In this document: positions 1-64,000 of the stretch, piece by piece
Layout of the letters: each line of letters begins with the position of its first letter
Numbering within the stretch: the first letter of the stretch is position 1
Assembly (NCBI GenBank): GCA_937870825.1
Contig: CALMZO010000252.1
Span: 1 to 64,000 of the forward strand
Source: an uncultured Chloroflexota bacterium
GTDB taxonomy: Bacteria > Chloroflexota > Anaerolineae > UBA4142 > SHND01
Direction of reading: 5' to 3'
Length of the DNA stretch: 64,000 nt
Made by a program: the position numbers and the translations under genes
The notes under the pieces: generated by a model
The model's input: only the letters and a program-made list of their open reading frames with translations
The model's database searches: none
Told to the model about the DNA's origin: nothing

Positions 1-812
1 AGAGAGGCGGCGAATTGGACATTGTATTCGACGGTGAAACTGCCCGCGAGATTGTTTAACGCGACAGTAATCGGTTGATTCGCGGGATTGTTGGTGACGG
101 TGATGGCAAAGAGGAAATCGTTCCAGATGTTGGTGAATTGCCAAATCGCGACGACGACGAACGCGGGCGCGGACAGCGGCAGAATGATGCGCGTAAAAAT
201 GCTGAAAAAATTCGCGCCGTCAATGTGCGCGGCTTCGAGCATTTCGTTCGGCAGTGTCGCGTAATAATTTCGGAAAATCAACGCGCACACGGGAATACCG
301 TACACGATGTGTACGAAAGTAAGTCCGGTGAGTGAGCCGTACAATTTCACCGCGTTGAGCGTGGTGACGAGCGGAATCAAAATGCTTTGGTACGGAATGA
401 ACATGCCAAAGAGTAACAACGGGAAAACAATGTTCGAGCCGGGGAATTTCCATTTCGACAACACATAGCCGTTCATCGCGCCAAGCAGTGCGGACACAAG
501 CGTTGCGGGAATCGTCATCTGCAAGCTGTTGATGAAATTGCGTCCCAGTCCCGCGACGGATGGACTCCCTACCCACGCGTCATAAAAACTGCGAACGCTC
601 AAAACGCGCGGCAAGCCCCACATGTCATACAAATTCACTTCGCGATAACTTTTCAGTCCCGTCAGTACGAGCAGAAAAATCGGCAACAGATAATAAATGG
701 TGAACGCAATCGCGATGAGATACAAAAGGATGCGCCACCATTGAATCGGCGCTTTGTGGCGTTCGCGCTCTGCTGCCGTTTCGCGTGGCACAGCGGTTGT
801 TTGTGTTGTCAT
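1..812 (-). CDS. Carbohydrate ABC transporter permease, MalG-type (3' end outside window)
   Basis: Inner-membrane permease of a binding-protein-dependent sugar importer, paired with the MalF-type permease that precedes it. The frame is open from the ATG at 812 to the left edge, so about 270 residues are visible and the C-terminus is missing. The N-terminus has a short charged tail and then a hydrophobic helix (WRILLYLIAIAFTIYYLLP). The EAA loop that contacts the ATPase is clear (EAAHIDGANFF with ILPL downstream), as is the FGMFIPYQSILIPL segment typical of MalG proteins. The ATG overlaps the stop of the upstream permease in an ATGA, which indicates translational coupling. No ATPase gene is visible; it may lie beyond the edge, or a shared MsmX-like ATPase may be used. 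The substrate cannot be read from this sequence. Confidence 0.93.
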   Translation of the reverse strand, partial: MTTQTTAVPRETAAERERHKAPIQWWRILLYLIAIAFTIYYLLPIFLLVLTGLKSYREVNLYDMWGLPRVLSVRSFYDAWVGSPSVAGLGRNFINSLQMTIPATLVSALLGAMNGYVLSKWKFPGSNIVFPLLLFGMFIPYQSILIPLVTTLNAVKLYGSLTGLTFVHIVYGIPVCALIFRNYYATLPNEMLEAAHIDGANFFSIFTRIILPLSAPAFVVVAIWQFTNIWNDFLFAITVTNNPANQPITVALNNLAGSFTVEYNVQFAAS

Positions 813-1813
813 TGGGCGGTCTCCGAGCGCAAACTGTAACGCAAGTACGGAATAATCAAGACGGAAACGAGAATCAAAAGTATCACCGCAATCGCCGCGC
901 CTTGCGCGAACCGCGTTGCTTTGAACGTCGTCTCGAACATGTTGAACGCGAGCGTGTCTGTCGCAAAGCCGCGCCCCACGCCCGTCATCGCAACGGTGAG
1001 GTCATACAATTTCAACGAGATGCTGCTCAAAATAATCACGACGCTCAATGTAATGGGCGTAAGCAGCGGAATGTAAATGTGGCGCACGATTTGATATTCG
1101 TTCGCGCCGTCCACGCGCGCCGCTTCGCGTAATTCGTGCGGAATGCCGCGAATGCCCGCGAGATACATTGCCATCACGTATCCCGAAAGCTGCCACGTCG
1201 CCGCAAGCACAATCGAAAAGGTTCCCGCCGAAAGTCCCCACATCGGCGTCGTGATGAAACCGAGTCCGATTTGATTGAGAAATTGTCCGACGCCCGTATC
1301 GGCGGCGATGTAATAGACGGTGGGGTCGGTGAACCAACGCGGTTGAAAAAATCCGAGTCCGATATATTCAAACAACTTGTTGACGCCCGTGCTGCCGAGT
1401 TCGGGTGTGCCCGGCGTGAGAAGCCAGCGCCACACGACGCCCGTGACGATGAACGAAATCGCGAACGGCAACAGAAAAACGCTGCGGAAAAAATTTTCAC
1501 CGCGCATTTTACTGTCGAGCAGCAGCGCGAGGCCGAAACCGATGACGACACAGGCGACCAAAAACAATGTGGTGAATCCCACAAAATTGCGAATATCAAT
1601 GTAAAAGCGTTGGGTCTCGATGCCCGCGCCAAAGAGCAACCGTTCGTAATTGGCAAAGCCCACCCACGTAAAATCGGGCGATGCGCTTGCCCATTTGGTC
1701 AACGACGAGTATCCCGTCCAGCCGATAAAGGCATAGACGAAAATGCTTATCAAAATAATCGAGGGCAGCACCATCAACACCGCTGCCCAACGTTCCCACC
1801 CTTTGCCCTTCAT
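809..1813 (-). CDS. Carbohydrate ABC transporter permease, MalF-type
   Basis: 334-residue integral membrane permease, the first of the two permeases of this sugar importer. A hydrophobic helix follows the start (WAAVLMVLPSIILISIFVYA), and further membrane segments are spread along the protein. The C-terminal third holds the EAA motif (ELREAARVDGANEYQIVRH followed by IPLLTP), where the nucleotide-binding subunit docks. The length is usual for MalF-like permeases that lack the long periplasmic insert of E. coli MalF. The ATG at 1813 has GAGGA about 9 bases upstream. It lies 155 bp after the binding-protein gene, with a nested palindrome in the gap, and overlaps the next permease by 4 bp. Family assignment is firm; the substrate is unknown. 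Confidence 0.95.
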   Translation of the reverse strand: MKGKGWERWAAVLMVLPSIILISIFVYAFIGWTGYSSLTKWASASPDFTWVGFANYERLLFGAGIETQRFYIDIRNFVGFTTLFLVACVVIGFGLALLLDSKMRGENFFRSVFLLPFAISFIVTGVVWRWLLTPGTPELGSTGVNKLFEYIGLGFFQPRWFTDPTVYYIAADTGVGQFLNQIGLGFITTPMWGLSAGTFSIVLAATWQLSGYVMAMYLAGIRGIPHELREAARVDGANEYQIVRHIYIPLLTPITLSVVIILSSISLKLYDLTVAMTGVGRGFATDTLAFNMFETTFKATRFAQGAAIAVILLILVSVLIIPYLRYSLRSETAQ

Positions 1814-1840
1814 GTTCGCGTCCTCTGTGATATGTCAACG

Positions 1841-1903
1841 CGTAGGGGCGACGGCTCGTCCTCGCCCAAACAGTTTGGGCAACCACAAGGGATTGCCCCT
1901 ACG
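1841..1903. repeat. Nested palindrome of the GTAGGGGC family
   Basis: CGTAGGGGC (1841-1849) is matched by GCCCCTACG (1895-1903). Inside, GCCCAAAC-A-GTTTGGGC (1864-1880) is a second perfect inverted repeat. It sits in the spacer between the binding-protein and first permease genes, so in mRNA it would form a large hairpin and could set the ratio of binding protein to permease. A related shorter element lies near 9,722-9,750. Confidence 0.75.
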
Positions 1904-1968
1904 CGTATTCCGTATTTGATTGAAATGGCGAATGATGTTTGTTCGCTATTTCAACCGATTATACATAG

Positions 1969-3504
1969 TTACGGTGTTGCGGCGCCCGCGTCTTTGGCGG
2001 CTTGCACCAATGCCGCTTGCGCGGCGGCGACATCACCATTCGCTTCAAACAACTTGATGATGTCATAGTACGCGGCTTGCCACGAGGGAACGATGGCGGA
2101 GCCGTGTGTAATCGTTGGGAGAACGCGCGAGACTTTGAAATCGGCGGCGGACGATTTGAGGTACGTGTCGAACGCGCTGTAATCGCAGTCGGTGCGCGAG
2201 CAAATGGAACCTTTGTTGATGTTGAAGGTCTCTTGCGCTTCTTTGGTCGCAATCATTTCGAGCCACGCTTCGGCGTTTGCCTTGTTCGGCGCTTGCAGCG
2301 GCATGGCGAAACCATCCGAGACGAGCATGAACATGCCTTTGTTGCCGGGCGCGGGGACGCCTTCATAGTCCGCGTCCGTCTTGCCTGCGACTTTGAATTC
2401 GCCGTTTGCCCAGTCGCCCATGATGTTCATCGCGGCTTTGCCTTCGATGACCAACTTGGTCGCCTGGTCCCACGAGAGCGCGTTGCGGTCAGCATTCGTG
2501 TACGTCAAAACTTTTTTGTACGTTTCGAGCGCTTGCGTCACTTCGGGACTGCTCCACGATTTTGTGCCGCCCGTGAGTCCTGCCATGCCGTCCGCGCCTG
2601 CATAGCTCATCAACACCACTTCAAACGTTTGCGCGGCTTCGAATCCGTTCGCGCCGCCATGCGATAACGGCACGATGCCTTTGCCTTTCAACGCTTCCGC
2701 AACGGTGAAAAATTCATCCCACGTTGTCGGCGTTTTGAGTCCGTTGTCTGCCAAAACTTTTTTGTTGACCCACAACACATTGCCGCGATGAATGTTCATC
2801 GGCACGGTGTAGATATGCCCTTCGTAGGTGAGCAATTTCTTGAGGTCCTCGGGCATGACACTGCCTTGTGTTTTTTCGACGATGGCTTCGACAGGAGTCA
2901 GATATTTTGCGGGGTCGTATTGCTCCACTTCGGCTCCCGCGTGAAGCATAAAGACGTCAAACGGGTCGCCGCCCTGCAGTTTCGTCAGGTTCGCGGCTTT
3001 GAAATTCACGCCGCCGCCGCCCGCGATACCACCGTGTACCACTTCAACGCCGGGGTGCGCTTTTTTGTACAATTCGTACACGCCGTTGATGCCCGCGAAC
3101 TCACCGCCCGACGTCCACCAATTGCCGACGAGCAATTGACCGGCGGCGGGTTTCGCAAAGAGCAAATCAATGTTGCCTTTGTTCGGGTCGAATTTCGCGA
3201 GGAATGCTTCGGCGTCGGCTTTGCTGGGGATACACAATTTTTGTCCGACTTCCAAAACATCGGGGTTCGTCACTTTGGCGTACGAGGAATCTTCGGCGTT
3301 CTTGTAATTCGTTTGCGCCATGATAGCAAAGTACGCTTTGACGTTGCCGAGGAACTTGTCTGACAGTTTCGAGAGCCAGTCGCCTGCCGTCACCGTATAG
3401 TCTTGGTCGCAAGTGGTGGCTCCATTCGGCGCGGCGCTCGCAACGGGGGTGAGGGCGAGCATCAACGCGACGACGAGTAGAACATACACGAACTTGGTTT
3501 TCAT
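1969..3504 (-). CDS. LysM-domain sugar-binding protein of ABC importer (family 1 solute-binding protein)
   Basis: Extracellular solute receptor that feeds the two downstream permeases. The start chosen is the ATG at 3504, because GGAGG lies 7 bases upstream; an earlier in-frame ATG gives only eight extra residues and no better site. Residues 1-24 form a signal peptide (FVYVLLVVALMLALTPVASA). Residues about 36-93 are a LysM domain (YTVTAGDWLSKLSDKFLG ... VLEVGQKLCIP). From about 122 the usual solute-binding fold begins (VGNWWTSGGEFAGINGVYEL), running to residue 511. There is no lipobox; Cys33 and Cys91 could form a disulfide bracketing the LysM domain. The LysM module could hold the receptor to peptidoglycan in place of a lipid anchor, as inferred for similar Chloroflexota proteins. 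The ligand is unknown. Confidence 0.92.
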   Translation of the reverse strand: MKTKFVYVLLVVALMLALTPVASAAPNGATTCDQDYTVTAGDWLSKLSDKFLGNVKAYFAIMAQTNYKNAEDSSYAKVTNPDVLEVGQKLCIPSKADAEAFLAKFDPNKGNIDLLFAKPAAGQLLVGNWWTSGGEFAGINGVYELYKKAHPGVEVVHGGIAGGGGVNFKAANLTKLQGGDPFDVFMLHAGAEVEQYDPAKYLTPVEAIVEKTQGSVMPEDLKKLLTYEGHIYTVPMNIHRGNVLWVNKKVLADNGLKTPTTWDEFFTVAEALKGKGIVPLSHGGANGFEAAQTFEVVLMSYAGADGMAGLTGGTKSWSSPEVTQALETYKKVLTYTNADRNALSWDQATKLVIEGKAAMNIMGDWANGEFKVAGKTDADYEGVPAPGNKGMFMLVSDGFAMPLQAPNKANAEAWLEMIATKEAQETFNINKGSICSRTDCDYSAFDTYLKSSAADFKVSRVLPTITHGSAIVPSWQAAYYDIIKLFEANGDVAAAQAALVQAAKDAGAATP

Positions 3505-3609
3505 CTCTTGACCTCCAATGGTCTGCATTACGTGTCGTTGTTTGCGGTTCAGAGATTCATGAAAAAATTTTCGCCGATGTTTCCTCCTTTCAAGAAATCA
3601 GCGGATTGT

Positions 3610-3659
3610 GCCGCTCGCGTTGTGCAGCGTCATAAGGGGAATTACACAACGCGAACGGC
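3610..3659 (-). promoter_or_regulatory. Intercistronic stem-loop before the binding-protein gene
   Basis: Positions 3610-3624 and 3645-3659 form a 15-bp inverted repeat with one mismatch (GCCGCTCGCGTTGTG against CACAACGCGAACGGC) around a 20-base loop. It starts 13 bases past the epimerase stop and has no T-run on the transcribed strand. It looks more like a processing or stabilising hairpin ahead of a highly expressed binding protein than a full terminator. Its TTGTG...CACAA core also resembles half-sites in the sorC operator candidate. Confidence 0.5.
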
Positions 3660-3671
3660 AGCACGCGTCGC

Positions 3672-4481
3672 TTACACCATCAAGCCGCGCGGCGTGCGAT
3701 TTGTTTCGCCTGCCGCGTCCAACGCGGCGCGCACGCGCGCAACAGCATTTGGAATATCGCCACTGCCGGGAACAAGTTTTCCTTTTGGACCTTTGAGCAG
3801 CGGTGACGACATTTCTGCTACGGTCATTCCCAGCTGAACAAATTCCGCGCAGTTGTCGGCATTCACGCCGCCGTCCATCATCAAGTCCACCTGCGTTTCC
3901 AATCCTGCCGCGACAATCATGTCATGCAATTGCTTTAATTGTTTTCCAAATGTGGGATTGACAATATGCGGACTGCGCCCCGCTTGCGGCGGTTTCCAAA
4001 ACGGATACCACGTTTCATATTCCACAATATCCACGAACGGAATGAGCTGCTCGAAATTCCCCATCGGAATACCTTCCCAACCCCAGACGCCGACTTTTAA
4101 ACCATGCTCTTTGATGAAAAAAATATGTTCGACAATCGTTTCGCCGCACGTTTCAATCGGCAGCGAAATCAAATTCACGCCCGCGTCCATCATCTGCTTC
4201 AATTGGTCTTGGGTCGGGCGCACCATTTGCAATTGCGCTTCGATTTCCAAATTCGTACTCGAGCGCGCGGCTTCCAAAATATCAATCCCCCCGCGCGGCA
4301 TTCCGAACTGCATGTAATCGCCGTCGCGTACTTCGATATGAATCCAGTCCGCGCCCGCTTGTTCCAATTCTTGAATCTGCGCGCCCAACACCGCATAGTC
4401 CGCCCAAAACAATCCCGCCGCGAGTTTCACGCGTGCGCGCGGATTGCCGATTTTACTTTCACGTTCAACACTCATAGTCAT
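3672..4481 (-). CDS. Ribulose-phosphate 3-epimerase-like TIM-barrel protein
   Basis: 269 residues of the ribulose-phosphate epimerase family, which interconverts pentulose phosphates using a metal ion in a TIM barrel. Visible family features are LAAGLFWADYAVLGAQIQEL at the first strand, DWIHIEVRDGDYM where RPE has the metal-binding HxDVMDG-type motif, and the late MMDGGVNADNCAEFVQLG phosphate-binding loop. Some canonical residues differ: RPE normally has HxD plus a second His, while here the motif reads HIEVRDGD. It may therefore be a relative acting on another sugar phosphate. It sits between the SorC regulator and the importer genes on the same strand, so its substrate probably derives from the imported sugar. 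Start at 4481, with a second ATG two codons in; GAGGACGAGG lies just upstream. Confidence 0.8.
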   Translation of the reverse strand: MTMSVERESKIGNPRARVKLAAGLFWADYAVLGAQIQELEQAGADWIHIEVRDGDYMQFGMPRGGIDILEAARSSTNLEIEAQLQMVRPTQDQLKQMMDAGVNLISLPIETCGETIVEHIFFIKEHGLKVGVWGWEGIPMGNFEQLIPFVDIVEYETWYPFWKPPQAGRSPHIVNPTFGKQLKQLHDMIVAAGLETQVDLMMDGGVNADNCAEFVQLGMTVAEMSSPLLKGPKGKLVPGSGDIPNAVARVRAALDAAGETNRTPRGLMV

Positions 4482-4503
4482 CCTCGTCCTCTAAAAATTT
4501 TCC

Positions 4504-4585
4504 GCCTCTCGTCTCTCGCTTTTAACGCGCACAAGGCGCGCTGCTACGATGACGTTTCACGCTTCACGTTTCTCGTTTCTCGCCA
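4504..4585. repeat. GAGAAACG-family repeat reaching into the sorC 3' end
   Basis: The plus strand carries runs of CTCTCGTCTCTCGC and TTCACGTTTCTCGTTTCTCGCC, the complement of the GAGAAACG unit. It fills the sorC-epimerase spacer and supplies the last codons of sorC, giving the tail RNEKREA. It is the same family as at 30,708, 32,256, 39,590, 48,263 and 55,767. Confidence 0.7.
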
Positions 4586-5525
4586 AATCCAATACCACCG
4601 CCGCCGTCTCTTCATCCGTAATCAGCGTGTTGATATATTTACCGCGCAGCGCGGCGAGAATCGCTTTTGCCTTGTGTCGTCCCACCGCGACGCCTATCAC
4701 GCGCGGAATTTCGCGCAGCGCGTCGAGTCCCAGCGCCATCGTTCGTTCACTCAATTCCGTCGAAACAATTTCGCCGCGCGCGTCAAAATACTGCGAACAA
4801 ATTTCGCCGACGACATGTCCGCGTTTGAGAATTTGCAGTTGCGCGGCGGGCAACAATTTTTGGCGCACAATCGCGGAATTTTGTCGGTCCAGCGCGCCGA
4901 TGCCGACGAGCGCCAGCTGCGCGTGGCGCGCCAGATTCAACACATTGCGAATGGACGACTCGCGCAGCAGCGCGCGGCGCGTTTCGGGGTTTTCCACATA
5001 CAGCGGTGCGGTGAGATTGAAATAGTCGCCGCCGAGTTTTTGCGCGAGTTCGCGCGTCAGGTTGGCGTCGTCGTCTTCCGCGCCATTCACGCGCAACATG
5101 CCCACCAATTGCACGACGCGCGTTTCGCGGCGCGGCGTCGGCGTGAATTGTTCAATCGTCGCTTGAACGGTGCTGCCCCGACTGAGCGCAATCGTATTGC
5201 CGGGCGCAATGGATTCTTGGAGATAACGCGCGGCGAGACGCGCGATGTTCATTTTCGCGTCCAGCGCTTGGCGCGCACTCGCCCGCAATACGCGCGCGTC
5301 CCGTAACCCAAATTGTTCGCACAACTCGTCGGCGCGTTCCCGCGCGAGCATGAGCGGGAAATGAATCCGAATTTCGACGATGCCTTCGTTGCGCGCCTGA
5401 GTGAGCAGACGCGAAACGCTCGAACGCGAGACGCGCAGTTTGCGCGCAATCGCGCTTTGGTCCAGTCCTTTTTCAAAATACAGGTATGCCACTTGGGCGA
5501 GCAATTCGTGATGTGTGGGTTCCAT
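4557..5525 (-). CDS. SorC-family sugar-responsive transcriptional regulator
   Basis: 322 residues, the usual SorC/DeoR-type length. The N-terminus is a helix-turn-helix of the crp/sorC kind (KGLDQSAIARKLRVSRSSVSRLLTQARNEGIVEIRI, about residues 20-55). The rest is the sugar-phosphate-binding domain (GNTIALSRGSTVQATIEQF; LVGIGALDRQNS; GVAVGRHKAKAILAALRGKYINTLITDEETA). The frame stays open upstream, but the ATG at 5525 is chosen because it begins the domain directly; the upstream extension is promoter DNA. It heads a same-strand unit with an epimerase-like enzyme and a sugar importer, so it very likely controls that unit in response to a phosphorylated sugar. The C-terminal tail comes from a GAGAAACG-type repeat. 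Promoter and operator candidates lie at 5613-5657. Confidence 0.93.
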   Translation of the reverse strand: MEPTHHELLAQVAYLYFEKGLDQSAIARKLRVSRSSVSRLLTQARNEGIVEIRIHFPLMLARERADELCEQFGLRDARVLRASARQALDAKMNIARLAARYLQESIAPGNTIALSRGSTVQATIEQFTPTPRRETRVVQLVGMLRVNGAEDDDANLTRELAQKLGGDYFNLTAPLYVENPETRRALLRESSIRNVLNLARHAQLALVGIGALDRQNSAIVRQKLLPAAQLQILKRGHVVGEICSQYFDARGEIVSTELSERTMALGLDALREIPRVIGVAVGRHKAKAILAALRGKYINTLITDEETAAVVLDLARNEKREA

Positions 5526-5612
5526 CGCCAAAAAGAGGAATGGTGCATTGCCTCGCGGCGAACCGAGGGAGGTCACGACGAAACATCGCGTCTGAAATTT
5601 TTTGCAATGCAC

Positions 5613-5657
5613 TGCACAATTGTGCAAGAGTATGAACGAAAATGGGGCGATTGTCAA
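5613..5657 (-). promoter_or_regulatory. sorC promoter with palindromic operator at the start site
   Basis: Read on the minus strand: TTGACA (5657-5652), a 17-base spacer, then CATACT (5634-5629). The predicted start, about 7 bases further on, falls inside the perfect 14-bp palindrome TGCACAATTGTGCA (5626-5613). This geometry suits autorepression or inducer control by SorC. The -35 box overlaps the stop codon of the upstream DUF2236 gene. Confidence 0.7.
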
Positions 5658-6475
5658 GAGGGGTGAGAAGAGGGGAATTTCTGAAGGCGGTGTTCCATCG
5701 AATACGCTTTCGGATGAATCGCCAGTGCGCGCGGAATCTTGGGGCGCACTCGCCGCGCAATAGCTGCCAGATGGTCTAACCTGTTTTCGTCCGCCGCCGC
5801 CCATTCGTATTCGTACATTTGACGCACGCGCGGCGGCAGCAGTCCGATTCCGACAAAACTAAACCGCCGCGTCAAATGTCCGCGCAGCGTGGGAGCAAAC
5901 AACGCGTCCACAATGTCCCGCGCGTTTTGTGTCACATTTAGCGCGTCGCCGCACACCATCGCGTCCACGTACCGTTCAAACGCCGCGTACGTTTCGGGAA
6001 CCGCCGCGCGCGAAATTCCCAAGACACGCGCCAACCCTTTGCAGTCCTCATAGTACGCGCCCTTGTCCGCGAACGTCATCGGCGCGACAAATTTTTCATA
6101 CACCCGCAGCACGGAATCAATCAACGTCGCCAGGACCCAAAATTGCAAATCCGAATTGCGCGCGTCATAGACGACGAACGACGGAGGACGAACGACGAAC
6201 GCGCGGTCTCGCACTTGCGCATGGCATTTGTGAAAATGCTTGAGCGCGTCGCGCCTTTCGTCCGGCATCCCGAACGAAATTTCCGTCATCGTTTTCATCG
6301 TGCGATACAAACGTCCAAACGGGTCGCCGCGATAGTTGCTGTGTTGTGCGACGCCCGCCGCAATCGCCGGATGCGCGAGTTCGAGCAGCAGCGCGCGCGG
6401 ACCCGCGAGTGAAATCAGCCACTCGCGATTGACGCGCCAATACATGCTTTGCGGAGCAAACAGGGGGTGGGACAT
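5654..6475 (-). CDS. DUF2236 (MpaB/latex-clearing-like) domain protein
   Basis: 273 residues matching the DUF2236 family, whose characterised members include heme-dependent rubber oxygenase Lcp and the fungal MpaB. Visible features are VNREWLISLAGPRALLLELAHPAIAAGVAQHSNY at the N-terminus, DPFGRLYRTMKTM, and HFHKCHAQVRD in the middle, with histidines available for a cofactor. Residues FVVRPPSFVVYDAR are encoded by an ACGAACG-type repeat (6163-6205), seemingly inserted in frame. It follows a 37-codon membrane peptide gene by 37 bp on the same strand and may be co-transcribed with it. Its stop overlaps the sorC promoter. The actual reaction is unknown; family assignment is moderately firm. Confidence 0.75.
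   Translation of the reverse strand: MSHPLFAPQSMYWRVNREWLISLAGPRALLLELAHPAIAAGVAQHSNYRGDPFGRLYRTMKTMTEISFGMPDERRDALKHFHKCHAQVRDRAFVVRPPSFVVYDARNSDLQFWVLATLIDSVLRVYEKFVAPMTFADKGAYYEDCKGLARVLGISRAAVPETYAAFERYVDAMVCGDALNVTQNARDIVDALFAPTLRGHLTRRFSFVGIGLLPPRVRQMYEYEWAAADENRLDHLAAIARRVRPKIPRALAIHPKAYSMEHRLQKFPSSHPS
6163..6205. repeat. ACGAACG-family repeat inside the DUF2236 gene
   Basis: Imperfect copies of ACGAACG/ACGACGA lie within the coding region and keep the frame. On this strand they encode FVVRPPSFVV; the same family read on the other strand gives NDERR-type peptides in the ThyX-like gene at 26,522-26,577. Confidence 0.7.
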
Positions 6476-6512
6476 TTGCGCGAAACGAGAAACGAGAGGT
6501 GAGAAAAATGTG

Positions 6513-6626
6513 TTAGCCGCGCAGCATCACGAGCGCGAACGCCAACACCACTTCGCCAATCAACATTGCCGCAAACAGCCAGCCAAGCACCTGGGATTTC
6601 TTGTCACGGTCGTGATACGAGAGCAT
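6513..6626 (-). CDS. 37-residue single-pass membrane peptide
   Basis: A short open frame with a strong GGAGG 6 bases before its ATG. The peptide begins MLSYHDRDKKSQV, a charged amphipathic start, and continues with one hydrophobic helix (GWLFAAMLIGEVVLAFALVM) ending in LRG. The ribosome-binding site and the clean membrane topology make it likely to be real. It lies just upstream of the DUF2236 gene on the same strand. I do not recognise a family. It could be a small modulator of a membrane or heme protein, but nothing in the sequence shows which. Confidence 0.6.
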   Translation of the reverse strand: MLSYHDRDKKSQVLGWLFAAMLIGEVVLAFALVMLRG

Positions 6627-6756
6627 GTTGTCCTCCGCTTTGTGAGATACGCTTTTTCTTTTGAAACGATTCTAGACGCAATCTTGTTCCCTTGCGACGG
6701 TTCACGTCCAGCCACGCGCGCACTCGCGTGCTTGACAGTCAAGAATCCACAATGCA

Positions 6757-6850
6757 CAATGGACAATGCCAAATTCGCAATTTCGACTTTCAACTTTCAA
6801 CTTCCAACTTCCAATTTCCAATTTCCAATTTCCAATTTCCAACTTCCATC
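6757..6850. repeat. AAT/TTCCAA tandem repeat before the response regulator
   Basis: CAATGCACAATGGACAATGCC is followed by about nine copies of a 7-base unit of the kind CTTCCAA/TTTCCAA. The array ends five bases before the ATG of the response-regulator gene, so that gene has no GGAGG site and its 5' leader would be repeat RNA. A related AATTGCGAATT array lies at 32,315-32,400. Confidence 0.75.
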
Positions 6851-6854
6851 TTCC

Positions 6855-7589
6855 ATGAACCTCTTGCTCGTTGAAGACAATCCCAAACTCCGCGATGCGT
6901 TGCAGCGCGGACTCGAAGCGACGACGCGCGTTCGCGTTGTGTATGCCTGCGCGCGCGGCGAAGAGGCGCTCGCGTATTGTTTGGAAAATCCGCCCGACGC
7001 GATTTTGATGGATGTGCAGCTCGCGGACGAAATGAACGGGATTCAGTCTGCCGTTGCGATTCGCCGCGAATTTCCGCGCTTGCCCATTGTGTTTTATTCG
7101 ATTCAAGACGACGACGCGTACTATCGCGATTTTTTGCGTTCGGGCATTTTGAGTCATTACGCGTACGTGAAAAAATCAAATTACTTGTTGCCTGAAATGA
7201 TTGTCCCGTTATTGCAAGACGCGAAAAATGGGCGCAGCTTCATTGACCCCGAAATCGAAGCGCGTGTGCATACGGTTCGTGTGCAAGACGAACGGGACCC
7301 ATTGACGCTGCTCGAACCGAACGAGCAGCAAGTGGCAAAATTGTTGGCGCAAGGATTGAGCAATGAACAAATCGCCGCGCGCATGGGTTTCAAAGACCGC
7401 CGCACGATTGCGCGGACGAACGGACAAATTTACGCGGCGTGGAGTCTCGCCGACAACGCGACGGATGAAAAAATCGCGCGCACACGCGCAGCGCTCATCG
7501 TCCGCGCAAAACGTTTGCTGCAATGGGACGAACAGGGCAACCCGCTCGCACAGAATGAACGCGGGGAATGGGTATTTTGGGAGGGGTGA
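6855..7589 (+). CDS. NarL-like response regulator
   Basis: 244 residues. The receiver domain starts immediately (MNLLLVEDNPKLRDALQRGL), with the phospho-acceptor Asp in AILMDVQLADEMNG near residue 50. The C-terminal half holds a LuxR/NarL-like helix-turn-helix (LLEPNEQQVAKLLAQGLSNEQIAARMGFKDRRTIARTNGQIYAAW). The usual receiver Lys region reads YAYVKKSNYLLPEMI. A C-terminal extension ending NERGEWVFWEG is not part of the standard family. The ATG at 6855 is chosen because the receiver begins there, although only TTCCAA repeats precede it. It is followed after 72 bp by its likely partner kinase. The target genes are unknown. Confidence 0.9.
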   Translation: MNLLLVEDNPKLRDALQRGLEATTRVRVVYACARGEEALAYCLENPPDAILMDVQLADEMNGIQSAVAIRREFPRLPIVFYSIQDDDAYYRDFLRSGILSHYAYVKKSNYLLPEMIVPLLQDAKNGRSFIDPEIEARVHTVRVQDERDPLTLLEPNEQQVAKLLAQGLSNEQIAARMGFKDRRTIARTNGQIYAAWSLADNATDEKIARTRAALIVRAKRLLQWDEQGNPLAQNERGEWVFWEG

Positions 7590-7642
7590 GAGATGAAGGA
7601 TGAAGGATGAAAAAGAGTTTTGTATTCATCCCTCACCCCTCA
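7581..7642. repeat. GATGAAGG-family inverted repeat between regulator and kinase
   Basis: GAGGGGTGAGAGATGA (7581-7596) pairs with TCATCCCTCACCCCTC (7627-7642), 15 of 16 positions matching, around tandem GATGAAGG copies. It overlaps the response-regulator stop codon. It may attenuate transcription into the kinase gene. Related ATGAGGGATGAG copies lie at 30,674-30,690 and 40,870-40,900. Confidence 0.65.
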
Positions 7643-7661
7643 TCCTTTATCTTTTTTTGCG

Positions 7662-9725
7662 ATGAGTGGAAATGTAATTCTTGACACCGCCGCACTCGCC
7701 GTCTCGTTGTTCAACACGATGCTGTTGCTCTGGCTCGGCATTGTTGTCGTGTCGAATGCGGGCCGGCGCAGTTGGGGTATTTGGCTCGCGAGCGGCGGCT
7801 TGTTGTGCGGCGGAATTTTTTTTCTCATTCACACCGCGATTCTCGCGCAAGGTCTGCGCCAAGCGACGGGCGATTTGGATTTGTTGTGGCATCTCGGCTG
7901 GCTGCCGATTATTGCCGCGCCGCTCGCGTGGTATGTCGTCATGTTGTGGTACGCGGGCTATCTCGGCGAACGTCAGAATGTTTTTCATTTGCTGCATCGC
8001 GTCGGTTTGATTTTTGTTGCCTTTTGCGCGCTGCTCCTCATCTTTCTCATCCTCGCCGTCGGGTCACTCCCCACCTTTCAACAAGTGGTCACATTCGGAC
8101 GCACGGAATATGTGCCGACACCGGACACGCCTCTACTCGTCATTGTGTACGGGTTATACACGCTTACGTGTTTGGGCTTGGCAATTCACGCCCTGCGTCA
8201 TCCGGGTCCTTCGGCGCGGTGGATGGGCGAACTCGCGCGGCGTCGCGCGCGCCCGTGGCTCGTCGCGTCTTCGATTGTTTTGATGATTGTCGGGCTGCTC
8301 GTGTCCGCGTTCGTCGTCCTTCTCTATTTTGCCAGCCCCGCGCTCATTGGACGTGTGCAAGAAGTGCGCGTTTTGCTCGCGTGGTTTGATTTGATGGTGA
8401 GTGCGATGATTGCGATTGCGACGATTTTAATTGGCAAAGCGACGGTCTCGTACGAAATTTTCACGGGCAAAGTTTTGCCGCGTCGCGGTTTTTTTCGGCA
8501 ATGGCGGCGCGCCGTGATTCTCGCCGTCGGATACAGTCTGCTGCTCGCGGCGACAATCACCTTCTCGTTATCGCCGATTTATGCATTGCTGCTCGCGACA
8601 GTTTTGCTCATAACCTTTTACGCGCTGCTGTCCGTGCGAATGTTTGGGGAACGCGAACGCGTGGTGAGGGAACTGCGCCCGTTCTTGAGTACGCTGCCGG
8701 ATGGTCAATCAAGCGATTCGATGCGCGCCGCGTTTGAATCGTTGTGCGGAAATGTGTTGAATGTGCGTGTGGCGTACTTGTGTCCGCTTGTGCCGTTCGC
8801 GTCAGCCCTTGCGTATCCGCCGACACGCCAAGCCCCGCGCGACATTTCCATGCTCGCCGCGCAATTTTCAAATTCAAAAGAAATGTTTCGCGCCGTTCTG
8901 CCCGCGCAATTCGGGAACGCGGTGTGGGCAATTCCTTTGCAAAGCGAACGCGGTTTGCTCGGCGTTTTGCTTTTGGGTGAACGCAACGACAACAGTTTGT
9001 ACACGCAAGAGGAAATCGAAATCGCGCAAGCGACAAGCGAACGAATTTTGCAGGCACAAGCAAGCGCGGAATTGACGCGGCGTTTGATTGAATTGCAGCG
9101 CGGGCGTCTCGCCGCGACGCAAGTGGTGGACAGACGCGCGCGCAGAATTTTGCACGACGACATTTTGCCGCAATTGCATACGGCGATGTTGAGTTTGAAC
9201 GCTGGAATCGTAGGCGATTCCCACGATTCACAAAACGCGCTAACACAATTGACCGACGTGCATCGCGCGTTATCAAATTTGTTGCGCGAAATGCCGGTGG
9301 GCGCGTCGCCGCAAGTGGAACGTTACGGCGTGATTGGCGCATTAAAGCGCACGCTGGACGAAGAATTTGCGAACGCGTTTGACGCGGTGACGTGGAACAT
9401 TGAACCCGACGCGGACGCGCACGCACAGACGCTCGCGTCGCTCAACGCGGAAGTGCTGTACGCGGCAGCGCGCGAAGCGATTCGCAACGCAGCAAAACAC
9501 GGCAGGGGCGGCGAAAAAATACGCGCGTTACATTTGTGCCTCAACGCACAGTGGCGCGAGGGATTGCGATTGGAAATCGAGGATGACGGCGTGGGGATTG
9601 AAGCGGCAAACGGAAACGGACAGGGCTTGCAATTGCACAGCACGATGATGGCGGTGATTGGGGGAGATTTGAAATTGCAACGCGTGGGCGAGAGAACGCG
9701 GGTAGAATTATTTTTGCCGATGTAG
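7662..9725 (+). CDS. Membrane sensor histidine kinase (LiaS/ComP-like, with GAF-like region)
   Basis: 687 residues from the ATG at 7662. The N-terminal 350 residues hold about eight hydrophobic helices (for example LFNTMLLLWLGIVVVS and VILAVGYSLLLAATITFSL), a multi-pass sensor. A GAF-like region follows (residues about 365-470, ending AIPLQSERGLLGVLLLGERN). The dimerisation/phospho-acceptor helix has RRARRILHDDILPQLHTAML, with the His followed by Asp-Asp as in HisKA_3 kinases. The ATP domain has an N box (AREAIRNAAKHG), G1 (EDDGVGI) and G2 (GQGLQLHSTM). It pairs with the NarL-type regulator just upstream. Its stop codon lies in a 20-bp palindrome shared with the convergent methyltransferase gene. 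The signal sensed is unknown. Confidence 0.92.
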   Translation: MSGNVILDTAALAVSLFNTMLLLWLGIVVVSNAGRRSWGIWLASGGLLCGGIFFLIHTAILAQGLRQATGDLDLLWHLGWLPIIAAPLAWYVVMLWYAGYLGERQNVFHLLHRVGLIFVAFCALLLIFLILAVGSLPTFQQVVTFGRTEYVPTPDTPLLVIVYGLYTLTCLGLAIHALRHPGPSARWMGELARRRARPWLVASSIVLMIVGLLVSAFVVLLYFASPALIGRVQEVRVLLAWFDLMVSAMIAIATILIGKATVSYEIFTGKVLPRRGFFRQWRRAVILAVGYSLLLAATITFSLSPIYALLLATVLLITFYALLSVRMFGERERVVRELRPFLSTLPDGQSSDSMRAAFESLCGNVLNVRVAYLCPLVPFASALAYPPTRQAPRDISMLAAQFSNSKEMFRAVLPAQFGNAVWAIPLQSERGLLGVLLLGERNDNSLYTQEEIEIAQATSERILQAQASAELTRRLIELQRGRLAATQVVDRRARRILHDDILPQLHTAMLSLNAGIVGDSHDSQNALTQLTDVHRALSNLLREMPVGASPQVERYGVIGALKRTLDEEFANAFDAVTWNIEPDADAHAQTLASLNAEVLYAAAREAIRNAAKHGRGGEKIRALHLCLNAQWREGLRLEIEDDGVGIEAANGNGQGLQLHSTMMAVIGGDLKLQRVGERTRVELFLPM

Positions 9726-9744
9726 GGCGATTCATGAATCGCCC
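9725..9744. repeat. 20-bp perfect palindrome holding two convergent stop codons
   Basis: A perfect dyad starting GGGCGATTCA, flanked by TA...CTACGCG, belongs to the GTAGGGGC family. The kinase stop (9723-9725) and the methyltransferase stop (9732-9734, other strand) both lie at or inside it. There is no T-run, so it is not an ordinary intrinsic terminator. Confidence 0.8.
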
Positions 9745-10268
9745 CTACGCGCAATGACGGTTACATAAAACCGTTTTCCATCATCGGTTTCGTATTGGCG
9801 CAAAATTTCGAGACCGCGAAAAATTTCGGGAATGCGCGCGAGGTCAAAACGATGCGCGGGATTAAAGTCGGGGCGATATTTTTCGTCGGCGGTGGTGAAC
9901 GTTTCAAAGAAAATTGTGCCGCCGTTTGCAAGCCACTCGGAAAATTTTACGCGTGGGTCAAAAAAACGAACGTTGAGAATCGTGTCGAAAGTGTGATTTG
10001 GGAAGGGCAGCCGCGCGGCGTCGGCAACGACACGCGCAGTTTTGTTTGATGCGCGCGACGCTCCTTCTTCGGAAATATCCGTGTTGATGACGCGAAACGC
10101 GTTCGACTGTGACGCGAGCCACGCGCCATTTTGTCCGAGCCCGCCCGCGAGGTCGAGAACGCGTCCGCGTTTCAAAAGATGCGCGTAACGCACAAGATTC
10201 GCGTTGACGTTCGCGTGATGAATTTCGTCGCGATATTTTGTGTTCCAACGAGTGCGGTCATCTAGCAC
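9732..10268 (-). CDS. Class I SAM-dependent methyltransferase
   Basis: 178-residue small Rossmann methyltransferase. Motif I is plain (GRVLDLAGGLGQNGAWLA), the acidic ribose-binding residue follows in VINTDISEEG, then ADAARLPFPNHTFDTILNVRFF for motifs II-III. The substrate is not evident; proteins of this compact type are often annotated as tellurite-resistance TehB-like or methyltransferase domain 25. The last residues (ARRGDS) are encoded by the GTAGGGGC-family palindrome, so the natural C-terminus may have been altered by that repeat. It converges on the histidine kinase and lies 11 bp downstream of xisI on the same strand. Confidence 0.85.
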   Translation of the reverse strand: MLDDRTRWNTKYRDEIHHANVNANLVRYAHLLKRGRVLDLAGGLGQNGAWLASQSNAFRVINTDISEEGASRASNKTARVVADAARLPFPNHTFDTILNVRFFDPRVKFSEWLANGGTIFFETFTTADEKYRPDFNPAHRFDLARIPEIFRGLEILRQYETDDGKRFYVTVIARRGDS

Positions 10269-10279
10269 AATGGTGCGGC

Positions 10280-10615
10280 TCAGCCAACAGCATAGTCAGT
10301 GAATTGTCGTTTGTGTGGTGAGTGAAACCCCAAGACAATGTCATGGCGCGGCACTCCCAATTCTTCCAGTTCGCGCGCTACGCCATATTCGGTTCCATCG
10401 TGCTGTATCCAAATTTTGCCGTTGATAATGTCAATGTGAATGACTGCTCCTTCGATACGGTCGAAATCGTTCCAACCTGTTTCAATCAATTCATAGTGGT
10501 CTTGTTGTTCATCAAAGATGGTTTCGATACGTACGTCTCCGAACGTTGGGTTGTGTTGGGCATGACGACGAATGACTTGCTTGACGAGTTCTCTATAGTT
10601 CTCTATGGAATCCAT
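10280..10615 (-). CDS. xisI: XisI-family protein (fdxN-element excision controlling factor)
   Basis: 111 residues, full length for the family: MDSIENYRELVKQVIRRHAQ at the start, then ETIFDEQQDHYELIETGWND, HIDIINGKIWIQHDGTE and the signature LEELGVPRHDIVLGFHSP near the end. XisI and XisH were first described in Anabaena as factors needed for excision of the fdxN element, but homologues are common in cyanobacteria and Chloroflexota far from such elements and their biochemical role is unsettled. It overlaps the 3' end of xisH by 13 bases. Unlike xisH, this frame is intact. Confidence 0.93.
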   Translation of the reverse strand: MDSIENYRELVKQVIRRHAQHNPTFGDVRIETIFDEQQDHYELIETGWNDFDRIEGAVIHIDIINGKIWIQHDGTEYGVARELEELGVPRHDIVLGFHSPHKRQFTDYAVG

Positions 10616-11019
10616 TGTTCAATCAACTCCTTTTTTGGGTCGAAAACAAACAAGCAGAGTCCTTCTTTGGCAATCATGAGCTGTCCCAATGGTTCGGAGA
10701 AAATGCCTTTGTATGTGTCGCGGGGGATTGCCAAATACAAGACTCGTTCGTGTTGTTGCTCTGCCATTATATTTTTGTACATTTCATAGGCACCTATTGC
10801 TTCTTGCAAGTCTGCCGCTTGCGAAGGTCCTATGAAACTTTTGACTTAGATGACAATTTTCCGTTCTGCTTTTTCGGCGGCAAAAAGTTTTTCTGCGCCA
10901 AGGTCGGCAAATAGTTTGCGGTTTCCATATGCTAAAGGAAACGGGTCATGTGTGATTGTCCAGCCATCTTTCACAAGCGCGGCTTTGACGTTTTCATGGT
11001 AGATGTCGCGGTTTGCCAT
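10603..11019 (-). pseudogene. xisH: xisH interrupted by an in-frame TAA at codon 58
   Basis: The 138-codon gene matches XisH along its length: MANRDIYHENVKAALVKDGW and ADLGAEKLFAAEKAERKIVI before the break, then VKSFIGPSQAADLQEAIGAY and LYLAIPRDTYKGIFSEPLGQ to EQWIP after it. The reading frame never shifts; codon 58 (10848-10846) is TAA. Family members have Glu here, in the E-x-K part of the VEVKSF segment of this PD-(D/E)XK-like fold, so a single G-to-T change (GAA to TAA) explains it. Either the gene is freshly dead, or the stop is read through or is a sequencing error. The promoter and the xisI partner remain intact. Confidence 0.9.
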
Positions 11020-11027
11020 AGTGCAAA

Positions 11028-11055
11028 ATGATAGCACGCGGTAAACGCGTTGCAA
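11028..11055 (-). promoter_or_regulatory. xisH extended -10 promoter, nearly leaderless
   Basis: On the minus strand TTGCAA (11055-11050), 16 bases, then TGC-TATCAT with the -10 at 11033-11028. The start would fall about 2 bases before the ATG at 11019. There is no GGAGG upstream of the ATG. Confidence 0.55.
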
Positions 11056-11071
11056 AATTGGTTTTTTGTTT

Positions 11072-13576
11072 TCACATTCCCTGTTTTTCCTGTTCCAACA
11101 ATTTCCGCTTGAACACTTTGCCGACAAATGTTTTCGGCAGCGCGTCGCGAAATTCGATTTCGTCGGGGATGTTGGTTTCGGGCAGACGCGAACGCGCGAA
11201 CGCGAGAATTTCTTCAACTGTCGGTTTCTCCCCGCGTTTGGGAACAATGTACGCTTTGATTTTCTCGTTTCTCGTTTCTCGTTCCTCGCCCGTCGTTTCG
11301 TTGCGCTCGATAATTCCCAACGCCGCCGCTTCACTCACTTTCGGATGTTCGTACAATGCTTCTTCAATGTCGCGCGGATAAATCGTTTGCCCGTTTTTCG
11401 TAATCAAATCATTCTTGCGGTCAATGAACGTGAAATATCCCTCTTCGTCCATGCGCGCAATGTCGCCTGTGTAAAGCCATCCGTCGCGCAGCGCGCGCAG
11501 CGTCGCGTCGGAATTGTTCCAATACCCTTTCATGACTTGCGGACCGCGCACCACGAGCTCGCCAATTTCGCCAATCGGCAAATCCCAACCCGTGTGCATG
11601 TCCACAATTTTCGCGTCGGTGTCGGGCAGCGGCACGCCAATCGTTCCCGAAACCGATTCGCCGAAAATCGGATTCGCGTGCGTGACGGGACTGGCTTCCG
11701 TCAAACCGTACCCTTCCACCAATTTGCCGCGCGTGATTTTTTCAAATGCTTCTTGTACTTCTAACGGTAACGGCGCGGCGCCGCTCAAACACGCGCGAAT
11801 ACTTTTCACACCAAAATTGCGCGCATTCGGAAAATGATTGATGGCGAGAAAGATGCTCGGCACGCCGGGAAAAATCGTCGGGCGATTGCGTTGAATGGCT
11901 TCGAGCGTCGGACCGGTTTGCGGCGACGGCAGCAGCACCATCGCGGCGGCAATCGAAATCGCAAAATTCATGCACGTCGTCATCGCGTACGAATGCGCGA
12001 GGGGCAGGGCGCACAAAATTTTTTCTTGCGCTTCGGTCGTGTCGGGCATCCAGTGTCGCAACTGCATCGTGTTTGCCACCAAATTCGCGTGCGTGAGCAT
12101 GACGCCTTTCGGCAAATCGGTGGTACCCGTCGAGTATTGAATCAGCGCGAGGTCGTCGGGCGAAACATCTACCAGCGGCGTTTCTTTGGACGACTTGTCG
12201 AGCAATTGTTGAAAAAAGTGGATGCCGGGGGGGGGTGTTTTATCAAACAATGGATTTTTGGGAATGCGATTTTCCGCGCGCAGTGTGGCGCGGCGCACCG
12301 TCGAAACGTATTCGTCCAAGCCGGTGAGAATGACGTGCGCGACGTTGGTTTTGTTTTGAATTTGCGCGAGGAGTGGAAAACGTTCGTGCAATGCCACAAC
12401 GACGCGCGCGCCCGAGTCGCCGAGATGATGCAGCAATTCATTCGCGTCGGAAAGCGGATTCAAGTTGACGACAACCGCGCCCGCTTTTAGCGCGCCATAA
12501 TACGCAATCACAAACTGCGGACAGTTGGGCAAATAAATCGCGACGCGTTCGCCTTTTTTGATTCCCAACGCGGTGAGCGCATTCGCAAAACGATTCGCGT
12601 GGCGGCGCAAACCGCGATACGAAAGGGTGCTGTCGAAATAAATTGTCGCGATTGCGTTTGGAAAACGGCGGTCGGCGATGTCGAGAAAACGAAACAGCGG
12701 CTGCGTCGGATATTGCAGCGAGTACGGCACACCGTCTTCATAGTGCAAGAGCCACGGCCGCGCTTGGAGCATTTTGATATTTTCCGCGCGCCGTCCTTCG
12801 CGCCACGAAACGGATTCGCCGCCGATAAAACGTTGAATCGCGCGATTTACCGCATCGGCGCGTTCAAGCTGCACCATGTGCGCGCTCACGGGAATTTTTG
12901 CGAGCTGCGCGTTTGGAATTAAATCGGCAACCTCTTCGTACCGCGATTGTTCAAACACCAAATCACGCACGCCCAAAATGACCAGCGTCGGCACATGAAT
13001 CTGCGGCAGCACATCTTTGCCGTTCCACGTCGCCACGTTGTCGAGATACATGCGCTTCATCACAAACAGCGGCGCGTTAAATTTCACCGGAAGGTACGGG
13101 CGCAAGGGTTCCGCGTACTGCGTCGGCAAACGCGAAACAATATCTTGCGCGACGCCGAGTTTGAAACTGGACGCCGTGCCAATCAAAATCAATTTTTCGA
13201 CGCGCGTTTGATTGCGCAGTGTGAACGACGATGCAATCGCGCCGCCGAACGAATGACCGATGACGACGAATTGTTTTGGAAAATTCAATTGCTCGACGAT
13301 GCGCTCCAGATCGCTCACATGCTCTTGCATCGTGTAAAGCGAATCGGGATGGTCACTCAAACCGTGTCCGCGCAAATCGGGCGCGACGACGCGATATTTT
13401 TCGGCATACGCGGCGAGTTGTTTTTCCCACTGGAGCGCGTGTCCGCCAAAGCCATGCACGAACAAAATGGTATGCTCCGCGTCACGCGGTCCCGCGTCCA
13501 CGACAGAGAGACGAACGCGCGGCGAGATGGAAACGGAAATTTCAGTGCGGTAGAGGTCGAGGTCTAGTAGAGGCAT
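11072..13576 (-). CDS. Alpha/beta-hydrolase fused to AMP-forming acyl-CoA ligase
   Basis: 834 residues from the ATG at 13576. Residues 1-252 are an alpha/beta hydrolase: oxyanion motif HGFGG (41-45), nucleophile elbow GHSFGG (Ser109) and His233. From about residue 285 it is a class I adenylate-forming enzyme: nucleotide loop YSTGTTDLPKG (481-491), EGYGLTEASPV, the WLYTGDIARMDEEGYFTFIDR hinge region and the catalytic Lys in FVGKVFKRKLL near the end. A plausible role is to release a fatty acid from an ester and activate it to acyl-CoA in one polypeptide. Two oddities: nine consecutive C on the coding strand (12235-12227) encode a Pro run, and the loop EERETRNEKIKA carries a GAGAAACG repeat in frame. 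Confidence 0.92.
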   Translation of the reverse strand: MPLLDLDLYRTEISVSISPRVRLSVVDAGPRDAEHTILFVHGFGGHALQWEKQLAAYAEKYRVVAPDLRGHGLSDHPDSLYTMQEHVSDLERIVEQLNFPKQFVVIGHSFGGAIASSFTLRNQTRVEKLILIGTASSFKLGVAQDIVSRLPTQYAEPLRPYLPVKFNAPLFVMKRMYLDNVATWNGKDVLPQIHVPTLVILGVRDLVFEQSRYEEVADLIPNAQLAKIPVSAHMVQLERADAVNRAIQRFIGGESVSWREGRRAENIKMLQARPWLLHYEDGVPYSLQYPTQPLFRFLDIADRRFPNAIATIYFDSTLSYRGLRRHANRFANALTALGIKKGERVAIYLPNCPQFVIAYYGALKAGAVVVNLNPLSDANELLHHLGDSGARVVVALHERFPLLAQIQNKTNVAHVILTGLDEYVSTVRRATLRAENRIPKNPLFDKTPPPGIHFFQQLLDKSSKETPLVDVSPDDLALIQYSTGTTDLPKGVMLTHANLVANTMQLRHWMPDTTEAQEKILCALPLAHSYAMTTCMNFAISIAAAMVLLPSPQTGPTLEAIQRNRPTIFPGVPSIFLAINHFPNARNFGVKSIRACLSGAAPLPLEVQEAFEKITRGKLVEGYGLTEASPVTHANPIFGESVSGTIGVPLPDTDAKIVDMHTGWDLPIGEIGELVVRGPQVMKGYWNNSDATLRALRDGWLYTGDIARMDEEGYFTFIDRKNDLITKNGQTIYPRDIEEALYEHPKVSEAAALGIIERNETTGEERETRNEKIKAYIVPKRGEKPTVEEILAFARSRLPETNIPDEIEFRDALPKTFVGKVFKRKLLEQEKQGM

Positions 13577-13587
13577 GAGCAATCAGG

Positions 13588-13840
13588 GAAGAGCAATGGG
13601 CGATGAGCAATGAGCGTTGAGCGATGAGCAATGAGCGTTGAGCAATGAGCGTTGAGCGATGAGCAATGAGCGATGAGCAATGAGCGATGAGCAATGAGCG
13701 TTGAGCGATGAGCAATGAGCGTTGAGCAATGAGCGTTGAGCGATGAGCGATGAGCAATGAGCGATGAGCGATGAGCAATGAGCGATGAGCAATGAGCATT
13801 GAGCGATGAGCAATGAGCATTGAGCGTTGAGCGTTGAGTA
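13588..13840. repeat. Heptamer array NNTGAGC, over 30 copies
   Basis: Near-continuous tandem 7-base units of the form GATGAGC, AATGAGC, GTTGAGC and ATTGAGC occupy the spacer between the ligase-fusion gene and the four-helix-bundle gene. The TGAGC core is constant and the first two bases vary. On the minus strand every frame is open through most of it (LIAHRSL-type peptides), but nothing suggests translation. The same unit recurs at 14,250-14,290 and in the hairpin at 44,372-44,430. Confidence 0.93.
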
Positions 13841-13843
13841 AAA

Positions 13844-14230
13844 CTAACCGCTTTGTTGTTGTTTGCGCTGTTGTTCGACGCGAGCGCGGAGCGCGCCGAG
13901 AATACGTGCCACTTCATCGGCTTGTGCCATCAATCTTTCAAAATCTTTTTGGTTGATATATTCGCAATCAACTGCCACATAGAGCTGTGAACGTACTTCT
14001 GCGCAAGAGGATTTTGCAATCGAGAGAAATTGATGAAACTCGCCGCGCTTGTTACGTTCAAAGCCCTCTGCGATGTTGGACATGATGGAAACGGCGGCGC
14101 GCTGGATTTGGTTGGTTAATCCATAATCTTTTGCAAATGCGCCCTGTCGTGTAATTTTGTAAATTTCTTTTGTCAATGTGCGCGCCTTTTGCCATGCAAT
14201 CAATTCTTCAAATCGAGTGATATGAGACAT
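13844..14230 (-). CDS. Four-helix-bundle protein (S23/IVP family)
   Basis: 128 residues of the family first seen as ORFs in 23S rRNA intervening sequences: [20 protein letters not shown], the central [20 protein letters not shown], then [19 protein letters not shown] and a C-terminal helix. The fold is a homopentameric helical bundle; the Avd accessory proteins of diversity-generating retroelements share it. No reverse transcriptase or 23S fragment is near. A GGAGG stands 5 bases before the ATG. The gene is bracketed by NNTGAGC heptamer repeats, starting 4 bases past its stop and about 20 bases upstream of its start, which suggests it moved in with, or is maintained by, those repeats. Function unknown. 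Confidence 0.9.
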
Positions 14231-14249
14231 CAGACCTCCTGAACAATAG

Positions 14250-14290
14250 TGTGTTACTCAATGCTCAATGCTCGCTACTCACTACTCAAC
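14250..14290. repeat. Heptamer repeat (GCTCAAT/GCTCACT), opposite side of S23 gene
   Basis: TACTCAATGCTCAATGCTCGCTACTCACTACTCAACGC is the complement orientation of the NNTGAGC array, so the two flanks of the S23-type gene form a long inverted arrangement. It overlaps the 3' end of the ThDP enzyme gene (stop at 14275). Confidence 0.75.
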
Positions 14291-14868
14291 GCTGCCCTCA
14301 ACCGATGCGCGCTATCCGCGATGCTGCCGCGCAAGTACGGCGTATCTTCGCTTTGCTTGCGGTTCGGCGGCGGTTCCGCGCCGGGTTCGAGGCGGATGGA
14401 GATGAAAACGGGACCTTGCAAGTGGAGAATTTTGTCGAGATGTGATTCGTATTCGCGCGCGTCGTTGAAATGAAACGCGTGAGGAAAGCCGCACGCCAGC
14501 GCGATTTCGTGAAAATCCACCGCGCCCGCGCCGGGAATGTTTTGATTGCCTGTGACTTCGTACGTGTTGTTTTGCGCGACGAACAAAAGGAGATTGCGCG
14601 CGCGGGATTGCGCGATGGTGACGAGCGAACCGAGCGACATGAGCATACTGCCGTCGCCATTCAGACAAAGCACGCGGCGCTGCGGCTGCGCGAGCGCGAT
14701 GCCAAGCGCGAGCGATTGCGCGTGTCCCATCGCGCTGTCGGCGAACGCGAAATCCAATTCGTGTTTCGACAATCGCCCCCACGCGCGCACAAGCGACATG
14801 GTGCTGACGACAACTTGGTCGGTACGGCGAGAGGCGAGGGGGGAGAGAAAGGCGTGTTGGGTTAGCAC
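14275..14868 (-). CDS. Split ThDP-dependent decarboxylase, pyrophosphate-binding (beta) subunit
   Basis: 197 residues corresponding to the C-terminal ThDP-binding half of a pyruvate-decarboxylase-like enzyme, as in sulfopyruvate or phosphonopyruvate decarboxylase. The ThDP/Mg signature begins LCLNGDGSMLMSLGSLVTIA (GDG) and continues through VAQNNTYEVTGNQ (NN). The preceding ADSAMGHAQSLALGIALAQ is the usual helix. The frame starts with GTG at 14868; no ATG exists before the domain. The partner alpha subunit lies 69 bp upstream on the same strand. The actual 2-oxo acid is unknown, because no phosphonate or sulfonate genes are near. Its last codons (RAALSSE) overlap heptamer repeat DNA. Confidence 0.85.
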   Translation of the reverse strand: MLTQHAFLSPLASRRTDQVVVSTMSLVRAWGRLSKHELDFAFADSAMGHAQSLALGIALAQPQRRVLCLNGDGSMLMSLGSLVTIAQSRARNLLLFVAQNNTYEVTGNQNIPGAGAVDFHEIALACGFPHAFHFNDAREYESHLDKILHLQGPVFISIRLEPGAEPPPNRKQSEDTPYLRGSIADSAHRLRAALSSE

Positions 14869-14937
14869 AAGGGAAATGAGGGACCTGAGGGAAATCAGAA
14901 CGAATTGATTTCCGTTAGTTCCTTTAATTCCTTATCC
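14869..14937. repeat. GGGAAAT/AAGGAAAT-family spacer
   Basis: GGGAAATGAGGGACCTGAGG followed by the complementary TCCGTTAGTTCCTTTAATTCC fills the spacer between the two decarboxylase subunit genes. The same family occurs at 59,158-59,190 and in the end of the alkyltransferase-like gene. Confidence 0.55.
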
Positions 14938-15465
14938 TTATCGAATTGTCTCGGCAATCACAACTGCTGTCGGTCTCATTTCGTTTTGCGCGCGTTGCTG
15001 TGCCGCGATGATTTTTTCGAGTTCGGAATTGTCTGAAATGATTTCGTACGGAATTTCCCACGCGCGCAGAGTAGGTTCGAGCAAGACGGCGACGGAATCT
15101 ACATCGCGGCGCGATAAATCGTCGGGCGTGAGTGTTTGCGGAATTGGATTCGGCAGTGATTTATAGCCGCGATAACTGATGAGCGAGACGACGGGAATTC
15201 TCATGCGTGTCAATGTTCCGCGCAGCGCGTCGCCGCTTTCGAGCAAGCCCGTGTTTTGAATCAAGACGAGCGGATGTTGACCGCCAATCCAAAGTCCTGC
15301 CGCCGTCGCGAATGCTTCGCCTTCGCGCGTGACGCTGATGAGATAAATGTCGGGGTCTTCGGCGAGTTCGTGAAACAGCGCGGCGGTGGAATTGTCGGGC
15401 AAGCCGACGACATGCGTAATGCCAAGTTGTTTGAACGTTTCGAGAATGCGGCGCGTGGTCAACAT
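14938..15465 (-). CDS. Split ThDP-dependent decarboxylase, alpha (PYR-domain) subunit
   Basis: 175 residues equivalent to the N-terminal PYR domain of ThDP decarboxylases of the ComD/phosphonopyruvate decarboxylase type. Visible features are KQLGITHVVGLPDNSTAALF, the cofactor-activating Glu in SVTREGEAFATAAGLWIGG, and VLIQNTGLLESGDALRGTLTRM, which matches this subfamily closely. It forms the active site together with the beta subunit encoded just downstream. The ATG at 15465 is well placed at the domain start. Family assignment is firm; the substrate (sulfopyruvate, phosphonopyruvate or another 2-oxo acid) is open. Confidence 0.87.
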   Translation of the reverse strand: MLTTRRILETFKQLGITHVVGLPDNSTAALFHELAEDPDIYLISVTREGEAFATAAGLWIGGQHPLVLIQNTGLLESGDALRGTLTRMRIPVVSLISYRGYKSLPNPIPQTLTPDDLSRRDVDSVAVLLEPTLRAWEIPYEIISDNSELEKIIAAQQRAQNEMRPTAVVIAETIR

Positions 15466-15523
15466 GGCGAAATTGTAACATCACGCGGGCGAAATGTGTA
15501 GGGGTGTGACCCTGTAGATGCTG

Positions 15524-15529
15524 TATAAT
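15524..15529 (+). promoter_or_regulatory. Possible TATAAT -10 box before the 194-aa protein
   Basis: A perfect TATAAT lies 124 bases before the ATG at 15653, with no good -35 at the usual distance. The spacer between the divergent genes has little else to offer as a promoter. Confidence 0.35.
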
Positions 15530-15652
15530 AGTTTCGCTTCCCCAGCTCATCCCCTCAACCCTGTTGTAGGAAGCCGCATGGGTTTCACCCCCCTCACGTT
15601 ACCGCAAGATCCATTGGTTCATCCGAGTTGGTACTCGGGAAAGGAGTACATA

Positions 15653-16237
15653 ATGGATTCTTCTCGCTTCGCCTCGCTCGAGGGCAGCATTCGCGTTCTC
15701 AAAACTTGGAATGTCGTTCTCACGATCCTCTTGATTATCTCGCTGGGCGCAAATGCCGCTTGGGTACAGGCGGCGTCCGATCCGCCTGTGCGCGTCTATA
15801 GTGTGACAACGGATGACGCGGGCGCTGGCGGACACGCAAGCGCCTCTGAGTTTCCAATTACGTCAGCGCATACTCCAGAGACGCCTCTTACCTTGATTAC
15901 TGTCCCTACGAGTAACCTCCGCGATCACGATCACATCTGCCTTGTCACTGCCAGCGCGCAAGTCGAGCAGAGCGGGAGCACACTCAATGGCGGCATCTTT
16001 CTGGGCTTGAGTCGAGGCAACCCGCCTCGAGCGATTCTCGAGGCGACAAAGCGGACCGTTTATATCGCAGGTAAGTCGAACGACGATGCTGATGTTGAAG
16101 AGGCGACGATTACCTTTGTGTTTAAGAGGGTCCGACGCCATGAGCGCATCAACTTTGCCGCGTACTGGGGCGGCTTGGGTGCATTAACGGTGGTTCGTCC
16201 CTCCATGACTGTTGTCTGCCTGGGAAATCCCATATAG
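15653..16237 (+). CDS. Orphan membrane-anchored extracellular protein
   Basis: 194 residues from the ATG at 15653, which has AGGAG 6 bases upstream. A hydrophobic anchor or signal segment follows a short charged start (TWNVVLTILLIISLGANAAWVQAA, split here only by residue limits of the helix). The rest is soluble and beta-rich in appearance (VRVYSVTTDDAGAGGHASAS; HICLVTASAQVEQSGSTLNG; FVFKRVRRHERINFAAYWGG; MTVVCLG). I do not recognise a family. It stands alone between divergent and unrelated neighbours, and its codons look less GCG-dominated than those of flanking genes, which might mark recent arrival. No catalytic pattern is evident. Confidence 0.7.
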   Translation: MDSSRFASLEGSIRVLKTWNVVLTILLIISLGANAAWVQAASDPPVRVYSVTTDDAGAGGHASASEFPITSAHTPETPLTLITVPTSNLRDHDHICLVTASAQVEQSGSTLNGGIFLGLSRGNPPRAILEATKRTVYIAGKSNDDADVEEATITFVFKRVRRHERINFAAYWGGLGALTVVRPSMTVVCLGNPI

Positions 16238-16380
16238 TCGCAGTAGCACGTCGAACGCGTTCCCTTGATTTTGATTGACCCCTCTAGTCCACAAGCTGAT
16301 TTGTGGAATCATGCTGCGCGCTTGCCATTTGTTCTGCTCGATTCTTCCGCGCGCCGCATGCCGCGAATAAATTTACGGCT

Positions 16381-16408
16381 TTGACACATCCCCAAGTTTG
16401 TCTATCAT
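16381..16408 (+). promoter_or_regulatory. Promoter of the GH4 gene
   Basis: TTGACA (16381-16386), 16 bases, TATCAT (16403-16408). The predicted start, about 16,415, is only 3 bases from the ATG at 16418, and no ribosome-binding site lies between, so the mRNA is probably leaderless. Confidence 0.65.
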
Positions 16409-16417
16409 TCACCCATT

Positions 16418-17749
16418 ATGGGACAAACGAAAATCGTACTTGTCGGCGCGGGCAGCACCAGTTTTGGCGTGAGCACTGTCGCCGATTTTTTTCAACAGCG
16501 CGAAAAATTTTGGGGCAGTACGCTCGTGTTGTGCGATGTGAATGAGGAAAAATTGCAGCGCGTGAAACGTTTGGCGGAACGGATGAATGACGCGACGGGC
16601 AAACCGTTTTGTATCGAGAGCGTGACGGACTATCGCCGCGCGTTGGACAGCGCGGGTTTCGTTTTCGTTTCGATTGAAGTGGAACGTCTCGAACGCTGGA
16701 AATTGGATTGGGAGATTCCGTTCCAGTACGGCATCAAGCATGTGTTGGGCGAGAATGGCGGACCCGGCGGCTTGGCGCACGCGTTACGCACGGTGCCGCT
16801 TGTGTTGGGCATTGCGCGCGAGATGGAAAAGAGCGCGCCCGACGCGTATTTCATCAATTACGTGAATCCGTTGTCGCGTGTGTGTTTGGGTGTGACGCGT
16901 TATACAAAAATCAAAACAATTGGCATGTGTCATCAAATCAACAAAGGATTTTCGCTCGTGGGGCAAGTGTTGGGACTCGCGCCCATCACGCACGAACATT
17001 TTCCTGACGCGGACATTGTGCGCGAATTGAAAACGCAAATTGATTTGAAACAGGCGGGACTGAATCATGTGACCTGGATTCAAGACATTCGTGACAAAAA
17101 AACGGGACGCGATTTGTATCGCGAATTTCGCGCGCGTTTGGAAAAGATGCCCGCGTTGTGGGAGCCGTTATCGCGCCGTTTGTATAATGCGTTCGGGCTT
17201 TTTCCCGCGACGGGCGATGGACACGTCGGCGAATATTTTGCGTACGCGCACGAGACGAGTGATTTGCATGGTTACGATTTTGAGGGACGCGCGCGCGAAA
17301 GTGTGGAACTGGACGAACGCGTCGAACGCGCGCTTACGGATGATTCGCTGCGCGATGAATTTTTGCGACACGAATCGGGCGAACGCGGGATTGATGTGGC
17401 GGCAGCAATTTTGAACAATCTGAATCAGTACGAGTTGAATGTGAATGTGGTGAACAACGGCGCGCTGCCCGGCTTGCCCGATTGGGCGATAGTCGAAGTG
17501 CCTGCCATTGTGAGCGGCGCGGGCGTGATGCCATTGCGCGTCGAACCATTGCCCCCCGCGATTACGGCAATGTTGAATCAACAGGTGGCGATTCAAGACC
17601 GCGTTGTCGAAGCGGCGGTGCATGGAGCTCGTCAAGCCGCGCTGCAAGCATTGTTGCTTGACCCGTTGATTCCGAGTTATGAGGTGGCGGAAAAATTGTT
17701 GAATGAATTGTTGGAGACGCATCGCGATTACATTTCCAAGTTTTCATAA
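16418..17749 (+). CDS. Glycoside hydrolase family 4 (alpha-glucosidase/galacturonidase-like)
   Basis: 443 residues of family GH4, NAD- and metal-dependent glycosidases that act by a redox-assisted elimination. The NAD loop is at the start (VLVGAGSTSFGVS, residues 7-17). Metal and substrate residues appear in FINYVNPLSR (about 145-154) and GMCHQINKG (Cys171-His172). DGHVGEYFAY sits near residue 268. The Cys-His pair follows the AglA-type subgroup. No phosphotransferase system is nearby, so an unphosphorylated or internally phosphorylated substrate is more likely than a PTS sugar phosphate. It has its own promoter and is followed 11 bp later by a lipoprotein gene. Specificity cannot be read from sequence alone. 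Confidence 0.92.
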   Translation: MGQTKIVLVGAGSTSFGVSTVADFFQQREKFWGSTLVLCDVNEEKLQRVKRLAERMNDATGKPFCIESVTDYRRALDSAGFVFVSIEVERLERWKLDWEIPFQYGIKHVLGENGGPGGLAHALRTVPLVLGIAREMEKSAPDAYFINYVNPLSRVCLGVTRYTKIKTIGMCHQINKGFSLVGQVLGLAPITHEHFPDADIVRELKTQIDLKQAGLNHVTWIQDIRDKKTGRDLYREFRARLEKMPALWEPLSRRLYNAFGLFPATGDGHVGEYFAYAHETSDLHGYDFEGRARESVELDERVERALTDDSLRDEFLRHESGERGIDVAAAILNNLNQYELNVNVVNNGALPGLPDWAIVEVPAIVSGAGVMPLRVEPLPPAITAMLNQQVAIQDRVVEAAVHGARQAALQALLLDPLIPSYEVAEKLLNELLETHRDYISKFS

Positions 17750-17760
17750 ACGGACAAACA

Positions 17761-18279
17761 ATGAAAAAAAACCTTCTAACGACACTCATAACTTTACTTT
17801 TCATTTTGTCTTCCGCATGTTCTGCTTTAGGCGGCACCTCACAAACCAAGTTAGACCCAAGAACGGCAAGTCCATGCGAATTTTTGACCAAAGAAGAGGC
17901 GAGTGAAATTCTTGGGAAGGAAGTTAAAGCATCTCAAGTTGGGCCACTCCCACAGTCAGGCTCGCTCAGTTTTGCTAATTGTGTTTTCGCTTCAACAGAA
18001 GGGAATGAAATAAGTTCGATTGGCATATTTTTTTATGGGCGAACTGACCCGGCGAAAGGACTTGAATCCTTTCAAGTCGCGAAAGAGAGAGCCACTGCGC
18101 GTAACGTTTTGGTCATTGTTGAGAACATGGGAGATGAAGCGATTTGGGGTGGCGACCAGCTAATGATTCGAAAAGGAAACTTGGTGATTGGAGTAATTGC
18201 CAGCACATCTCTTACGCAAGTTGACTTGGAAAAATCTAAATTGGCTGCTTCCAAAGTGCTTGCGCGAATTCAAGAATAA
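17761..18279 (+). CDS. Small lipoprotein with conserved Cys pair, copy 1
   Basis: 172 residues. The signal peptide ends in a lipobox (LSSAC, Cys20), so it is probably lipid-anchored outside the cell. The mature part begins with PCEFLTKEEASEILGKEV and later has FANCVFAS, a layout seen in DUF3558-like lipoproteins where two Cys flank the N-terminal part of the domain. It ends in a helix with KLAASKVLARIQE. The next gene encodes a clear paralogue, so this is a tandem duplication. Its codons are more AT-rich than those of copy 2 and of the surrounding genes, so the two copies either diverged long ago or came from different sources. Role unknown. Confidence 0.8.
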   Translation: MKKNLLTTLITLLFILSSACSALGGTSQTKLDPRTASPCEFLTKEEASEILGKEVKASQVGPLPQSGSLSFANCVFASTEGNEISSIGIFFYGRTDPAKGLESFQVAKERATARNVLVIVENMGDEAIWGGDQLMIRKGNLVIGVIASTSLTQVDLEKSKLAASKVLARIQE

Positions 18280-18309
18280 CAGATTCAAATGATTGCAAGG
18301 GATTCAGGA

Positions 18310-18831
18310 ATGCGTTTTTTTATTTTTGTCGGAGTGTTGAGCGTGCTGGTGTTTTCTTTTGTCGCGTGCGCGTCACCCACACCGACGGTGACACCTGTGC
18401 CACAAAAGTTTGATGCGCGCGTCGCGATGCCGTGTGATATTTTTACGCGCGCGGAAGCCGCGCAATTGTTGGGGAAACCCGTCAACATGACGACAATGGG
18501 GAGCGTGGAAGATTTGGCGCAAGCGGAATTTGTGACGTGCGCGTACCTGACGCAAGAGGCACGTCCGAGCGGAATCGCGATAACATTGTTCGGGCGACGA
18601 AACGCCGACAACGCGCTGAAATTGTTTCAAGAGACGAAAACGGCAAGCGCCGCACAAAATAAATTTACGCTGGTGAGCGATTTGGGCGAGGAAGCATTTT
18701 GGAATGGCTCGATGTTGTTTGTGCGGCGCGGCGAGCAGGTGATTGGGGTTACAGGGGCGCGTTCGATCTCGAGCAATGATTTGGAGATGGTGAAACAGGT
18801 GGCGGAAAAAGTATTGTCGCGGCTTGAATAA
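18310..18831 (+). CDS. Small lipoprotein with conserved Cys pair, copy 2
   Basis: 173 residues from the ATG at 18310, chosen because the signal peptide starts there (MRFFIFVGVLSVLVFSF) and ends in a lipobox (FVAC). After a Thr/Pro linker (PTPTVTPVPQ) the domain matches the preceding gene almost motif for motif: PCDIFTRAEAAQLLGKPV against PCEFLTKEEASEILGKEV, VTCAYLTQEA for the second Cys, LGEEAFWNGSMLFVRRGEQV and a final VAEKVLSRLE. It follows copy 1 by 30 bp and is probably co-transcribed with it and GH4. Unlike copy 1, its codons are GC-rich like the rest of the window. Confidence 0.8.
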   Translation: MRFFIFVGVLSVLVFSFVACASPTPTVTPVPQKFDARVAMPCDIFTRAEAAQLLGKPVNMTTMGSVEDLAQAEFVTCAYLTQEARPSGIAITLFGRRNADNALKLFQETKTASAAQNKFTLVSDLGEEAFWNGSMLFVRRGEQVIGVTGARSISSNDLEMVKQVAEKVLSRLE

Positions 18832-19113
18832 TTATTTCACCGTCACGCCGCGCCAAAAGGCGACATAGCCCGCGATCTGATGGGCGGCTTGTTTTGGCGT
18901 TGGATAATACCACGCCGCGTCCTTGTTCACCTGTCCATCCACGACGACGTCAAAATAACTCGCCGTGCCTTTCCACGAACAAACGGTGTGCGTCGTACTC
19001 TGGCGAAAAAATTCTTGGTGGACGGCTTCGGGCGGAAAATAGTGATTGCCTTCGACGACAATCGTTTTGTCGCTTTCCGCAAGCACCTTGTTATTCCAAA
19101 TGGCTTTGGGCAT
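18832..19113 (-). CDS. DUF427 domain protein
   Basis: 93 residues, the full length of a DUF427 domain: MPKAIWNNKVLAESDKTIVV, GNHYFPPEAVHQEFFRQSTT, the typical TVCSWKGTASYFDVVVDG, and DAAWYYPTPKQAAHQIAGYVAFW. The family forms small beta-rich proteins common in bacteria and fungi, with no established reaction. GGGAG precedes the ATG at 19113. It is convergent with the lipoprotein gene, with no spacer, and divergent from the GH13 gene. Confidence 0.92.
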   Translation of the reverse strand: MPKAIWNNKVLAESDKTIVVEGNHYFPPEAVHQEFFRQSTTHTVCSWKGTASYFDVVVDGQVNKDAAWYYPTPKQAAHQIAGYVAFWRGVTVK

Positions 19114-19219
19114 GGGATACTCCCTGGAGCAAAAAATTTACGCGTTCACAATTCTGCGCGTAAATAGATTGCGTCATCAATAATACGACTTTTCGCTCAG
19201 TTTTGCACTCTCATTTTCT

Positions 19220-20692
19220 ATGCAATGGCGCAAACGTCCGGTCCTTTATGAAATTCCCGCGTGGGCGTGGCTCGCGGAATTGAGCGCGCGCTATCGCGCC
19301 AACATCACGCTGGCGAATGTTCCCGCGCCGGAATGGGACGCGCTCGCGGCGTTGCATATTGACGCGGTGTGGTTGATGGGCGTTTGGGAACGCAGTCCGC
19401 GCGGCATAGACGTTTCGAATGCGAATTCCGATTTGCAGTACGAATTTGCGCGCGCGTTATCCGATTACACGGTAACGGATAATGTCGGTTCGGCGTATTG
19501 TGTGCGCGCGTACGAGGTGGATGCGCACATCGGCGGACGCGAAGGGTTGGCGCGGGCGCGCGCGCAGCTCGCACAACGCGGCGTGCGCTTGATTCTCGAT
19601 TTTGTGCCGAATCATATTGCGCCGGACCACGCGTGGACAGAAACGCATCCCGAATTTTTGCTGCGCGGCACCCTGCAAGATGTGGAACAATCGCCCGGCG
19701 AATTTGTTCGCGTGGGCGAATACGTTTTCGCGAACGGGCGGGACCCGTACTTTGCGCCCTGGCGCGATGTGGTACAAGTGAACGCGTTTGATGCAGGATT
19801 ACGCGCGGCGATGATTGAAACGGTGAACGCGATTGCGGCGCAGTGTGATGGAATGCGCTGTGACATGGCGATGCTACTCCTGAACAACATTTTCGCCAAA
19901 ACGTGGGGCGCACGCGCGGGAGACATCCCCGCAACGGATTTTTGGCGCGAACTCATTCCGGCGGTCAAACAAAATTTTCCCGATGTGTTGTTTGTTGCGG
20001 AGGCGTATTGGAATTTGGAATTTGAATTGATGCAGCACGGTTTCGATTATTGTTACGACAAACGTTTGTATGACCGGCTCAAACGCGATAACGCGTCCGG
20101 CGTCCGCGCCCATTTGCGCGCCGGCGCGGACTATCAAGACAAACTCGTGCGCTTTATCGAGAATCACGACGAAGCGCGCGCGGCGGATGCGTTCGCGCCC
20201 TTGCAGCACCGCGCGGCTGCCGTAATTTTCGCTACCGTTCCCGGCGCAAAATTATTTCATGACGGACAATTTGATGGGCGCAAAATTCATTTGCCCGTTT
20301 TTCTCGCGCGCCGCCAAGCCGAAGCAAAAAATTACGAACTCGAATCGTTTTATCGCGCGCTGTTGAAAGTGATAGACGCGGATATGTTTCATCAAGGTGA
20401 ATGGCAATTGTGCGCGTGTTCGGGATGGATTGACAACGCGAGTTTTCAAAATATCGTCGCGTGGACGTGGCATCATCAAGACGAACGCGCGCTCGTCGTC
20501 GTCAATTATTCCGCGCAGCGTTCGCAGGCGATGGTTGAATTGGTGTGGGATGATTTGCGCGCGCGCGTGTGGCGCTTGTCGGATGCGTTAAACGGCGATG
20601 TGTTTTTGCGCGACGGCAATCAATTGCGTGACGCGGGGTTGTTCGTGGACCTGGACGCGTGGCGATTTCATTTTCTGCAATTTGAAGCATGA
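19220..20692 (+). CDS. GH13-family alpha-amylase-like glycosidase
   Basis: 490 residues. The four conserved regions of GH13 are present: DFVPNH (127-132), GMRCDMAM with the nucleophile Asp215, VAEAYW with the acid/base Glu261, and FIENHDE with the transition-state Asp317. The start MQWRKRPVLYEIPAWAWLAE and the tail with a small beta domain (ALVVVNYSAQRSQAMVEL) fit cytoplasmic GH13 enzymes; there is no signal peptide. It overlaps the deacetylase gene by 4 bp in an ATGA. Specificity (alpha-glucan hydrolysis, transglycosylation or branching) is not evident. Intact catalytic residues make activity likely. Confidence 0.92.
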   Translation: MQWRKRPVLYEIPAWAWLAELSARYRANITLANVPAPEWDALAALHIDAVWLMGVWERSPRGIDVSNANSDLQYEFARALSDYTVTDNVGSAYCVRAYEVDAHIGGREGLARARAQLAQRGVRLILDFVPNHIAPDHAWTETHPEFLLRGTLQDVEQSPGEFVRVGEYVFANGRDPYFAPWRDVVQVNAFDAGLRAAMIETVNAIAAQCDGMRCDMAMLLLNNIFAKTWGARAGDIPATDFWRELIPAVKQNFPDVLFVAEAYWNLEFELMQHGFDYCYDKRLYDRLKRDNASGVRAHLRAGADYQDKLVRFIENHDEARAADAFAPLQHRAAAVIFATVPGAKLFHDGQFDGRKIHLPVFLARRQAEAKNYELESFYRALLKVIDADMFHQGEWQLCACSGWIDNASFQNIVAWTWHHQDERALVVVNYSAQRSQAMVELVWDDLRARVWRLSDALNGDVFLRDGNQLRDAGLFVDLDAWRFHFLQFEA

Positions 20693-21381
20693 CCAAAAGA
20701 ATTCTGGTGGTGCAAGCGCATCCCGACGATGCCGAATGGTATTGCGGCGGAACGATTGCAAAACTCGCGCGCGCGGGCGCGGGCATTACGTTCATAATTT
20801 GCACTGAAGCGGAAAAAGGTTCGTACGACCCGCGCGCGAATCCGGTGGAACTGGCGGCGACGCGCAAACGCGAACAGGAAGCCGCTCGCGAATGTTTGGG
20901 CGTGCGCGAAATTGTTTATCTCGGCATTCCCGACGGCGAATTGCAAGCGACATTGGAGCTTCGCAAGCGCCTCGCGCTGCTGTATCGCAAATATCGCCCT
21001 GATGTGTTGTTGACGTTCGACCCGTGGAAGCGCGATGAACTCCATCCTGACCATCGCGCGTGCGGGACCGTTGCGCTGGATGCGCGCCTCGCCGCCAAGA
21101 TGCCGCTCTATTATCCGAACGCGGAAAATTTGAATGCGTGGGCGATACCGGAGATTTGGTTATTCAACACCGACGCGGCGAATCAGTTTGTGGATGTGAC
21201 GGAAACATTCGATACAGGCATCGCGGCATTGAAACTGCACGCGAGTCAAAGTGTGACCGACGCGCAAAACATCGCGTTCGTTACAGACATTGCGCGCGCA
21301 GAGGGGGAAAAAATTGGCGTGAGGTACGCCGAAGCGTTTCGCCGCATCATGATGGAAGGGAGTATTTCGCGCGTTCGTTGA
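20689..21381 (+). CDS. PIG-L/LmbE family deacetylase
   Basis: 230 residues of the zinc-dependent N-acetylglucosaminyl deacetylase family. The metal-site motifs are AHPDD (residues 10-14) and HPDHR (119-123), with GIPDGEL between them as usual. Members remove acetyl from GlcNAc-inositol, GlcNAc-malate (bacillithiol pathway) or glycan intermediates. The start codon overlaps the GH13 stop, so the two are translated together and may act on the same glycan. A bacillithiol or mycothiol role cannot be argued because no partner genes are in view. It converges on the EamA exporter gene with a 12-bp gap. Confidence 0.92.
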   Translation: MTKRILVVQAHPDDAEWYCGGTIAKLARAGAGITFIICTEAEKGSYDPRANPVELAATRKREQEAARECLGVREIVYLGIPDGELQATLELRKRLALLYRKYRPDVLLTFDPWKRDELHPDHRACGTVALDARLAAKMPLYYPNAENLNAWAIPEIWLFNTDAANQFVDVTETFDTGIAALKLHASQSVTDAQNIAFVTDIARAEGEKIGVRYAEAFRRIMMEGSISRVR

Positions 21382-21393
21382 TGTCAATCCAAA

Positions 21394-22335
21394 TTACAAA
21401 TCCTCAATAATCGTTTCGGGTTTCGGACGCAGCAACATCACGGCGAACAAAATGAGACCCGCGCCGATGATTTGGGGAGTGTCCAAGACTTCATTGAACA
21501 AAAAGAACGCGAGGACGATGCTAAAGACGGGCTCGAGCGTGGCAATGAGCGTGACAACGCTTGCGGGAATTTGAGCAAGTCCCATCGTGTACAATCCAAA
21601 GCCGACGAGCGTGGGACCGAGCGCAAGAAAAAAGAGAATTGCCCAGCCGTTCCACTGCGCGCCCAGTCCCAGAATGTTGCCCGCGAGCAATTGCAACGGC
21701 AGCAAAAATAACGCGCCGAACAAGAACGCGTAAAAGAGGGATGCCCAGGGCGAATAACGCCGCGAAATAAATTGTCCGACAATCGCGTACGTCGCCCATG
21801 TCACGCCCGTTCCCAAACCGACCAAGATGCCGAGTCCGTTCAACCGCAAATTTTCGGGAATGTACATTTCTGCGACGAGGACCATGCCGATTAACGTCAA
21901 GACCAACGCGAGAATTTTGTTGCGGTCTAATTTTTCGCCCAAAAAGCGCACGCTGATTAACGCGACGATGGTGGGATTGATATAGACGAGAACGGTGGCG
22001 ACTGCCGCGCCGTTCAAACTTACCGACGAAACCCACGCGAGTTGATGCAGCCCGACGCCGACGACGCCCATGATGATAAAATAGATCAAGTGCCGCCGCT
22101 GCACGCGCAGCGCCGCGCGTTTGACGAAAAACAACGCAATGCCCAACGCGCTCGCGACAATCAACACGCGCAAGAACGCGAGATTGAGCGGGAGCATTGC
22201 AAAATCCACCAACAGATATTTGATGAGAATGCCTGTCGTGGACATGAGAAGCGTCGCAATGAGAACGAGAATGTAACCGCGCACAGAAGCGGTTTGAGAT
22301 TTCGTTTGAGCGGTAGCTTGCGGTGAAGTTGCCAT
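21394..22335 (-). CDS. EamA/DMT-family exporter
   Basis: 313 residues from the ATG at 22335, with ten hydrophobic helices in two EamA repeats (first repeat about residues 22-145 with LVYINPTIVALISVRFLGEKL; second ending ATLEPVFSIVLAFFLFNEVLDTPQIIGAGLILFAVML). The family exports amino acids, nucleosides or other metabolites. An ATG seven codons earlier exists, but the promoter at 22347-22374 places the start site between the two, so the later ATG is preferred. It diverges from the nucleoside phosphorylase gene. The substrate is unknown. Confidence 0.9.
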   Translation of the reverse strand: MATSPQATAQTKSQTASVRGYILVLIATLLMSTTGILIKYLLVDFAMLPLNLAFLRVLIVASALGIALFFVKRAALRVQRRHLIYFIIMGVVGVGLHQLAWVSSVSLNGAAVATVLVYINPTIVALISVRFLGEKLDRNKILALVLTLIGMVLVAEMYIPENLRLNGLGILVGLGTGVTWATYAIVGQFISRRYSPWASLFYAFLFGALFLLPLQLLAGNILGLGAQWNGWAILFFLALGPTLVGFGLYTMGLAQIPASVVTLIATLEPVFSIVLAFFLFNEVLDTPQIIGAGLILFAVMLLRPKPETIIEDL

Positions 22336-22346
22336 ATGTGAGCGTG

Positions 22347-22374
22347 ATTGTAACATTCATTAATTGATTTTCAA
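22347..22374 (-). promoter_or_regulatory. Extended -10 promoter of the EamA gene
   Basis: On the minus strand TTGAAA (22374-22369), 16 bases, then TGT-TACAAT with the -10 at 22352-22347. The start would be near 22340, 5 bases before the ATG at 22335, a near-leaderless arrangement. Confidence 0.65.
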
Positions 22375-22394
22375 TTTTCAACAGCATCGTGCGC

Positions 22395-22437
22395 TGCATC
22401 AATCGAAAATCGGAAATCACAAATCGAAAATCCTCAA
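22395..22437. repeat. AAATCGGA/AAATCACA repeat before nucleoside phosphorylase
   Basis: GAAAATCGGAAATCACAAATC is followed by GAAAATCC, a 9-base-period imperfect array ending two bases before the ATG at 22439. A close relative lies at 27,625-27,672. Confidence 0.7.
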
Positions 22438-22438
22438 A

Positions 22439-23158
22439 ATGGAATTCCATATCAAATGTGACCCGTCCGACATTTCGCGTTACTGCTTTACGCCCGGCGA
22501 CCCGGCGCGCGCGAAAAAAATTGCGGCATATTTTGACGACGCGAAATTTGTCACCGACAGTCGCGGGTATCTGGTGTATTCGGGAAAATACCGCGATGTG
22601 TTTATGACAGTGTGTTCGACAAACATGGGCGGACCGACGGTTGCGATTGCGCTCGAAGAATTGGCGCACATGGGCGCGGACACGTTTATTCGCGTCGGTT
22701 CGTCCGGCGCGGTGCAGCCGTATCTCGGACCCGGCGACATTGTAATTTCAACGGGCGCGGTGCGTCTCGGCGGCACGGGCAATGCGTACTTGCCGCCGCA
22801 TTATCCCGCCGTGCCGACGTTTCAAGTGGTGCGCGCGATGGTGGATGCGGCAAGGGAAATGAATGTTCCCGCACATCTCGGCATCGGCGCGGCGGGGGAT
22901 GCGTTTTACGCGCCGAAAGAAGGGCGCGAGGACATGGCAAAAGCGGGCGTCATGTCTATCGAAATGGAAAGCGATACCCTGTATATCGTGGGACAATATC
23001 GCGGCTGGCGCACGGGCGCGCTGTTTGCAACCGACGGGACGCCGACAGAAGTGAAACCCGCGTGGGGCGAAGACGCGTTCAAGCAAGGCGAAAAAAATGC
23101 CATCGAAATCGCGTTGAACGCAATGCACGCCATTGCGCTTCAAGATGAAATCAAGTGA
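22439..23158 (+). CDS. Uridine/purine nucleoside phosphorylase (NP-I family)
   Basis: 239 residues. Residues CFTPGDPARAKKIA form the phosphate-binding GDP loop, RVGSSGAVQPYLGPGDIVIS is the central nucleoside phosphorylase motif, and MSIEMESDTLYIVGQYRGWR holds the Glu-Met-Glu ribose-binding site typical of Udp/DeoD enzymes. The late ATDGTPTEVKP segment resembles the specificity loop of uridine phosphorylases. It reversibly splits a nucleoside with phosphate to base and ribose 1-phosphate for salvage. The ATG at 22439 is chosen because the earlier open stretch is repeat DNA. It diverges from the EamA exporter. Confidence 0.9.
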   Translation: MEFHIKCDPSDISRYCFTPGDPARAKKIAAYFDDAKFVTDSRGYLVYSGKYRDVFMTVCSTNMGGPTVAIALEELAHMGADTFIRVGSSGAVQPYLGPGDIVISTGAVRLGGTGNAYLPPHYPAVPTFQVVRAMVDAAREMNVPAHLGIGAAGDAFYAPKEGREDMAKAGVMSIEMESDTLYIVGQYRGWRTGALFATDGTPTEVKPAWGEDAFKQGEKNAIEIALNAMHAIALQDEIK

Positions 23159-23171
23159 CGCCGCGCGGGCG

Positions 23172-23195
23172 CGTTACGCGGAGCTTTGCGTAACG
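23172..23195 (+). other. Stem-loop after nucleoside phosphorylase
   Basis: CGTTACGC (23172-23179) and GCGTAACG (23188-23195) form a perfect 8-bp stem with loop GGAGCTTT, 13 bases past the stop codon. There is no T-run, so it is a weak or Rho-assisted terminator, or a 3'-end stabiliser. Confidence 0.5.
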
Positions 23196-23239
23196 TAGAT
23201 GATGGTGTTTGTGATGGACCAAAAGTAGGCAAAGCGAAA

Positions 23240-23443
23240 ATGTTTCGATTGTTTTTGATGCTTGTTGGCGCAACCGTTTTAATCGTGTTGGCGCTCATGG
23301 TGATTTCACCGTGGTGGCGACGTCTCGTCGCGAGTGTGTTGGGTTTATTTATCTCGCGCAACTCCACCGTTACGCCGCGCGAGGAATCGCCGCGCGCACC
23401 CGATGAAGTGATTGAAGGGGAATTTCGCGTAATCAAAGATTGA
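23240..23443 (+). CDS. 67-residue single-pass membrane protein
   Basis: From the ATG at 23240: a hydrophobic helix (FRLFLMLVGATVLIVLALMV), a short basic SPWWRRLVASVLGLFISR, then a soluble tail ending DEVIEGEFRVIKD. The tail, with its VIEGEFRVI pattern, resembles that of small DUF4834-like membrane proteins, but I cannot place it firmly. A strong terminator 28 bp after the stop supports it as a transcribed gene. No clear ribosome-binding site precedes it (only AAAGCGAAA), so the start is less certain. Confidence 0.6.
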   Translation: MFRLFLMLVGATVLIVLALMVISPWWRRLVASVLGLFISRNSTVTPREESPRAPDEVIEGEFRVIKD

Positions 23444-23470
23444 GCGCCTGTCGCGCAGGTGAAACCATTC

Positions 23471-23518
23471 AACGTCGAATGATGCGGTTCGTACAAAGCA
23501 TCGTTCGACGTTTTTTTT
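23471..23518 (+). terminator. Intrinsic terminator
   Basis: Arms 23471-23485 and 23499-23513 pair over 15 bp with one mismatch (AACGTCGAA... against ...TTCGACGTT), followed by eight T on the plus strand. It ends the transcript of the 67-residue protein. Confidence 0.88.
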
Positions 23519-23586
23519 GAACGTGCGACAAAAGCGATTGAGTCTATCGCACAAATTTGTCCTACAAGATTTGCTGGAGGTATCTC

Positions 23587-23928
23587 ATGTCTCCGCGCAC
23601 AATGTTGGTTCGTGATCTGTTGGTGTTGGCGCTCGGTGGGAGTTTTTTGATTGTCCTGGTTGTGGCTGGCGTTTTGCTGCTCGGCGGCGCGTTTTCGTGG
23701 ATTTGGTTCGCGCGGGCGATTGTCTTGAGCGCGGTGGTGATTGGATCCGCGCAAATGTTTGTGTTGTCGCGCGCGCTGCGGACGACGCATGTGCAAGGAC
23801 CGCTTGCTTCATGGCGACGCGTGGACTCGACGCAAGGATGCAGCATTGCGCTCTTGGGCGCGTTGATTGCGTTGGCTTTATTGTTTTGTGGCGGCGTGAT
23901 GGATTGGTGGTTGGAGTGGAGACAATGA
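23587..23928 (+). CDS. 113-residue integral membrane protein
   Basis: The ATG at 23587 has GGAGG 8 bases upstream and is preferred over earlier starts. Three or four hydrophobic segments make up most of the protein: VLALGGSFLIVLVVAGVLLL, FARAIVLSAVVIGSAQMFVL and IALLGALIALALLFCGGVM. A basic loop between helices 2 and 3 carries SRALRTTHVQGPLASWRRVD, and the C-terminus is WWLEWRQ. I do not recognise a family. It lies between two intrinsic terminators, so it is a single-gene transcript. Role unknown. Confidence 0.7.
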   Translation: MSPRTMLVRDLLVLALGGSFLIVLVVAGVLLLGGAFSWIWFARAIVLSAVVIGSAQMFVLSRALRTTHVQGPLASWRRVDSTQGCSIALLGALIALALLFCGGVMDWWLEWRQ

Positions 23929-23957
23929 AAAATCGCGGCGCGTGCCGCGATTTTTTT
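23928..23957. terminator. Bidirectional intrinsic terminator
   Basis: AAAAATCGCGGC (23928-23939), loop GCGT, GCCGCGATTTTT (23944-23955) is a perfect 12-bp stem with an A-run before and a T-run after, so it can stop transcription from both sides. It separates two convergent genes and overlaps both stop codons. Confidence 0.92.
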
Positions 23958-25155
23958 ATTTTGGAATCACTTTGATATTTCCCCAATCGCCCACTTGAAC
24001 ATAGACGATGCCGAGATTGAACACTTGAACGATATAGCTGTTGCCTTGATAGTTCATCGGCAGTTCGTCCGTCTGCTGGTCTTGCAAACCGTTCGCTTTG
24101 GCAAATCTCCACAACGCGGCGGTGTTGTTCACGGGCATCCACGGCACCTTGTTGACAGCCGCCATCACGGCTTGCTCTAACGTTTGTCCCGGTGTCACGC
24201 CGCCCGGCAATCGCAACTTGAAATTTTGCGCGATGGCGTTGCGAAAATCGTCCAGCACATTGCCGCGCGTGCTGAAACACCAGTTCGGGTCGGTGTTGAG
24301 CCAGCGAAACATGGCGAGCGCCTGAATGGGTTGATTGCTTGAAATCGAATTCCAGCGATTGATTTCCGCGAACGCCGCCGTGACCCAGCCATTGTTTTGA
24401 TTCAACCAATTCGGCGCGTCGTTGATGAGCGGCTGCGTTTCCGTGATATAGACGGGCAATTTTTTCATCGCCGTCGGAATCGCGTTCATGAAATTTTGAT
24501 ACGCGAGAAAGCCGCGAAAATTATTTTGATATGGAAATTGGAATTTGTCTTGATTCGTTATATCACCCGCGTTTTGTCCGCGCGAATAACAATGAATCGC
24601 AATCCCATCGCATTGATTTTGCAGCGGCGTCAAAACATCTTGAAAATATTTTATCCAGTCGCCCGTCGGATTGCCCGAATAATTGGTCTCGATGTTGTAC
24701 GGTCCTATCGCGCCCGGAATCACGTTCGCGTTTGCAAAACCCGGTTTCGCTTGAATCGCCGCGCGGCATTTTTGAAAACACGTCACGTAACTGGACGGCA
24801 CAATCGGCTGCCCGTTCGGGCGCTCCGCGCCGATGTTCATCTCGTTGCCGATGATAAACAATTTCGCGCCCTTGCTCGCTGCCGCCCAATTCGCGCACTG
24901 CTGCGCGAATGCGTCGTACTGCGCGGGCAGGGGAATCGTCCCCGTGCTGCCATAGCCATTGTTTAATCGCACCAGCACGCGGCATTTTGCGTTCACGAGC
25001 GCGGTGTAATCGGCGGGCGGGTCACTCCACACATTGACGGAATGCGCAAGCCAACCGCTGCAATTGTTTTGCTGCAAAAAATTCAGCCCTTCGACATCAT
25101 GAATGCCGTAGAGGGTGGAGGGAAATTGGTCGGGGGTGGGGGGAATGGCGGGCAT
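23956..25155 (-). CDS. Clan GH-A-like TIM-barrel glycosidase-type protein
   Basis: 399 residues without a signal peptide. The fold signature of clan GH-A is visible: Asn104-Glu105 in LFIIGNEMNIGA for the acid/base strand, and Glu240 in LPVYITETQPL for the nucleophile strand, with IAIHCYSRG between them. The N-terminus STLYGIHDVEGLNFLQQNNC and repeated NNG/NW motifs are not those of a well-known family I can name. About 90 C-terminal residues (LEQAVMAAVNKVPWMPVNN ... VYVQVGDWGNIKVIPK) look like a separate small domain. It lies 11 bp downstream of the DUF2283 gene and may be the last gene of the ThyX-HicBA transcript. Substrate unknown; it might be a non-catalytic homologue. Confidence 0.65.
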   Translation of the reverse strand: MPAIPPTPDQFPSTLYGIHDVEGLNFLQQNNCSGWLAHSVNVWSDPPADYTALVNAKCRVLVRLNNGYGSTGTIPLPAQYDAFAQQCANWAAASKGAKLFIIGNEMNIGAERPNGQPIVPSSYVTCFQKCRAAIQAKPGFANANVIPGAIGPYNIETNYSGNPTGDWIKYFQDVLTPLQNQCDGIAIHCYSRGQNAGDITNQDKFQFPYQNNFRGFLAYQNFMNAIPTAMKKLPVYITETQPLINDAPNWLNQNNGWVTAAFAEINRWNSISSNQPIQALAMFRWLNTDPNWCFSTRGNVLDDFRNAIAQNFKLRLPGGVTPGQTLEQAVMAAVNKVPWMPVNNTAALWRFAKANGLQDQQTDELPMNYQGNSYIVQVFNLGIVYVQVGDWGNIKVIPK

Positions 25156-25166
25156 TCGATTTTCCT

Positions 25167-25412
25167 TTAGCGTTGGCTTGCGTGCAGCACAGTCATTCCA
25201 ATAATTTCGTCACCGTCACAGCGCACGATGATATCATCATCGGTCATTTCGCTATCGGTTGCAAAACTCGGGTTCTTGTAATTGATGTACAACACATCAA
25301 CGTCAGAATCGTAGGTGAGCCACAATGTTTTTTCGGGCGCGTTCTTGACACGCGGCAACAATTTCAAGTAATCGTCGAATTCAAAGTTCGTCCAACTTTT
25401 TTGTGAACTCAT
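25167..25412 (-). CDS. DUF2283 protein
   Basis: 81 residues. The core LWLTYDSDVDVLYINYKNPS followed by DDDIIVRCDGDEIIGMTVLHAS is the DUF2283 pattern, a small domain often found next to toxin-antitoxin genes. An N-terminal extension (KSWTNFEFDDYLKLLPRVKN) precedes it. It overlaps hicA by 32 bp, a tight coupling. It may be an extra antitoxin-like partner of the HicBA pair, which is an inference from position only. Confidence 0.85.
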   Translation of the reverse strand: MSSQKSWTNFEFDDYLKLLPRVKNAPEKTLWLTYDSDVDVLYINYKNPSFATDSEMTDDDIIVRCDGDEIIGMTVLHASQR

Positions 25413-25614
25413 CAGGGCTGACCTCTATCTCGCGCAAAATTTCACGCAACAATGGACGGGCAAGGTCTCGTCCGCCGTGATTTGGAACAGTTGTCGTTCT
25501 GCCATCGCTGTGGCGATAAAAAACGTGACTGCCTTTTTGTCGCACAGATTGAAAACCCAAGTGGCGCAAGAGCTTGTCCATTGTGCGATAGTTGACGTTG
25601 CGTAATTTGCTCAT
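25381..25614 (-). CDS. hicA: HicA-family mRNA interferase toxin
   Basis: 77 residues, dsRBD-like HicA fold: RTMDKLLRHLGFQSVRQKGS, then the catalytic His in KGSHVFYRHSDG, and VPNHGGRDLARPLLREILRE, which is the classic HicA C-terminal part. The protein cleaves mRNA and is blocked by HicB. It starts in a 4-bp ATGA overlap with hicB and overlaps the DUF2283 gene. Full length and the active His are present, so it should be active. Confidence 0.93.
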   Translation of the reverse strand: MSKLRNVNYRTMDKLLRHLGFQSVRQKGSHVFYRHSDGRTTTVPNHGGRDLARPLLREILREIEVSPDEFTKKLDEL

Positions 25615-25829
25615 GCGGCGATTTCAACTTGCTGCAAACCCACAAAGCGCGGTAACCCTTCTGTGTCCGTTCCATATTCTTCGAGGCACAATTCCAGAAC
25701 CTCTTTGAGATTCTCATTCAATTCATCGAGTGTTTCCCCTTGGGTATGCGCCCCTGTAATCCCGGGAATAATTCCCACATACAATTTGGTCTCAGGGTCC
25801 CATTCTACATACGCGGTAAAAGTTTTCAT
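25611..25829 (-). CDS. hicB: HicB-family antitoxin
   Basis: 72 residues, the HicB partial RNase-H fold: FTAYVEWDPETKLYVGIIPG, then GAHTQGETLDELNENLKEVL and ELCLEEYG, typical of the family. It is a short HicB with no C-terminal ribbon-helix-helix or HTH extension, so it may not repress the operon by itself. It begins in a 4-bp ATGA overlap with the stop of the ThyX-like gene, so the toxin pair depends on that gene's transcript. No separate promoter is evident in front of it. Confidence 0.93.
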   Translation of the reverse strand: MKTFTAYVEWDPETKLYVGIIPGITGAHTQGETLDELNENLKEVLELCLEEYGTDTEGLPRFVGLQQVEIAA

Positions 25830-27589
25830 GTGCTACTCCCATTCATCCTTTTCTTGGCGCTTCGCATTTCCGCGCGCAAACGACTCATCGGCGGATTTGG
25901 GTTCAAGTTCACAAACGTCATTCCTTCGACCAACAACGGCTGCGCGTCGCGGACGGCATAATACATTTGTTGGCTCGTGAGACGATAATCGGGATGACCT
26001 TGTTCCGTTGTGCGCAATTCGCACCAATGATACAGCTCGCGCAGATTTAATTCAATGTTGTACCGCACGCGATAACCGTACGGAATGAGATACTGCGCCT
26101 CGTTCGGATATTCTTCCGCGATTTCCCGGAACAAGGTATCCGCGCGTTCCATGTTTTTTGTGTACGCGTCGCGGATTTCGGGAACGGCGTTGATTTGTTC
26201 GTTCGTGTCGAAACCGTGCGCGGTGGTGTACGCTTGACGGTCCGGCGTCACGAGGCGATGCCTTTGCAAATCGCGGAACTCGCCGATGTTGATGAGCAAA
26301 TCAAATTCGTATCGCGCGTGTTCGAACGCGCGCCCCGGCTTGTGCCGCCGATTCCCGCGCGTTCCCACATACGCGCGCACAATTTCCGCCTTGTCACTTT
26401 CTGCCAACTTGCGCACGCGTTCCATCACCGTGCGTTTGTCCAAATCCGACGCGCCAAACAAAATCGCGCCGACGACAACATCCACCGCGTCAGCGTCGAA
26501 ACGGTTGAGAGTAACCTTCTGGCGTTCGTCGTTCGTCATTCGTCGTTCGTCGTTCGTCGTTCGTCGTTCGTCATTCCACAGATATTTCTTCACCAACTCG
26601 CGCTGCACCGCGCGCCGCCCCTGCAAATACTCTTGCAGCCGTTTCCCTTTTTCATCATCCGCGCGTTTGATGAATGGACCAATCACTGTGTCCAATTCGT
26701 GCGCGCCCGCGCGTCCCAACACGCGATTTTCTTGAAACGGGTCCGCGAGCAAATTCAGCAGCATGTATTCCAACGCGCGTCCGTTGCCCCACACGCCGAC
26801 GTTCGTCAACGTCGCCATCGGCAAAAAGCAGCGCAGCAAATCACACGCTTGCGCGCGCGCGGCGGATTGGTACGCGAACAATGCGCTCTTGAGAAATTCT
26901 TTGTCGGCAATGCGCGCAAATTTTTCCACATCGCCGGTGATGGCATTTTCAAATTCAATCTCGTCAATCGGATGCGTTTGTTCGAGATAGGCAATCATGC
27001 GCGGCAGCATCGTCGCATACGCGTCGAACAAACCGTCGAGATGTTGAATCACGCGCGCGCCGTACTGCGATTCACACAAATTGCGGTCACGGTAATAACG
27101 ATACTGCCCATTCACTTTGTCGTCGAACGGTACATAGCGCGACGATTTTTCCAAAAACGCGAGACCGATGCGGTGGTCTTGAATCGTCTTGGCGGCGATT
27201 TGCGAAACTTCTTGAAACGCGATGTGCGCGCCGCCGAGCTCGCCGACGGAATCATCGCCGTAATCGGAAAGGACGCGCGAATAAAATGCTTCGGCTTTGG
27301 CGCGCGCTTCGTTTGCCTGCGACAAGACTTGCGATGTTTCGGATGCTTGAAAATTTTCCGAGAGTGACAGTTCACTCTTGCCGAAAAATTCATCCAGAAA
27401 CAGTCGCCGCACGCCTTTTGTGGAACGACTGTAACGCGAGAACAACGCGCCTTTGACTACTTCGGGCAAATTCACCAGCGCGACGACGGAACGGTCGGTG
27501 TTGGAAAAATAGGGCGCGATGCGTGCGGCTTCTTCGGGTGTCAGTGTTTCACTCGACAACGTTAAATGCTGCTCAAACTCTGATGTCAT
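25826..27589 (-). CDS. Double-ThyX-like protein (FAD-dependent thymidylate synthase family)
   Basis: 587 residues with two ThyX-like halves. The first (about 30-290) has SRYSRSTKGVRRLFLDEF and QEVSQIAAKTIQDHRIGLAF; the second (about 375-575) has LLINIGEFRDLQRHRLVTPDR, in the place of the ThyX RHRxxS motif, and ELRTTEQGHPDYR. The Ser and Arg pattern of genuine ThyX (RHRxxSxNExSxR) is not conserved, so it may bind FAD/nucleotide without making dTMP; this double architecture is a recognised but uncharacterised ThyX relative. Between the halves lies NDERRTTNDERRMTNDERQ, encoded by an ACGAACG repeat in frame. The stop overlaps hicB. No standard ThyA is in view. Confidence 0.82.
   Translation of the reverse strand: MTSEFEQHLTLSSETLTPEEAARIAPYFSNTDRSVVALVNLPEVVKGALFSRYSRSTKGVRRLFLDEFFGKSELSLSENFQASETSQVLSQANEARAKAEAFYSRVLSDYGDDSVGELGGAHIAFQEVSQIAAKTIQDHRIGLAFLEKSSRYVPFDDKVNGQYRYYRDRNLCESQYGARVIQHLDGLFDAYATMLPRMIAYLEQTHPIDEIEFENAITGDVEKFARIADKEFLKSALFAYQSAARAQACDLLRCFLPMATLTNVGVWGNGRALEYMLLNLLADPFQENRVLGRAGAHELDTVIGPFIKRADDEKGKRLQEYLQGRRAVQRELVKKYLWNDERRTTNDERRMTNDERQKVTLNRFDADAVDVVVGAILFGASDLDKRTVMERVRKLAESDKAEIVRAYVGTRGNRRHKPGRAFEHARYEFDLLINIGEFRDLQRHRLVTPDRQAYTTAHGFDTNEQINAVPEIRDAYTKNMERADTLFREIAEEYPNEAQYLIPYGYRVRYNIELNLRELYHWCELRTTEQGHPDYRLTSQQMYYAVRDAQPLLVEGMTFVNLNPNPPMSRLRAEMRSAKKRMNGSST
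26522..26577. repeat. ACGAACG-family repeat inside the ThyX-like gene
   Basis: Six or seven copies of CGTTCGT/CGTCATT on the plus strand (ACGAACG, AATGACG on the coding strand) interrupt the conserved sequence at the junction of the two ThyX halves, in frame. The peptide produced matches the C-terminal tail of the DUF4129 protein at 38,138. Confidence 0.85.
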
Positions 27590-27624
27590 GTTTGATTTAT
27601 GTTACTGATTTATGATTGTATCCT

Positions 27625-27672
27625 TCGCGGGTCTCTGAAATCATAAATCACAAATCCAAAATCATAAATTCC
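27625..27672. repeat. AAATCATA/AAATCACA repeat
   Basis: TGAAATCATAAATCACAAATC and then CAAAATCATAAATTCC form a 9-base-period array between the ThyX-like gene and the SpoIIE gene and run over the latter's stop codon. It is the same family as at 22,395-22,437. Confidence 0.65.
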
Positions 27673-30667
27673 TCTTTACCACCACGAGCGTCAAATCATC
27701 AAACTGCGCCGCGCCGTTGGTAAATTCTTGGACCGCGCGCAAAATTTCGTCGGTGAGTGCTTGCGCGGATTTTTCCGCGTGGTCTTGAATCACTTCGAGC
27801 AAACGACTCGCGCCAAATTCTTCGTCCCCGCTTTTGTCCAAGGCATCGGTCACACCATCGGTGTACATCACCAAAACGTCGCCGCATTCCAATTGACAAT
27901 GCGCTTGCGGCTGCTCCACGTTCGGCAAAATTCCCAACGCGATGCCATGTTCTTTCAACGGCACTACAGTACGATTTTTGTGATGATACACGAGCGGCGG
28001 ATTGTGTCCCGCGTTGACGTAGGTGATGTTGCCATCCACCGTGTCGAGAATGCCATAGAACGCCGTAACGAACATGTCCGACTGCGCGTCAGAGATGATG
28101 ACATCATTCGCGCGTTCCATTGCTTCACGCGGGGAGGGTTTGCCGATTGCCATCGTGCGAATCACGGTGCGCGTCAATGCCATGAACAACGCGGCGGCGA
28201 GACCTTTGTCCGAAACATCCGCGATGACCAGTCCCAGACGTTGATGCTGCAGCGGAATCATGTCATAAAAATCGCCGCCGACGAGACGCGCGGCGTGCCA
28301 TGCGGCGGCAATGTCATAACCGGGCAACTGCGGCGGACGCGACGGCAAAAACGATTGTTGAATTTGGCGCGCGAGCCCCAATTCGTAATCGAGCCGTTTT
28401 TTCAATTCCGCTTGTTCGTCGAGCCGCGCGCGTTCAATCGCCACGGCGGCTTGATTCGCAATCCCGTACAACACGCGAATTTCTTCGGCATTGAATTGAT
28501 GTTCGTTTGCGCCCTGGTCAACGCCGAGCGCGCCCACCATTTCCCCGCGCGCAATCAGGGGAAAGAGAACGACGGACTCTAATTCAAACAGCGCGGCAAG
28601 ATTCGGCTGTACGAGCTCCGACGTTTGCGCGTTCGCGATGCGAACGGGCTCCCGTCGCATCCACAACTCGGTGAACACATTGTGCGGCGGCTGCCCAATC
28701 GGAAAACGCAAATTCAGAAAGCGGCGTTCCATCGCGGGTGTGAGTCCATACGCTTTCTCGGCGCGAAATTCGCGCGCAATGGGGTCATACAAAAACACGG
28801 ACGCGCGTTTTACGCCCACCAGCAGTGTGGTCAAGGTGACGACCGTATCGAGCGCGTCGTCCAACGATTCTTGGTCGGACAGGTTTTCCGCGACGTTCAA
28901 CAGCGCGTTCAAATAGTACGCTTCGACTTGCTGTGCTTCGTACAACCGCGCGTTCTCAATCGCAATCGCAATCTGCGCGCCGAGCGTTTTCATCACAAAC
29001 AAATCTTCATCGCCAAAAACGCCGACGCGTTCACTTTGCACGTCGAGCACGCCCACGACGCGCTGTCCCACAATCAACGGCACGGCAAGTTCGGAACGCG
29101 TGTTAATTGTTTGTGCGTCCGGTCCCGGCACATAGCGCGCATCTTTGGTGACATCCGCGACGAGCAAGGGTTCTTGATGCGCGGCGACCCAGCCGATGAT
29201 GCCTTCGTGATAACGCATTCGTTCGCCGCGCTGCCGCCACTGTTCGCCGAGCGGATGGGTGGTGGCAAAAAAGAGCAGCTCGCGATTTTCTTGTTCCACG
29301 AGAACGTGAACGTGATTGTAACCAAAGCGTTCTTGAATTTCGTTGACGACTTTGGGGAGCAAATCGTCGAGTTCTGCAACTTGCGCGACTTTGCTGCCGA
29401 CATCGCTCACAATCGCGAGCTGCGTCGCGCGGCGTCGCTCGACCGTGTACAAGCGCGCGTTCTCTAACGCGACGGCGGCTTGTCCGGCGAGTACGTTCAG
29501 CGTGCGCGCGTTCACCATCATCAACGCGCGCGGCTGGGAACTGATTGCCGTCACCATGCCGATGACATCATCGCCCGCGAGCAGCGGAACAAAAAGCGCG
29601 GAACGCGCGGTGAGATGCGGCGAGCGCGTTTCAAAATCAAACGGCAGGGGACGCACGCGCAAATCGTCCGCAACAATGGACGCGGGATGGTCGCGCATGA
29701 AAACGAGCGCGGGTGTCAACGGCAATGGTTCGCGCGTCCATTGAACAGCGCCGTCTTGCGTTTCTGCGCGCAAATTCAACGCATCGCGTTCGGGCGCAAA
29801 GACTTCGACGCGCACATGTTCCGCGCGCACCACGCGCCGCGAATAGTCGAGGACAAGTTCAATCACGCGCTCGGTGTTGAAACCCGCTTGCGAAACGGCT
29901 TGATTAAATTCATTCAGCGCGGCGAGTTCGCGGCTGCGGCGATTGAGCCGTTCTTCGCTGATGGCATACCGTTGAATCACGAACGCGACTTGGATCAGTC
30001 CGGCGGCGAGAAGCAAAAAGAGCGGACGCGTCAAACCGCCGAATTCTGTGTACACGACGGCGACGACCATCGAAAACGGCAGCGGTATCAATTCCACCAG
30101 CACCGACGCGCTGAGCGTTTCTCGAAACAATTTCAGGAAAGGACGCGTGCCGATTCGAATTGTTTCCCAAATGCCCCATCCCAGATTGTCCAGAAAAAAC
30201 CACAACAACATTGCCGCGCCGGACGGAATGAGATTGACGATGCCAAAATCGGGCGGGGGCAGGGTGCCGCCCAAACTTAAAAAGACCGCGCCGCACGCGA
30301 TGCCCATGAATGCTTTCAGACCCGCGTTGAACAACGGCGATTCGAGCGTGCGAATCAAATCGCGGCGGCGATATTCCAAATTGTTGATGAGAATGTAAAA
30401 CAGGGAACTCAGCGCGGGGACCCACGCGCCGGGAATCGGACCAAAAATAAAAATCGCGGCGAGGTCAACAATGCCGACCAGCGAGTGCAATGTGTCGGGA
30501 TGAGAGTACACGCCCGCGCGCTTGACGATGAACGAGAGGAGAATGAAAAAAAGAATCGGCAGGATTTTCTGCCACAACACTGCGTAATCGGTGAGCCAGA
30601 CCAGCACGCCCAACCCGAGCAAGCCGACCCCGAACGAAAAAAGCAAGCGAGGGAGTGGTGGGCGCAT
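27662..30667 (-). CDS. Membrane GAF-SpoIIE serine phosphatase (RsbU-like)
   Basis: 1,001 residues. The first 240 contain about seven membrane helices (LLFSFGVGLLGLGVLVWLTD; IVDLAAIFIFGPIPGAWVPA). Three GAF-type domains follow, starting near ALNEFNQAVSQAGFNTERVI, QLAIVSDVGSKVAQVAELDD and ALLNVAENLSDQESLDDALD. The C-terminal 250 residues are a PP2C-type SpoIIE phosphatase: LARQIQQSFLPSRPPQLPGY, VGGDFYDMIPL and VIADVSDKGLAAALFM with the metal Asps, ending DDLTLVVVKR. It should dephosphorylate the STAS protein encoded upstream, freeing the RsbW-type kinase's partner. Start at the ATG 30667; a TTG two codons earlier is less likely. Confidence 0.93.
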   Translation of the reverse strand: MRPPLPRLLFSFGVGLLGLGVLVWLTDYAVLWQKILPILFFILLSFIVKRAGVYSHPDTLHSLVGIVDLAAIFIFGPIPGAWVPALSSLFYILINNLEYRRRDLIRTLESPLFNAGLKAFMGIACGAVFLSLGGTLPPPDFGIVNLIPSGAAMLLWFFLDNLGWGIWETIRIGTRPFLKLFRETLSASVLVELIPLPFSMVVAVVYTEFGGLTRPLFLLLAAGLIQVAFVIQRYAISEERLNRRSRELAALNEFNQAVSQAGFNTERVIELVLDYSRRVVRAEHVRVEVFAPERDALNLRAETQDGAVQWTREPLPLTPALVFMRDHPASIVADDLRVRPLPFDFETRSPHLTARSALFVPLLAGDDVIGMVTAISSQPRALMMVNARTLNVLAGQAAVALENARLYTVERRRATQLAIVSDVGSKVAQVAELDDLLPKVVNEIQERFGYNHVHVLVEQENRELLFFATTHPLGEQWRQRGERMRYHEGIIGWVAAHQEPLLVADVTKDARYVPGPDAQTINTRSELAVPLIVGQRVVGVLDVQSERVGVFGDEDLFVMKTLGAQIAIAIENARLYEAQQVEAYYLNALLNVAENLSDQESLDDALDTVVTLTTLLVGVKRASVFLYDPIAREFRAEKAYGLTPAMERRFLNLRFPIGQPPHNVFTELWMRREPVRIANAQTSELVQPNLAALFELESVVLFPLIARGEMVGALGVDQGANEHQFNAEEIRVLYGIANQAAVAIERARLDEQAELKKRLDYELGLARQIQQSFLPSRPPQLPGYDIAAAWHAARLVGGDFYDMIPLQHQRLGLVIADVSDKGLAAALFMALTRTVIRTMAIGKPSPREAMERANDVIISDAQSDMFVTAFYGILDTVDGNITYVNAGHNPPLVYHHKNRTVVPLKEHGIALGILPNVEQPQAHCQLECGDVLVMYTDGVTDALDKSGDEEFGASRLLEVIQDHAEKSAQALTDEILRAVQEFTNGAAQFDDLTLVVVKRNL

Positions 30668-30673
30668 AATCAA

Positions 30674-30757
30674 AGGAAGAGGGATGAAGGATGAAAAAAC
30701 GTGATGCGAGAAACGAGAAACGCGAAACGAGAAACGAGAAACGTCACACTCGCCACT
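30674..30757. repeat. GATGAAGG and GAGAAACG arrays between STAS and SpoIIE genes
   Basis: GAGGGATGAAGGATGAAAAA is followed by GCGAGAAACGAGAAACGCG and two further GAGAAACG units, two repeat families joined head to tail in one 106-bp spacer. It lies in the leader of the SpoIIE gene on the transcribed strand. Confidence 0.8.
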
Positions 30758-30773
30758 TGTCGCCCGACACTCG

Positions 30774-31112
30774 CTATTCTTTCGCGGATGTTTGATGCGT
30801 CTCTAACGCGCGTTGGGCGGCGGTGCGCGTGGGGTGAATCTCTAACACATGTTCGAGCCCTGCCATCGAAATGATTTCCGTAATCCGCGCGCTGAGGCAG
30901 CACAGGACGAGTTTGCCGTTGTTCGTTTTTGCCGCTTTTGTCGCGCGCATCAACACGCGCAGTCCGTCCGAACTGATGTAACGCGTTTCGGTCATGTCAA
31001 CCAAAATGTGCGCGCCTTCTTTGCGCGTCAACGCTTCCAATTCCGTCCAAAGACTCCGCGCCCCCAACGCGTCGAGACGCCCCTGTGGTTGAACAATTTG
31101 AATTTCGCTCAT
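30774..31112 (-). CDS. STAS-domain anti-sigma-factor antagonist
   Basis: 112 residues from the ATG at 31112. A STAS fold with the phospho-acceptor in ETRYISSDGLRVL (Ser48), preceded by GRLDALGARSLWTELEAL and ending LEIHPTRTAAQRALE. It is phosphorylated by an RsbW/SpoIIAB-type kinase and dephosphorylated by a SpoIIE-type phosphatase; both are encoded next to it, so the module is complete except for the effector (a sigma factor or other target), which is not in view. It lies 32 bp after the kinase gene. Confidence 0.93.
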   Translation of the reverse strand: MSEIQIVQPQGRLDALGARSLWTELEALTRKEGAHILVDMTETRYISSDGLRVLMRATKAAKTNNGKLVLCCLSARITEIISMAGLEHVLEIHPTRTAAQRALETHQTSAKE

Positions 31113-31144
31113 TGCCGCTCGCTCCGCTCGAAATGACAATTGCC

Positions 31145-31567
31145 TCATTTCAACTTTTTCAGCATCCGCGTCACATTGCCCGCCTGGTCACGCGAAAATT
31201 CAACGCGGTCCATCAATTTTTTCATAAAGAAAATTCCCAAGCCGCCGATGGAGCGTTCCGAGAGCGGACTTTTGGTGTTGGGCTTTTTTACTTTTTTCAC
31301 ATCAAACGGTTTGCCGTAATCGCGAATCTCGACGAAAAATGTAGCGGCATCCGCGCGCAATGTAATCGAAATCGCGCCGTCCGTTTTGCCTGCGTACGCG
31401 TGTTCCATCACATTTGTCACGGCTTCGTCCACCGCCATCTGCACGTCATCCGATTGCTTTTGCGTGAGTTTGGCGCGGCGCGCGGCTTCCATCACAAAAT
31501 TCGCGACGAGTTCGAGATTTTTCATGTCGCTCGTAGTGTCCAGCGCAAATACGAGGGGCTTGTTCAA
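31145..31567 (-). CDS. RsbW-like anti-sigma serine kinase
   Basis: 140 residues of the GHKL ATPase family: N box QMAVDEAVTNVMEHAYAG, G1 in RDYGKPFDV and G2 in GGLGIFFMKKLMD. The start is a TTG at 31567 with GGAG 8 bases before it; a later ATG would cut into the first strand (FALDTTSDMKNLELVANFV). The kinase phosphorylates the downstream STAS protein and is countered by the SpoIIE phosphatase at the end of the unit. No sigma factor gene adjoins, so the true target may be a different regulator or an enzyme. Confidence 0.92.
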   Translation of the reverse strand: MNKPLVFALDTTSDMKNLELVANFVMEAARRAKLTQKQSDDVQMAVDEAVTNVMEHAYAGKTDGAISITLRADAATFFVEIRDYGKPFDVKKVKKPNTKSPLSERSIGGLGIFFMKKLMDRVEFSRDQAGNVTRMLKKLK

Positions 31568-31654
31568 GTCGTGTACTCCATCGTCGGATTGATTCCGCGT
31601 TGTGCATTACGGAATCTGCGTCTCATCATGGAAACGCGCAAAAGAAAGAATCAA

Positions 31655-31712
31655 GAGTAATCCGCGAATTACACGAATCTTACCAATACTCGATGTACAT
31701 TCGTGGACTCTA
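31655..31712. repeat. CGCGAATTACACGAATC-type spacer repeat
   Basis: AATCCGCGAATTACACGAATC and then CATTCGTGG resemble the spacer at 55,985-56,070. I see no gene in 31,568-31,712 apart from this repeat and the leader of the RsbW gene. Confidence 0.45.
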
Positions 31713-32300
31713 TCAAGACCGTACTGGCGCTTGCTCGGTACGCAGTTCGCGCTGCATCGCGCGCATCCGCCACCACACGTACAACGCCATCACACAAAAA
31801 AATATCAAGGTCAGATTCAACGCGATATTGATAAACACCAACACATTCGACAACATGATGTGCGTGTGCGGCGGCGTGGTGCCCAGACCTGCCATGCCCA
31901 TCAACACCGTGCCAAAACCATAACCGCGAATGTCACTAATTTGAATTCCTAGCACATTGAGCAAGGTCGGCAAAAGTTGCGAGCCGCGAAAATCGCCAAA
32001 CAGATGGCGCACATGATTGATGCCCGCGCCGTACAAAGCTTGAAACGCATACACGAGTACGAGCAACAGTCCTGCCAACGCGCCGCGCCGCGCGAGCCAA
32101 ACGCCTAACGGCGGCACGATTGCATACACGAGCGCACAGTACAACAAAAACTCGGGAATCGTAATACCGTACCATGCCGGTTCGTTCGTAATAATAGCAT
32201 CATCGAGAATATGCAGCCACAAGCCGATGAAACTTGCAATGAACAAAATTGTGATACGAGAAACGAGAAACGCGAAACGCGAGGACATTTTTCCGTTCAT
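31713..32300 (-). CDS. Hypothetical multi-pass membrane protein
   Basis: 195 residues from the ATG at 32300. Five or so hydrophobic stretches: FLVSRITILFIASFIGLW, GITIPEFLLYCALVYAIVPP, ALAGLLLVLVYAFQALYGAG, GFGTVLMGMAGLG and SNVLVFINIALNLTLIFFCV, with a cytoplasmic Arg-rich tail (WWRMRAMQRELRTEQ). The first helix begins SSRFAFLVSRI, which is the GAGAAACG repeat (32,256-32,290) read in its hydrophobic frame, so part of this membrane segment comes from repeat DNA. I do not recognise a family. It diverges from the CapA-like gene. Confidence 0.7.
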   Translation of the reverse strand: MNGKMSSRFAFLVSRITILFIASFIGLWLHILDDAIITNEPAWYGITIPEFLLYCALVYAIVPPLGVWLARRGALAGLLLVLVYAFQALYGAGINHVRHLFGDFRGSQLLPTLLNVLGIQISDIRGYGFGTVLMGMAGLGTTPPHTHIMLSNVLVFINIALNLTLIFFCVMALYVWWRMRAMQRELRTEQAPVRS

Positions 32301-32314
32301 GGCGGGAATTATAA

Positions 32315-32400
32315 CACATTGCGAATTGCGAATTGTAGATTGCGAATTGAGCGCGACGGTAGCGACAAATTCCCAATTCGCAATTTCAAACTCCAAATTC
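32315..32400. repeat. GCGAATTG / CCAATTCGCAATTTC inverted arrays
   Basis: TTGCGAATTGCGAATTGTAG with further GCGAATTG units is followed by the complementary AATTCCCAATTCGCAATTTC. The two halves could pair in a large hairpin. They occupy the divergent spacer just upstream of the CapA promoter. Confidence 0.7.
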
Positions 32401-32429
32401 TTGACACAAACCTTTTGCGATGTTACAAA
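32401..32429 (+). promoter_or_regulatory. Promoter of the CapA-like lipoprotein gene
   Basis: TTGACA (32401-32406), 17 bases, TACAAA (32424-32429) preceded by TGT, an extended -10. The start would lie about 20 bases before the ATG at 32457. Confidence 0.65.
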
Positions 32430-32456
32430 TTTTTTTCGTCCGCTCAATACAACGGT

Positions 32457-34130
32457 ATGAATAAACGACACCTATTTTTATTTCTGTGTGGGATATTCCT
32501 TATGTCGGGTTGCGCGTTACAAGATGCAACCGCGCCGGCGGCAGGCACAGACACAAACACACGCGCAATTCCAACTTTAACCCGAACGGCTGCCCCGCCG
32601 ACGCGCACGCCCAGTCCCACCGCGCCGCGTCAGCCCACCATCTTTATCCCGAATGAAATCACGGGCACAATCCGCGCTGAACTCCTCGCCGCCGCGAAAC
32701 AAATCGCCCTCAACAACGCTGCCAACAAAAGCAGTGCCGCTGTGGTCCTTTCCACGCAGCGCGCGCCCAATTCAGAGATTTTGCTGGAACGCGTGTACGC
32801 GGTCGTGGACTGGTTTCCGTCGAAACTCTCCAACATCGGCTCTGAAGAACTTTTGAATTTGTGGCAAGGTATTGGAACGCCTGAAGGCATTACTGCATTG
32901 TTGGTTTCGCCCGAAACGTTTGGCATCCTCACCGATTTGTGGGGCGCGCCCGCCGCGAATGTTTCGAGCATTCCCCCCGACCAACTGGTCAACACCGTCT
33001 GGAGCAACAAGACCGCGCTCGCCATCATGCCGTTTGACCAACTCGTGCCAAAGGTCAAGGCATTGCGCGTGGACGACATCAATCTCCTCGAACGTGAAGC
33101 GAACCTCGACGCGTATCCGCTCGTCACGCGCTTGTACATTTCCGGCGACCCGACATTTGTCAAAGGATTCACCACCGCGTTTTACAAAAAGAACGCGCGC
33201 ACGAATCGCATCCCCGAACGCATGACCGAATTGATTATGACGGGCGTCACCGCGATTTCGCGGACGAGCGCGTTCAAAATTGACGCGGCGGGTGACAATG
33301 CGCTGCCCGCGCGCGTCGTCGCCGATGTACTATCCGCCGCCGACATTACGCATGTGAGCAACGAAGTGCCTTTCACTGAAGCGTGCAAGCCGGTCCTCGG
33401 TACGTTGCAGCTGTGTGCGAAACCACAATACATCGAAGCATTAAAACTCGCGGGCGTTGACCTCATCAGTTCGACGGGCAATCACATGAACGATTATGGC
33501 ATCAAGGCGTTTTCCGAAACGCTCGACCTGTTTGAACGCGAGGGCTTCAAATGGTTCGGCGGCGGACGCAATCTGGACGAAGCGAAACGCGTTCTCATCG
33601 TCGAGGACCATGGTAACAAACTCGCGTTTCTTGGCATGAATAGTTTTGGTCCGAAAAGCGTTTGGGCAACCGCCGACCGTCCCGGCGCACAGCAGTACGA
33701 CCCCGAACTTTTGCATCAAGAATTAAAAGAGGCGCGCGAAAACGCGGATGTTGTTTTCCTCGATATGCAGTCCGAAGAAACGTACCAGTACGAGCCGTAC
33801 GCGGGCAACAAAGAAAAATTCCGCGACGGCATTGCGAACGGCGCGGATGTCGTGACAGGCGTTCAAGCGCATCAACCGCAAGCGGTGGAATTTACAGCGG
33901 ACGGCAAGAAAATCATTTTGTACGGATTGGGCAATTTGTTTTTCGACCAGATGCAAAGTCCGAACGTGCGGCAAGGTCTCGTCGTGCGCCACACCATTCA
34001 CAACGGCAAACTGATTCAGACGGAACTCTTGCCCACGCTGTTGGAAAATTATGTGCAGCCGCGTTGGGCGACGCCGACGGAAGCGAATCAAATTCTCGAC
34101 CTCGTATTCGGCGCCAGCGGATTCAAATAG
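32457..34130 (+). CDS. CapA-family lipoprotein (poly-gamma-glutamate-synthesis-like metallophosphatase fold)
   Basis: 557 residues. Signal peptide with lipobox MSGC (Cys19), then a Thr/Pro linker (PTLTRTAAPPTRTPSPTAP). Residues about 60-245 form a domain without a clear name. The C-terminal 310 residues match the CapA/PgsA family: SRTSAFKIDAAGD, DITHVSNEVPFTEACKP, the GNHMNDYGIKAFSETLDLF motif with its metal-type His, and VVTGVQAHQPQAVEFTADGK near the end. CapA proteins have a calcineurin-like fold; no other capsule (pgsBC) gene is adjacent, so the role is open. An intrinsic terminator follows 10 bp after the stop. Confidence 0.87.
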   Translation: MNKRHLFLFLCGIFLMSGCALQDATAPAAGTDTNTRAIPTLTRTAAPPTRTPSPTAPRQPTIFIPNEITGTIRAELLAAAKQIALNNAANKSSAAVVLSTQRAPNSEILLERVYAVVDWFPSKLSNIGSEELLNLWQGIGTPEGITALLVSPETFGILTDLWGAPAANVSSIPPDQLVNTVWSNKTALAIMPFDQLVPKVKALRVDDINLLEREANLDAYPLVTRLYISGDPTFVKGFTTAFYKKNARTNRIPERMTELIMTGVTAISRTSAFKIDAAGDNALPARVVADVLSAADITHVSNEVPFTEACKPVLGTLQLCAKPQYIEALKLAGVDLISSTGNHMNDYGIKAFSETLDLFEREGFKWFGGGRNLDEAKRVLIVEDHGNKLAFLGMNSFGPKSVWATADRPGAQQYDPELLHQELKEARENADVVFLDMQSEETYQYEPYAGNKEKFRDGIANGADVVTGVQAHQPQAVEFTADGKKIILYGLGNLFFDQMQSPNVRQGLVVRHTIHNGKLIQTELLPTLLENYVQPRWATPTEANQILDLVFGASGFK

Positions 34131-34139
34131 TCGAAACAA

Positions 34140-34175
34140 AACGGCGACATCAGAACGATGTCGCCGTTCTCTTTG
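34140..34175 (+). terminator. Intrinsic terminator
   Basis: AACGGCGACATC (34140-34151), loop AGAAC, GATGTCGCCGTT (34157-34168), a perfect 12-bp stem followed by CTCTTTG. It ends the CapA-like transcript. Confidence 0.85.
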
Positions 34176-34217
34176 TATTCACTTCCTTATGCCCAACTTG
34201 CAAATTTGAGTGTTGCG

Positions 34218-34529
34218 TCAAACATTCTCCTGCGCAAGCGATGTTGACAATCGTTTTTGCAAAATTGCCGCGAGTGTTGCCGTCACCAACACAATTTGCC
34301 AAGAAAGAATACGAAAGTTCCGCAAAGGCGCCGCACCCATCAAAATTGTCATGCTCATCACGAGGCGGTGACGATGTATGCTGCCCGCGAGTCCTTTCCA
34401 AAACGGAACATCGAGCGTCAGCAGGGGAGCAGTGCCGCCAATCACGCCGCTTTCCGCGCCCATCAAGCCAACGCGCTGAAAATAAAGAACGAGAAACGGA
34501 TTAAAAAACGCGCTGCCCGCAGAATAAAA
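34218..34529 (-). pseudogene. Decayed N-terminal fragment of an MFS transporter
   Basis: Read on the minus strand, FYSAGSAFFNPFLVLYFQRV then GLMGAESGVIGGTAPLLTLD and LAGSIHRHRLVMSMTILMGA resemble helices 1-3 of the MFS_1-like family (3-phenylpropionate and nucleoside transporter relatives), including the loop between helices 2 and 3. There is no start codon in front (the frame begins in CTGTCCCCGTTTGTCTTGAC), and after about 100 codons the frame ends at 34218 with no later helices. This is therefore a remnant of a gene of roughly 400 codons. It fills most of the 430-bp gap between the CapA terminator and the Ig-like lipoprotein gene; I see nothing else there. Confidence 0.65.
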
Positions 34530-34561
34530 AATGTCAAGACAAACGGGGACAGGGTCTTTAT

Positions 34562-36457
34562 TTATTGTTCCACGGGTTGAAATACTGCGCTCCCGCGTTC
34601 GCCAATCTCATTCGTGTAATTGCAGGTGAGGACGGGCGGACGCGCATTGAATGAACAATCGAATTCGAGCGTGTGCGTTGACGCGTTCGCGTCCGTCGAA
34701 AAATCTACGGCGAACAAAACACTTTTGTCGTTCACCGCGCCGCTGACGATTTTTCCGTTCAAAATTTTTCCGTCCGTACGCTGTTCCAAAAACGCGCCGC
34801 GCAGCGCGCGTCCGATTTGCGCGAACGCGGCTTTGTAACGCGCGGCGGGCGATTCGGCGTACCATGTCTGCGCGAAATCGAACACGGCGGGGAAGGGTGA
34901 GGGGGGGGGCGGCGGCTGCACGCTGAAACGCAGCGGCAGCGACAAACGCGTTTGATTCAAATTGTCCGTGACGCGCGCGTACATTTCCACCGCGCCCGCG
35001 CGCGGCGGACTCCAGTCGTACGTCAAAATTTTTTCCGTCGCGCCCTGCACGTTTTCTTCAAGCGCCAACCGAGCCAGAGTTTCCCCCGGCGCGCGCACCC
35101 ACAATTCGAGCATGTCCAATTCCGATTGTCCCCGCGCCGTGATTTGAATTTTCGCCGCGTTTGGCAAAATCACGGGCGCGTTGGTCAACTGCAATTCGAG
35201 TGTCGGTGGACCCGGCAAATTGATTTGCGGTGTTGCGGTGGGCGTCGGGGGAAGCGGTGTGCGCGTGTTTTGTGCGACGCGCGTTTCGCGAAACACGCGC
35301 GGCGCGCCATCGCGCACCACGATGGTCGCGCGCGGCGTATCCGTCGTGTGTCCGACGACATCGTACGCGCGCACAAAAAACGTGTGCGTCCCGTTCGTCA
35401 AATCGGGCGCGGTGAGTGCGGCATAAAGCGCGGTCTGCAAAGACGGCGCGCGGCTGTTGACCGCATCGGCGAAGCGTTCGTCCACGTACAATTCGACGCG
35501 CGCGACGCCGTTGTTTGCCAGCGCGAGCGTGTTCACCACCAGGACCTCGCCGAGCGCGAGCAGAGTGTATTCGCTCGACGCGGTGACGACGGGCGGCTGA
35601 TTATCAAACACGCGAATCGAAAAACGCAGCGAATCATCGCTCTCGTTTTGATTGTCATACGCGCGCAAAACAATGCCGTGCGAACCCGTCGTCGTCGGCG
35701 TCCACGGAATCGCGACGGCGAACGGCGTCACGCCGCCCGCGCGTTCCGGCACGACAAACGTGATGAGTTGATTGTCCACTACGAGTTCGATGCGCGTCAC
35801 CGCAACATCATCCGTCGCGACGCCTTGAATCAACATTGGCGCGCCGATTTCGGCGTCTTTGTTTCCCGACGGGAAAGTCATCAGCACTTCGGGCGCGCGA
35901 TTGTTGTTGATAACATTCAAGTCGAGTTGCGCGATGTTGCTCGCGTTACCGTGTGCATCGTATGCGACGGCGCGCAGTGTGTGTCTTCCCAAGACATTGG
36001 GTTTCCATGAAAATTGGTTCGAGTACACCGAGGACGGCACAACCACCACTGTTTGCGCGGCTAACACATTGTTGTCGTACAATTCAAGCCGCGCGATGCT
36101 CCGGTCATCCGCCGCGAGAACATTGAGCGCGACCTGTTGTTCGAGCGAGACAGGCAGCTCCGGGTCTTGAACAGTCATTTGAACGATGGGCGGAAACGTG
36201 TCGTCGAGAACGCCGCTCGGTGTCGCACCCGGCAGAGTTGTGGGAAGTTGCGAACTCGTGGGAACTTGCGTCGAGTTTGCTGCGGGTGTGCCTGCCGCGT
36301 CGGTGGCATCCCCTTGCGGCGTAATTGTGCCATCAACGATGGGAAGGGTTGGAAACGGGGTTTGGCGCGGCGGTGTCGCGGTGGGGGAGGGAACGCACGC
36401 GGAAATCAGGATGCAGTAACCGGTAAGCAAAAGCCCGTAAAACAATTTTGAACGCAT
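34562..36457 (-). CDS. Lipoprotein with tandem Ig-like domains
   Basis: 631 residues. Lipobox LISAC (Cys21), then a long Thr/Pro/Ser linker (SPTATPPRQTPFPTLP). Three bacterial Ig-like repeats follow, each marked by a DN-x-L strand: PIVQMTVQDPELPVSLEQQV ... RHTLRAVAYDAHGNAS; VLMTFPSGNKDAEIG ... SHGIVLRAYDNQNESD; VVTASSEYTLLALGEVLVVN ... THTFFVRAYDVVGHTT. After a second Pro linker (PLPPTPTATPQ) a fourth, divergent Ig-like domain and a C-terminal domain with two Cys (DCSFN and LTCNY) close the protein. A run of nine C on the coding strand (34909-34901) encodes a Pro stretch. It is probably a surface adhesin or scaffold; no enzyme is evident. Confidence 0.85.
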   Translation of the reverse strand: MRSKLFYGLLLTGYCILISACVPSPTATPPRQTPFPTLPIVDGTITPQGDATDAAGTPAANSTQVPTSSQLPTTLPGATPSGVLDDTFPPIVQMTVQDPELPVSLEQQVALNVLAADDRSIARLELYDNNVLAAQTVVVVPSSVYSNQFSWKPNVLGRHTLRAVAYDAHGNASNIAQLDLNVINNNRAPEVLMTFPSGNKDAEIGAPMLIQGVATDDVAVTRIELVVDNQLITFVVPERAGGVTPFAVAIPWTPTTTGSHGIVLRAYDNQNESDDSLRFSIRVFDNQPPVVTASSEYTLLALGEVLVVNTLALANNGVARVELYVDERFADAVNSRAPSLQTALYAALTAPDLTNGTHTFFVRAYDVVGHTTDTPRATIVVRDGAPRVFRETRVAQNTRTPLPPTPTATPQINLPGPPTLELQLTNAPVILPNAAKIQITARGQSELDMLELWVRAPGETLARLALEENVQGATEKILTYDWSPPRAGAVEMYARVTDNLNQTRLSLPLRFSVQPPPPPSPFPAVFDFAQTWYAESPAARYKAAFAQIGRALRGAFLEQRTDGKILNGKIVSGAVNDKSVLFAVDFSTDANASTHTLEFDCSFNARPPVLTCNYTNEIGERGSAVFQPVEQ

Positions 36458-36491
36458 AGGAGCGCGTACTGTAACGCAACTGCGTTGAATG

Positions 36492-38099
36492 TCAATTTGC
36501 GCGGAGCTGCGTTAGCGCCGTCGGCAATCGCGCAATCAAATCGCCCGCGACGACGCCCACATTTCCAATTTCCTGCGCGGCAATTTCGCCTGCCAACGCG
36601 TGAATGTACGCGCCGACGACGGCGGCATTGTACGCGGCGCGCATCGCATCAAAATTTTCATCGTCTCTACCCTGCGCGCTGTATTGCGCCAAAATCCCCG
36701 CAATCGTTCCCGCCAACACATCGCCGGTTCCCGCCGTCGCGAGCGCGGCATTGGCAAACGGAATGAGCGTTGCTGTTCCGTCAGATGAGGCAACGACGGT
36801 ATGCGCGCCTTTCAGCACCACTATCGCGTTCCACTGCTGCGCGGCGCGTTGTGCCGATTCGGCGCGGTTCGCTTGCACCGCGCGCGTTTTGATGTCGAGC
36901 AAGCGCGCCATTTCGCCGGGATGCGGTGTGAGAATCGGCGGCGCGGCGAACGAAAATTTTTTCCACCATTCCGAAATGTCCGCGAGATGATTGAGCGCGT
37001 CCGCGTCCAGCACGAGGGGGGGGGGATTTTCCAATGTCGGCAAATTTTCAAACAAGCGTTCCAAAAATTCGCGCGTACTCAACGCGCGGCCGATGCCGCA
37101 GCCGACGAGCAGCGCGGAATACGGATTGTCCCACAAAAACGCGAGCAATTCATTCGCGGCGCGCGGACGCCAATCGCCTGCGTGGTCGGGCAGCGGCAAA
37201 AAGGTTGCTTCGTCAATTTTCGCGGCGACGATGGGATGAATCGTTTGCGGAATCGCGAGCGTGACGAGTCCTGTGCCGCTGCGTCCTGCTGCGCGCGCGG
37301 CGAGAACGGGCGCGCCGGTGTAATGCAACGAACCGCACGCGAGCATCGTTTTGCCGAACGTGCCTTTGTTTGCATCACGCGGACGCGCAGGCAATAACGC
37401 GCGAATCTCCTGCGCTTCTGCCACGCTCACCAAAACATCCTTCGCCCACTCTGGCGGAATTCCAATATCTGCCACGTAAATTTCTCCAACGGCGTTCGCG
37501 CCGGGAAATGTATACTGTCCAATTTTCGGAAACGCGAACGTGACGGTCAAATCGGCGGGAACGGTCGTGGGGTCGAGCGCGCCTGTGTCGGGATTCAGAC
37601 CCGTCGGCAAATCAATTGCAATCACGCGCGCGCGAGTTCCCTTTGTTCCTTCTCTGACCCTTTCCAATATTTCTTTCAACGTCCCCTCAATCGCCCGCGT
37701 CACACCTGTTCCCAACAGAGCATCCACGACAAAATCCGCGTGTTCGAGGTTTTCGCGCAGTTGTGAAAAATCCGCGTCGTCTTGCGCGCGCACGAACGGG
37801 ATGTTTCGCTCCGCGCACAATTTCCAATTCACATCGTTTTCGTCCAACGCGCGTTTCCAAACATAGAGACGCACCGACGCACCCGCGTCATGCAGCACGC
37901 GCGCACAGACCAAGCCATCGCCGCCATTGTTGCCGGGACCGACGAGGACAAGAACGCGCGCATCGCGCAGGTTCCACCTGTTCGTCATCGCGTGCGCGGC
38001 GAGCGTTCCCGCGCGTTCCATCATTTGCGCGTACGAATTTCCCGACGCATCCGCGCGTTGTTCCAATTCGCGCATTTGTTGTGCCGTGACGAGTTTCAT
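36492..38099 (-). CDS. nnr: Bifunctional NAD(P)H-hydrate repair enzyme (epimerase + dehydratase)
   Basis: 535 residues. The N-terminal YjeF epimerase domain has VLVGPGNNGGDGLVCARVLH (about 50-69), and ALLGTGVTRAIEGTLKEIL; the C-terminal ADP-dependent dehydratase of the ribokinase fold has GRSGTGLVTLAIPQTIHPIV, LTPHPGEMARLL and NAALATAGTGDVLAGTIAGI with its anion-hole loop. It repairs hydrated, damaged NADH and NADPH. Ten C in a row on the coding strand (37025-37016) encode a Pro run in NPPPLVLDADAL, a potential slippage site. The gene is preceded by ACGAACG repeat DNA and lies 38 bp after the DUF4129 gene on the same strand. Confidence 0.94.
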   Translation of the reverse strand: MKLVTAQQMRELEQRADASGNSYAQMMERAGTLAAHAMTNRWNLRDARVLVLVGPGNNGGDGLVCARVLHDAGASVRLYVWKRALDENDVNWKLCAERNIPFVRAQDDADFSQLRENLEHADFVVDALLGTGVTRAIEGTLKEILERVREGTKGTRARVIAIDLPTGLNPDTGALDPTTVPADLTVTFAFPKIGQYTFPGANAVGEIYVADIGIPPEWAKDVLVSVAEAQEIRALLPARPRDANKGTFGKTMLACGSLHYTGAPVLAARAAGRSGTGLVTLAIPQTIHPIVAAKIDEATFLPLPDHAGDWRPRAANELLAFLWDNPYSALLVGCGIGRALSTREFLERLFENLPTLENPPPLVLDADALNHLADISEWWKKFSFAAPPILTPHPGEMARLLDIKTRAVQANRAESAQRAAQQWNAIVVLKGAHTVVASSDGTATLIPFANAALATAGTGDVLAGTIAGILAQYSAQGRDDENFDAMRAAYNAAVVGAYIHALAGEIAAQEIGNVGVVAGDLIARLPTALTQLRAN

Positions 38100-38103
38100 G
38101 GTT

Positions 38104-38180
38104 GGACGAACGACGGAGGACGAACGACGAAAGACTTTTACCTTTTCGTCATTTGTCTTTCGTCATTGGTCATTTGTTGC
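38104..38180. repeat. ACGAACG-family repeat at the DUF4129/nnr junction
   Basis: GGACGAACGACGGAGGACGAA and ACGACGAAAGAC are followed by the complement CGTCATTTGTCTTTCGTCATT, making an inverted pair. The second half encodes the C-terminus of the DUF4129 protein (MTNDERQMTKR). Confidence 0.8.
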
Positions 38181-39541
38181 TTTGCTCTTTGCCACACCGC
38201 GCGCAGTTCGCGCACCTGTGCTTCGGTTGCGTCTTGCATCGCATAATGTACGCCGCAGTAGGCGCGCGTGATATTTTCAATGTCGCGCGCCGCGTCGGGA
38301 AAACGCGCGACGAGACGCGGCAAAAACTCGAACGGCGTTTCGGCTTCCTTCCGTTTCAGTCCAAGTCGTTCCGCGTGCAATTGCAGCGCGGCGTAAATGC
38401 GGCGAACGTTCTCGGCGTTGACGTGACGGCGATGAGCGCGCGGGGAGGTGCGCCGTTTGCGTCTCTCCAAAGGTGATTCGTCGCGTTCGTCCAGTGTTTC
38501 GCGCTCAAACTGTTCATGCTCCAACCACTTGACGCGCCGATTCAAAGCGCGCGCGACGTACCACGCAATCAAAAGTAAAATGCCAATGACGCCGAGCAAA
38601 CGCAGATAGGGCATGAGGTCAAAGAGCTGACGCGCCACTTCGTTGACAACACGTTGCGCTTCGGGATTCGCCAAATTTACATTCGGCAAAAAGCCCATAA
38701 TGATTCGGAGCAATGCTTCGAATACGGGTGCGAGCAAAGACAACAAAAATTCCAGCAAATAAAAAATGGGAATCGAAATGAGCGTGACCAAAATCTGAAT
38801 CAAAAAAGTTAGCGGCGATATGAATCGGAAAAACGCGTTCACGCTCTCGAGTGTGAGAAATTGCGTCGCGCCAAAACCGAGCAGCATCGTCGCCGCAATC
38901 GTCGTGCTCAGCACGAGCGCCCACCTGTAGCCCAACGCTTGTTCGCGTCCCGCTTCTTCGATGCGCGCGAGCGAAATTCCCGTGAGCGACAGCGCAAAGT
39001 ACACAAAAATCCAAAGAATAAAATCCACGCGCGTGCTGAGCGCGGCGATAAATGCCATCGCGAAAAAGATGACGATGCCGAGTCGAAATTGAAAACCGAT
39101 AACCCACAACGTCAGCGGACGCTGCGCGAATCCCAACGCGCGTACAAACGCGGCAACCAGAACGAACAGCGAAATCTCTTCTGCCGTCACGCGTTCCAAG
39201 AGCGTGATTATGCGTCCAAAAAATATCGCAACCCACGAAAAATCATAGAACGGTTCCGCGTAAAATCCGACGCGCATCGCGACGAGAATGGCGAGCAACG
39301 CAAAGACAACGGTCAGCGCTTGCAGCGCTCGCCACGCGCGATTGGAACGCGGCAACGCGCGTCCGACGAGCAGCCCCGTCCAGTACACAATAAAAATTCC
39401 GAACGGCGACACGACGCGCGAAAATCCCATCAGGGAACCAATGGTCAAAACAATCGCGTACAGCCAACACGCTTCCGCCGCCGCAAGCAGCGCGAGCCGC
39501 AGTTCGGCGCGAAGGTTGATTGTGCCTGTTGTAAGGGTCAT
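38138..39541 (-). CDS. DUF4129 polytopic membrane protein
   Basis: 467 residues from the ATG at 39541. About ten hydrophobic helices occupy residues 15-330 (for example ALLAAAEACWLYAIVLTIGS and LTFLIQILVTLISIPIFYLL). The cytoplasmic tail is a DUF4129 domain: ENVRRIYAALQLHAERLGLK, EAETPFEFLPRLVARFPDAA and ITRAYCGVHYAMQ. In many bacteria DUF4129 is joined to a transglutaminase core and follows moxR and DUF58 genes, as here, although no transglutaminase domain is present in this protein. The last residues, QQMTNDERQMTKR, come from an ACGAACG-type repeat. Confidence 0.85.
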   Translation of the reverse strand: MTLTTGTINLRAELRLALLAAAEACWLYAIVLTIGSLMGFSRVVSPFGIFIVYWTGLLVGRALPRSNRAWRALQALTVVFALLAILVAMRVGFYAEPFYDFSWVAIFFGRIITLLERVTAEEISLFVLVAAFVRALGFAQRPLTLWVIGFQFRLGIVIFFAMAFIAALSTRVDFILWIFVYFALSLTGISLARIEEAGREQALGYRWALVLSTTIAATMLLGFGATQFLTLESVNAFFRFISPLTFLIQILVTLISIPIFYLLEFLLSLLAPVFEALLRIIMGFLPNVNLANPEAQRVVNEVARQLFDLMPYLRLLGVIGILLLIAWYVARALNRRVKWLEHEQFERETLDERDESPLERRKRRTSPRAHRRHVNAENVRRIYAALQLHAERLGLKRKEAETPFEFLPRLVARFPDAARDIENITRAYCGVHYAMQDATEAQVRELRAVWQRAKQQMTNDERQMTKR

Positions 39542-39545
39542 AGTG

Positions 39546-39675
39546 GCGCAGTAATCAGTAAGCAGTGGTCGGTAATCAGTAGGGCCATGAGAGATGAGAA
39601 ACGAGAGACGAGAAACGTGCAACGAGAAACGAGATGCGAGAGACGAAAGACGTTAAACGTGAAACGTCAATCGTT
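39546..39675. repeat. AATCAGTA and GAGAAACG arrays between DUF58 and DUF4129 genes
   Basis: GTAATCAGTAAGCAGTGGTC and GGTAATCAGTAGGG are followed by GAGAAACGAGAGACGAGAAAC-type units and GTTAAACGTGAAACGTC. The distal part encodes the C-terminal RLTFHV of the DUF58 protein. Confidence 0.8.
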
Positions 39676-40870
39676 CCAGCCCTTTTTCTGGCTCGCGCGC
39701 GCGATAAACCAAAATTCCGGGCAGCAGTTGCGGTTCCCACGTTTCGTCCAATGAAACAAGCACCATGCGCCGCCCCACGTCGTTCAGGCGAATGATTTCG
39801 GCGAGCAGTGATTCCGTCACGAGCGGCGTCACGACAATCAATGTCGCGCCCCACGCGAGCGTCGCGCTTTCGCGGCGCAGCAAATTTTCAATCGGCAGCG
39901 CGATATAGTACGACACGGCGGCGAGCGCTTCCAACACATTGCGTAATTGTTCGGGGTCGCGTCCGGGCAAGACGCGCAAACGTTGGTCGGAATCGGGAAA
40001 CGTTCCGTTGGCGACGAGACCGAACGCGTATTTTTGCTCCGCCGCAAAATTTGCCAGCGACGCGGTGAGTCGAATCGCGCGTTCGGCGCGTTCGCTGTCC
40101 ACGCCTTGCCATGCTTGTTCGTACGTGGCAAGATTCAAAAAAAAGACCCAATTGAAATTGATGGTTGGCTCGTACTGTTTTACTTGTAGCGCGTTGTGCC
40201 GCGCGGTGGCGCGCCAATGAATGTGTTTCGGCGCGTCTTCGGGATGATAGTCGCGCAAGCCGCGAATGCGCGTCGGGTCTTGGAAAACGGGAATCCGCGC
40301 GCGCGCATCGCCGAACGGTTCTTTGGCGGGCAAACCCCATTCTTGAATCGCGTCAATGCGCGGATAGACAATCAAACGGTCACGCTGCGCGATTTCCAAC
40401 GAACGTTCAAAGAGTCCAAATAAATCGCCGGTCGCAATTTGCGCGGGTCCGAGTGTATAGTAGCCGCGCCGATTGCACGGAATGTGATAGTCCCACCGCG
40501 CGCGTTCGTGCCACAAAAGCGATGCGCGCGATTCCAAAATGCCGGTGAGGGGAAGATGCGAAGGGGCGAGGGGTTTTTCTTGCGGCGTCAAGGCGAGCGG
40601 CATCTGGTCGTTGACGCGCAGCCATGCGAGCGGAAGCCATTTGCGATTCGCCACGCGCAGACTCAAAACGACGCGTTCGCCTTCAAAGACGCGCGTTTCG
40701 TTTAACACGCGTTGATACGTGACACCCAAAAACGCGACGCGCTGCCACACCCACGCGAGCGGAAGTGTGATGACGAGCAGCGACGCCAACGTCAACAACG
40801 TCTCTTGCCCGAGCAGCGCGGCAAGGATGACGAGCATAATCGCAAATTCGAGCCAGGCAGAAGTAAACAA
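39653..40870 (-). CDS. DUF58 domain protein
   Basis: About 405 residues. Two N-terminal hydrophobic helices (LEFAIMLVILAALLGQETLL, SLLVITLPLAWVWQRV) precede a beta domain. The DUF58 core is RARIPVFQDPTRIRGLRDYH followed by EDAPKHIHWRATARHNALQV. The frame opens with TTG at 40870; an ATG at 40837 is an alternative that would remove most of helix 1, so the TTG is kept with some doubt. DUF58 proteins partner MoxR ATPases in what is thought to be a chaperone or metal-insertion system. Its last residues (LERLTFHV) are read from repeat DNA. Confidence 0.87.
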   Translation of the reverse strand: MFTSAWLEFAIMLVILAALLGQETLLTLASLLVITLPLAWVWQRVAFLGVTYQRVLNETRVFEGERVVLSLRVANRKWLPLAWLRVNDQMPLALTPQEKPLAPSHLPLTGILESRASLLWHERARWDYHIPCNRRGYYTLGPAQIATGDLFGLFERSLEIAQRDRLIVYPRIDAIQEWGLPAKEPFGDARARIPVFQDPTRIRGLRDYHPEDAPKHIHWRATARHNALQVKQYEPTINFNWVFFLNLATYEQAWQGVDSERAERAIRLTASLANFAAEQKYAFGLVANGTFPDSDQRLRVLPGRDPEQLRNVLEALAAVSYYIALPIENLLRRESATLAWGATLIVVTPLVTESLLAEIIRLNDVGRRMVLVSLDETWEPQLLPGILVYRAREPEKGLERLTFHV

Positions 40871-40900
40871 GGGATGATGGATGAGAGATGAGGGATGAGT
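40870..40900. repeat. GGGATGAT/GAGGGATGAG spacer repeat
   Basis: GGGATGATGGATGAGAGATG and AGGGATGAG lie in the 68-bp spacer between moxR and the DUF58 gene, in the same family as 7,581-7,642 and 30,674-30,690. Confidence 0.6.
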
Positions 40901-40938
40901 AAAACAATCAATTCTACTCTGTCCTCAGTCCGCGTTAC

Positions 40939-41880
40939 TCAGGGCTTTTCAACCGGCGCAGGCACAGCTTGGACGATTTCTTGTACAATGTCTTGCGTGG
41001 TGCGTCCGCGCAAGCGCGTTTGCGCGCCGAGAATGAGGCGATGCGTCAAAACATAAGGCGCGAGATATTTGATATCGTCGGGCAAAACGTAATCGCGCCC
41101 TTGTGTTGCCGCGTAGGCTTGCGCGGCGTGATAGAGGTACAATGTGCCGCGCGGACTCGCGCCCAATTCAATCGCGTTGTGGGAACGCGTGGCGCGGGCA
41201 ATCGAAACAATGTACTCGCGAAGACTGTCCTCGACGCGAATCGTTTGCGCGGCGCGCTGCATCTCCAAAAGCGTTGCGTTTTCAATGACGGGCTGCAATT
41301 CTTCGAGAGGTTCTGCGCGTTCAAAGCGTTTGAGAATCGCGTTCTCTTCGTCCGCGCTCGGATAGCCGAGTTGAATTCGCATGAAAAAGCGGTCTACTTG
41401 CGCTTCGGGCAAGGGGAACGTGCCTTCGAGTTCGACAGGGTTCTGGGTTGCGATGACAAAGAACGGGCGAGGCAAACGCATGGTGCTGCCGTCAACGGTG
41501 ATTTGACGTTCCTGCATCGCTTCGAGCAAAGCGGACTGTGTGCGCGGCGTCGCGCGATTGATTTCATCGGCGAGCAAAATTTGCGTGAGGACGGGACCCG
41601 GACGAAATTCAAAGTCCTGCGTCTTTTGATTGTAAATCGCGAGCCCGGTCAAATCGCTCGGCAACAAATCGGGCGTGAACTGAATGCGGCGAAAGGTCGC
41701 GTCGAGCGATTTTGCCAATGCTTTGGCGAGCGTGGTCTTGCCAATGCCCGGCACATCTTCCAACAGCAAATGGCCTTCGCACAACAGCGCGACGAACGCG
41801 AGATTGATGATTTCGTCTTTGCCGACAATCACGCGTCCGACATTGGCGCGCAAGGCAGCGGCGGCAGTTTGAATGTTCAT
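40939..41880 (-). CDS. MoxR-family AAA+ ATPase
   Basis: 313 residues. Walker A EDVPGIGKTTLAKALAKSLD, Walker B QILLADEINRATPRTQSALL, sensor 1 FFVIATQNPVELEGTFPLPE and the arginine-finger helix VDRFFMRIQLGYPS are all present, as is the C-terminal lid (LGASPRGTLYLYHAAQAYAA). It acts as an ATP-driven chaperone on the DUF58 partner. It is the first gene of the moxR-DUF58-DUF4129 series on the minus strand and has its own extended -10 promoter. Confidence 0.95.
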   Translation of the reverse strand: MNIQTAAAALRANVGRVIVGKDEIINLAFVALLCEGHLLLEDVPGIGKTTLAKALAKSLDATFRRIQFTPDLLPSDLTGLAIYNQKTQDFEFRPGPVLTQILLADEINRATPRTQSALLEAMQERQITVDGSTMRLPRPFFVIATQNPVELEGTFPLPEAQVDRFFMRIQLGYPSADEENAILKRFERAEPLEELQPVIENATLLEMQRAAQTIRVEDSLREYIVSIARATRSHNAIELGASPRGTLYLYHAAQAYAATQGRDYVLPDDIKYLAPYVLTHRLILGAQTRLRGRTTQDIVQEIVQAVPAPVEKP

Positions 41881-41890
41881 GGGGATTGGT

Positions 41891-41899
41891 ATTGTAGCA
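41891..41899 (-). promoter_or_regulatory. Extended -10 of the moxR gene
   Basis: On the minus strand TGC-TACAAT (41899-41891). The start would fall about 4 bases before the ATG at 41880. The -35 region (TACTGA, spacing 17) is weak, which is normal for an extended -10. No ribosome-binding site is seen. Confidence 0.5.
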
Positions 41900-41904
41900 T
41901 TAGA

Positions 41905-41957
41905 ATTGAGTAATCAGTATTCAGTGGTCAGCGCAAAGTGAAACGTCATCCGTCAAA
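41905..41957. repeat. AATCAGTA and GTGAAACG repeats in the moxR/glycosyltransferase spacer
   Basis: GAGTAATCAGTATTCAGTGG and AAAGTGAAACGTCATCCGTC lie between the divergent moxR and glycosyltransferase genes, again two families side by side. Confidence 0.6.
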
Positions 41958-41991
41958 CGGTAGGCGTTCCTCTATTGGATATACGGAAAAA

Positions 41992-43506
41992 ATGGAAAAC
42001 GCGCGCCCTCAGAACCCGCTCATCCCGTACTGTGTCCTAATTGGTATGGGACTCGCGGCAACGCTGTTGGTTGTGTACGGAACGTCGAAATACGGGATTG
42101 GCTTGGACGCGGACTCGGTGACGTACATCCAAGTCGCGCGCGCGCTGGCGGCGGGACGGGGCATTTCGGACGCGTTCACATTGCAGCCGCCGTTCTATCC
42201 GATGCTGCTCGCGTTGGGCGGCGCGTTCATTGACCCTCTCGCGTTCGGAGTGTGGCTTCACGCGTTTCTTTTTGGCGCGCTGCTCATGTTGACGGGCGCG
42301 GTTCTGTTACGCGAGCTGCCAAATTCAACAGGGCTTGCGCTGCTCGGCGTTTTGGGAGTTTTGCTCGCGCGTCCTTTGCTCGGCGTGGCGAGTGTGGCGT
42401 ATTCGGAACTCGCGTTTATTTTTTTGGAAATGGTAACGCTGTTCGGATTGGCGCGTTTTTTGCAAACCGAACGGGCGCGTTGGCTGGCGCTGGCGATATG
42501 TGCGAGCGCGGGCGCGGCGATGACGCGTTATATCGGCGTCGCGTTGATTGTGACCGGCGCGTGTGCGCTGTTGTTGTTTTGGCAAACGGCGTGGCGCAAA
42601 AAATTTTTGTACGCGTTTGTATTTGTGAGCGTAGCCGCGCTGCCGCTCGTGGTGTGGGCGGCGCGAAACATTTTGATTTCGGGCGAAGCATTCGGCGCGC
42701 GCGGCACGAGTCGTTTTACACTCCAAGAAAATATCGTCTTGACCGCGCGCACGTTTGCAAATTGGTTCGCGCCGAATCCATTCGCGTGGCTTGTGTTTGC
42801 CGCGCTTGTTGTGCTGGGCGCGATTTTGCTTTTTGAAAAAACGCGCGCGCGCAAGTCTCCGGGACACGACGCGCGGTTTTTTTACGTCGGCGCGCTGTTT
42901 TGCGTCATCTATCTCGCGCTGCTCATTGGCACGGCGACGACGACGGCGTACAATCGCATCGGCTCGCGTTTGCTATCGCCGCTGTTTATTCCGGCGTGGA
43001 TGCTTTTTGTGTACGGCGTGTATCAAGTTGTTGTGTCGCGCGGGAGACGTATTCAAATCGCCGCGTGTCTTGTCCTCGTACTCACCTTGCTTTTTCCACT
43101 ACAAAGCGCGCGGACACATGTCGAACGCTCGGTGACAGACGGCGCGGGCGGTTTCAACACGACGCGTTGGCGCGCAAGTGAGACGATTCAATATGCAATA
43201 GCGCATCGCGCGGAATTGCTGCCAACGGTGTACAGCAATTTTCCCGACGCGTTGTATATTCTTGCCGACATTCCCGCGCAAAGCGTTTTGCCCAAAGTGG
43301 AATATGCGTCGAATGACCCGGCGTTTCGCGCGCAAGACTTGCGCGGCGCATTCCCCGCCGAAGCATCTACTTTGATTTGGTTCAACCTTGACGCGCGCGA
43401 TGATTTTTTGTTCACCCTCGCCGAGTTGAACGAATTTACGCAATTGGATTTGCTTCAAACATTGCGCGACGGTGCGGTGTATCGGATGGACAAGCAAAAG
43501 AATTGA
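41992..43506 (+). CDS. GT-C type membrane glycosyltransferase (GT39/ArnT-like)
   Basis: 504 residues with about 11 membrane helices. The first luminal loop carries the GT-C hallmark: YGIGLDADSVTYIQVARALA, with the acidic pair that follows helix 1, and then LQPPFYPMLLALGGAF. Later helices include LALLGVLGVLLARPLLGVAS and AYSELAFIFLEMVTLFGLAR. A C-terminal soluble part (about residues 395-504) has TRWRASETIQYAIAHRAELL. Such proteins move sugars from polyprenyl-phosphate carriers to acceptors outside the membrane. The start ATG at 41992 follows GGAAAAA. It precedes an exonuclease gene and other glycan genes. Acceptor unknown. Confidence 0.75.
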   Translation: MENARPQNPLIPYCVLIGMGLAATLLVVYGTSKYGIGLDADSVTYIQVARALAAGRGISDAFTLQPPFYPMLLALGGAFIDPLAFGVWLHAFLFGALLMLTGAVLLRELPNSTGLALLGVLGVLLARPLLGVASVAYSELAFIFLEMVTLFGLARFLQTERARWLALAICASAGAAMTRYIGVALIVTGACALLLFWQTAWRKKFLYAFVFVSVAALPLVVWAARNILISGEAFGARGTSRFTLQENIVLTARTFANWFAPNPFAWLVFAALVVLGAILLFEKTRARKSPGHDARFFYVGALFCVIYLALLIGTATTTAYNRIGSRLLSPLFIPAWMLFVYGVYQVVVSRGRRIQIAACLVLVLTLLFPLQSARTHVERSVTDGAGGFNTTRWRASETIQYAIAHRAELLPTVYSNFPDALYILADIPAQSVLPKVEYASNDPAFRAQDLRGAFPAEASTLIWFNLDARDDFLFTLAELNEFTQLDLLQTLRDGAVYRMDKQKN

Positions 43507-43532
43507 GTTTGAAATTTCCGCGCCGTCGTAAC

Positions 43533-43541
43533 TGGTATTAT
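43533..43541 (+). promoter_or_regulatory. Extended -10 before the exonuclease-WYL gene
   Basis: TGG-TATTAT at 43533-43541, with a start expected near 43,548 and the ATG at 43554. There is no clear ribosome-binding site between. TTGAAA lies further upstream at a long spacing (21). Confidence 0.45.
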
Positions 43542-43553
43542 ACTTTTTACCCC

Positions 43554-44378
43554 ATGCACGAACTGGCACTGCAACACGTCCCGCTGGTTTTTTTGGATAC
43601 GGAAACCACCGGGCTCTCGCCGCGCTTTGGCGACCGAATGGTGGAACTTGCGCTGGCGCGTTTTCGCGGCGACGCAATGGAAAACTATTACACCACGCTC
43701 TTGAATCCCGAACGTTCGATTTCGCCGGGCGCGTCGCGCATTCACGGCATCACCGACCGCGATGTCCTCCACGCGCCGCGTTTTCGCGAGGTTGCCGCAC
43801 AAGTGCGCGCGGAATTGGAAGGTGTTGTAATTGTCGCGCACAATGCGCCATTTGATCTGGGATTCGTCGGGCATGAATTTCGTCTCGCGCGCGTTGCCCC
43901 GCCAAACAATTTGGTGGTCGATACCTTGACCCTCTTGCGCCAACATTTTTCGTTTCGTTCGAACGCCTTGCAAAAGGTGGCTGCCGCATTGGGCATCGAA
44001 CGCGAAACATCGCACCGCGCGTTGGCGGATGTATTGACCACACGCGCGGTGTTTGAATACATCCTCGAAGAATTGCGTCCGCAGACGCTCGGCGACTTGC
44101 TCGCAATGCAAGGCGGAACGATTTTGTGGGATGACGCGCCCGCGCCGCAAGCGTTGACCTTGCCGCCCGCGCTGGAAGAAGCGCTGCGCAGCCGCCGCAA
44201 ATTGTATTTGCACTATGTGGACGAGTTTGGAAGCAAAACGGAACGTTGGGTGAGCGTGATGGACGTGAATGCCCGCAAGGAATATATTTACATGCGCGCG
44301 TTTTGTCACTTGCGCGATGCGGAACGCTATTTTCGCTTGGACCGTGTGGTGGAAATGCGAGTGGAAGAAGAGCGTTGA
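43554..44378 (+). CDS. DEDDh 3'-5' exonuclease fused to a WYL-type domain
   Basis: 274 residues. The exonuclease part (1-175) has all motifs: VFLDTETTGL (Exo I), VVIVAHNAPFDLGFVGHE (Exo II) and SHRALADVLTTRAVFEYIL (Exo III with the His), as in DnaQ. The C-terminal 75 residues look like a WYL domain: RSRRKLYLHYVDEFGSKTER, followed by EYIYMRAFCHLRDAERYFRL and DRVVEMRVE, which match the pattern of WYL ligand-sensing folds. WYL domains bind nucleic acid or nucleotide ligands and often control defence or repair proteins. Its stop codon sits in the stem of a 22-bp hairpin. It is probably a repair or RNA/DNA-processing enzyme, not the replicative proofreader. Confidence 0.85.
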   Translation: MHELALQHVPLVFLDTETTGLSPRFGDRMVELALARFRGDAMENYYTTLLNPERSISPGASRIHGITDRDVLHAPRFREVAAQVRAELEGVVIVAHNAPFDLGFVGHEFRLARVAPPNNLVVDTLTLLRQHFSFRSNALQKVAAALGIERETSHRALADVLTTRAVFEYILEELRPQTLGDLLAMQGGTILWDDAPAPQALTLPPALEEALRSRRKLYLHYVDEFGSKTERWVSVMDVNARKEYIYMRAFCHLRDAERYFRLDRVVEMRVEEER

Positions 44379-44435
44379 GCATTGAGCATTGAGTAGGGTT
44401 ACTCGTTGCTCAATGCTCAATGCTCAACGCTTTTT
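44372..44435 (+). terminator. Hairpin terminator built of NNTGAGC heptamers
   Basis: 44372-44393 and 44409-44430 pair perfectly over 22 bp (GCGTTGAGCATTGAGC... and its complement), with a 15-base loop, followed by TTTTTG. The stop codon of the exonuclease gene (44376-44378) lies within the left arm. The next gene starts 4 bases past the T-run. Confidence 0.88.
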
Positions 44436-44438
44436 GTA

Positions 44439-45332
44439 ATGGACTTGGGCATCGTCATTCTCAATTACAACACGCGCGAGTTGCTGCGCGATTGTTTGCG
44501 TTCGCTGGAAAAAACGCGCGGGATTGAGATGGAGGTGATGGTCGTTGATAACGCGTCGCGCGACGGCAGTGTGGAAATGGTACGCGCGGAATTCGCCACG
44601 ACGCGCGTGATTGCGAATGAAACAAATGGCGGATACGCGCAGGGTAACAATCGCGCGCTGCGCGAATTTCTCGCGCGTCCCACTCCGCCGCGCGCGTTGA
44701 TGTTGTTGAACCCGGACACCGTTGTCCCGCCCGATTCTTTGCGCTTGCTGATAGAATTTCTCGACGCGCATCCCGACGCGGGTATTGTCGGTCCGAAATT
44801 GTTGCTGCGTGACGGTTCGCTCGACCTCGCGTGCCGCCGCAGTTTTCCCACGCCCGAAATTTCGTTTTATCGGATGATTGGTCTCTCGAAACTCTTTCCG
44901 AAATCCAAACGCTTTGGCAGATACAATTTGACGTACTTGGACGAAAACGAAACCGCGCGCGTGGATTCGGTCGTCGGCGCGGCGATGTTGATGCGAACAG
45001 AGGCGTTGAAACAAGCCGGTTTGCTCGACGAAAACTTTTTTATGTATGGGGAAGATTTGGATTTGGCGTTACGCATCAAACAAAAAGGATGGAACGCGTA
45101 CTATTATCCGCATGCAAAAATCATGCACTATAAACGCGAATCGTCCAAGCAGTCGAAAAAAGCGCAAATCGAATTTTATCGGGCGATGTATATTTTTTAC
45201 GAAAAGCATTATCGCAAGACGACGCCGTTTTATCTCGATTGGATGGTGATGGGCGGCATTGCGCTCAAGGGCGGACTCGCGCTCGCGCCGGAAATTTTTC
45301 GCGCGCGCGAATGGAAAGGAACAAGCGTCTGA
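44439..45332 (+). CDS. Family 2 glycosyltransferase (rhamnosyltransferase-like)
   Basis: 297 residues. GT-A fold: GIVILNYNTRELLRDCLRSL at the start, VMVVDNASRDGSVEMV (nucleotide binding), TNGGYAQGNNRAL, the LLNPDTVVPPDSL metal motif (DxD-like) and FFMYGEDLDLALRIKQKGW, the acceptor-side motif with ED. It resembles WbbL-type enzymes that add rhamnose or a similar sugar to a lipid-linked glycan. Its stop overlaps the start of the phosphoglycosyltransferase gene as TGATG. The hairpin at 44,372 separates it from the exonuclease gene. Confidence 0.93.
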   Translation: MDLGIVILNYNTRELLRDCLRSLEKTRGIEMEVMVVDNASRDGSVEMVRAEFATTRVIANETNGGYAQGNNRALREFLARPTPPRALMLLNPDTVVPPDSLRLLIEFLDAHPDAGIVGPKLLLRDGSLDLACRRSFPTPEISFYRMIGLSKLFPKSKRFGRYNLTYLDENETARVDSVVGAAMLMRTEALKQAGLLDENFFMYGEDLDLALRIKQKGWNAYYYPHAKIMHYKRESSKQSKKAQIEFYRAMYIFYEKHYRKTTPFYLDWMVMGGIALKGGLALAPEIFRAREWKGTSV

Positions 45333-46723
45333 TGCGTCGGCGCGCGGAATGGATTTTCACAATTACGCTGGTGCTGCTCGACGCGGCGCTGGAGATTGGC
45401 GCGTTCGTGCTGGCATATCGCGTCACGTTTGAACCGAGCGCGCGCAACGGACCCACGCCCGCGCTGTGGGAATTTTTGCCGATGATGCTGTTCACGCTGT
45501 TGTCGTTGAACGCGGTGTATTTTTTCTATCGGCTCTATCATCAGCGACGCGGTGAATCGCGCATTGATGAAATTTACAAATTGGTCCCGGCGACTTCGAT
45601 TGGCGTGATTGTTTCTGTCGCGGTGACGACACTGTTGTATCGCGATTTGGAATACCCGCGTTTGTTGTTGGTGTACGTGTGGGTGTTCACGCTGCTGTTT
45701 GTGGCAGTTGGGCGGCTCGCGCATGGCGCGCTGCGTTCCCTCGCCTACGCGCGCGGGTGGGGCGAACTGCGCGTGTTGATTGTCGGCGCGGGCGAAGCAG
45801 GGAATCTGATTTTGGAAAAAATTCGCGCGTCACCGCGTCTCGGTTATCGTCCCGTCGCTTTCCTCGACGAGGAACGCGTCGGACACAAAGTGTTGGGCTT
45901 GCCCGTCGTCGCGCGCCCGGAAGATTTGGGCGATGTGGTGCGCGCGATGAAGATTGACGAAGTGATTGTGGCACTGCCCGACGCGCCGCACCAGCAAATT
46001 TTGTCCATCGTGAGCAAATGCGAAGACGGCAGCGTGAGCATCAAAGTCTTTCCCGATGTGTTTCAAATCATGGCATCAGAAGTCAACATCGGCGATTTGT
46101 CCGGCTTGCCGCTGTTGGCGATGCGCGATGTCGCGCTGCGCGGCTGGCGCCTTACGCTGAAACGGGTCGTGGATGTGATTCTCAGCGGAATCATTTTGAT
46201 CTTTGCATCGCCGTTCATGCTTTTGCTCGCGCTGCTGGTCAAAGTGGATTCGCGCGGACCCGCGATTTTTACACAAGTGCGAATGGGACTCGACGCGAAA
46301 CCGTTTCCGATTTTCAAATTTCGTTCCATGCGAATGGATGCGGAAAAAGACGGACCCGGTTGGACGACGCAAGGTGACCCGCGTATCACGCGCATCGGAC
46401 GATTCTTGCGGCGAACCTCGTTCGACGAATTTCCTCAATTTATCAATGTGTTTCTCGGACACATGAGTCTTGTCGGACCGCGCCCGGAGCAGCCCGCGTT
46501 TGTGGAACAATTCCGCGAACTCGTGCCGCGTTATATGGAACGCCATCGCGAAAAAGCGGGGATTACGGGCTGGGCGCAAATCAACGGTCTGCGCGGCGAC
46601 ACGTCCATCAGCGAACGCACCAAGTACGATTTGTACTATATCGAAAATTGGTCGCTCTGGTTCGATTTCAAAATCCTCATCCTCACCGCGTTCAAATTTT
46701 TTCGTGACAGAAGCGCGTATTAG
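45332..46723 (+). CDS. Polyprenyl-phosphate sugar-1-phosphate transferase (WbaP/CpsE type)
   Basis: 463 residues, initiating glycan synthesis on undecaprenyl phosphate. Four N-terminal helices (FTITLVLLDAALEIGAFVLA; VSVAVTTLLYRDLEYPRLLL), a NAD-like domain (VLIVGAGEAGNLILEKI), then the catalytic half: LKRVVDVILSGIILIFASPF, KVDSRGPAIFTQVRMGLDAK, FPIFKFRSMRMDAEKDGPGW, RRTSFDEFPQFINVFLGHMS, LVGPRPEQPAF and YDLYYIENWSLWFD. All match the polyisoprenyl-phosphate hexose-1-phosphotransferase family. Start at 45332 is preferred over an earlier ATG because it couples to the upstream stop. It ends near a direct repeat at 46,724. Confidence 0.94.
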   Translation: MRRRAEWIFTITLVLLDAALEIGAFVLAYRVTFEPSARNGPTPALWEFLPMMLFTLLSLNAVYFFYRLYHQRRGESRIDEIYKLVPATSIGVIVSVAVTTLLYRDLEYPRLLLVYVWVFTLLFVAVGRLAHGALRSLAYARGWGELRVLIVGAGEAGNLILEKIRASPRLGYRPVAFLDEERVGHKVLGLPVVARPEDLGDVVRAMKIDEVIVALPDAPHQQILSIVSKCEDGSVSIKVFPDVFQIMASEVNIGDLSGLPLLAMRDVALRGWRLTLKRVVDVILSGIILIFASPFMLLLALLVKVDSRGPAIFTQVRMGLDAKPFPIFKFRSMRMDAEKDGPGWTTQGDPRITRIGRFLRRTSFDEFPQFINVFLGHMSLVGPRPEQPAFVEQFRELVPRYMERHREKAGITGWAQINGLRGDTSISERTKYDLYYIENWSLWFDFKILILTAFKFFRDRSAY

Positions 46724-46757
46724 CAAAAGCGCGTATCGCAAAGCGCGTATCGCAAAA
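46719..46757. repeat. AAGCGCGTATCGCAA direct repeat
   Basis: Three copies of AAGCGCGTAT, two with CGCAAA attached, begin inside the last codons of the transferase gene and reach the stop of the convergent membrane-protein gene. A short relative (CGCGTATCGCAAATCGC) is at 61,100-61,116. Confidence 0.7.
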
Positions 46758-48725
46758 TCACTTTAATTCGTACAACGTCAGCGCCTCGTTCGCATACAAA
46801 AACCTCGCGCGCGGATGCGTTTTCAAAAACGCATCTTGTAGAGTTCCATTCTCCACCACCACGAAATCAATTTCCCAAAAATCCAAAAACGCGTTGAGAA
46901 ATTTCGGGTCCGCGTTGGGTTCGTAAAAGCGGTCAATCTGCTGCCCGCGCGTATCTTCCGGTTTTTGCGCGTCGTTCGACAGCACCACCGCGCGATGTGT
47001 GTACGCGGGCGCATAGCGTGTGATGTCACGCGGGAGCAAAACATTCGCGGGCGCGTCCAAATTATTTTTCAATGTGAGCAGCATGTCTTGGACGGGCGCG
47101 GCGAGCGCGTGGTCTTCGGAAAAATTTCTAAAGGACCGCGCAAGGTTCATGTTCGTCAAAGCGAACGCTGCGCCCAGCGCCAACACCAACGCAAAGGCGA
47201 ATGCAACACGGCGCGTTTGAAACATCGCGCGCGCGTGAAAGAGAAAATCGGTGAGGACGAACGCGGCAGGCATGAGCCAGGTGATGCGCCACAATTGCCA
47301 CGGCGTCAACATTTCGCCGAGAAGACGCGCAGTGAAGGGATTGAACACCAGCGCGAGCGGCACAAGCGTACTGCCCCACAAAAATTGCACGCGCGCATCT
47401 TGACGCACGCGCGCAGCGGTCAACATCAAAACAAACAGCGACAGCAAGATGAACGCGTTCGCAACCAGCGCGGGGTCTGCGATATAAAACGGCGGCTGAA
47501 ATAACAAACGTCCTTCGCTCAAACGCACGTATGCTTCCACATCCGGCGTGTCCACGCGAAACACCGACGGCAATGTTGTTGCGCGAATCACGAGCGGAGA
47601 CAGTAACGCCGGCGCGCTTGCCAGCAACAAAAGCAGCCATCGTTTACGCGGAAACGGCGCGCGCGCAAGAAAATTGAACAGCGCGAATCCGCCGAGCGCA
47701 AGCACGAGCAAAAACAAACTGACGGGATGCACCCACAGTCCCGCAATGACCGCCAAGCCGTACGCGAACCACTGGCGCAATTTTCCCCCGCGCAAAAAAT
47801 TCCACGCGAACGAAAACGCGATGGGCAAAACAATTAGCCACACCAAAAATTTATCTTGCGCGCTGCGGACAAAAAAACCGCGTCCCCAACCGTCCGCATT
47901 CGCCGAGGTGACGTAAATGAGCAATTGAATCGCAACCGCAACGAGTGCGGCGCGCGTGTTTCCAAAAAATGTTTTCGCCCACGCGTATAAACTCAACAAT
48001 GCCAGCGGGGTCAACAGCGCGGGCAACACATCGCGCACCAGCTGCGCGACATCCGCGTTCAACCATTCGCCAAGAAATGCTTGCAAAAAAATCCAAACGT
48101 GAAACGCGTAGCGAATGCTATAGCGCGCTTCGGAAGCGGCGAGAATTTGGAACTGCGCGCTGCCCATCAACTGCTGCGTAACTTGGAGATAGCCCCAGTC
48201 GTCCGCGTCGCGCGGTCCGCGCCAGACGAGGAATGTGATGAGGAGACCTACGAGGGCGAGGATGAGTTGGGGAACGAGAAACGAGAAGCGAGAAGCGTCA
48301 AACGTGAAACTGCTTGTCCTGAAAGAAGTGAAGGATGAAACCTTGCGATTTTGCCGGAACGCCGCGACGGTCAACACCCAAAGCGTCACCACAAACACAA
48401 CGCGAAACGCGAACCAATTCGCGCCCACAAGCTGCAGCAGGGTCGCGGGGATTGCCCAAATGGCGAGACTGAACACGAAAAAAACGGGGAGACGCGCGAA
48501 TTGTCCCGGTTGCAAATCAAGTTTGAAAATTTTGTCGAGTAAATATCCCGGATAGAGAAAAACAAAAAACAAACCGAGCGCGGTTGCAAGCGGCGCGGGG
48601 AACACTGCCGGCGCGAATGCGAGCAGCGTCGCCGACAAGGAAAGTGCGCTCTGCGCGAGCGAATGCAAAAAAGCGCGCTGTTCTAGCGCGCCGGATTTTT
48701 TCGCCCTGTTCTTTGCCGGCGACAT
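46758..48725 (-). CDS. Large polytopic membrane protein, GT-C-like
   Basis: 655 residues, about 13 hydrophobic helices and a soluble C-terminus of about 130 residues. After helix 4 the sequence GPRDADDWGYLQVTQQLMGS resembles the acidic first-loop motif of GT-C glycosyltransferases, and HPVSLFLLVLALGGFALFNF and other helices follow. The C-terminal part (PEDTRGQQIDRFYEPNADPK, LYANEALTLYELK) resembles the tail domain of similar proteins. Residues KVSSFTSFRTSSFTFDASRF are encoded by a GAGAAACG-type repeat (48,263-48,345), inserted between helices. It lies 2 bp after a LysM/M23 lipoprotein gene on the same strand and converges on the glycan genes. A transferase role is an inference. Confidence 0.65.
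   Translation of the reverse strand: MSPAKNRAKKSGALEQRAFLHSLAQSALSLSATLLAFAPAVFPAPLATALGLFFVFLYPGYLLDKIFKLDLQPGQFARLPVFFVFSLAIWAIPATLLQLVGANWFAFRVVFVVTLWVLTVAAFRQNRKVSSFTSFRTSSFTFDASRFSFLVPQLILALVGLLITFLVWRGPRDADDWGYLQVTQQLMGSAQFQILAASEARYSIRYAFHVWIFLQAFLGEWLNADVAQLVRDVLPALLTPLALLSLYAWAKTFFGNTRAALVAVAIQLLIYVTSANADGWGRGFFVRSAQDKFLVWLIVLPIAFSFAWNFLRGGKLRQWFAYGLAVIAGLWVHPVSLFLLVLALGGFALFNFLARAPFPRKRWLLLLLASAPALLSPLVIRATTLPSVFRVDTPDVEAYVRLSEGRLLFQPPFYIADPALVANAFILLSLFVLMLTAARVRQDARVQFLWGSTLVPLALVFNPFTARLLGEMLTPWQLWRITWLMPAAFVLTDFLFHARAMFQTRRVAFAFALVLALGAAFALTNMNLARSFRNFSEDHALAAPVQDMLLTLKNNLDAPANVLLPRDITRYAPAYTHRAVVLSNDAQKPEDTRGQQIDRFYEPNADPKFLNAFLDFWEIDFVVVENGTLQDAFLKTHPRARFLYANEALTLYELK
48263..48345. 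repeat. GAGAAGCG/GAGAAACG repeat inside a membrane-protein gene
   Basis: GGAACGAGAAACGAGAAGCG and then AAGCGTCAAACGTGAAACTG, followed by GAAAGAAGTGAAGGATGAAAC, keep the reading frame and give a Ser/Phe-rich loop between predicted helices. Confidence 0.75.
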
Positions 48726-48727
48726 TT

Positions 48728-50245
48728 TTATTTCCCGCCATCAGGAACAATGTCATTGACCTTTTCGAGGCGTTGATTTTCTGCCGTGCGCGTTTCCTTG
48801 GCGCGCGTCATTGTGCCATCATATTCTTGCGAATCGCCGCTAAACATCCAACCTGAAAGCACGAGCGGCAAATTCTTGTCATCCGCCGCCATCCATTGTC
48901 CATTATACAAACGCGCGAAATGCAAATGACTTGTCTCGGCGAAACCGCCCTCACAGGAGGGGTGACCCATGTGTTCATTCGTTTTCACTGTTTGACCCAC
49001 CTCCACGCGTCCTTCGCCGTCGAGATGCATATACAGCAACGCCCACCCCGTGCCTTGAAAGGCATCGCCATCCAAATCCAAAACGACGCGCCCGTTCTCC
49101 GCCGAACTAATCACGCCCGGCGCGGCTGCCACCGTCCAATACTGCGAGGGCCAACACGAACCCGCTTGGTCGGCGGGCGCAAAGTCCACTGCTGCCCAAG
49201 GACTCCCGTCAATCCAACCCGCGTGCGGTCCCCCCGTAAAATACCATAATTTTCCATCTTCGAGCGGCAGGCGCAAAACGGGCTGCTGCAAGTCTTTGGG
49301 CAAGAGCCGTTTGATTTCGTACTGCGCGGGGCTGCCAAAGAGTTTTTCATAGGTCGCGCGAAAACCGTTCTCGCTCACGAGCGTTTGCCATTCGTCCCAC
49401 GTTGCCGTTTTCGACAACACATTTTGAATCGCCGCCGTACCGGGATTCACTTCCCACGCGAGCCGCGCGCGTTTTCGGTCGGTGAAATCCAAAACGCCGA
49501 GCCGCCCCGAAAGTTTTCCGTAATAGCCCGCGTTCATTTGATTCGCTGCCCATGCTGCTTGACGATACAAATTTTGGCGCGCGCCGTCTTGCAAACCAAA
49601 CGGAAACGCGATTTCGCTTCCATCCAACGCGGAGGTGGTGACCCAGCGTCCCTGCAATTCCAACAGCGCGAGCAGCGCGCGCGGACCCACACTAAAACGT
49701 TCCGCGACGAGTTGAAGGATTTCCGCGCCGGACAGTTGTTTGCGTTCGACGGTCTCGACGTACGCCGCGAGATAACTGTCGGGATAGTTTTTTAAAAATT
49801 CCGCAATGTTGAAATTTTTGTATGCGGGTCCGTACACCAATTCACTATCGGGCAAAAATTTTGCCGCCGAGCCAACTTGCTCGATGAATGTGGGAATTTT
49901 CAGCACTTGGCCGACTTGGAGCGAATGTGGGTCGGTCAAGTCGTTCGCTTTCATCAATTCTTCGACGGACAAATTGAAACGCGCGCTGATGCCGCCGAGT
50001 GTGTCGCCGTTGCGGACGCGGTATTCGGTGAACACCGGACCTGGCGTTGGCGAAGGCGCGGGCGTATCTTCGGGTTCGGGTGACGGCGTCGGTGTGGAAT
50101 TGTCGGGACCCGAAAGCGAGAAATAGGGTCGCGGAGTGGATGTCGGTTCCGTGTTCACCGGAAATGTGGGGGGGGGGACGGCGCTGCCCGCGCAGCCAAA
50201 CAGAACGCACGCGGCGAGCAATGTAAAAAAGCGATGCACAGTCAT
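48728..50245 (-). CDS. LysM lipoprotein with M23-like peptidase domain
   Basis: 505 residues from the ATG at 50245. Lipobox LFGC (Cys18), a Thr/Pro linker (STPRPYFSLSGPDNSTPTPS), then a LysM domain (74-118: YRVRNGDTLGGISARFNLSV, LQVGQVLKIP). A middle region (about 130-320) is helical. The C-terminal domain resembles a LytM/M23 metallopeptidase: GGPHAGWIDGSPWAAVDFAP gives the first His and Asp, and TSHLHFARLYNG the HxH-type motif. It may cleave or only bind peptidoglycan. Nine C on the coding strand (50176-50168) encode Pro residues near the lipobox. It is followed after 2 bp by the GT-C-like gene. Confidence 0.85.
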   Translation of the reverse strand: MTVHRFFTLLAACVLFGCAGSAVPPPTFPVNTEPTSTPRPYFSLSGPDNSTPTPSPEPEDTPAPSPTPGPVFTEYRVRNGDTLGGISARFNLSVEELMKANDLTDPHSLQVGQVLKIPTFIEQVGSAAKFLPDSELVYGPAYKNFNIAEFLKNYPDSYLAAYVETVERKQLSGAEILQLVAERFSVGPRALLALLELQGRWVTTSALDGSEIAFPFGLQDGARQNLYRQAAWAANQMNAGYYGKLSGRLGVLDFTDRKRARLAWEVNPGTAAIQNVLSKTATWDEWQTLVSENGFRATYEKLFGSPAQYEIKRLLPKDLQQPVLRLPLEDGKLWYFTGGPHAGWIDGSPWAAVDFAPADQAGSCWPSQYWTVAAAPGVISSAENGRVVLDLDGDAFQGTGWALLYMHLDGEGRVEVGQTVKTNEHMGHPSCEGGFAETSHLHFARLYNGQWMAADDKNLPLVLSGWMFSGDSQEYDGTMTRAKETRTAENQRLEKVNDIVPDGGK

Positions 50246-50403
50246 GGATTCCAACGCGTTTCGAAAATGGATGTTCGCGCACTGGATTTGAAGAAGGAAG
50301 TGATGATGTCAACCACCCGAACGTGTTGAAGCCGTTTCGCGATGGGTACCGCCAAAGTGGGCGGCGCTATTGTATCAATTTGGCGCGCGATGACAAATAC
50401 AGT

Positions 50404-50432
50404 TTTACGATTCCACCGTTCCGCTTTATGAT
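50404..50432 (+). promoter_or_regulatory. Promoter of the EEP-family gene, leaderless type
   Basis: TTTACG (50404-50409), 17 bases, TATGAT (50427-50432). The ATG at 50439 coincides with the predicted start site, so the transcript would have no leader. Confidence 0.55.
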
Positions 50433-50438
50433 ATTTGT

Positions 50439-51206
50439 ATGGCGCACACCTTACGTTTTTGTTCATGGAACATTCAAGTTGGAATGAAACGCGCGCACAT
50501 CCTCAATGTCGTCAAACATGAGCGCGACTTTCGTCATCTCGACGTGTTGGCTTTGCAAGAAGCATCCGCGCACGCACACGGCGACGATGCGTCGAGCATC
50601 GCGCACGTGTTGGGAGAAACGTACGGGTCGTACCACCACGTCTACAATCTTCTTAAAACTTTGCCGCAAGCCAACGCATTGGTGTGGAATCGCGCGCGCG
50701 TCCAATTCAATGCCATTGAACATCATACGTTGCCGACGCACATTCAGGTGCATCTGCCGCGCGCGGAACGCGCGCTCTTGAATCGGTTAAAAAGACAAAC
50801 GCGCGTCAATCTGGTTGGCGATGGCGCGTGGGAAAATTTTTCGGTGCGCGTCTGCGCGGCACATCTCGACGTGTTGGGCTATCGCTTCAAGCGACAGCAA
50901 TTCCGCGCTGTGCTGGACGATTTGCGCGCGCGTTCGCCGGTGGATGTGATGATTCTTGCGGGTGATTTCAACACCTTTCGCATCGGCGGCAGACCCACGT
51001 GGGCGCAATTGAAACACGATGCGGCAGAATTGGGCTTGCGCGCAATTTCCGATGAAATTATCTTTACGCAGCGCGCCCTGCGCGTAAAACAAAAATTGGA
51101 CGAGATTTTTGTGGCGAGTCCGCACACATTTCGCTCGCGCGTGTGGACGCTCGATGTGGGCGGTTCAGACCATTTGCCGATGTTTGCCGAAATTACATTC
51201 GACTAG
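50439..51206 (+). CDS. Endonuclease/exonuclease/phosphatase-family protein
   Basis: 255 residues. RFCSWNIQVG at the start, DVLALQEASAH (catalytic Glu), VCAAHLDVLGYRFKRQQFRA, the central VMILAGDFNTFRIGG (GDxN), DEIFVASPHTFRSR and GGSDHLPMFAEITF (SDH) are the complete set of EEP motifs. The family includes phosphodiesterases, DNases and sphingomyelinases; which one is not evident. There is no signal peptide. It converges on the HlyD-like gene with a 3-bp gap. Confidence 0.9.
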   Translation: MAHTLRFCSWNIQVGMKRAHILNVVKHERDFRHLDVLALQEASAHAHGDDASSIAHVLGETYGSYHHVYNLLKTLPQANALVWNRARVQFNAIEHHTLPTHIQVHLPRAERALLNRLKRQTRVNLVGDGAWENFSVRVCAAHLDVLGYRFKRQQFRAVLDDLRARSPVDVMILAGDFNTFRIGGRPTWAQLKHDAAELGLRAISDEIIFTQRALRVKQKLDEIFVASPHTFRSRVWTLDVGGSDHLPMFAEITFD

Positions 51207-51209
51207 ACC

Positions 51210-52379
51210 TCACTCGATAACGACGACAGTCCCCTCAACGATACCGTCAAGGACTTCGGTGTTCGTTCCGTCCGTCAGTCCCGTTTCTATCACCACATTG
51301 CGCGAGCTGCTTCCCTCGCGCACGACAACGATTTTTTGCGTGCCTGCATTTCGAATCGCGCGCGCCGGCAGGCGCAGGACATTTTTCTTTTCAATCGTCG
51401 CAATTTCGATGGTTGCGCCCATGCCGGAGCGCAGTGCGAGTTTCGTCGGTTCGATGGAAACAATGGCTTGATACACCGTCGCGCCGCGGTCATTGGACGC
51501 GGCAGGGAACAGCCGCGCAAGCGTGCCTTGCGCCAATTCTCCGGGAAACGCGTCAAAGCGCACCGAGACGGTTTGTCCCACTTCGACTTCTGCCACATCA
51601 ATTTCATCAATCTCGGCGACGAGCTGCAAGGCATTGAGGTCGGCAAGTTCGACGGCGGGATTGAAACCGCCAAACAGTTCACGGGGTTTGGTGTTGACCT
51701 GGGTGATAGTCCCCGCAAAGGGCGCGACGAGTTTGGTTTGATTCAACGCCTGCTGCGCGGCTTGCCATTCGATGCCCGCACTTTCCACCGCGCGTTCCAA
51801 ATCTGCCAATTGCCCCGATGTCGCCCCGCGCGTCGCGCGTTCAAACGTTACGCGCGCGATTTCGTAATCGCTCTGTGCGAGTTCTTGCGCGAGGCGATTG
51901 CTGTCGGTGGCATCTTGTTTGTACCGATTTTCCGCGAGGGCGAGCGCGAGCGCGGCTTTTTTCAAACTCTGCTGCGCGATTTCCAATTCTTCGGCGGGCG
52001 GCGGCTGCTGCGCCTGTTTCAAGTCTTCTTTGCGCGCGGCAAGATTCAGCTGCGCCAATTTCAAACGGCGTTCGCTTTCCGTCCCATCCATTTCCATCAA
52101 CGCCGCGCCTGCTTCGACACGCTGACCCTCTTGCACATTCACCGCTTTAATCATTCCCGAGAACGGAAACGCGAGCCGCACGCTCTTTTCGGGACGCACG
52201 CGCGCGTTCGCATTCACGACCGCTTTCAAATCGCCGCGCGTGACAGTCACTGTCTTCTGCAAGCGCGGATTCGGTTGACTGAAATAGAAATACGCACTGC
52301 CGACAAGCAACGCGATGATGAGCATCGCGATCCAAAAAAAGGGTTGGCGGAGAAATGAGAGACAGGAGGGTTTCATCAT
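51210..52379 (-). CDS. HlyD/MacA-type efflux adaptor, orphan
   Basis: 389 residues. One N-terminal helix (FFWIAMLIIALLVGSAYFYF), a barrel-sandwich half (SVRLAFPFSGMIKAVNVQEG), a long coiled coil (about 110-200: LAARKEDLKQAQQPPPAEEL and onward), the second lipoyl half (LVAPFAGTITQVNTKPRELF) and the beta-barrel domain (VEVGQTVSVRFDAFPGELAQ). The family links inner-membrane ABC or RND pumps to the envelope. No pump gene is adjacent: downstream is the convergent EEP gene and upstream a propeller-lipase gene whose stop overlaps this start (TGATGATG). It could secrete that upstream protein with a pump encoded elsewhere. Confidence 0.9.
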   Translation of the reverse strand: MMKPSCLSFLRQPFFWIAMLIIALLVGSAYFYFSQPNPRLQKTVTVTRGDLKAVVNANARVRPEKSVRLAFPFSGMIKAVNVQEGQRVEAGAALMEMDGTESERRLKLAQLNLAARKEDLKQAQQPPPAEELEIAQQSLKKAALALALAENRYKQDATDSNRLAQELAQSDYEIARVTFERATRGATSGQLADLERAVESAGIEWQAAQQALNQTKLVAPFAGTITQVNTKPRELFGGFNPAVELADLNALQLVAEIDEIDVAEVEVGQTVSVRFDAFPGELAQGTLARLFPAASNDRGATVYQAIVSIEPTKLALRSGMGATIEIATIEKKNVLRLPARAIRNAGTQKIVVVREGSSSRNVVIETGLTDGTNTEVLDGIVEGTVVVIE

Positions 52380-55027
52380 CAACGCGTAAAATTTGCGGCG
52401 CGCATTGCAGGCTCCAAGCCATATGCTGCCCCGTCCAAATTATACAACCGCAAGTGCACTTCGTATTCACCTGGCGGGACCTGACTTACATCTATGGAAA
52501 TAGAAACCTGCTGGACACCAGCACTGAGCCTTAATAGTGCAAAAGTGCGGGCAACTATTCTGTCAGAGTTCGGGCGTTTTACTTCGGCTCTCACCCCATA
52601 TTCGCCCGCATGGGTCATTTCCACATCCGTGTGAACAAGTATTTCATTGTCCAGCATTTTAACCGTCACTTGGGAAGTGAGTTTGGCGTCGCTCGAAACA
52701 ATTGGATAGGCAAGTTCTTGTTCGCGCACAAAGTTTTTTCCGTGAAGTTGAACAAACACCAGATACCATCCCGTCCGCGCTGGTACAAAAGTATTTGCAT
52801 AATTCCCATCTCCCTCTGCGTTGTCGTTATGTTTACCATCATCGTACAACTCCAGCTCGCTGAACGTGTACGCTTTCGCGCCTTCGGCGAACGGTTGTGC
52901 GACTCGCGCAGTAATTTTGACGTCGTGTTCCGGTTCGTCTTGAGAAATGTTTGATATATCGAAAAACGCTCGAATAGTTTGCGCTTCGCCGACTCGACCT
53001 AATACAGGGGAGAAAGAAGGCTCTAACTGTAGCGGCGAATTTAATTCCACATACATTGAAGCATCAATCACGTTTTTTCCCGCGTCCGTGCGCGTCAAAA
53101 TCATTTGCCATTCACCCACCGCCGCGTTTTTTACGACATACCCGCTGAAACTGGCAATGTCGGTGGAAAGTGTGAGTACGCCATTTTCAGCGCGCGGCAA
53201 ATCACCCGGCGCGTATTTTTTTCCGTCGGGCGCGACGAGCGAAAAATCAATTTTGCCGCCGGGATAGTACGCGACAAAACGCGCAGAGGTATTTTCGTCA
53301 ACGAGAACGCTGTTGGTAATCGTTTCGCCCGCGCGAATTTTTTTTGTGATGACGGGCGTGTGAGTTGATTGCGGTTGAACCTCACCCCCAGCCCCGCTCC
53401 TTTCGGAAGGAGCGGGGGGAACTTCAGAGCCAATCGGCGCGTCGTCGTTGTTTCGCAGCGCGTTACGCAAGTAACGTTCCCATGTTTCGCGCGGATACAA
53501 ATAGCTGGTCAAATCAATCGGCACGGGTTCGGGACCCCAATCATGCAAATCGGCGTTGACGTGTTTGCGAACGTTCGGCGCATCGAGCGCGAGCGCGCTG
53601 GCTACGGAAATGAGCGCGTCGCTCGGGGGCATGTCGTCGAGAAAATCCAAACCCACTTGCTCACGCGCATCGCCAATCAACAAATCGTACAAGACGTTCG
53701 GATTGGGCGAACGCGTTTGGTTCACAACCAGTTGCGCGTATTCGGGCGAGAGTTCAATCGCAGAAGGTTCGTCGGGTTTCTGCAAAATTTGTTGAAACAA
53801 AATCGGTTTCCAAATCTCGACGCCTGCCTGCGGCGTACCCAAAATAATCGCGCGATACACATCGTTCGCGTAGAGCGACGATTCCAAATACGCGCGCGCG
53901 TTCATGCCGCCCATCGAGAACGCGACGATGTTGACTTTGTCCGTGCCCGTCTCTTGTTTCACGCGGGCGATTTCGTCACGAATCACTGCTGCGTTTTGAA
54001 AGAGTGTGTTCTTGGGTGAGATACCGCGCGCATAATACATCGGAATGCCATCGCGGTCCGCGTAACTTTTTAGAAAACGAAACTCGCTCGTTGCGAGTGT
54101 GTCGTCGCCCGTGACCGTCCAGCCGTGAATGAGGAGAACCGGACGCGGTTTTTCCAAGGGTAGCGTCAGCCAAGTGTTGACAGCATACAAGCCGTTCGCC
54201 GTGCCGAGCCACGCGCCAACGCCATCTTGGGCGCGCGCAAAGGCAATGAGTTGATTTCTTTTGAGGAAAAAGAGTTCCGACGCGAATGCCGCATCCGACT
54301 CGGGCAAGGCAACCCATTCTCCGCCGTTGTTGGCAAAAACTTGATTCTCTGTTTCAGCAAAGAGCGCGCGACTCAAATTATCGCTGGCGTTGTAAAGCCG
54401 TTTGACCTGTCCCGCGCCGTTGAACTCTTTTCGCACCCAGCGCGTCTCGTCAAAAAAATAAATTTGTCCGTTCGCTAAAACCCACGGTGTTTCCTCATCA
54501 CCCCACGCGAACGAATTGATTTCAGAATTTTCCAAATCGCGCGTCCATTTATCGAGTGACGGTTCAAACAACACGATACCCTTGTTCAACGTGCCAATCC
54601 ACGCGCGATTTTTCGAGTCAATGGCGACGGTTGTGACAAAGTTGGAAGGAATTTCGGAATTGTCGAGATTGTACGTGAGGATTGTTTTCGCGATGGGGTC
54701 GAAAACGGAAACACCGCCACTTTGCGTGCCGAACCAAATTTTTCCGTCGGGCCCGATTGCGATGGCAGTAATGAAACTGTCGCCGAGTCCGTGCGCGCGC
54801 GTGTAACTCGTCCAACGATTTTTTTCAATATGCGTCGCGCCTTCGCTCGTGCCAATCCACGCGCTGCCGTCGGGCGCAAGCGTTATCGCGGTAATGTAAT
54901 CGCCCGCGAGTCCATCGCGCGTGGTGTAACGATAGAGATTGGGGTTGCCTGCGAATGCCGCGCGAGAAGTGGAGAGGAGTGCGGCAAGTACGAGTACGAG
55001 CAAAATGCCAAAACGCGGAAATGACAT
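52379..55027 (-). CDS. Secreted propeller-type sensor domain fused to a lipase-like hydrolase
   Basis: 882 residues from the ATG at 55027. A signal peptide (ILLVLVLAALLSTSRAAFAG) is followed by about five two-component-regulator propeller repeats (for example ITAITLAPDGSAWIGTSEGA, ITAIAIGPDGKIWFGTQSGG, VTTVAIDSKNRAWIGTLNKG). An alpha/beta hydrolase then has PVLLIHGWTV (oxyanion) and VNIVAFSMGGMNARAYLESS (nucleophile Ser), as in PGAP1/lipase-type esterases. The C-terminal 330 residues are beta-rich (a pre-peptidase-like FSLVAPDGKKYAPGD segment and an ELYDDGKHNDNAEGDGNYAN segment as in choice-of-anchor domains). It overlaps the HlyD-like adaptor gene. Substrate and cellular location outside the membrane are inferred. 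Confidence 0.85.
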   Translation of the reverse strand: MSFPRFGILLVLVLAALLSTSRAAFAGNPNLYRYTTRDGLAGDYITAITLAPDGSAWIGTSEGATHIEKNRWTSYTRAHGLGDSFITAIAIGPDGKIWFGTQSGGVSVFDPIAKTILTYNLDNSEIPSNFVTTVAIDSKNRAWIGTLNKGIVLFEPSLDKWTRDLENSEINSFAWGDEETPWVLANGQIYFFDETRWVRKEFNGAGQVKRLYNASDNLSRALFAETENQVFANNGGEWVALPESDAAFASELFFLKRNQLIAFARAQDGVGAWLGTANGLYAVNTWLTLPLEKPRPVLLIHGWTVTGDDTLATSEFRFLKSYADRDGIPMYYARGISPKNTLFQNAAVIRDEIARVKQETGTDKVNIVAFSMGGMNARAYLESSLYANDVYRAIILGTPQAGVEIWKPILFQQILQKPDEPSAIELSPEYAQLVVNQTRSPNPNVLYDLLIGDAREQVGLDFLDDMPPSDALISVASALALDAPNVRKHVNADLHDWGPEPVPIDLTSYLYPRETWERYLRNALRNNDDAPIGSEVPPAPSERSGAGGEVQPQSTHTPVITKKIRAGETITNSVLVDENTSARFVAYYPGGKIDFSLVAPDGKKYAPGDLPRAENGVLTLSTDIASFSGYVVKNAAVGEWQMILTRTDAGKNVIDASMYVELNSPLQLEPSFSPVLGRVGEAQTIRAFFDISNISQDEPEHDVKITARVAQPFAEGAKAYTFSELELYDDGKHNDNAEGDGNYANTFVPARTGWYLVFVQLHGKNFVREQELAYPIVSSDAKLTSQVTVKMLDNEILVHTDVEMTHAGEYGVRAEVKRPNSDRIVARTFALLRLSAGVQQVSISIDVSQVPPGEYEVHLRLYNLDGAAYGLEPAMRAANFTR

Positions 55028-55090
55028 GCAGAAAAATTTTTCGAGGGCAAAGGGGAGTGCGAGGATTTTAGCACAGAACGCGCGGCAGCT

Positions 55091-55148
55091 AAAAAAACCT
55101 TCGAGGTCGGCGTTCGTTAGAACGCATGAGACACTCGAAGGTTTTTTT
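55091..55148. terminator. Bidirectional terminator with nested hairpin
   Basis: AAAAAAACCTTCGAG (55091-55105) and CTCGAAGGTTTTTTT (55134-55148) are a perfect 15-bp pair with A-run and T-run ends. GCGTTC-GTTA-GAACGC in the loop makes a second hairpin. It follows the stop of the methyltransferase gene, and precedes the propeller-lipase gene, on the minus strand. Confidence 0.88.
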
Positions 55149-55977
55149 ATGGTTTGACCGCGCGTGTCGCCAAGTACGTTGGCATGTATTCGCTCAAGGT
55201 CATGTGGGAATGATAATCTTCGTACATGGCGACGAGATGAAAACCCGCGTCGAGTTGTCCGCCGATTTGGTCGGTGAGGGTGTGGCTGTGTTCGAGGGGC
55301 ATTCCTTCCGCAATCAATTTTTCCAATTCCGCTTTCGGCATGTGTTCGATATCCGAATACGGCAGTTTGTATTTCACCGTGAGCGGTTCTTTGCCGTCGA
55401 GCGCGTCGTAGGGAAACACGTACAAGACCGGATTGTTGAAACCCGCAAGCAGTACACCGCCGTGTCGCAAGACGCGAAATGCTTCGCGCCAAATCGGGCG
55501 CACTTGAGGGATAAACAAATTGGAGACGGGATGAAACACGAGGTCGAACGATTCGTCGGCGAGCATGGACAAATCGCGCGCATCTCCTTCAATCGTCACA
55601 ATTTCCAATCCTTCGCGTTCCGCGACAAAACGGTCGCGCTCCAATTGTTTGGGCGAATTGTCCAACACGGTAACGTGTGCGCCCGCCGCGGCGAAGGTTG
55701 GCGCTTGCTGTCCGCCCCCGGACGCCAAACACAAAATGTCATAGCCCGCGATCGAGTGAGTGGGGGAAACGTCAAATGTGAAACGTGAAACGTCATGCGT
55801 CAAACGTGAAGGCACACCAAACCATTCGCGCGGCACACTTTTTTGTTCGGTGAGCAAGACGCTCCATTCGCCGCGCCGCGCGTTGGCGATGATTTCGTGC
55901 GAAACGGGCTGTGTCCATGGATTGCCTTGTTCGACTTGAATGTCCCACGCGTCGCGGTTGTAACTTTGAATGTCCAT
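55147..55977 (-). CDS. Class I SAM-dependent methyltransferase
   Basis: 276 residues. Motif I ILCLASGGGQQAPTFAAAGA with the ribose-binding Asp in VTVLDNSPKQLERDR, then IEGDARDLSMLADESFDLVF (motifs II-III) and AFRVLRHGGVLLAGF. The C-terminus LDAGFHLVAMYEDYHSHMTL is typical of a group of small-molecule methyltransferases. Between the start and motif I lies RLTHDVSRFTFDVSPTHSIA, encoded by GTGAAACG-type repeat DNA (55,767-55,812) in frame, possibly a loop insertion. The substrate is unknown. The stop overlaps the bidirectional terminator. Confidence 0.88.
   Translation of the reverse strand: MDIQSYNRDAWDIQVEQGNPWTQPVSHEIIANARRGEWSVLLTEQKSVPREWFGVPSRLTHDVSRFTFDVSPTHSIAGYDILCLASGGGQQAPTFAAAGAHVTVLDNSPKQLERDRFVAEREGLEIVTIEGDARDLSMLADESFDLVFHPVSNLFIPQVRPIWREAFRVLRHGGVLLAGFNNPVLYVFPYDALDGKEPLTVKYKLPYSDIEHMPKAELEKLIAEGMPLEHSHTLTDQIGGQLDAGFHLVAMYEDYHSHMTLSEYMPTYLATRAVKP
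55767..55812. repeat. GTGAAACG repeat inside a methyltransferase gene
   Basis: GAAACGTCAAATGTGAAACG and TGAAACGTCATGCGTCAAACG are 9-base-period imperfect copies and keep the frame. Confidence 0.8.
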
Positions 55978-55984
55978 CGCATAA

Positions 55985-56070
55985 AAAACACGAATCCGCG
56001 CGAATCAGATTTTTCACTCCGTTCGGAATGCCAATCAAAATTCGCGTAGATTCGCGGTAAAAAAATTTAG
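55985..56070. repeat. CACGAATCCGCGCGAATC / ATTCGCGTAGATTCGCGG spacer
   Basis: The two arms CGAATCCGCGCGAATC and GATTCGCGG-like are partly complementary, separated by about 40 bases, in the 117-bp spacer between the flotillin and methyltransferase genes. No ORF is supported here. Confidence 0.5.
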
Positions 56071-56094
56071 AGTCTCTTGGGGAACAGTAGCGGA

Positions 56095-57627
56095 TTACGA
56101 TTGTGCGGTTGAATCATCCGCCGCACCATCACTCTCTTTTACTTGCGGCAAATTTTTGAGCGTCTTGATAATGTCCACGCCGGTCAGTGCTTCCACCGTT
56201 GCGGGAACTTGGGCGACGATGTTGGCGACATCTTGCGACACTTTGGACGCGCCCGCGCTGTCGCCGCCGTTGCTGATGACGACGATGCGGTCTGTTTTCG
56301 ACAACGGTTCGGCGATTGCCGCCGCAATTTTTGGCATCGCTTCGATGAGCTGTTGAATGATAGCGGCTTGCGTATATTCGCGCCACGCTTCCGCTTTTTT
56401 CTTCATCGCTTCGGCTTCGGCAAACCCTTGCGCTTGAATGACTTCGGCTTCGGCGAGACCGCGCGCTTTGTTCGCTTCGGCTTCCGCGAGACCAACGGCG
56501 CGCGTCACTTCGGCTTGCGCGAGCCCGCGCGATTTGTTTGCATCCGCTTCGCCTTGACCGATTTGGCGATTGCTTTCGGCTTGACCGGTCGCGCCGGTGA
56601 TGGCTTGATATTTGTTCGCGTCGGCAATCGTTTGAATGCGATATTGTTCGGCGGCGGCGGGTTTGCGAACCGTCGCTTCCAATTCTTTTTCGCGGCGCGC
56701 TACTTCTTGTTCCTGGACTTCGATTGCTTTGCGTTTTGCGATGACGTCAATTTGCACTTCTTGCTCTTTGACTTGTTGATTCGAAATGTTTTTCTGCAAA
56801 TCGTACGCAAGTTCTGCCGCCGCTTTTTGGCGATTCACTTCCGCGTCGTACGCGGCTTTTTGCACTTGATAATCCTTGTCCGATTCCGCGATTTTGGTTT
56901 GCGCGGCATAGCGCGCTTGTTCACCCTCTTGCTCCGCGCCCGCCGATTTGATTTTTGCATCGCGCGTTGCCAAAGCTTGCCCAATCGCCGCGTCGCGTTT
57001 TACTTCGGCAGTGCGCGCGACGCCGAGCGAATCGAGATATTGTTTGTCGTCGGTGATATTTTTGATGGTGAAGGAAATGATGCCGAGACCCATGTTCGCC
57101 ATATCGGACGCGGACACTTCTTGGACGCGTGTGGCGAATTGGTCGCGGTCACGATAAATTTCTTCGACGCTCAAGGTGCCGACAATCGCGCGCAAATGTC
57201 CTTCCAATGTTTGCAGCGCGACTTGTTTGATTTCCGCGACGTTTTTGGAAAGGAATTGTTCGGCGGCAGTGGCAATGGAAATTTCATCGCTTTTCACTTT
57301 GACTTGCGCGATGCCGTCCACCGTCACTTGAACGCCTTGCGCGGTGTACACGCGCGGCGTTTCCACCTCAATCGTCATCACTTCGAGTGACAAGCGTTTC
57401 GCCGTTTCGAGAACGGGAATGACGACGGTGCCGCCGCCTTTGACGATGCGATAGCCGATGCGTTCTTTTTTCCCTGTGATGGGGTCAATGCGTGTCGAGC
57501 CGCGTCCCGAAATTATCAACGCTTCGTTCGGTCCGACTTTTTGGTAGCGTCCCGAGATAACAATTGCCAAAAGTACAATGACAAAGATGACGGCAAAGAT
57601 GGCAATGACGGTGACAAGAGGATTCAT
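56095..57627 (-). CDS. Flotillin-like SPFH protein
   Basis: 510 residues. The ATG at 57627 has GGAGG 8 bases upstream. One N-terminal membrane segment (VTVIAIFAVIFVIVLLAIVI) precedes the SPFH domain (VGPNEALIISGRGSTRIDPI, LEVMTIEVETPRVYTAQGVQ, LEGHLRAIVGTLSVEEIYRD). A long coiled coil with AEAEANKARGLAEAEVIQAQ follows (about 280-440), the flotillin hallmark. It ends IAEPLSKTDRIVVISNGGDS. It organises membrane domains and partners the NfeD-like protein encoded just upstream. Confidence 0.95.
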   Translation of the reverse strand: MNPLVTVIAIFAVIFVIVLLAIVISGRYQKVGPNEALIISGRGSTRIDPITGKKERIGYRIVKGGGTVVIPVLETAKRLSLEVMTIEVETPRVYTAQGVQVTVDGIAQVKVKSDEISIATAAEQFLSKNVAEIKQVALQTLEGHLRAIVGTLSVEEIYRDRDQFATRVQEVSASDMANMGLGIISFTIKNITDDKQYLDSLGVARTAEVKRDAAIGQALATRDAKIKSAGAEQEGEQARYAAQTKIAESDKDYQVQKAAYDAEVNRQKAAAELAYDLQKNISNQQVKEQEVQIDVIAKRKAIEVQEQEVARREKELEATVRKPAAAEQYRIQTIADANKYQAITGATGQAESNRQIGQGEADANKSRGLAQAEVTRAVGLAEAEANKARGLAEAEVIQAQGFAEAEAMKKKAEAWREYTQAAIIQQLIEAMPKIAAAIAEPLSKTDRIVVISNGGDSAGASKVSQDVANIVAQVPATVEALTGVDIIKTLKNLPQVKESDGAADDSTAQS

Positions 57628-57639
57628 TTGAGACCTCCG

Positions 57640-57690
57640 GTAGTAGTGCAATAGTGCGATAGTTTGATAGTGGGGTAGTAATCAATATGC
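57640..57690. repeat. ATAGTGCGATAGT spacer repeat
   Basis: GTAGTGCAATAGTGCGATAG and then TTTGATAGTGGGGTAGTAATC lie in the 73-bp spacer between the NfeD-like and flotillin genes. A shorter copy (CACTATCGCACTAC) is at 61,146-61,160. Confidence 0.6.
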
Positions 57691-57700
57691 GATACGCGCT

Positions 57701-58246
57701 TCACGTTTTCGGGCGAACATTCAAGACGGTTCCTGTAATGCTTTCGACGATGACGGTTGCGCCGCGCGGAATGGCTTGTCCATCAGCGGAACGCGCGGAC
57801 GCGGTTTGCCGCGAACCCATTGCCACATACGAAATTTCGCCGACGCTGGTTGCAGGAATCGGTGCGGTGACTTCGGCGGTGATGCCGATGAGGTCGCCCT
57901 GTCTGACCGCCGACGAGGCTTGCGGCGCGATAAAGAGAAAGAAAAAAAGCGCGTGCGCGAGAACAGCGACGACAAGCGAACCGACGACTGCCCAAATTAC
58001 GCTCGTCATGGCGGCTTGTCCCATGCCGCGCGTGGCAACGATGCCAATTGCGCCAAATGCGGTCACGAACGCCGCAATCGAAATCGGGCTGATGTTGGCG
58101 ATGGAAATTTCATGCGACAGGTCCACGCCCGGCAAATCAAACGGCAAATCAAAATCCATGCCCGCGAGCAGCGCGATGACCGCATACAAGACGCCGATGC
58201 CCAAGAGGATGAGGTAGAAAATGTCGAGTGCGGACAAATCAAACAT
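57701..58246 (-). CDS. NfeD/YuaF-like membrane protein with OB fold
   Basis: 181 residues. Helices at ALDIFYLILLGIGVLYAVIA, FVTAFGAIGIVATRGMG and VVGSLVVAVLAHALFFFLFI; the C-terminal 70 residues form a small beta domain of the NfeD/YqiJ OB type (GDLIGITAEVTAPIPATSVG; TVIVESITGTVLNVRP). Proteins of this kind pair with flotillins, and the flotillin gene follows after 73 bp. GAGGAAA precedes the ATG at 58246. Confidence 0.88.
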   Translation of the reverse strand: MFDLSALDIFYLILLGIGVLYAVIALLAGMDFDLPFDLPGVDLSHEISIANISPISIAAFVTAFGAIGIVATRGMGQAAMTSVIWAVVGSLVVAVLAHALFFFLFIAPQASSAVRQGDLIGITAEVTAPIPATSVGEISYVAMGSRQTASARSADGQAIPRGATVIVESITGTVLNVRPKT

Positions 58247-58302
58247 GGGATTTTCCTCGCGCGGGGATTATAGCAGAGATTGGAGATGGGAGATTGAAAG
58301 AA

Positions 58303-59139
58303 TCATTCATCAAATAAAAACACCGGCTCTTGATAATATCGCACATTCCGATTTTTCATTTTCTCCTGGAGCCACGCGTCGAGCCACAGATTTTTTTCGT
58401 GCACTGGTTTATCTTGTTCTAAAATGTCCAACGGCAAATTTACGCGCAGCGCGCGTCCGGGAATAATGTGGCGCGTGATGCCCATCGGCACGCGCGCGCC
58501 GCTCAAGGCGAGTTCGATGATTTCGTCGGGCTTGTAACGCGGAAACACCATCACCGCCGCGAGTCGTTTGGGGTCGGCGACGAGTTGTTCGAGATTGGTC
58601 GAAGAAACGCGATAGAGTTCGACTTTTGCCTCGTAGGCGCGCACCACCTCATTCAATGCTTCCGCTTGTTCGCGCAAGTTATCGCTGCAGCGCAAGCCCG
58701 TCAAACGTCCATCGGTGAATTTCAAGTACGCGAGAATTTTTCGTTCTTGGAGTTCGCGCGCGGCTTGCGCTTCATCCATCTCGACTATCGAGACGCACGT
58801 CACGTCATCCAGTTCGCGGCGCAAACCACTCGGCGCAATGTCAAGCAAAAGATGATGCCACGAATCGAGTTTCACTTGCGGCGAGTGGTAATCCACAATT
58901 TGGACAAGCGTGTCGGGGATATGCAATGCGCGTAACGCGCTCGTGCGCGACGCACCGTCGAGAACAATGTAACGCGGCGCGCCGTTTTCATTCACCTGCG
59001 CCACCATCGGTGGATTTTTCAACACGCGTTCGTTCTGTAAACGCTGTGTCAATTTGTCGACGCGTTTGTATTCGATTTCTTCGTGCAGCAAAACATTTTG
59101 TAATGAAACAATTGCAAGTTTCAGTTCGGTGGCTTCCAT
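58303..59139 (-). CDS. ParB/Srx-fold protein of the SerK/SbnI type
   Basis: 278 residues. The family signature of SbnI (Staphylococcus) and archaeal SerK, free-serine kinases with a ParB/sulfiredoxin fold, is visible: LHEEIEYKRVDKLTQRLQNE at 18-37 with the catalytic Glu, PPMVAQVNENGAPRYIVLDG, then GASRTSALRALHI. The middle has VRAYEAKVELYRVSSTNLEQ and RYKPDEIIELALSGARVPMG; SbnI-type proteins also have a C-terminal DNA- or heme-binding part. It may make O-phosphoserine or regulate transcription. It lies 57 bp from the NfeD-like gene; a functional link is not evident. Confidence 0.82.
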   Translation of the reverse strand: MEATELKLAIVSLQNVLLHEEIEYKRVDKLTQRLQNERVLKNPPMVAQVNENGAPRYIVLDGASRTSALRALHIPDTLVQIVDYHSPQVKLDSWHHLLLDIAPSGLRRELDDVTCVSIVEMDEAQAARELQERKILAYLKFTDGRLTGLRCSDNLREQAEALNEVVRAYEAKVELYRVSSTNLEQLVADPKRLAAVMVFPRYKPDEIIELALSGARVPMGITRHIIPGRALRVNLPLDILEQDKPVHEKNLWLDAWLQEKMKNRNVRYYQEPVFLFDE

Positions 59140-59157
59140 GATGCCGATTATACGGAT

Positions 59158-59217
59158 AAAAAAGGAAATAAGGGAAATAAAGGAAACAGGTAGCCAGACT
59201 CTTCTGACTACCTGTTA
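59158..59217 (-). terminator. Terminator after the alkyltransferase-like gene, with AAGGAAAT repeat tail
   Basis: AACAGGTAGCCAGA (59185-59198) pairs with TCTGACTACCTGTT (59203-59216) with one mismatch, directly after the stop at 59219 on the minus strand. The following bases on that strand are the T-rich complement of the AAGGAAATAAGGGAAAT repeat. Confidence 0.72.
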
Positions 59218-59218
59218 T

Positions 59219-59614
59219 TCAAAACAAACTCAACTGCGCCGCGTCATTTCCCTTGTTGCCCCTTATTTCCTTCACCAACGGCGGCGGTTGCTTGTAGCCA
59301 TTCGCTTCCAGCCATTCACCGTTGGGAATCCACCCGACCTCTGCAAAATCTACCCGTCCGTTTTCGTCAAACACAACGCCCTCTTCTTCAAGCCGCGCGC
59401 GTTGTTTTGAACCTGTCGCGCCGCCGAGCGAAATCGCGCCGCGCGCGTTGATGACGCGCTGCCATGGCACATCGTCAGGGCACGCGTTCATCGCGTCGCC
59501 GACATGCCGCATATCGCTCAAGCCCACCATCGCGCCGAGTTGTCCGTACGTGGTCACTTTGCCAAACGGAATCGCGCGGGCGAGCGCGTAAATTTTTTCA
59601 AACAAGTCGTTCAT
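59219..59614 (-). CDS. Alkyltransferase-like protein (ATL), DNA-binding
   Basis: 131 residues from the ATG at 59614. An O6-alkylguanine transferase fold: IYALARAIPFGKVTTYGQLG at the helix-turn-helix, MRHVGDAMNACPDDVPWQRV, GGATGSKQRARLEEEGVVF. The acceptor Cys of the PCHR motif is replaced by Trp51 (PWQR), the signature of ATL proteins, which bind O6-alkylguanine and hand the lesion to nucleotide excision repair without removing the alkyl group themselves. The C-terminal tail KEIRGNKGNDAAQLSLF is encoded by AAGGAAAT-type repeat DNA. It follows trpB2 on the same strand. Confidence 0.93.
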   Translation of the reverse strand: MNDLFEKIYALARAIPFGKVTTYGQLGAMVGLSDMRHVGDAMNACPDDVPWQRVINARGAISLGGATGSKQRARLEEEGVVFDENGRVDFAEVGWIPNGEWLEANGYKQPPPLVKEIRGNKGNDAAQLSLF

Positions 59615-59615
59615 C

Positions 59616-59695
59616 AGAGGACAGATGGCAGATAACAGAACACAGAATTCAGACAACACGAAATCTGTGTTCTGTGTTTTGGATTCTGTTATCTC
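59616..59695. repeat. AACAGAACACAGAATTC inverted repeat
   Basis: GATAACAGAA (59631-59640) pairs with TTCTGTTATC (59684-59693); the inner CACAGAATTC pairs roughly with AAATCTGTGTTCTGTG. The pair fills the spacer between the ATL and trpB2 genes and abuts the trpB2 stop, so it can act as a hairpin between them. Confidence 0.75.
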
Positions 59696-59696
59696 A

Positions 59697-61079
59697 TTAC
59701 GATGCCAGCTCCACCTTTGGCAGCATCGAAATGGCTTTTTCCACTTGTTCACGCGGGTATTCAAAATCTTGAAGTTGTCCGCGCATGTATGCGTCGTACC
59801 CCGCGAGGTCGAAATGACCGTGACCGCAGAGGTTGAACAAAATTGTTTTCTTGACGCCCTCTTCTTTTGCTTTTAACGCTTCTTGAATCACGACGCGAAT
59901 CGCGTGACCCGGTTCGGGCGCGGGGAGAATGCCCTCTTCGCGCGCAAACAACACGTTCGATTCAAAGACCGCGTTTTGTGCGACGGCAACCGCTTCTATC
60001 AAGCCCTCGTCGTACAATTTGCAAATGATGGGCGCCATGCCGTGATAGCGCAGCCCGCCCGCGTGAATCGGCGCGGGAATAAACGACGAACCGAGCGTGT
60101 ACATTTTTACGAGCGGAATAATTTGTCCCGTGTCGCCGAAATCGTACGTGTACACACCTTTCGTCAAAGAAGGCGCGGCAGTCGGTTCGGCGGCGATGAT
60201 GCGCGTATTCTTGCCGTTTTTCATTTTCTCGCGTACGAACGGCAGCGCAAGTCCCGCGAAATTTGAGCCGCCGCCCGCGCAGCCGACGACAATATCCGGA
60301 TATTCGCCCGCCATCTCCATCTGTTTCAACGCTTCTTGCCCGATAATCGTTTGGTGCATCAAGACATGATTCAAGACCGAACCGAGTGAATATTTTGTAT
60401 CTTCGCGCGGCGCGGCATCGGCAACTGCCTCACTAATCGCGAGTCCGAGCGAGCCGGTGTGTTCGGGGTCTTGGGCAAGAAATTTTTGTCCGATGGGATT
60501 GTCGGGCGAGGGAGATGAAACGACTTGCGCGCCATACGTTTCCATCAAAAAGCGGCGATACGGTTTCTGCCGGTACGAAATCGCCACCATGTACACTTTG
60601 CATTCAATGTCATACAACTTGCACGCAAAGGCGAGCGCGCTGCCCCATTGTCCCGCGCCCGTTTCGGTGGTGATGCGTTTCGTCCCTTCCATTTTGTTGT
60701 AATACGCTTGCGGCACGGCGGTATTCGGTTTGTGCGAACCCGATGGGGAAACCCCTTCGTACTTGAAATAAATGTGCGCGGGCGTGCCTAACGCTTTTTC
60801 CAATCGCCGCGCGCGAATTAACGGCGTCGGACGCCACAACTTGTACATCTCGCGCACTTCATCGGGAATGTCCACGTAACTCGTCGCGTACGGACCGACG
60901 CTTGCTTCCTGCATAATCAATTGCATCGGAAACAACGGCGCGAGGTCGGCAGGTCCAATCGGCTGCCCGGTGCCGGGATGAATCACGGGCGGCAGCGGCG
61001 TGGCAAAATCATTTTGGATGTTGTACCACGTCGTCGGCATTTCGCTTTCTTGCAAAACGTATTTGGTTTGCTCGGACAT
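59697..61079 (-). CDS. trpB2: Tryptophan synthase beta chain, TrpB2 type
   Basis: 460 residues. GGAGG precedes the ATG at 61079. The N-terminus [20 protein letters not shown] and the insert typical of TrpB2, [20 protein letters not shown], lead to the PLP lysine in [20 protein letters not shown]. The phosphate loop [17 protein letters not shown] (GGGSN) and the C-terminal [20 protein letters not shown] are intact. TrpB2 enzymes make tryptophan from indole and serine without the alpha subunit, often as indole scavengers or salvage enzymes. A trpA gene lies about 2 kb upstream; its usual partner trpB1 is not in view. The gene follows trpS by 77 bp. Confidence 0.94.
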
Positions 61080-61096
61080 ATTCCCTCCTTTGGGTT

Positions 61097-61155
61097 GTTC
61101 GCGTATCGCAAATCGCACAACTGAACACTGAATACTGATTACTGCTCACTATCGC
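61097..61155. repeat. Repeat-filled spacer between trpS and trpB2
   Basis: GCGTATCGCAAATCGC, ACTGAACACTGAATACTGATTAC and CTCACTATCGCACTAC, three families (also at 46,724, 39,546/41,908 and 57,640), stand side by side in this spacer. Confidence 0.65.
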
Positions 61156-61156
61156 A

Positions 61157-62170
61157 CTACACAACAAATCCCACCTTCTCTTTTGCTTTTTGCAATGTCG
61201 GCGCGGCGCGCGAGGCGGCTTGTTCCGCCGCGCGGTGGAGAATCGCATCGAGCGCGCCTTTGTCTTGCATCAACGCGTTGTAGCGTTCTTGAATCGGCTT
61301 GAGCGTTTCGATAATCACATCTGCCACCTCGCGTTTCAGCGCGCCGTACAATTTTCCTTGAAAGTGATTTTCGATTTCAGTCTGCGATTGTCCCGTGAGC
61401 GCCTGATAAATCGTGAGCAAATTGTTCACGCCTGCCTTGCCGGTTTCGTCGCTGAAAACAATTTCCTTGCCCGAATCCGTTGTCGCGCGTTTCAACACCG
61501 CCCACACCTGGTCGGGCGAATCGAGCAATCCCACCGCGTGATGTTTTTGGTCGCTTGCGATGCTCTTGGACATTTTCACCGACGGGTCGTCCAAGCCCAT
61601 GATGCGCGCGCCGATTTTTGGAATCGTGCCTTCGGGCAGCGTGAACGTTTCGCCGTACAAACTGTTGAACCGCTGCGCGACATCGCGCGTCAACTCAATG
61701 TGCTGCTTTTGGTCTTCGCCGACGGGAACGTAATGCGTTTGATACAACAGAATGTCCGCCGCCATCAGTACGGGGTAATCCAAAAGCCCTGTGCTGACAC
61801 TTTCTTGTTTCGCGGACTTGTCTTTGTATTGAGTCATGCGTTCGAGCCAACCCATCGGCGTCACACAATTCAAAATCCATGTCAGTTCCGCGTGCGCGGG
61901 GACATGCGATTGCACAAACAACAAACTTTTTTGCGGGTCAATGCCGCACGCCAACAACACGCCCGCCGCTTGTCGAATTTTTCCGCGCAATATCTTGGGG
62001 TCTTGATAAATCGTGATGGCGTGCAAATCCACCACACAAAAGATATTGTCGTACAAATCTTGTTCAGCGACCCAGCGTTTCACCGCGCCGATATAATTTC
62101 CGATATGAAAATCGCCGGTTGGTTGAATCCCCGAAAAAACAATTTTCTTGCTGCCCACGCCTTCCTCCAT
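61157..62170 (-). CDS. trpS: Tryptophanyl-tRNA synthetase
   Basis: 337 residues from the ATG at 62170; a GTG five codons earlier is an alternative. Class I signatures: the HIGH-type PTGDFHIGNYIGAVKRW and the KMSKS-type DPSVKMSKSIASD. The anticodon region and the rest of the Rossmann fold (FCVVDLHAITIYQDPKILRG; LLDYPVLMAADILLYQTHYV; VPVGEDQKQHIELTRDVAQR) are typical. It charges tRNA-Trp. It lies among tryptophan genes on the same strand, 36 bp after the pseudokinase gene. Confidence 0.96.
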   Translation of the reverse strand: MEEGVGSKKIVFSGIQPTGDFHIGNYIGAVKRWVAEQDLYDNIFCVVDLHAITIYQDPKILRGKIRQAAGVLLACGIDPQKSLLFVQSHVPAHAELTWILNCVTPMGWLERMTQYKDKSAKQESVSTGLLDYPVLMAADILLYQTHYVPVGEDQKQHIELTRDVAQRFNSLYGETFTLPEGTIPKIGARIMGLDDPSVKMSKSIASDQKHHAVGLLDSPDQVWAVLKRATTDSGKEIVFSDETGKAGVNNLLTIYQALTGQSQTEIENHFQGKLYGALKREVADVIIETLKPIQERYNALMQDKGALDAILHRAAEQAASRAAPTLQKAKEKVGFVV

Positions 62171-62206
62171 CGAAACTCGAATCACGTTCTGGCTTGAGAA
62201 ACTTTT

Positions 62207-63166
62207 CTATATTCCGGCAGTCAATTTATTGATAGACTCGATTGCGGCAAATTGCGCGCCTTCATTTGTCGTGACGACAAAGCCGCCTTCCGCCGCGCGC
62301 ACCCCTACGCGCGCGTCACATTTCCCTTCGACGTTCCATTTCAGAATCGTCACGCGTAGTGGAATTTCTTTTTTTGTCTGGGGTTCCGTCAAGAGCAATT
62401 GGGACGAAATCAACCAAATTGCCAATGCCACACACAACGCCAAGCCCCCGCACACCAACACACCCACTGCGATTGCCCATTTCCACACGGAACGTTTGCG
62501 CGGCGATGCCAATTTTTCGCGCGCCGGATCCGGCAGCACTTCAGCCAGCGCTTCGCAAAATTCCTTTCCGTTACGGTAGCGTTTCGTCGCGTCGGGACTG
62601 GTCGCGCGCTCCAAAACTTTGGCGACGTCGCGTGGCAGATTTTCTCCTGCCAATCCTCTCAGCGATGCGCCCAATGCAAACACATCCGAAGCAGGCGTCA
62701 TCTCACGTTTCTGCTCCGGCACCAAAAACGTGTATTCATCGTCAGTTGACGAATCGGTTTGCGAAACAATCAATTCGCCCTGTCTGTTAAAGACCAAGCG
62801 TTCGAGCGAAAGTGGACGCGCCTGCTGCAACACAACGTCCTTGGTATGTGCAAATCCAATTTCACGCGCCAATTGCGCCCACCGCCACCCGAGAAAGGGC
62901 AGTTCGAGTTTATCCACCCAACTCGCAAGCTCCACCATGCGCGTTCCACTCGCCTCGAGCGCGACCCAATTGCCATCTTCCGTTTGGAATCGTTCCACAC
63001 GCGCCGAACGCACATTCGGTTCCCAATCCGGCGATTCGATATGAATCAGCCAATGCATCATGTTATCGCGTTCGGCAAGATAAACATTGGACTGTGTGCC
63101 ATCGCCTACGAGTTCAATGACATTGTATCCTTGAACCACCGCTCCGGGTTTTAGTACGACTGCCAC
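62207..63166 (-). CDS. Membrane-anchored pseudokinase (Ser/Thr kinase-like)
   Basis: 319 residues from a GTG at 63166. The N-terminal 210 residues are kinase-like: a glycine loop VGDGTQSNVYLAE (20-32), then the C-lobe marker SDVFALGASLRGL (160-172) and SPDATKRYRNGKEFCEALAE near 190. The catalytic sites are missing: no VAIK Lys (the place reads HWLIHIES), no HRD Asp (LQQARPLSLERLVFN) and no DFG (SQTD). One transmembrane helix (about 228-254) leads to an external domain of 65 residues (VTILKWNVEGKCDARVGVRA). It probably acts as a ligand-binding or scaffold protein, not a kinase. It lies between trpA and trpS on one strand. Confidence 0.78.
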   Translation of the reverse strand: MAVVLKPGAVVQGYNVIELVGDGTQSNVYLAERDNMMHWLIHIESPDWEPNVRSARVERFQTEDGNWVALEASGTRMVELASWVDKLELPFLGWRWAQLAREIGFAHTKDVVLQQARPLSLERLVFNRQGELIVSQTDSSTDDEYTFLVPEQKREMTPASDVFALGASLRGLAGENLPRDVAKVLERATSPDATKRYRNGKEFCEALAEVLPDPAREKLASPRKRSVWKWAIAVGVLVCGGLALCVALAIWLISSQLLLTEPQTKKEIPLRVTILKWNVEGKCDARVGVRAAEGGFVVTTNEGAQFAAIESINKLTAGI

Positions 63167-63218
63167 TCCTCACCCCGTAGATATTACCCCTCGTGGTTCC
63201 CCGAGACCGCGAGGTTCG

Positions 63219-64000
63219 CTAATGTGGAATCGCGCCGCGCAATTCGCGAATAAACGCGCGCGCCTGTTCAACCGCGGCAGACGCGTCGCCAATTTTTGAA
63301 ACAAGCGCGCTGCCCACAATCACACCATCGGCAATTTCCGCAACCCGCCGCACATTGTCTGCCGTTGAAATTCCGAAACCGACGCATACAGGTTTGTTGG
63401 TTACGGCGCGTGTCCGCGATACAAATTCCGCGATGCCTTCGGGCAGTCCTTCGCGCGCGCCCGTAACACCGGTGAGCGAAACGAGATACAAAAAACCGCG
63501 CGTCGTTTTGCCAATTTTTTTCAAACGTTCATCGCTGCTCGTCGGCGCGGCGAGAAACACCACATGCAAATCTTGGTCACGCGCGGCATCTTGCAAAGCG
63601 TCCGCTTCTTCGATTGGCAAATCGGGAACAATCACACCGTCCGCGCCCACTTCGAACGCGTCGCGCGCAAATTTTTTCAAATCGTACTGCAAAATCGGAT
63701 TGTAATAACCCATCAACACCAGCGGAATTGTAACACCGTTCGCCCGCGCATCTTGCGCAAGGTCCAAACATTTTTTCAGCGTCATGCCATTTTCCAACGC
63801 CACTTGCGTCGCATGTTGAATCACCGGACCATCCGCGAGCGGGTCACTGAACGGAATCCCCAATTCCAAAATATCCGCGCCCGCGTCCTGCGCCGCGCGA
63901 ATCAACTCGCGCGAAGTCTGAATATTTGGAAAACCAAGCGGCAAGTACGGCATGAGTGCCGCGCGCTTGCCTTGTAATTCACGGAACGTTTCGTCAATTC
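63219..64000 (-). CDS. trpA: Tryptophan synthase alpha chain (5' end outside window)
   Basis: The frame is open from the stop at 63219 to the right edge, so about 259 codons are visible and the first few are missing. An internal ATG at 63953 is not the start, because the preceding codons encode RIDETFRELQGKRAALMPYL-type TrpA sequence. Family motifs: LELGIPFSDPLADGPVIQHA (catalytic Glu, and the Asp of the substrate loop), YYNPILQYDLKKFARDAFEV, ADGVIVPDLPIEEADALQDA, FLYLVSLTGVTGAREGLPEG and VCVGFGISTADNVRRVAEIA, the phosphate site. It splits indole-3-glycerol phosphate to indole and glyceraldehyde 3-phosphate. Confidence 0.96.
   Translation of the reverse strand, partial: IDETFRELQGKRAALMPYLPLGFPNIQTSRELIRAAQDAGADILELGIPFSDPLADGPVIQHATQVALENGMTLKKCLDLAQDARANGVTIPLVLMGYYNPILQYDLKKFARDAFEVGADGVIVPDLPIEEADALQDAARDQDLHVVFLAAPTSSDERLKKIGKTTRGFLYLVSLTGVTGAREGLPEGIAEFVSRTRAVTNKPVCVGFGISTADNVRRVAEIADGVIVGSALVSKIGDASAAVEQARAFIRELRGAIPH

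Follow-up and report, generated by a model that had tools for sequence, protein, structure and literature searches.

Seven-base tandem repeats and heptad hairpins in the intergenic spacers of an uncultured Anaerolineae bacterium

The 64,000-nucleotide stretch of DNA analysed here (the window) comes from an uncultured member of the Anaerolineae (Chloroflexota), a little-known group, and short tandem repeats of differing sequence stand in spacers across it. What are these repeats, and what writes them?

A seven-base unit

The initial annotation, which described imperfect tandem units of 6–9 bases filling the spacers, was confirmed in part: the arrays are real where they had been placed (30,673–30,744; 39,549–39,675; 61,099–61,150), but their units had been mismeasured. 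When three units were required, period 7 gave 13 arrays in the window against a mean of 0.0 in 10 second-order Markov shuffles; periods 4–6, 8, 10, 12 and 13 gave none, periods 9, 11 and 15 one each, and the seven arrays at period 14 were mostly period 7 repeated. At a laxer score of at least 9, period 7 was found 31 times, and periods 5, 6, 8, 9, 10, 11 and 13 were found 1, 6, 2, 6, 3, 1 and 1 times. Arbitrary contigs of the same genome (21 stretches, 242 kb, including the rest of the window's contig) held 22 arrays of period 7, with 5 and 3 arrays at periods 8 and 9, and 8 and 9 arrays at periods 12 and 15, which except for one were mostly coding. Among the lengths claimed, 7 lies far above chance, whereas 8 and 9 are minor. 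GAGAAACG, AAATCGGA, AATCAGTA, GATGAAGG and GCGAATTG had been read with one base too many and are truly 7-base units; ATAGTGCG (57,644–57,679) is a genuine 8-base array, and AAGGAAAT (59,158–59,186) has period 9. GTAGGGGC is at chance level as an array, with 20 matches at no more than one mismatch versus 15.5 ± 3.8 in shuffles, 13 of 100 of which reached 20. Genome copy numbers, for which a comparison with shuffled sequence had been proposed, were above those of the shuffles.

Most arrays were intergenic: 9 of 13 in the window and 17 of 22 in the arbitrary contigs were mostly non-coding, where non-coding DNA makes up 12% and 20%, respectively. Such an excess of 7-base tandems over chance, with intergenic over-representation, characterizes heptameric simple sequence repeats. 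Spacers between co-directional genes were richer in arrays than other spacers (148/626 vs 13/134). Units stand head to tail with no spacers between them (CRISPR repeats are separated by unique spacers), drift in phase within single arrays, and in places form higher-order repeats. Arrays occurred in 12 of 13 sampled genomes of the order, whereas 331 kb sampled from 12 outgroup genomes held 2 arrays. Roughly one array in three lies within a predicted gene (11 of the 31 in the window were mostly coding), and therefore arrays are not confined to spacers. Coding arrays in the window were as follows.

11261–11295, minus strand: GAGAAAC units in gene 11072–13576
26523–26576, minus strand: CGTTCGT units, residues ~339–356 of a ThyX-like protein (NDERRTTNDERRMTNDER), upstream of its Thy1 match (406–551)
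32253–32282, minus strand: GAGAAAC units close to where predicted gene 31713–32300 starts
48273–48310, minus strand: GAGAAAC units in gene 46758–48668
55767–55810, minus strand: GAAACGT units in gene 55147–55977

In the ThyX-like protein, both the length and the repeat of this stretch vary among relatives, which bears out the suggestion that arrays supply codons. Of the arrays deep within genes of G000, 33 of 37 lacked sense stop codons, versus 145 of 253 among the order's spacer arrays (Fisher p 1e-4), two sets that differ in score cut-off and in genomes.

Heptad hairpins between stop and start codons

An inverted partner within 120 bp was found for 62 of 254 arrays with a score of at least 12, versus 6 of 254 when the flanks of other arrays were used and none of 254 with shuffled flanks (Fisher p 2e-14); about three quarters had no strong inverted partner, and most arrays were one-sided. 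The seven-base step also emerged from a blind scan of the order's spacers, in which the arms of 211 hairpins between co-directional genes matched themselves at a fraction of positions of 0.517 for lag 7 and 0.546 for lag 14, as compared with 0.337 for lag 8 and 0.22–0.29 for the remaining lags from 3 to 15. Inverted repeats with a score of at least 15 numbered 264 in 1,828 kb of the order and 23 in 331 kb of outgroups, and had lag-7 arms in 70/264 vs 1/23 cases.

The hairpins lay between co-directional genes in 35 of 41 cases, and none of the 41 was in a convergent spacer. That arrays often extend right to a start or stop codon had been noted correctly and proved the key to hairpin anatomy. 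Relative to the upstream stop codon, the median 5' end is 1 nt inside (IQR −4 to 4), with the 5' arm overlapping this codon in 47 of 96 heptad hairpins; the 3' end falls at a median of 12 nt upstream of the start (IQR 7 to 22), and a median of 79% of the spacer is occupied. Unlike intrinsic terminators, which have a U run after the stem, only 4% of the 96 had TTTT within 8 nt past the 3' arm, and 9% had it in a wider stretch; the hairpin at 44,370–44,431, followed by TTTTT, is an exception. A purine bias, claimed for many arrays, was absent from spacer arrays overall (sense strand purine-rich in 126 of 253), but heptad hairpins showed it in their 5' arm (73 vs 22). The other loci of the window are listed below, with RNA fold z where calculated.

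6739–6856, plus strand: array drifting AATGCAC – AATTCGC – ACTTTCA – ACTTCCA – ATTTCCA, reaching the predicted start at 6855
7581–7655, plus strand: heptad hairpin between two plus-strand genes (stop 7589; next gene from 7662), 5' arm GAGGGGTGAGAGATGAA, 3' arm TTCATCCCTCACCCCTC; z −3.6
13593–13838, minus strand: longest array, one-sided, ~35 TGAGCRA units that also form higher-order repeats of 21 and 35
27606–27669, minus strand: weak heptad hairpin TGATTTATGATT / AATCATAAATCA; z −2.3
30675–30743, minus strand: adjacent GGATGAA and GAGAAAC arrays, unpaired, in a 127-nt spacer; z −1.3
32318–32400, no strand assigned: ATTGCGA / AATTCGC heptads paired within a divergent spacer
38105–38177, minus strand: heptad hairpin GACGAAC / TTCGTCA with the stop codon of gene 38138–39622 in its loop, before gene 36492–38099; z −4.7
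39549–39675, minus strand: composite array CAGTAAT – GAGAGAC/GAGAAAC – ACGTTAA spanning a gene junction
40872–40899, minus strand: GGATGAG array in spacer 40871–40938, weak hairpin; z −2.0
44370–44431, plus strand: perfect 23-bp heptad hairpin GAGCATT / AATGCTC, then TTTTT; 5' arm holds the stop codon of gene 43554–44378, next ATG at 44439; z −13.0
57644–57679, minus strand: TAGTGCGA, an 8-base array within a spacer of 73 nt
59615–59694, minus strand: heptad hairpin CAGATGA / TCTGTGT between genes 59697–61079 and 59219–59614; z −4.8
61099–61150, minus strand: unpaired array whose units drift from ATCGCAA to ACTGAAT/ACTGATT

Of the hairpin signals proposed as a use of the repeats, the hairpins themselves are borne out for part of the arrays. 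The inverted partners of about a quarter of arrays, together with a change of unit in orthologous spacers, go beyond the first reading.

Turnover and sharing of motifs

Around the studied sites, gene order is largely conserved in five sister species. Eleven spacers carried an array (score at least 9) both here and in at least one sister species, and an alignable unit was kept in one of them (59,615–59,696), as read off tables by eye; mostly the unit was different, at times in both hairpin arms. For example, G001 has a TCAGTGA/ACTGATA hairpin at the site of 38105–38177 and a GTGACGG/CCCGTCA hairpin at that of 44370–44431, and the spacer of 27606–27669 holds arrays of other motifs, of 19 and 21 units, in G001 and G002. 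The hairpin at 59615–59694 is retained in G005, and the G004 spacer is just 11 nt. At 57644–57679 three relatives (G001, G003 and G005) have an orthologous spacer of 1 nt and G004 has one of 30 nt, and comparison with these three indicates that the 73-nt spacer has apparently gained its array. The inferred gene ends at the junction of 39549–39675 overlap in several relatives, their coordinates being rough. Spacers therefore vary among relatives in length, as had been proposed, and in motif, rather than being identical.

In a 1.016-Mb sample of the genome (61 stretches, 18 of them picked for a GAGAAAC array on the contig), 159 arrays fell into 59 unit classes, led by AAACGAG and AACGACG. The claim that each family recurs held for the 24 classes met at least twice but not for the 35 met once; same-class pairs numbered 636, far above the 11.2 expected (maximum 23 in 200 simulations), in a sample with those 18 GAGAAAC stretches. 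GAAACGAGAAACGA occurred 47 times in the genome, and its reversed control 0 times. Within the class, arrays of three GAGAAAC units were found in 3 of 298 genomes and TAACTGA arrays recurred in 14 of 298. In a second family of the order, 43 of 96 arrays belonged to a class already seen in the first (11.0 expected; maximum 21 in 1000 shuffles). Pure local slippage does not explain motif classes common to several genomes. The combination of a single main period, 7, and numerous motifs within one genome agrees with the proposal that one process underlies them. The statement that these are not IS elements also stood: neither a shared body nor conserved ends of an IS or MITE appeared in the flank comparison, as flanks matched in 3 of 818 same-family array pairs, with 7 matches among different-family pairs.

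Possible origin and relation to known repeats

With modest confidence, we favor a DNA-level process that writes repeats in 7-base steps into tolerant DNA, selection removing them elsewhere. The data themselves show period 7, inverted pairing, position, turnover and the stop-free bias in genes. We infer two biochemical steps: replication slippage would duplicate 7-base units and make them drift, and fold-back template switching, in which the nascent strand copies its own complementary arm, would yield a palindrome with the same units in both arms. The process may act widely, its products surviving only where DNA tolerates them, so that location would reflect tolerance and not selected function. 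Short co-directional spacers would be the chief tolerant site, with arrays extending from the stop codon as far as the border of the following start region; protein linkers and ends may be tolerant too, mainly for units without sense stop codons. Motif turnover is fast, and therefore orthologous spacers mostly hold unrelated units. An extended version is unlikely: one activity, dedicated or preferred, might make an array, copy its complementary arm and later overwrite both arms from a restricted vocabulary of 7-base words common to families of the order (TAACTGA also to Beggiatoaceae, Cyanobacteria and Bacteroidetes), the stop-to-start hairpins then being used as sequence-free operon spacers with little Shine-Dalgarno signal.

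Selection for RNA structure is a rather improbable alternative, in which intercistronic hairpins tune operons, by leaving the start of the downstream gene free or coupling it to the upstream stop (with little Shine-Dalgarno use) or by blocking 3'–5' decay, and heptads are merely an easy way to rebuild a hairpin. Co-directional placement and the stop-to-start span are in line with it, as are the order's Shine-Dalgarno words, barely more frequent than the reversed control (0.151 vs 0.127; 756 starts, spacers of 15–200 nt). Fold z was below −3 in 8 of 19 heptad-bearing versus 10 of 53 other orthologous spacers, but many orthologous spacers of comparable length were unstructured, and co-directional spacers of G000 folded alike with and without arrays (z<−2 in 0.47 of 102 vs 0.43 of 237). 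Spacer 40871–40938 has strong hairpins of other motifs in G001, G004 and G005; its fold z was −2.1 or lower in five of six species, which could be selection for structure, although a stricter hairpin score leaves three of six. Moreover, arrays are mostly one-sided, and 13,577–13,720, part of the region of the longest array, has less structure than shuffled sequence (z +2.9). Other hairpins share the purine-rich 5' arm (115 vs 40), and G·U did not exceed A·C in arm mismatches (80 vs 108), a weak test because terminator-like hairpins show no excess either (18 vs 15). If the hairpins matter for translation, operon genes would be spaced in a way that conserves shape and not sequence.

A dispersing element, whereby a REP/RAYT-like enzyme, a reverse transcriptase or ectopic template switching copies bare arrays or palindromes between places and so gives each genome its dominant motifs, is decidedly unlikely. 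Motif spectra are skewed and genome-specific (AAACGAG 25 and AACGACG 23 of 216 arrays in a partly picked sample of G000; ACCCGTC 8 of 62 in G001), and GAGAAAC arrays are confined to few genomes, but flanks are not shared. Ectopic template switching between arrays may nonetheless occur. REPs have one conserved sequence and a RAYT transposase. The present hairpins are likewise palindromic and extragenic, but their arms are many unrelated sequences instead of one conserved family per genome, and Y1_Tnp, a model that lumps RAYTs with other Y1 transposases, did not track arrays: the array-bearing G011 had no match, and 16 of 20 outgroup genomes had matches. A reverse-transcriptase link, suggested at the outset, found no support, in contrast to one process, length change, codon supply and, in part, hairpins: the array-rich G018 had no RVT_1 match. 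Absence of Y1_Tnp or RVT_1 is uncertain because the genomes are drafts. No responsible enzyme was found among the genes searched; MutS1 was above cut-off in 39 of 40 relatives. SbcCD is a hairpin nuclease whose loss might let palindromic repeats accumulate. SbcD was above cut-off in 1 of 20 order versus 18 of 20 outgroup genomes, and SbcC, whose curated cut-off no genome reached, matched at 100 bits or more in 1 (G005) versus 18 (not G023 and G034). The commoner inverted repeats and lag-7 arms of the order also fit, as do six TAACTGA loci in SbcD-bearing genomes of family f29, which have no inverted partner of score 12 or more. Nevertheless, G005 has SbcD plus arrays and hairpins, G034 lacks SbcD yet showed 1 array and zero inverted repeats in 100 kb, SbcD is present in 10 of the 12 genomes with TAACTGA that lie outside the order, and a single loss on the tree accounts for the correlation. 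SbcCD loss marks the order but fails as the cause of arrays, and we regard it as very improbable. Assembly artefact or contamination is harder still to credit; this metagenome-assembled genome is a draft (446 contigs, 5.11% contamination), but genes flanking arrays are syntenic in five other genomes, and the pattern recurs across the order.

The excess of heptamers in bacteria is known and unexplained. According to Mrazek et al. 2007, as cited in the portions available of PMC4679880 and PMC4692102, heptamers are in excess among long simple sequence repeats of prokaryotes, and slippage over a 7-nt polymerase contact was proposed. The 7-base excess is the same here; unlike in that work as so cited, hairpin anatomy and motif turnover between orthologous spacers were seen. 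The excerpts of PMC4692102 describe heptameric repeats of Xanthomonas (GGGAATC) and Nostoc (GGGGA(T/C)T), one motif studied per genome, as mostly intergenic, mostly between same-direction genes (16% between convergent genes) and nearer the 5' ORF, with 70 and 75 inverted pairs in the two Xanthomonas genomes and a proposed G-quadruplex. Heptameric repeats and inverted heptamer pairs are thus already known, and the present ones share the 7-base units, the mostly intergenic location, the usual placement between same-direction genes and nearer the 5' ORF, and the inverted pairs. They differ from those excerpts in their 59 classes in a 1-Mb sample, whose leaders are not a single G-rich, G-quadruplex-forming motif, in a unit that mostly differs between species, and in hairpins running from stop to start. 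Partial descriptions of the degenerate heptanucleotide repeats of an intron show pairing into one hairpin, copy-number change and two motif classes, as here, but at one locus rather than in many spacers genome-wide. Borg elements, in the portion available of PMC9879509, have fast-evolving tandem repeats of independent origins, some within proteins as here; Borgs are archaeal and extrachromosomal. With many motifs per genome, hairpin arm pairs that differ between species and five near-syntenic sister species, the order makes the 7-base step and arm copying measurable at single sites. As far as the excerpted PMC4679880 goes, TAACTGA direct repeats of Beggiatoaceae, Cyanobacteria and Bacteroidetes are one motif, with many sets close upstream of start codons, one inverted case in 170 sets and horizontal transfer proposed. 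The unit class AACTGAT is also present here, but TAACTGA is one among dozens of heptads, an alternative to horizontal spread, and such units form hairpins in G001 and none in six loci of another family.

Period, abundance and distribution of the repeats

The window belongs to an 83,934-base contig of a 7.23-Mb draft genome in 446 contigs (G000). Forty genomes were searched, including five sister species of the same genus (G001–G005) and fourteen members of another family within the order (G006–G019); G020–G039 were outgroups. Gene coordinates came from our own codon-model script, not from a published gene finder, and starts may be some codons off; homologues in the five sister species support the gene order around the key spacers. 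Three named relatives of the protein at 36492–38099, all from Anaerolineae, showed 41–43% identity, which makes an uncultured Anaerolineae bacterium (Chloroflexota) the most likely source. No Rfam match at gathering scores and zero tRNAs were found.

We found that the tandem repeats of the window have one main period. At a fixed threshold, 13 three-unit arrays had a period of 7 bases (heptads), compared with 0–1 each for the remaining periods between 4 and 13; period-14 rows mostly repeat the period-7 ones. The initial annotation had described a dozen repeat families with units of 6–9 bases in spacers across the window, to be compared with shuffled sequence. The excess was confirmed, ten second-order Markov shuffles of the window giving a mean of 0.0 period-7 three-unit arrays. 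Tandem repeats are thus present, but the unit range narrows mainly to 7, with periods 8 and 9 at a low rate. In a 1.016-Mb sample of G000, which comprised 61 stretches and was not neutral (18 were picked for GAGAAAC on their contigs, another 20 lay mostly on previously met contigs, and a further 20 contigs were arbitrary), 159 arrays of score at least 12 fell into 59 unit classes, versus ~148 expected from an equal number of random units, and same-class array pairs numbered 636 versus 11.2. The commonest classes in this sample were AAACGAG (23), AACGACG (18), AATGACG (13) and AAACGTC (13). Shuffles of the arbitrary contigs probably carry an artefact, N stretches turned into poly-A, which adds ~2 arrays for each period longer than 5 and does not affect the window figures.

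Arrays of score at least 12 occurred at 14.2 per 100 kb in G000 (11.4 without sequence stretches L025–L043), and at 25.4, 10.6, 6.2 and 13.0 in G001, G002, G003 and G005, respectively; G004 had 0 in 46 kb. In the second family the values were 50 (G006), 21.7 (G008), 7.5 (G009), 20 (G010), 15 (G011), 31.2 (G018) and 17.5 (G019), some density samples being only 20 kb and some selected as orthologues of the window; the G012 stretch consisted of N and was excluded. Twelve outgroup genomes yielded 1 array in ~211 kb, and 2 in 331 kb after addition of G034 and G029 sequence. In the blind hairpin scan described below, outgroups contributed only 31 spacers, a number insufficient for comparison; training of the gene model on G000 is the probable reason. 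Three consecutive exact copies of TAACTGA were present in 14 of 298 genomes of the class (reversed control, 0), belonging to families f1, f16, f23, f29, f33 and f37, and three GAGAAAC units in 3 of 298. For comparison with cyanobacterial heptads, plasmids were searched with an array of TAACTGA units; there was no match, for which BLAST masking of such repeats is perhaps responsible. As a separate observation, a 20-kb stretch of G001 (C64, 1–20000) carries an atypical cluster of period 9–10 repeats (11 and 12 rows, which may coincide).

Heptad hairpins between co-directional genes

Many arrays are paired with an inverted copy. For 62 of 254 arrays of score at least 9 in the 1.016-Mb sample, a complementary partner of score at least 12 was located within 120 bp, compared with 6 of 254 when another array's flanks were used and 0 of 254 with shuffled flanks; arrays without a strong inverted partner are the majority. 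At cut-off 11, 41 hairpins were obtained: 35 between co-directional genes, 1 in a divergent spacer, 0 in convergent spacers and 5 inside predicted genes. Relative to the spacers of 30 nt or longer (441 co-directional, 118 other), this co-directional preference was significant (p = 0.003). The 5′ arm usually starts at or near the upstream stop codon and the 3′ arm extends to shortly before the next start, with a long tail before the start in a few of the 35. The best case in the window is:

44,370–44,431, hairpin with a 23-bp perfect stem, TGA stop codon in the 5′ arm, ATG at 44,439

Its predicted RNA energy is −51.5 kcal/mol (z, fold energy relative to shuffled sequence, −13.0; negative values are more structured). 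Among 96 co-directional heptad hairpins of the order, the median start of the 5′ arm lay at −1 nt relative to the stop (IQR −4 to 4), the arm overlapped the stop codon in 47, and the 3′ arm ended a median of 12 nt upstream of the start (IQR 7 to 22). Heptad hairpins covered a median 79% of their spacer, versus 46% for other hairpins. When spacers of the order were scanned blindly for inverted repeats, without knowledge of heptads, hairpins were detected in 259 of 836 spacers between co-directional genes, 61 of 90 between convergent genes and 10 of 84 between divergent genes. Arm self-similarity at lags 7 and 14 was 0.517 and 0.546 for co-directional hairpins whose arms reached 16 bases or more (n = 211), 0.320 and 0.290 for convergent ones (n = 45), and 0.368 and 0.414 for divergent ones (n = 10; lag 8, 0.415). 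We rejected a terminator role because U runs are few (TTTT within 8 nt after the 3′ arm in 4% of the 96) and heptad hairpins are missing from convergent spacers; 44,370–44,431 is among the few with a T run after the stem, and singly it could pass as a terminator.

Part of this picture has precedents. An excerpt of PMC4692102 reports for Xanthomonas heptamer repeats that lie mostly between same-direction genes, with an intergenic bias and inverted pairs, all of which also apply to G000. Similarly, heptamers form a hairpin in the Nostoc tRNA-Leu intron, according to an excerpt of PMC3488679, as they do in G000 spacers. We found no literature report of heptad repeats in Chloroflexota/Anaerolineae, or of motif replacement in both hairpin arms, in a search that covered subscription journals thinly.

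Change between sister species and origin of the arrays

In orthologous spacers the motif mostly differed between species. For example, spacer 44,379–44,438 carries GAGCATT/AATGCTC in G000 and GTGACGG/CCCGTCA in G001; its hairpin in G005 consists of 8-base units, as judged by eye, and G002–G004 lack one. Spacer 38,100–38,137 has GACGAAC in G000 and TCAGTGA/ACTGATA in G001, and spacer 27,590–27,661 has AAATCAT, AACTTCC and AAAATCC in G000, G001 and G002. At 40,871–40,938 we observed GGATGAG in G000 (z −2.5), TCAATGC/TTGTGCA in G005 (−3.0), CAGTTAT/ACTGATT in G001 (−5.6) and ATGAACA in G004 (−5.4), with z of −0.1 in G003 and −2.1 in G002; with stricter scoring, just three species (G005, G001 and G004) have a hairpin there. 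One element, 59,615–59,696, was kept between G000 and G005, the G004 spacer there being 11 nt. Several spacers bore arrays in one species that others lacked, an example being 30,647–30,773, which has arrays in G000 and none in G002–G005. Length change among relatives, anticipated by the initial annotation, was evident as a gain at 57,628–57,700: the G000 spacer measures 73 nt and holds an 8-base array, where G001, G003 and G005 have 1 nt. Besides, the G001 orthologue of 30647–30773 (L076) is a ~2.7-kb spacer that carries 30 GAGACGT units close to one of its ends, and 31113–31144 is a 32-nt spacer without heptads in G000 where all five sisters have a 4-base ATGA stop/start overlap.

These data would fit, somewhat better than an even chance in our estimate, an origin by slippage with a 7-base step and fold-back template switching, with position set by tolerance. 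Slippage in 7-base steps, proposed by Mrazek et al. 2007 as reported in an excerpt of PMC4679880, would build the arrays; it is suggested by the single main period with its many motifs, by units that drift in register, by higher-order repeats and by spacers that have gained length. Slippage by itself yields no inverted partner, so that a second step, fold-back template switching, would be needed to copy one arm into the other, which would explain the same new unit in both arms. Template switching of this type is known from quasipalindrome mutations of both E. coli and yeast. Tolerance of the surrounding DNA would set array position, as suggested by the location of arrays mostly in co-directional spacers (148 of 626, versus 8 of 67 spacers between divergent genes and 5 of 67 between convergent genes) and, within genes, by mainly stop-free units.

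Alternatively, the hairpins may serve an operon function, the predicted whole-spacer fold joining stop and start or leaving the start open. Two observations speak for such a selected role: the hairpins fit exactly from stop to start, and at one spacer they recur in most of the species. Shine-Dalgarno words occurred at 0.151 of 756 starts of the order called by our script (reversed control, 0.127) and at 0.067 of the 75 starts closely after a heptad hairpin (control, 0.067); with so little signal, initiation may depend on local structure. The sign of any hairpin effect is not obvious, since a review of translational coupling (PMC12548453) notes a correlation between structure directly downstream of the stop codon and reduced coupling. 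Co-directional spacers of G000 with and without arrays folded alike as classes; in the orthologous set, spacers with heptads folded better than those without. A wobble-pair test for RNA-level selection gave no signal, and had no power, as a terminator-like control was equally without signal. The 5′ arm was the purine-rich one in 73 versus 22 heptad hairpins, a bias of little weight because other hairpins share it (115 versus 40).

Several other candidate causes of the arrays were discarded. Neither a reverse transcriptase, named in the initial annotation as a possible correlate of the repeats, nor a Y1 transposase correlated with arrays among the relatives, and flank sharing indicative of mobility was nearly absent. 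Mismatch-repair loss was rejected, MutS1 being over cut-off in 39 of 40 relatives. SbcD was over cut-off in 1 of 20 order genomes versus 18 of 20 outgroups, and SbcC gave matches of 100 bits or more in 1 of 20 and 18 of 20, respectively; the canonical SbcD exception is G005 (C143), and otherwise order genomes have a distant Mre11-like match of up to ~53 bits, with none in G007, G011, G014 and G017. SbcCD loss was rejected as the cause of arrays on the basis of counter-examples; it may have a role in palindrome formation alone.

Unit vocabulary and arrays inside genes

The choice of motif is constrained. Both families of the order have 43 of 96 units in common, four times the 11.0 obtained for letter-shuffled units, and TAACTGA is present in several phyla according to the excerpt of PMC4679880. 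Across 141 classes, TA and CC steps are rare and GA, CG and AA frequent, and unit self-complementarity is slightly below that of shuffles (2.49 versus 2.73, sd 0.10). Such a vocabulary does not follow from slippage or from selection in the forms considered here.

Among the arrays without strong partners and those in genes are:

6,739–6,856, in-register drifting series
61,099–61,150, in-register drifting series
25826–27589, gene of a ThyX-like protein with a coding array that encodes NDERRTTNDERRMTNDER, N-terminal to the Thy1 match (residues 406–551)

The longest array, 13,593–13,838, was less structured than shuffles (z +2.9 for 13,577–13,720). The ThyX-like array bears out the earlier suggestion that such repeats supply codons; its stretch is related but shorter in G005, composed of other residues in G002–G004, and longer and built from another unit in G001. 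Units free of sense stops made up 33 of 37 arrays deep inside G000 genes and 145 of 253 spacer arrays of the order. Stop codons as array seeds were rejected, as stops were about equal in sense and antisense units (108 versus 93 of 253). Three further features were observed in the window: an inverted pair of GTAGGGGC (1842–1849 and 1895–1902, 45 bases apart, with no tandem array); the word GCGTATCGCA, recurrent in or beside three arrays (46711–46756, 57628–57700 and 61099–61150); and a 33-base tandem repeat of 3.8 copies at 56405–56531, within the predicted gene 56095–57627.
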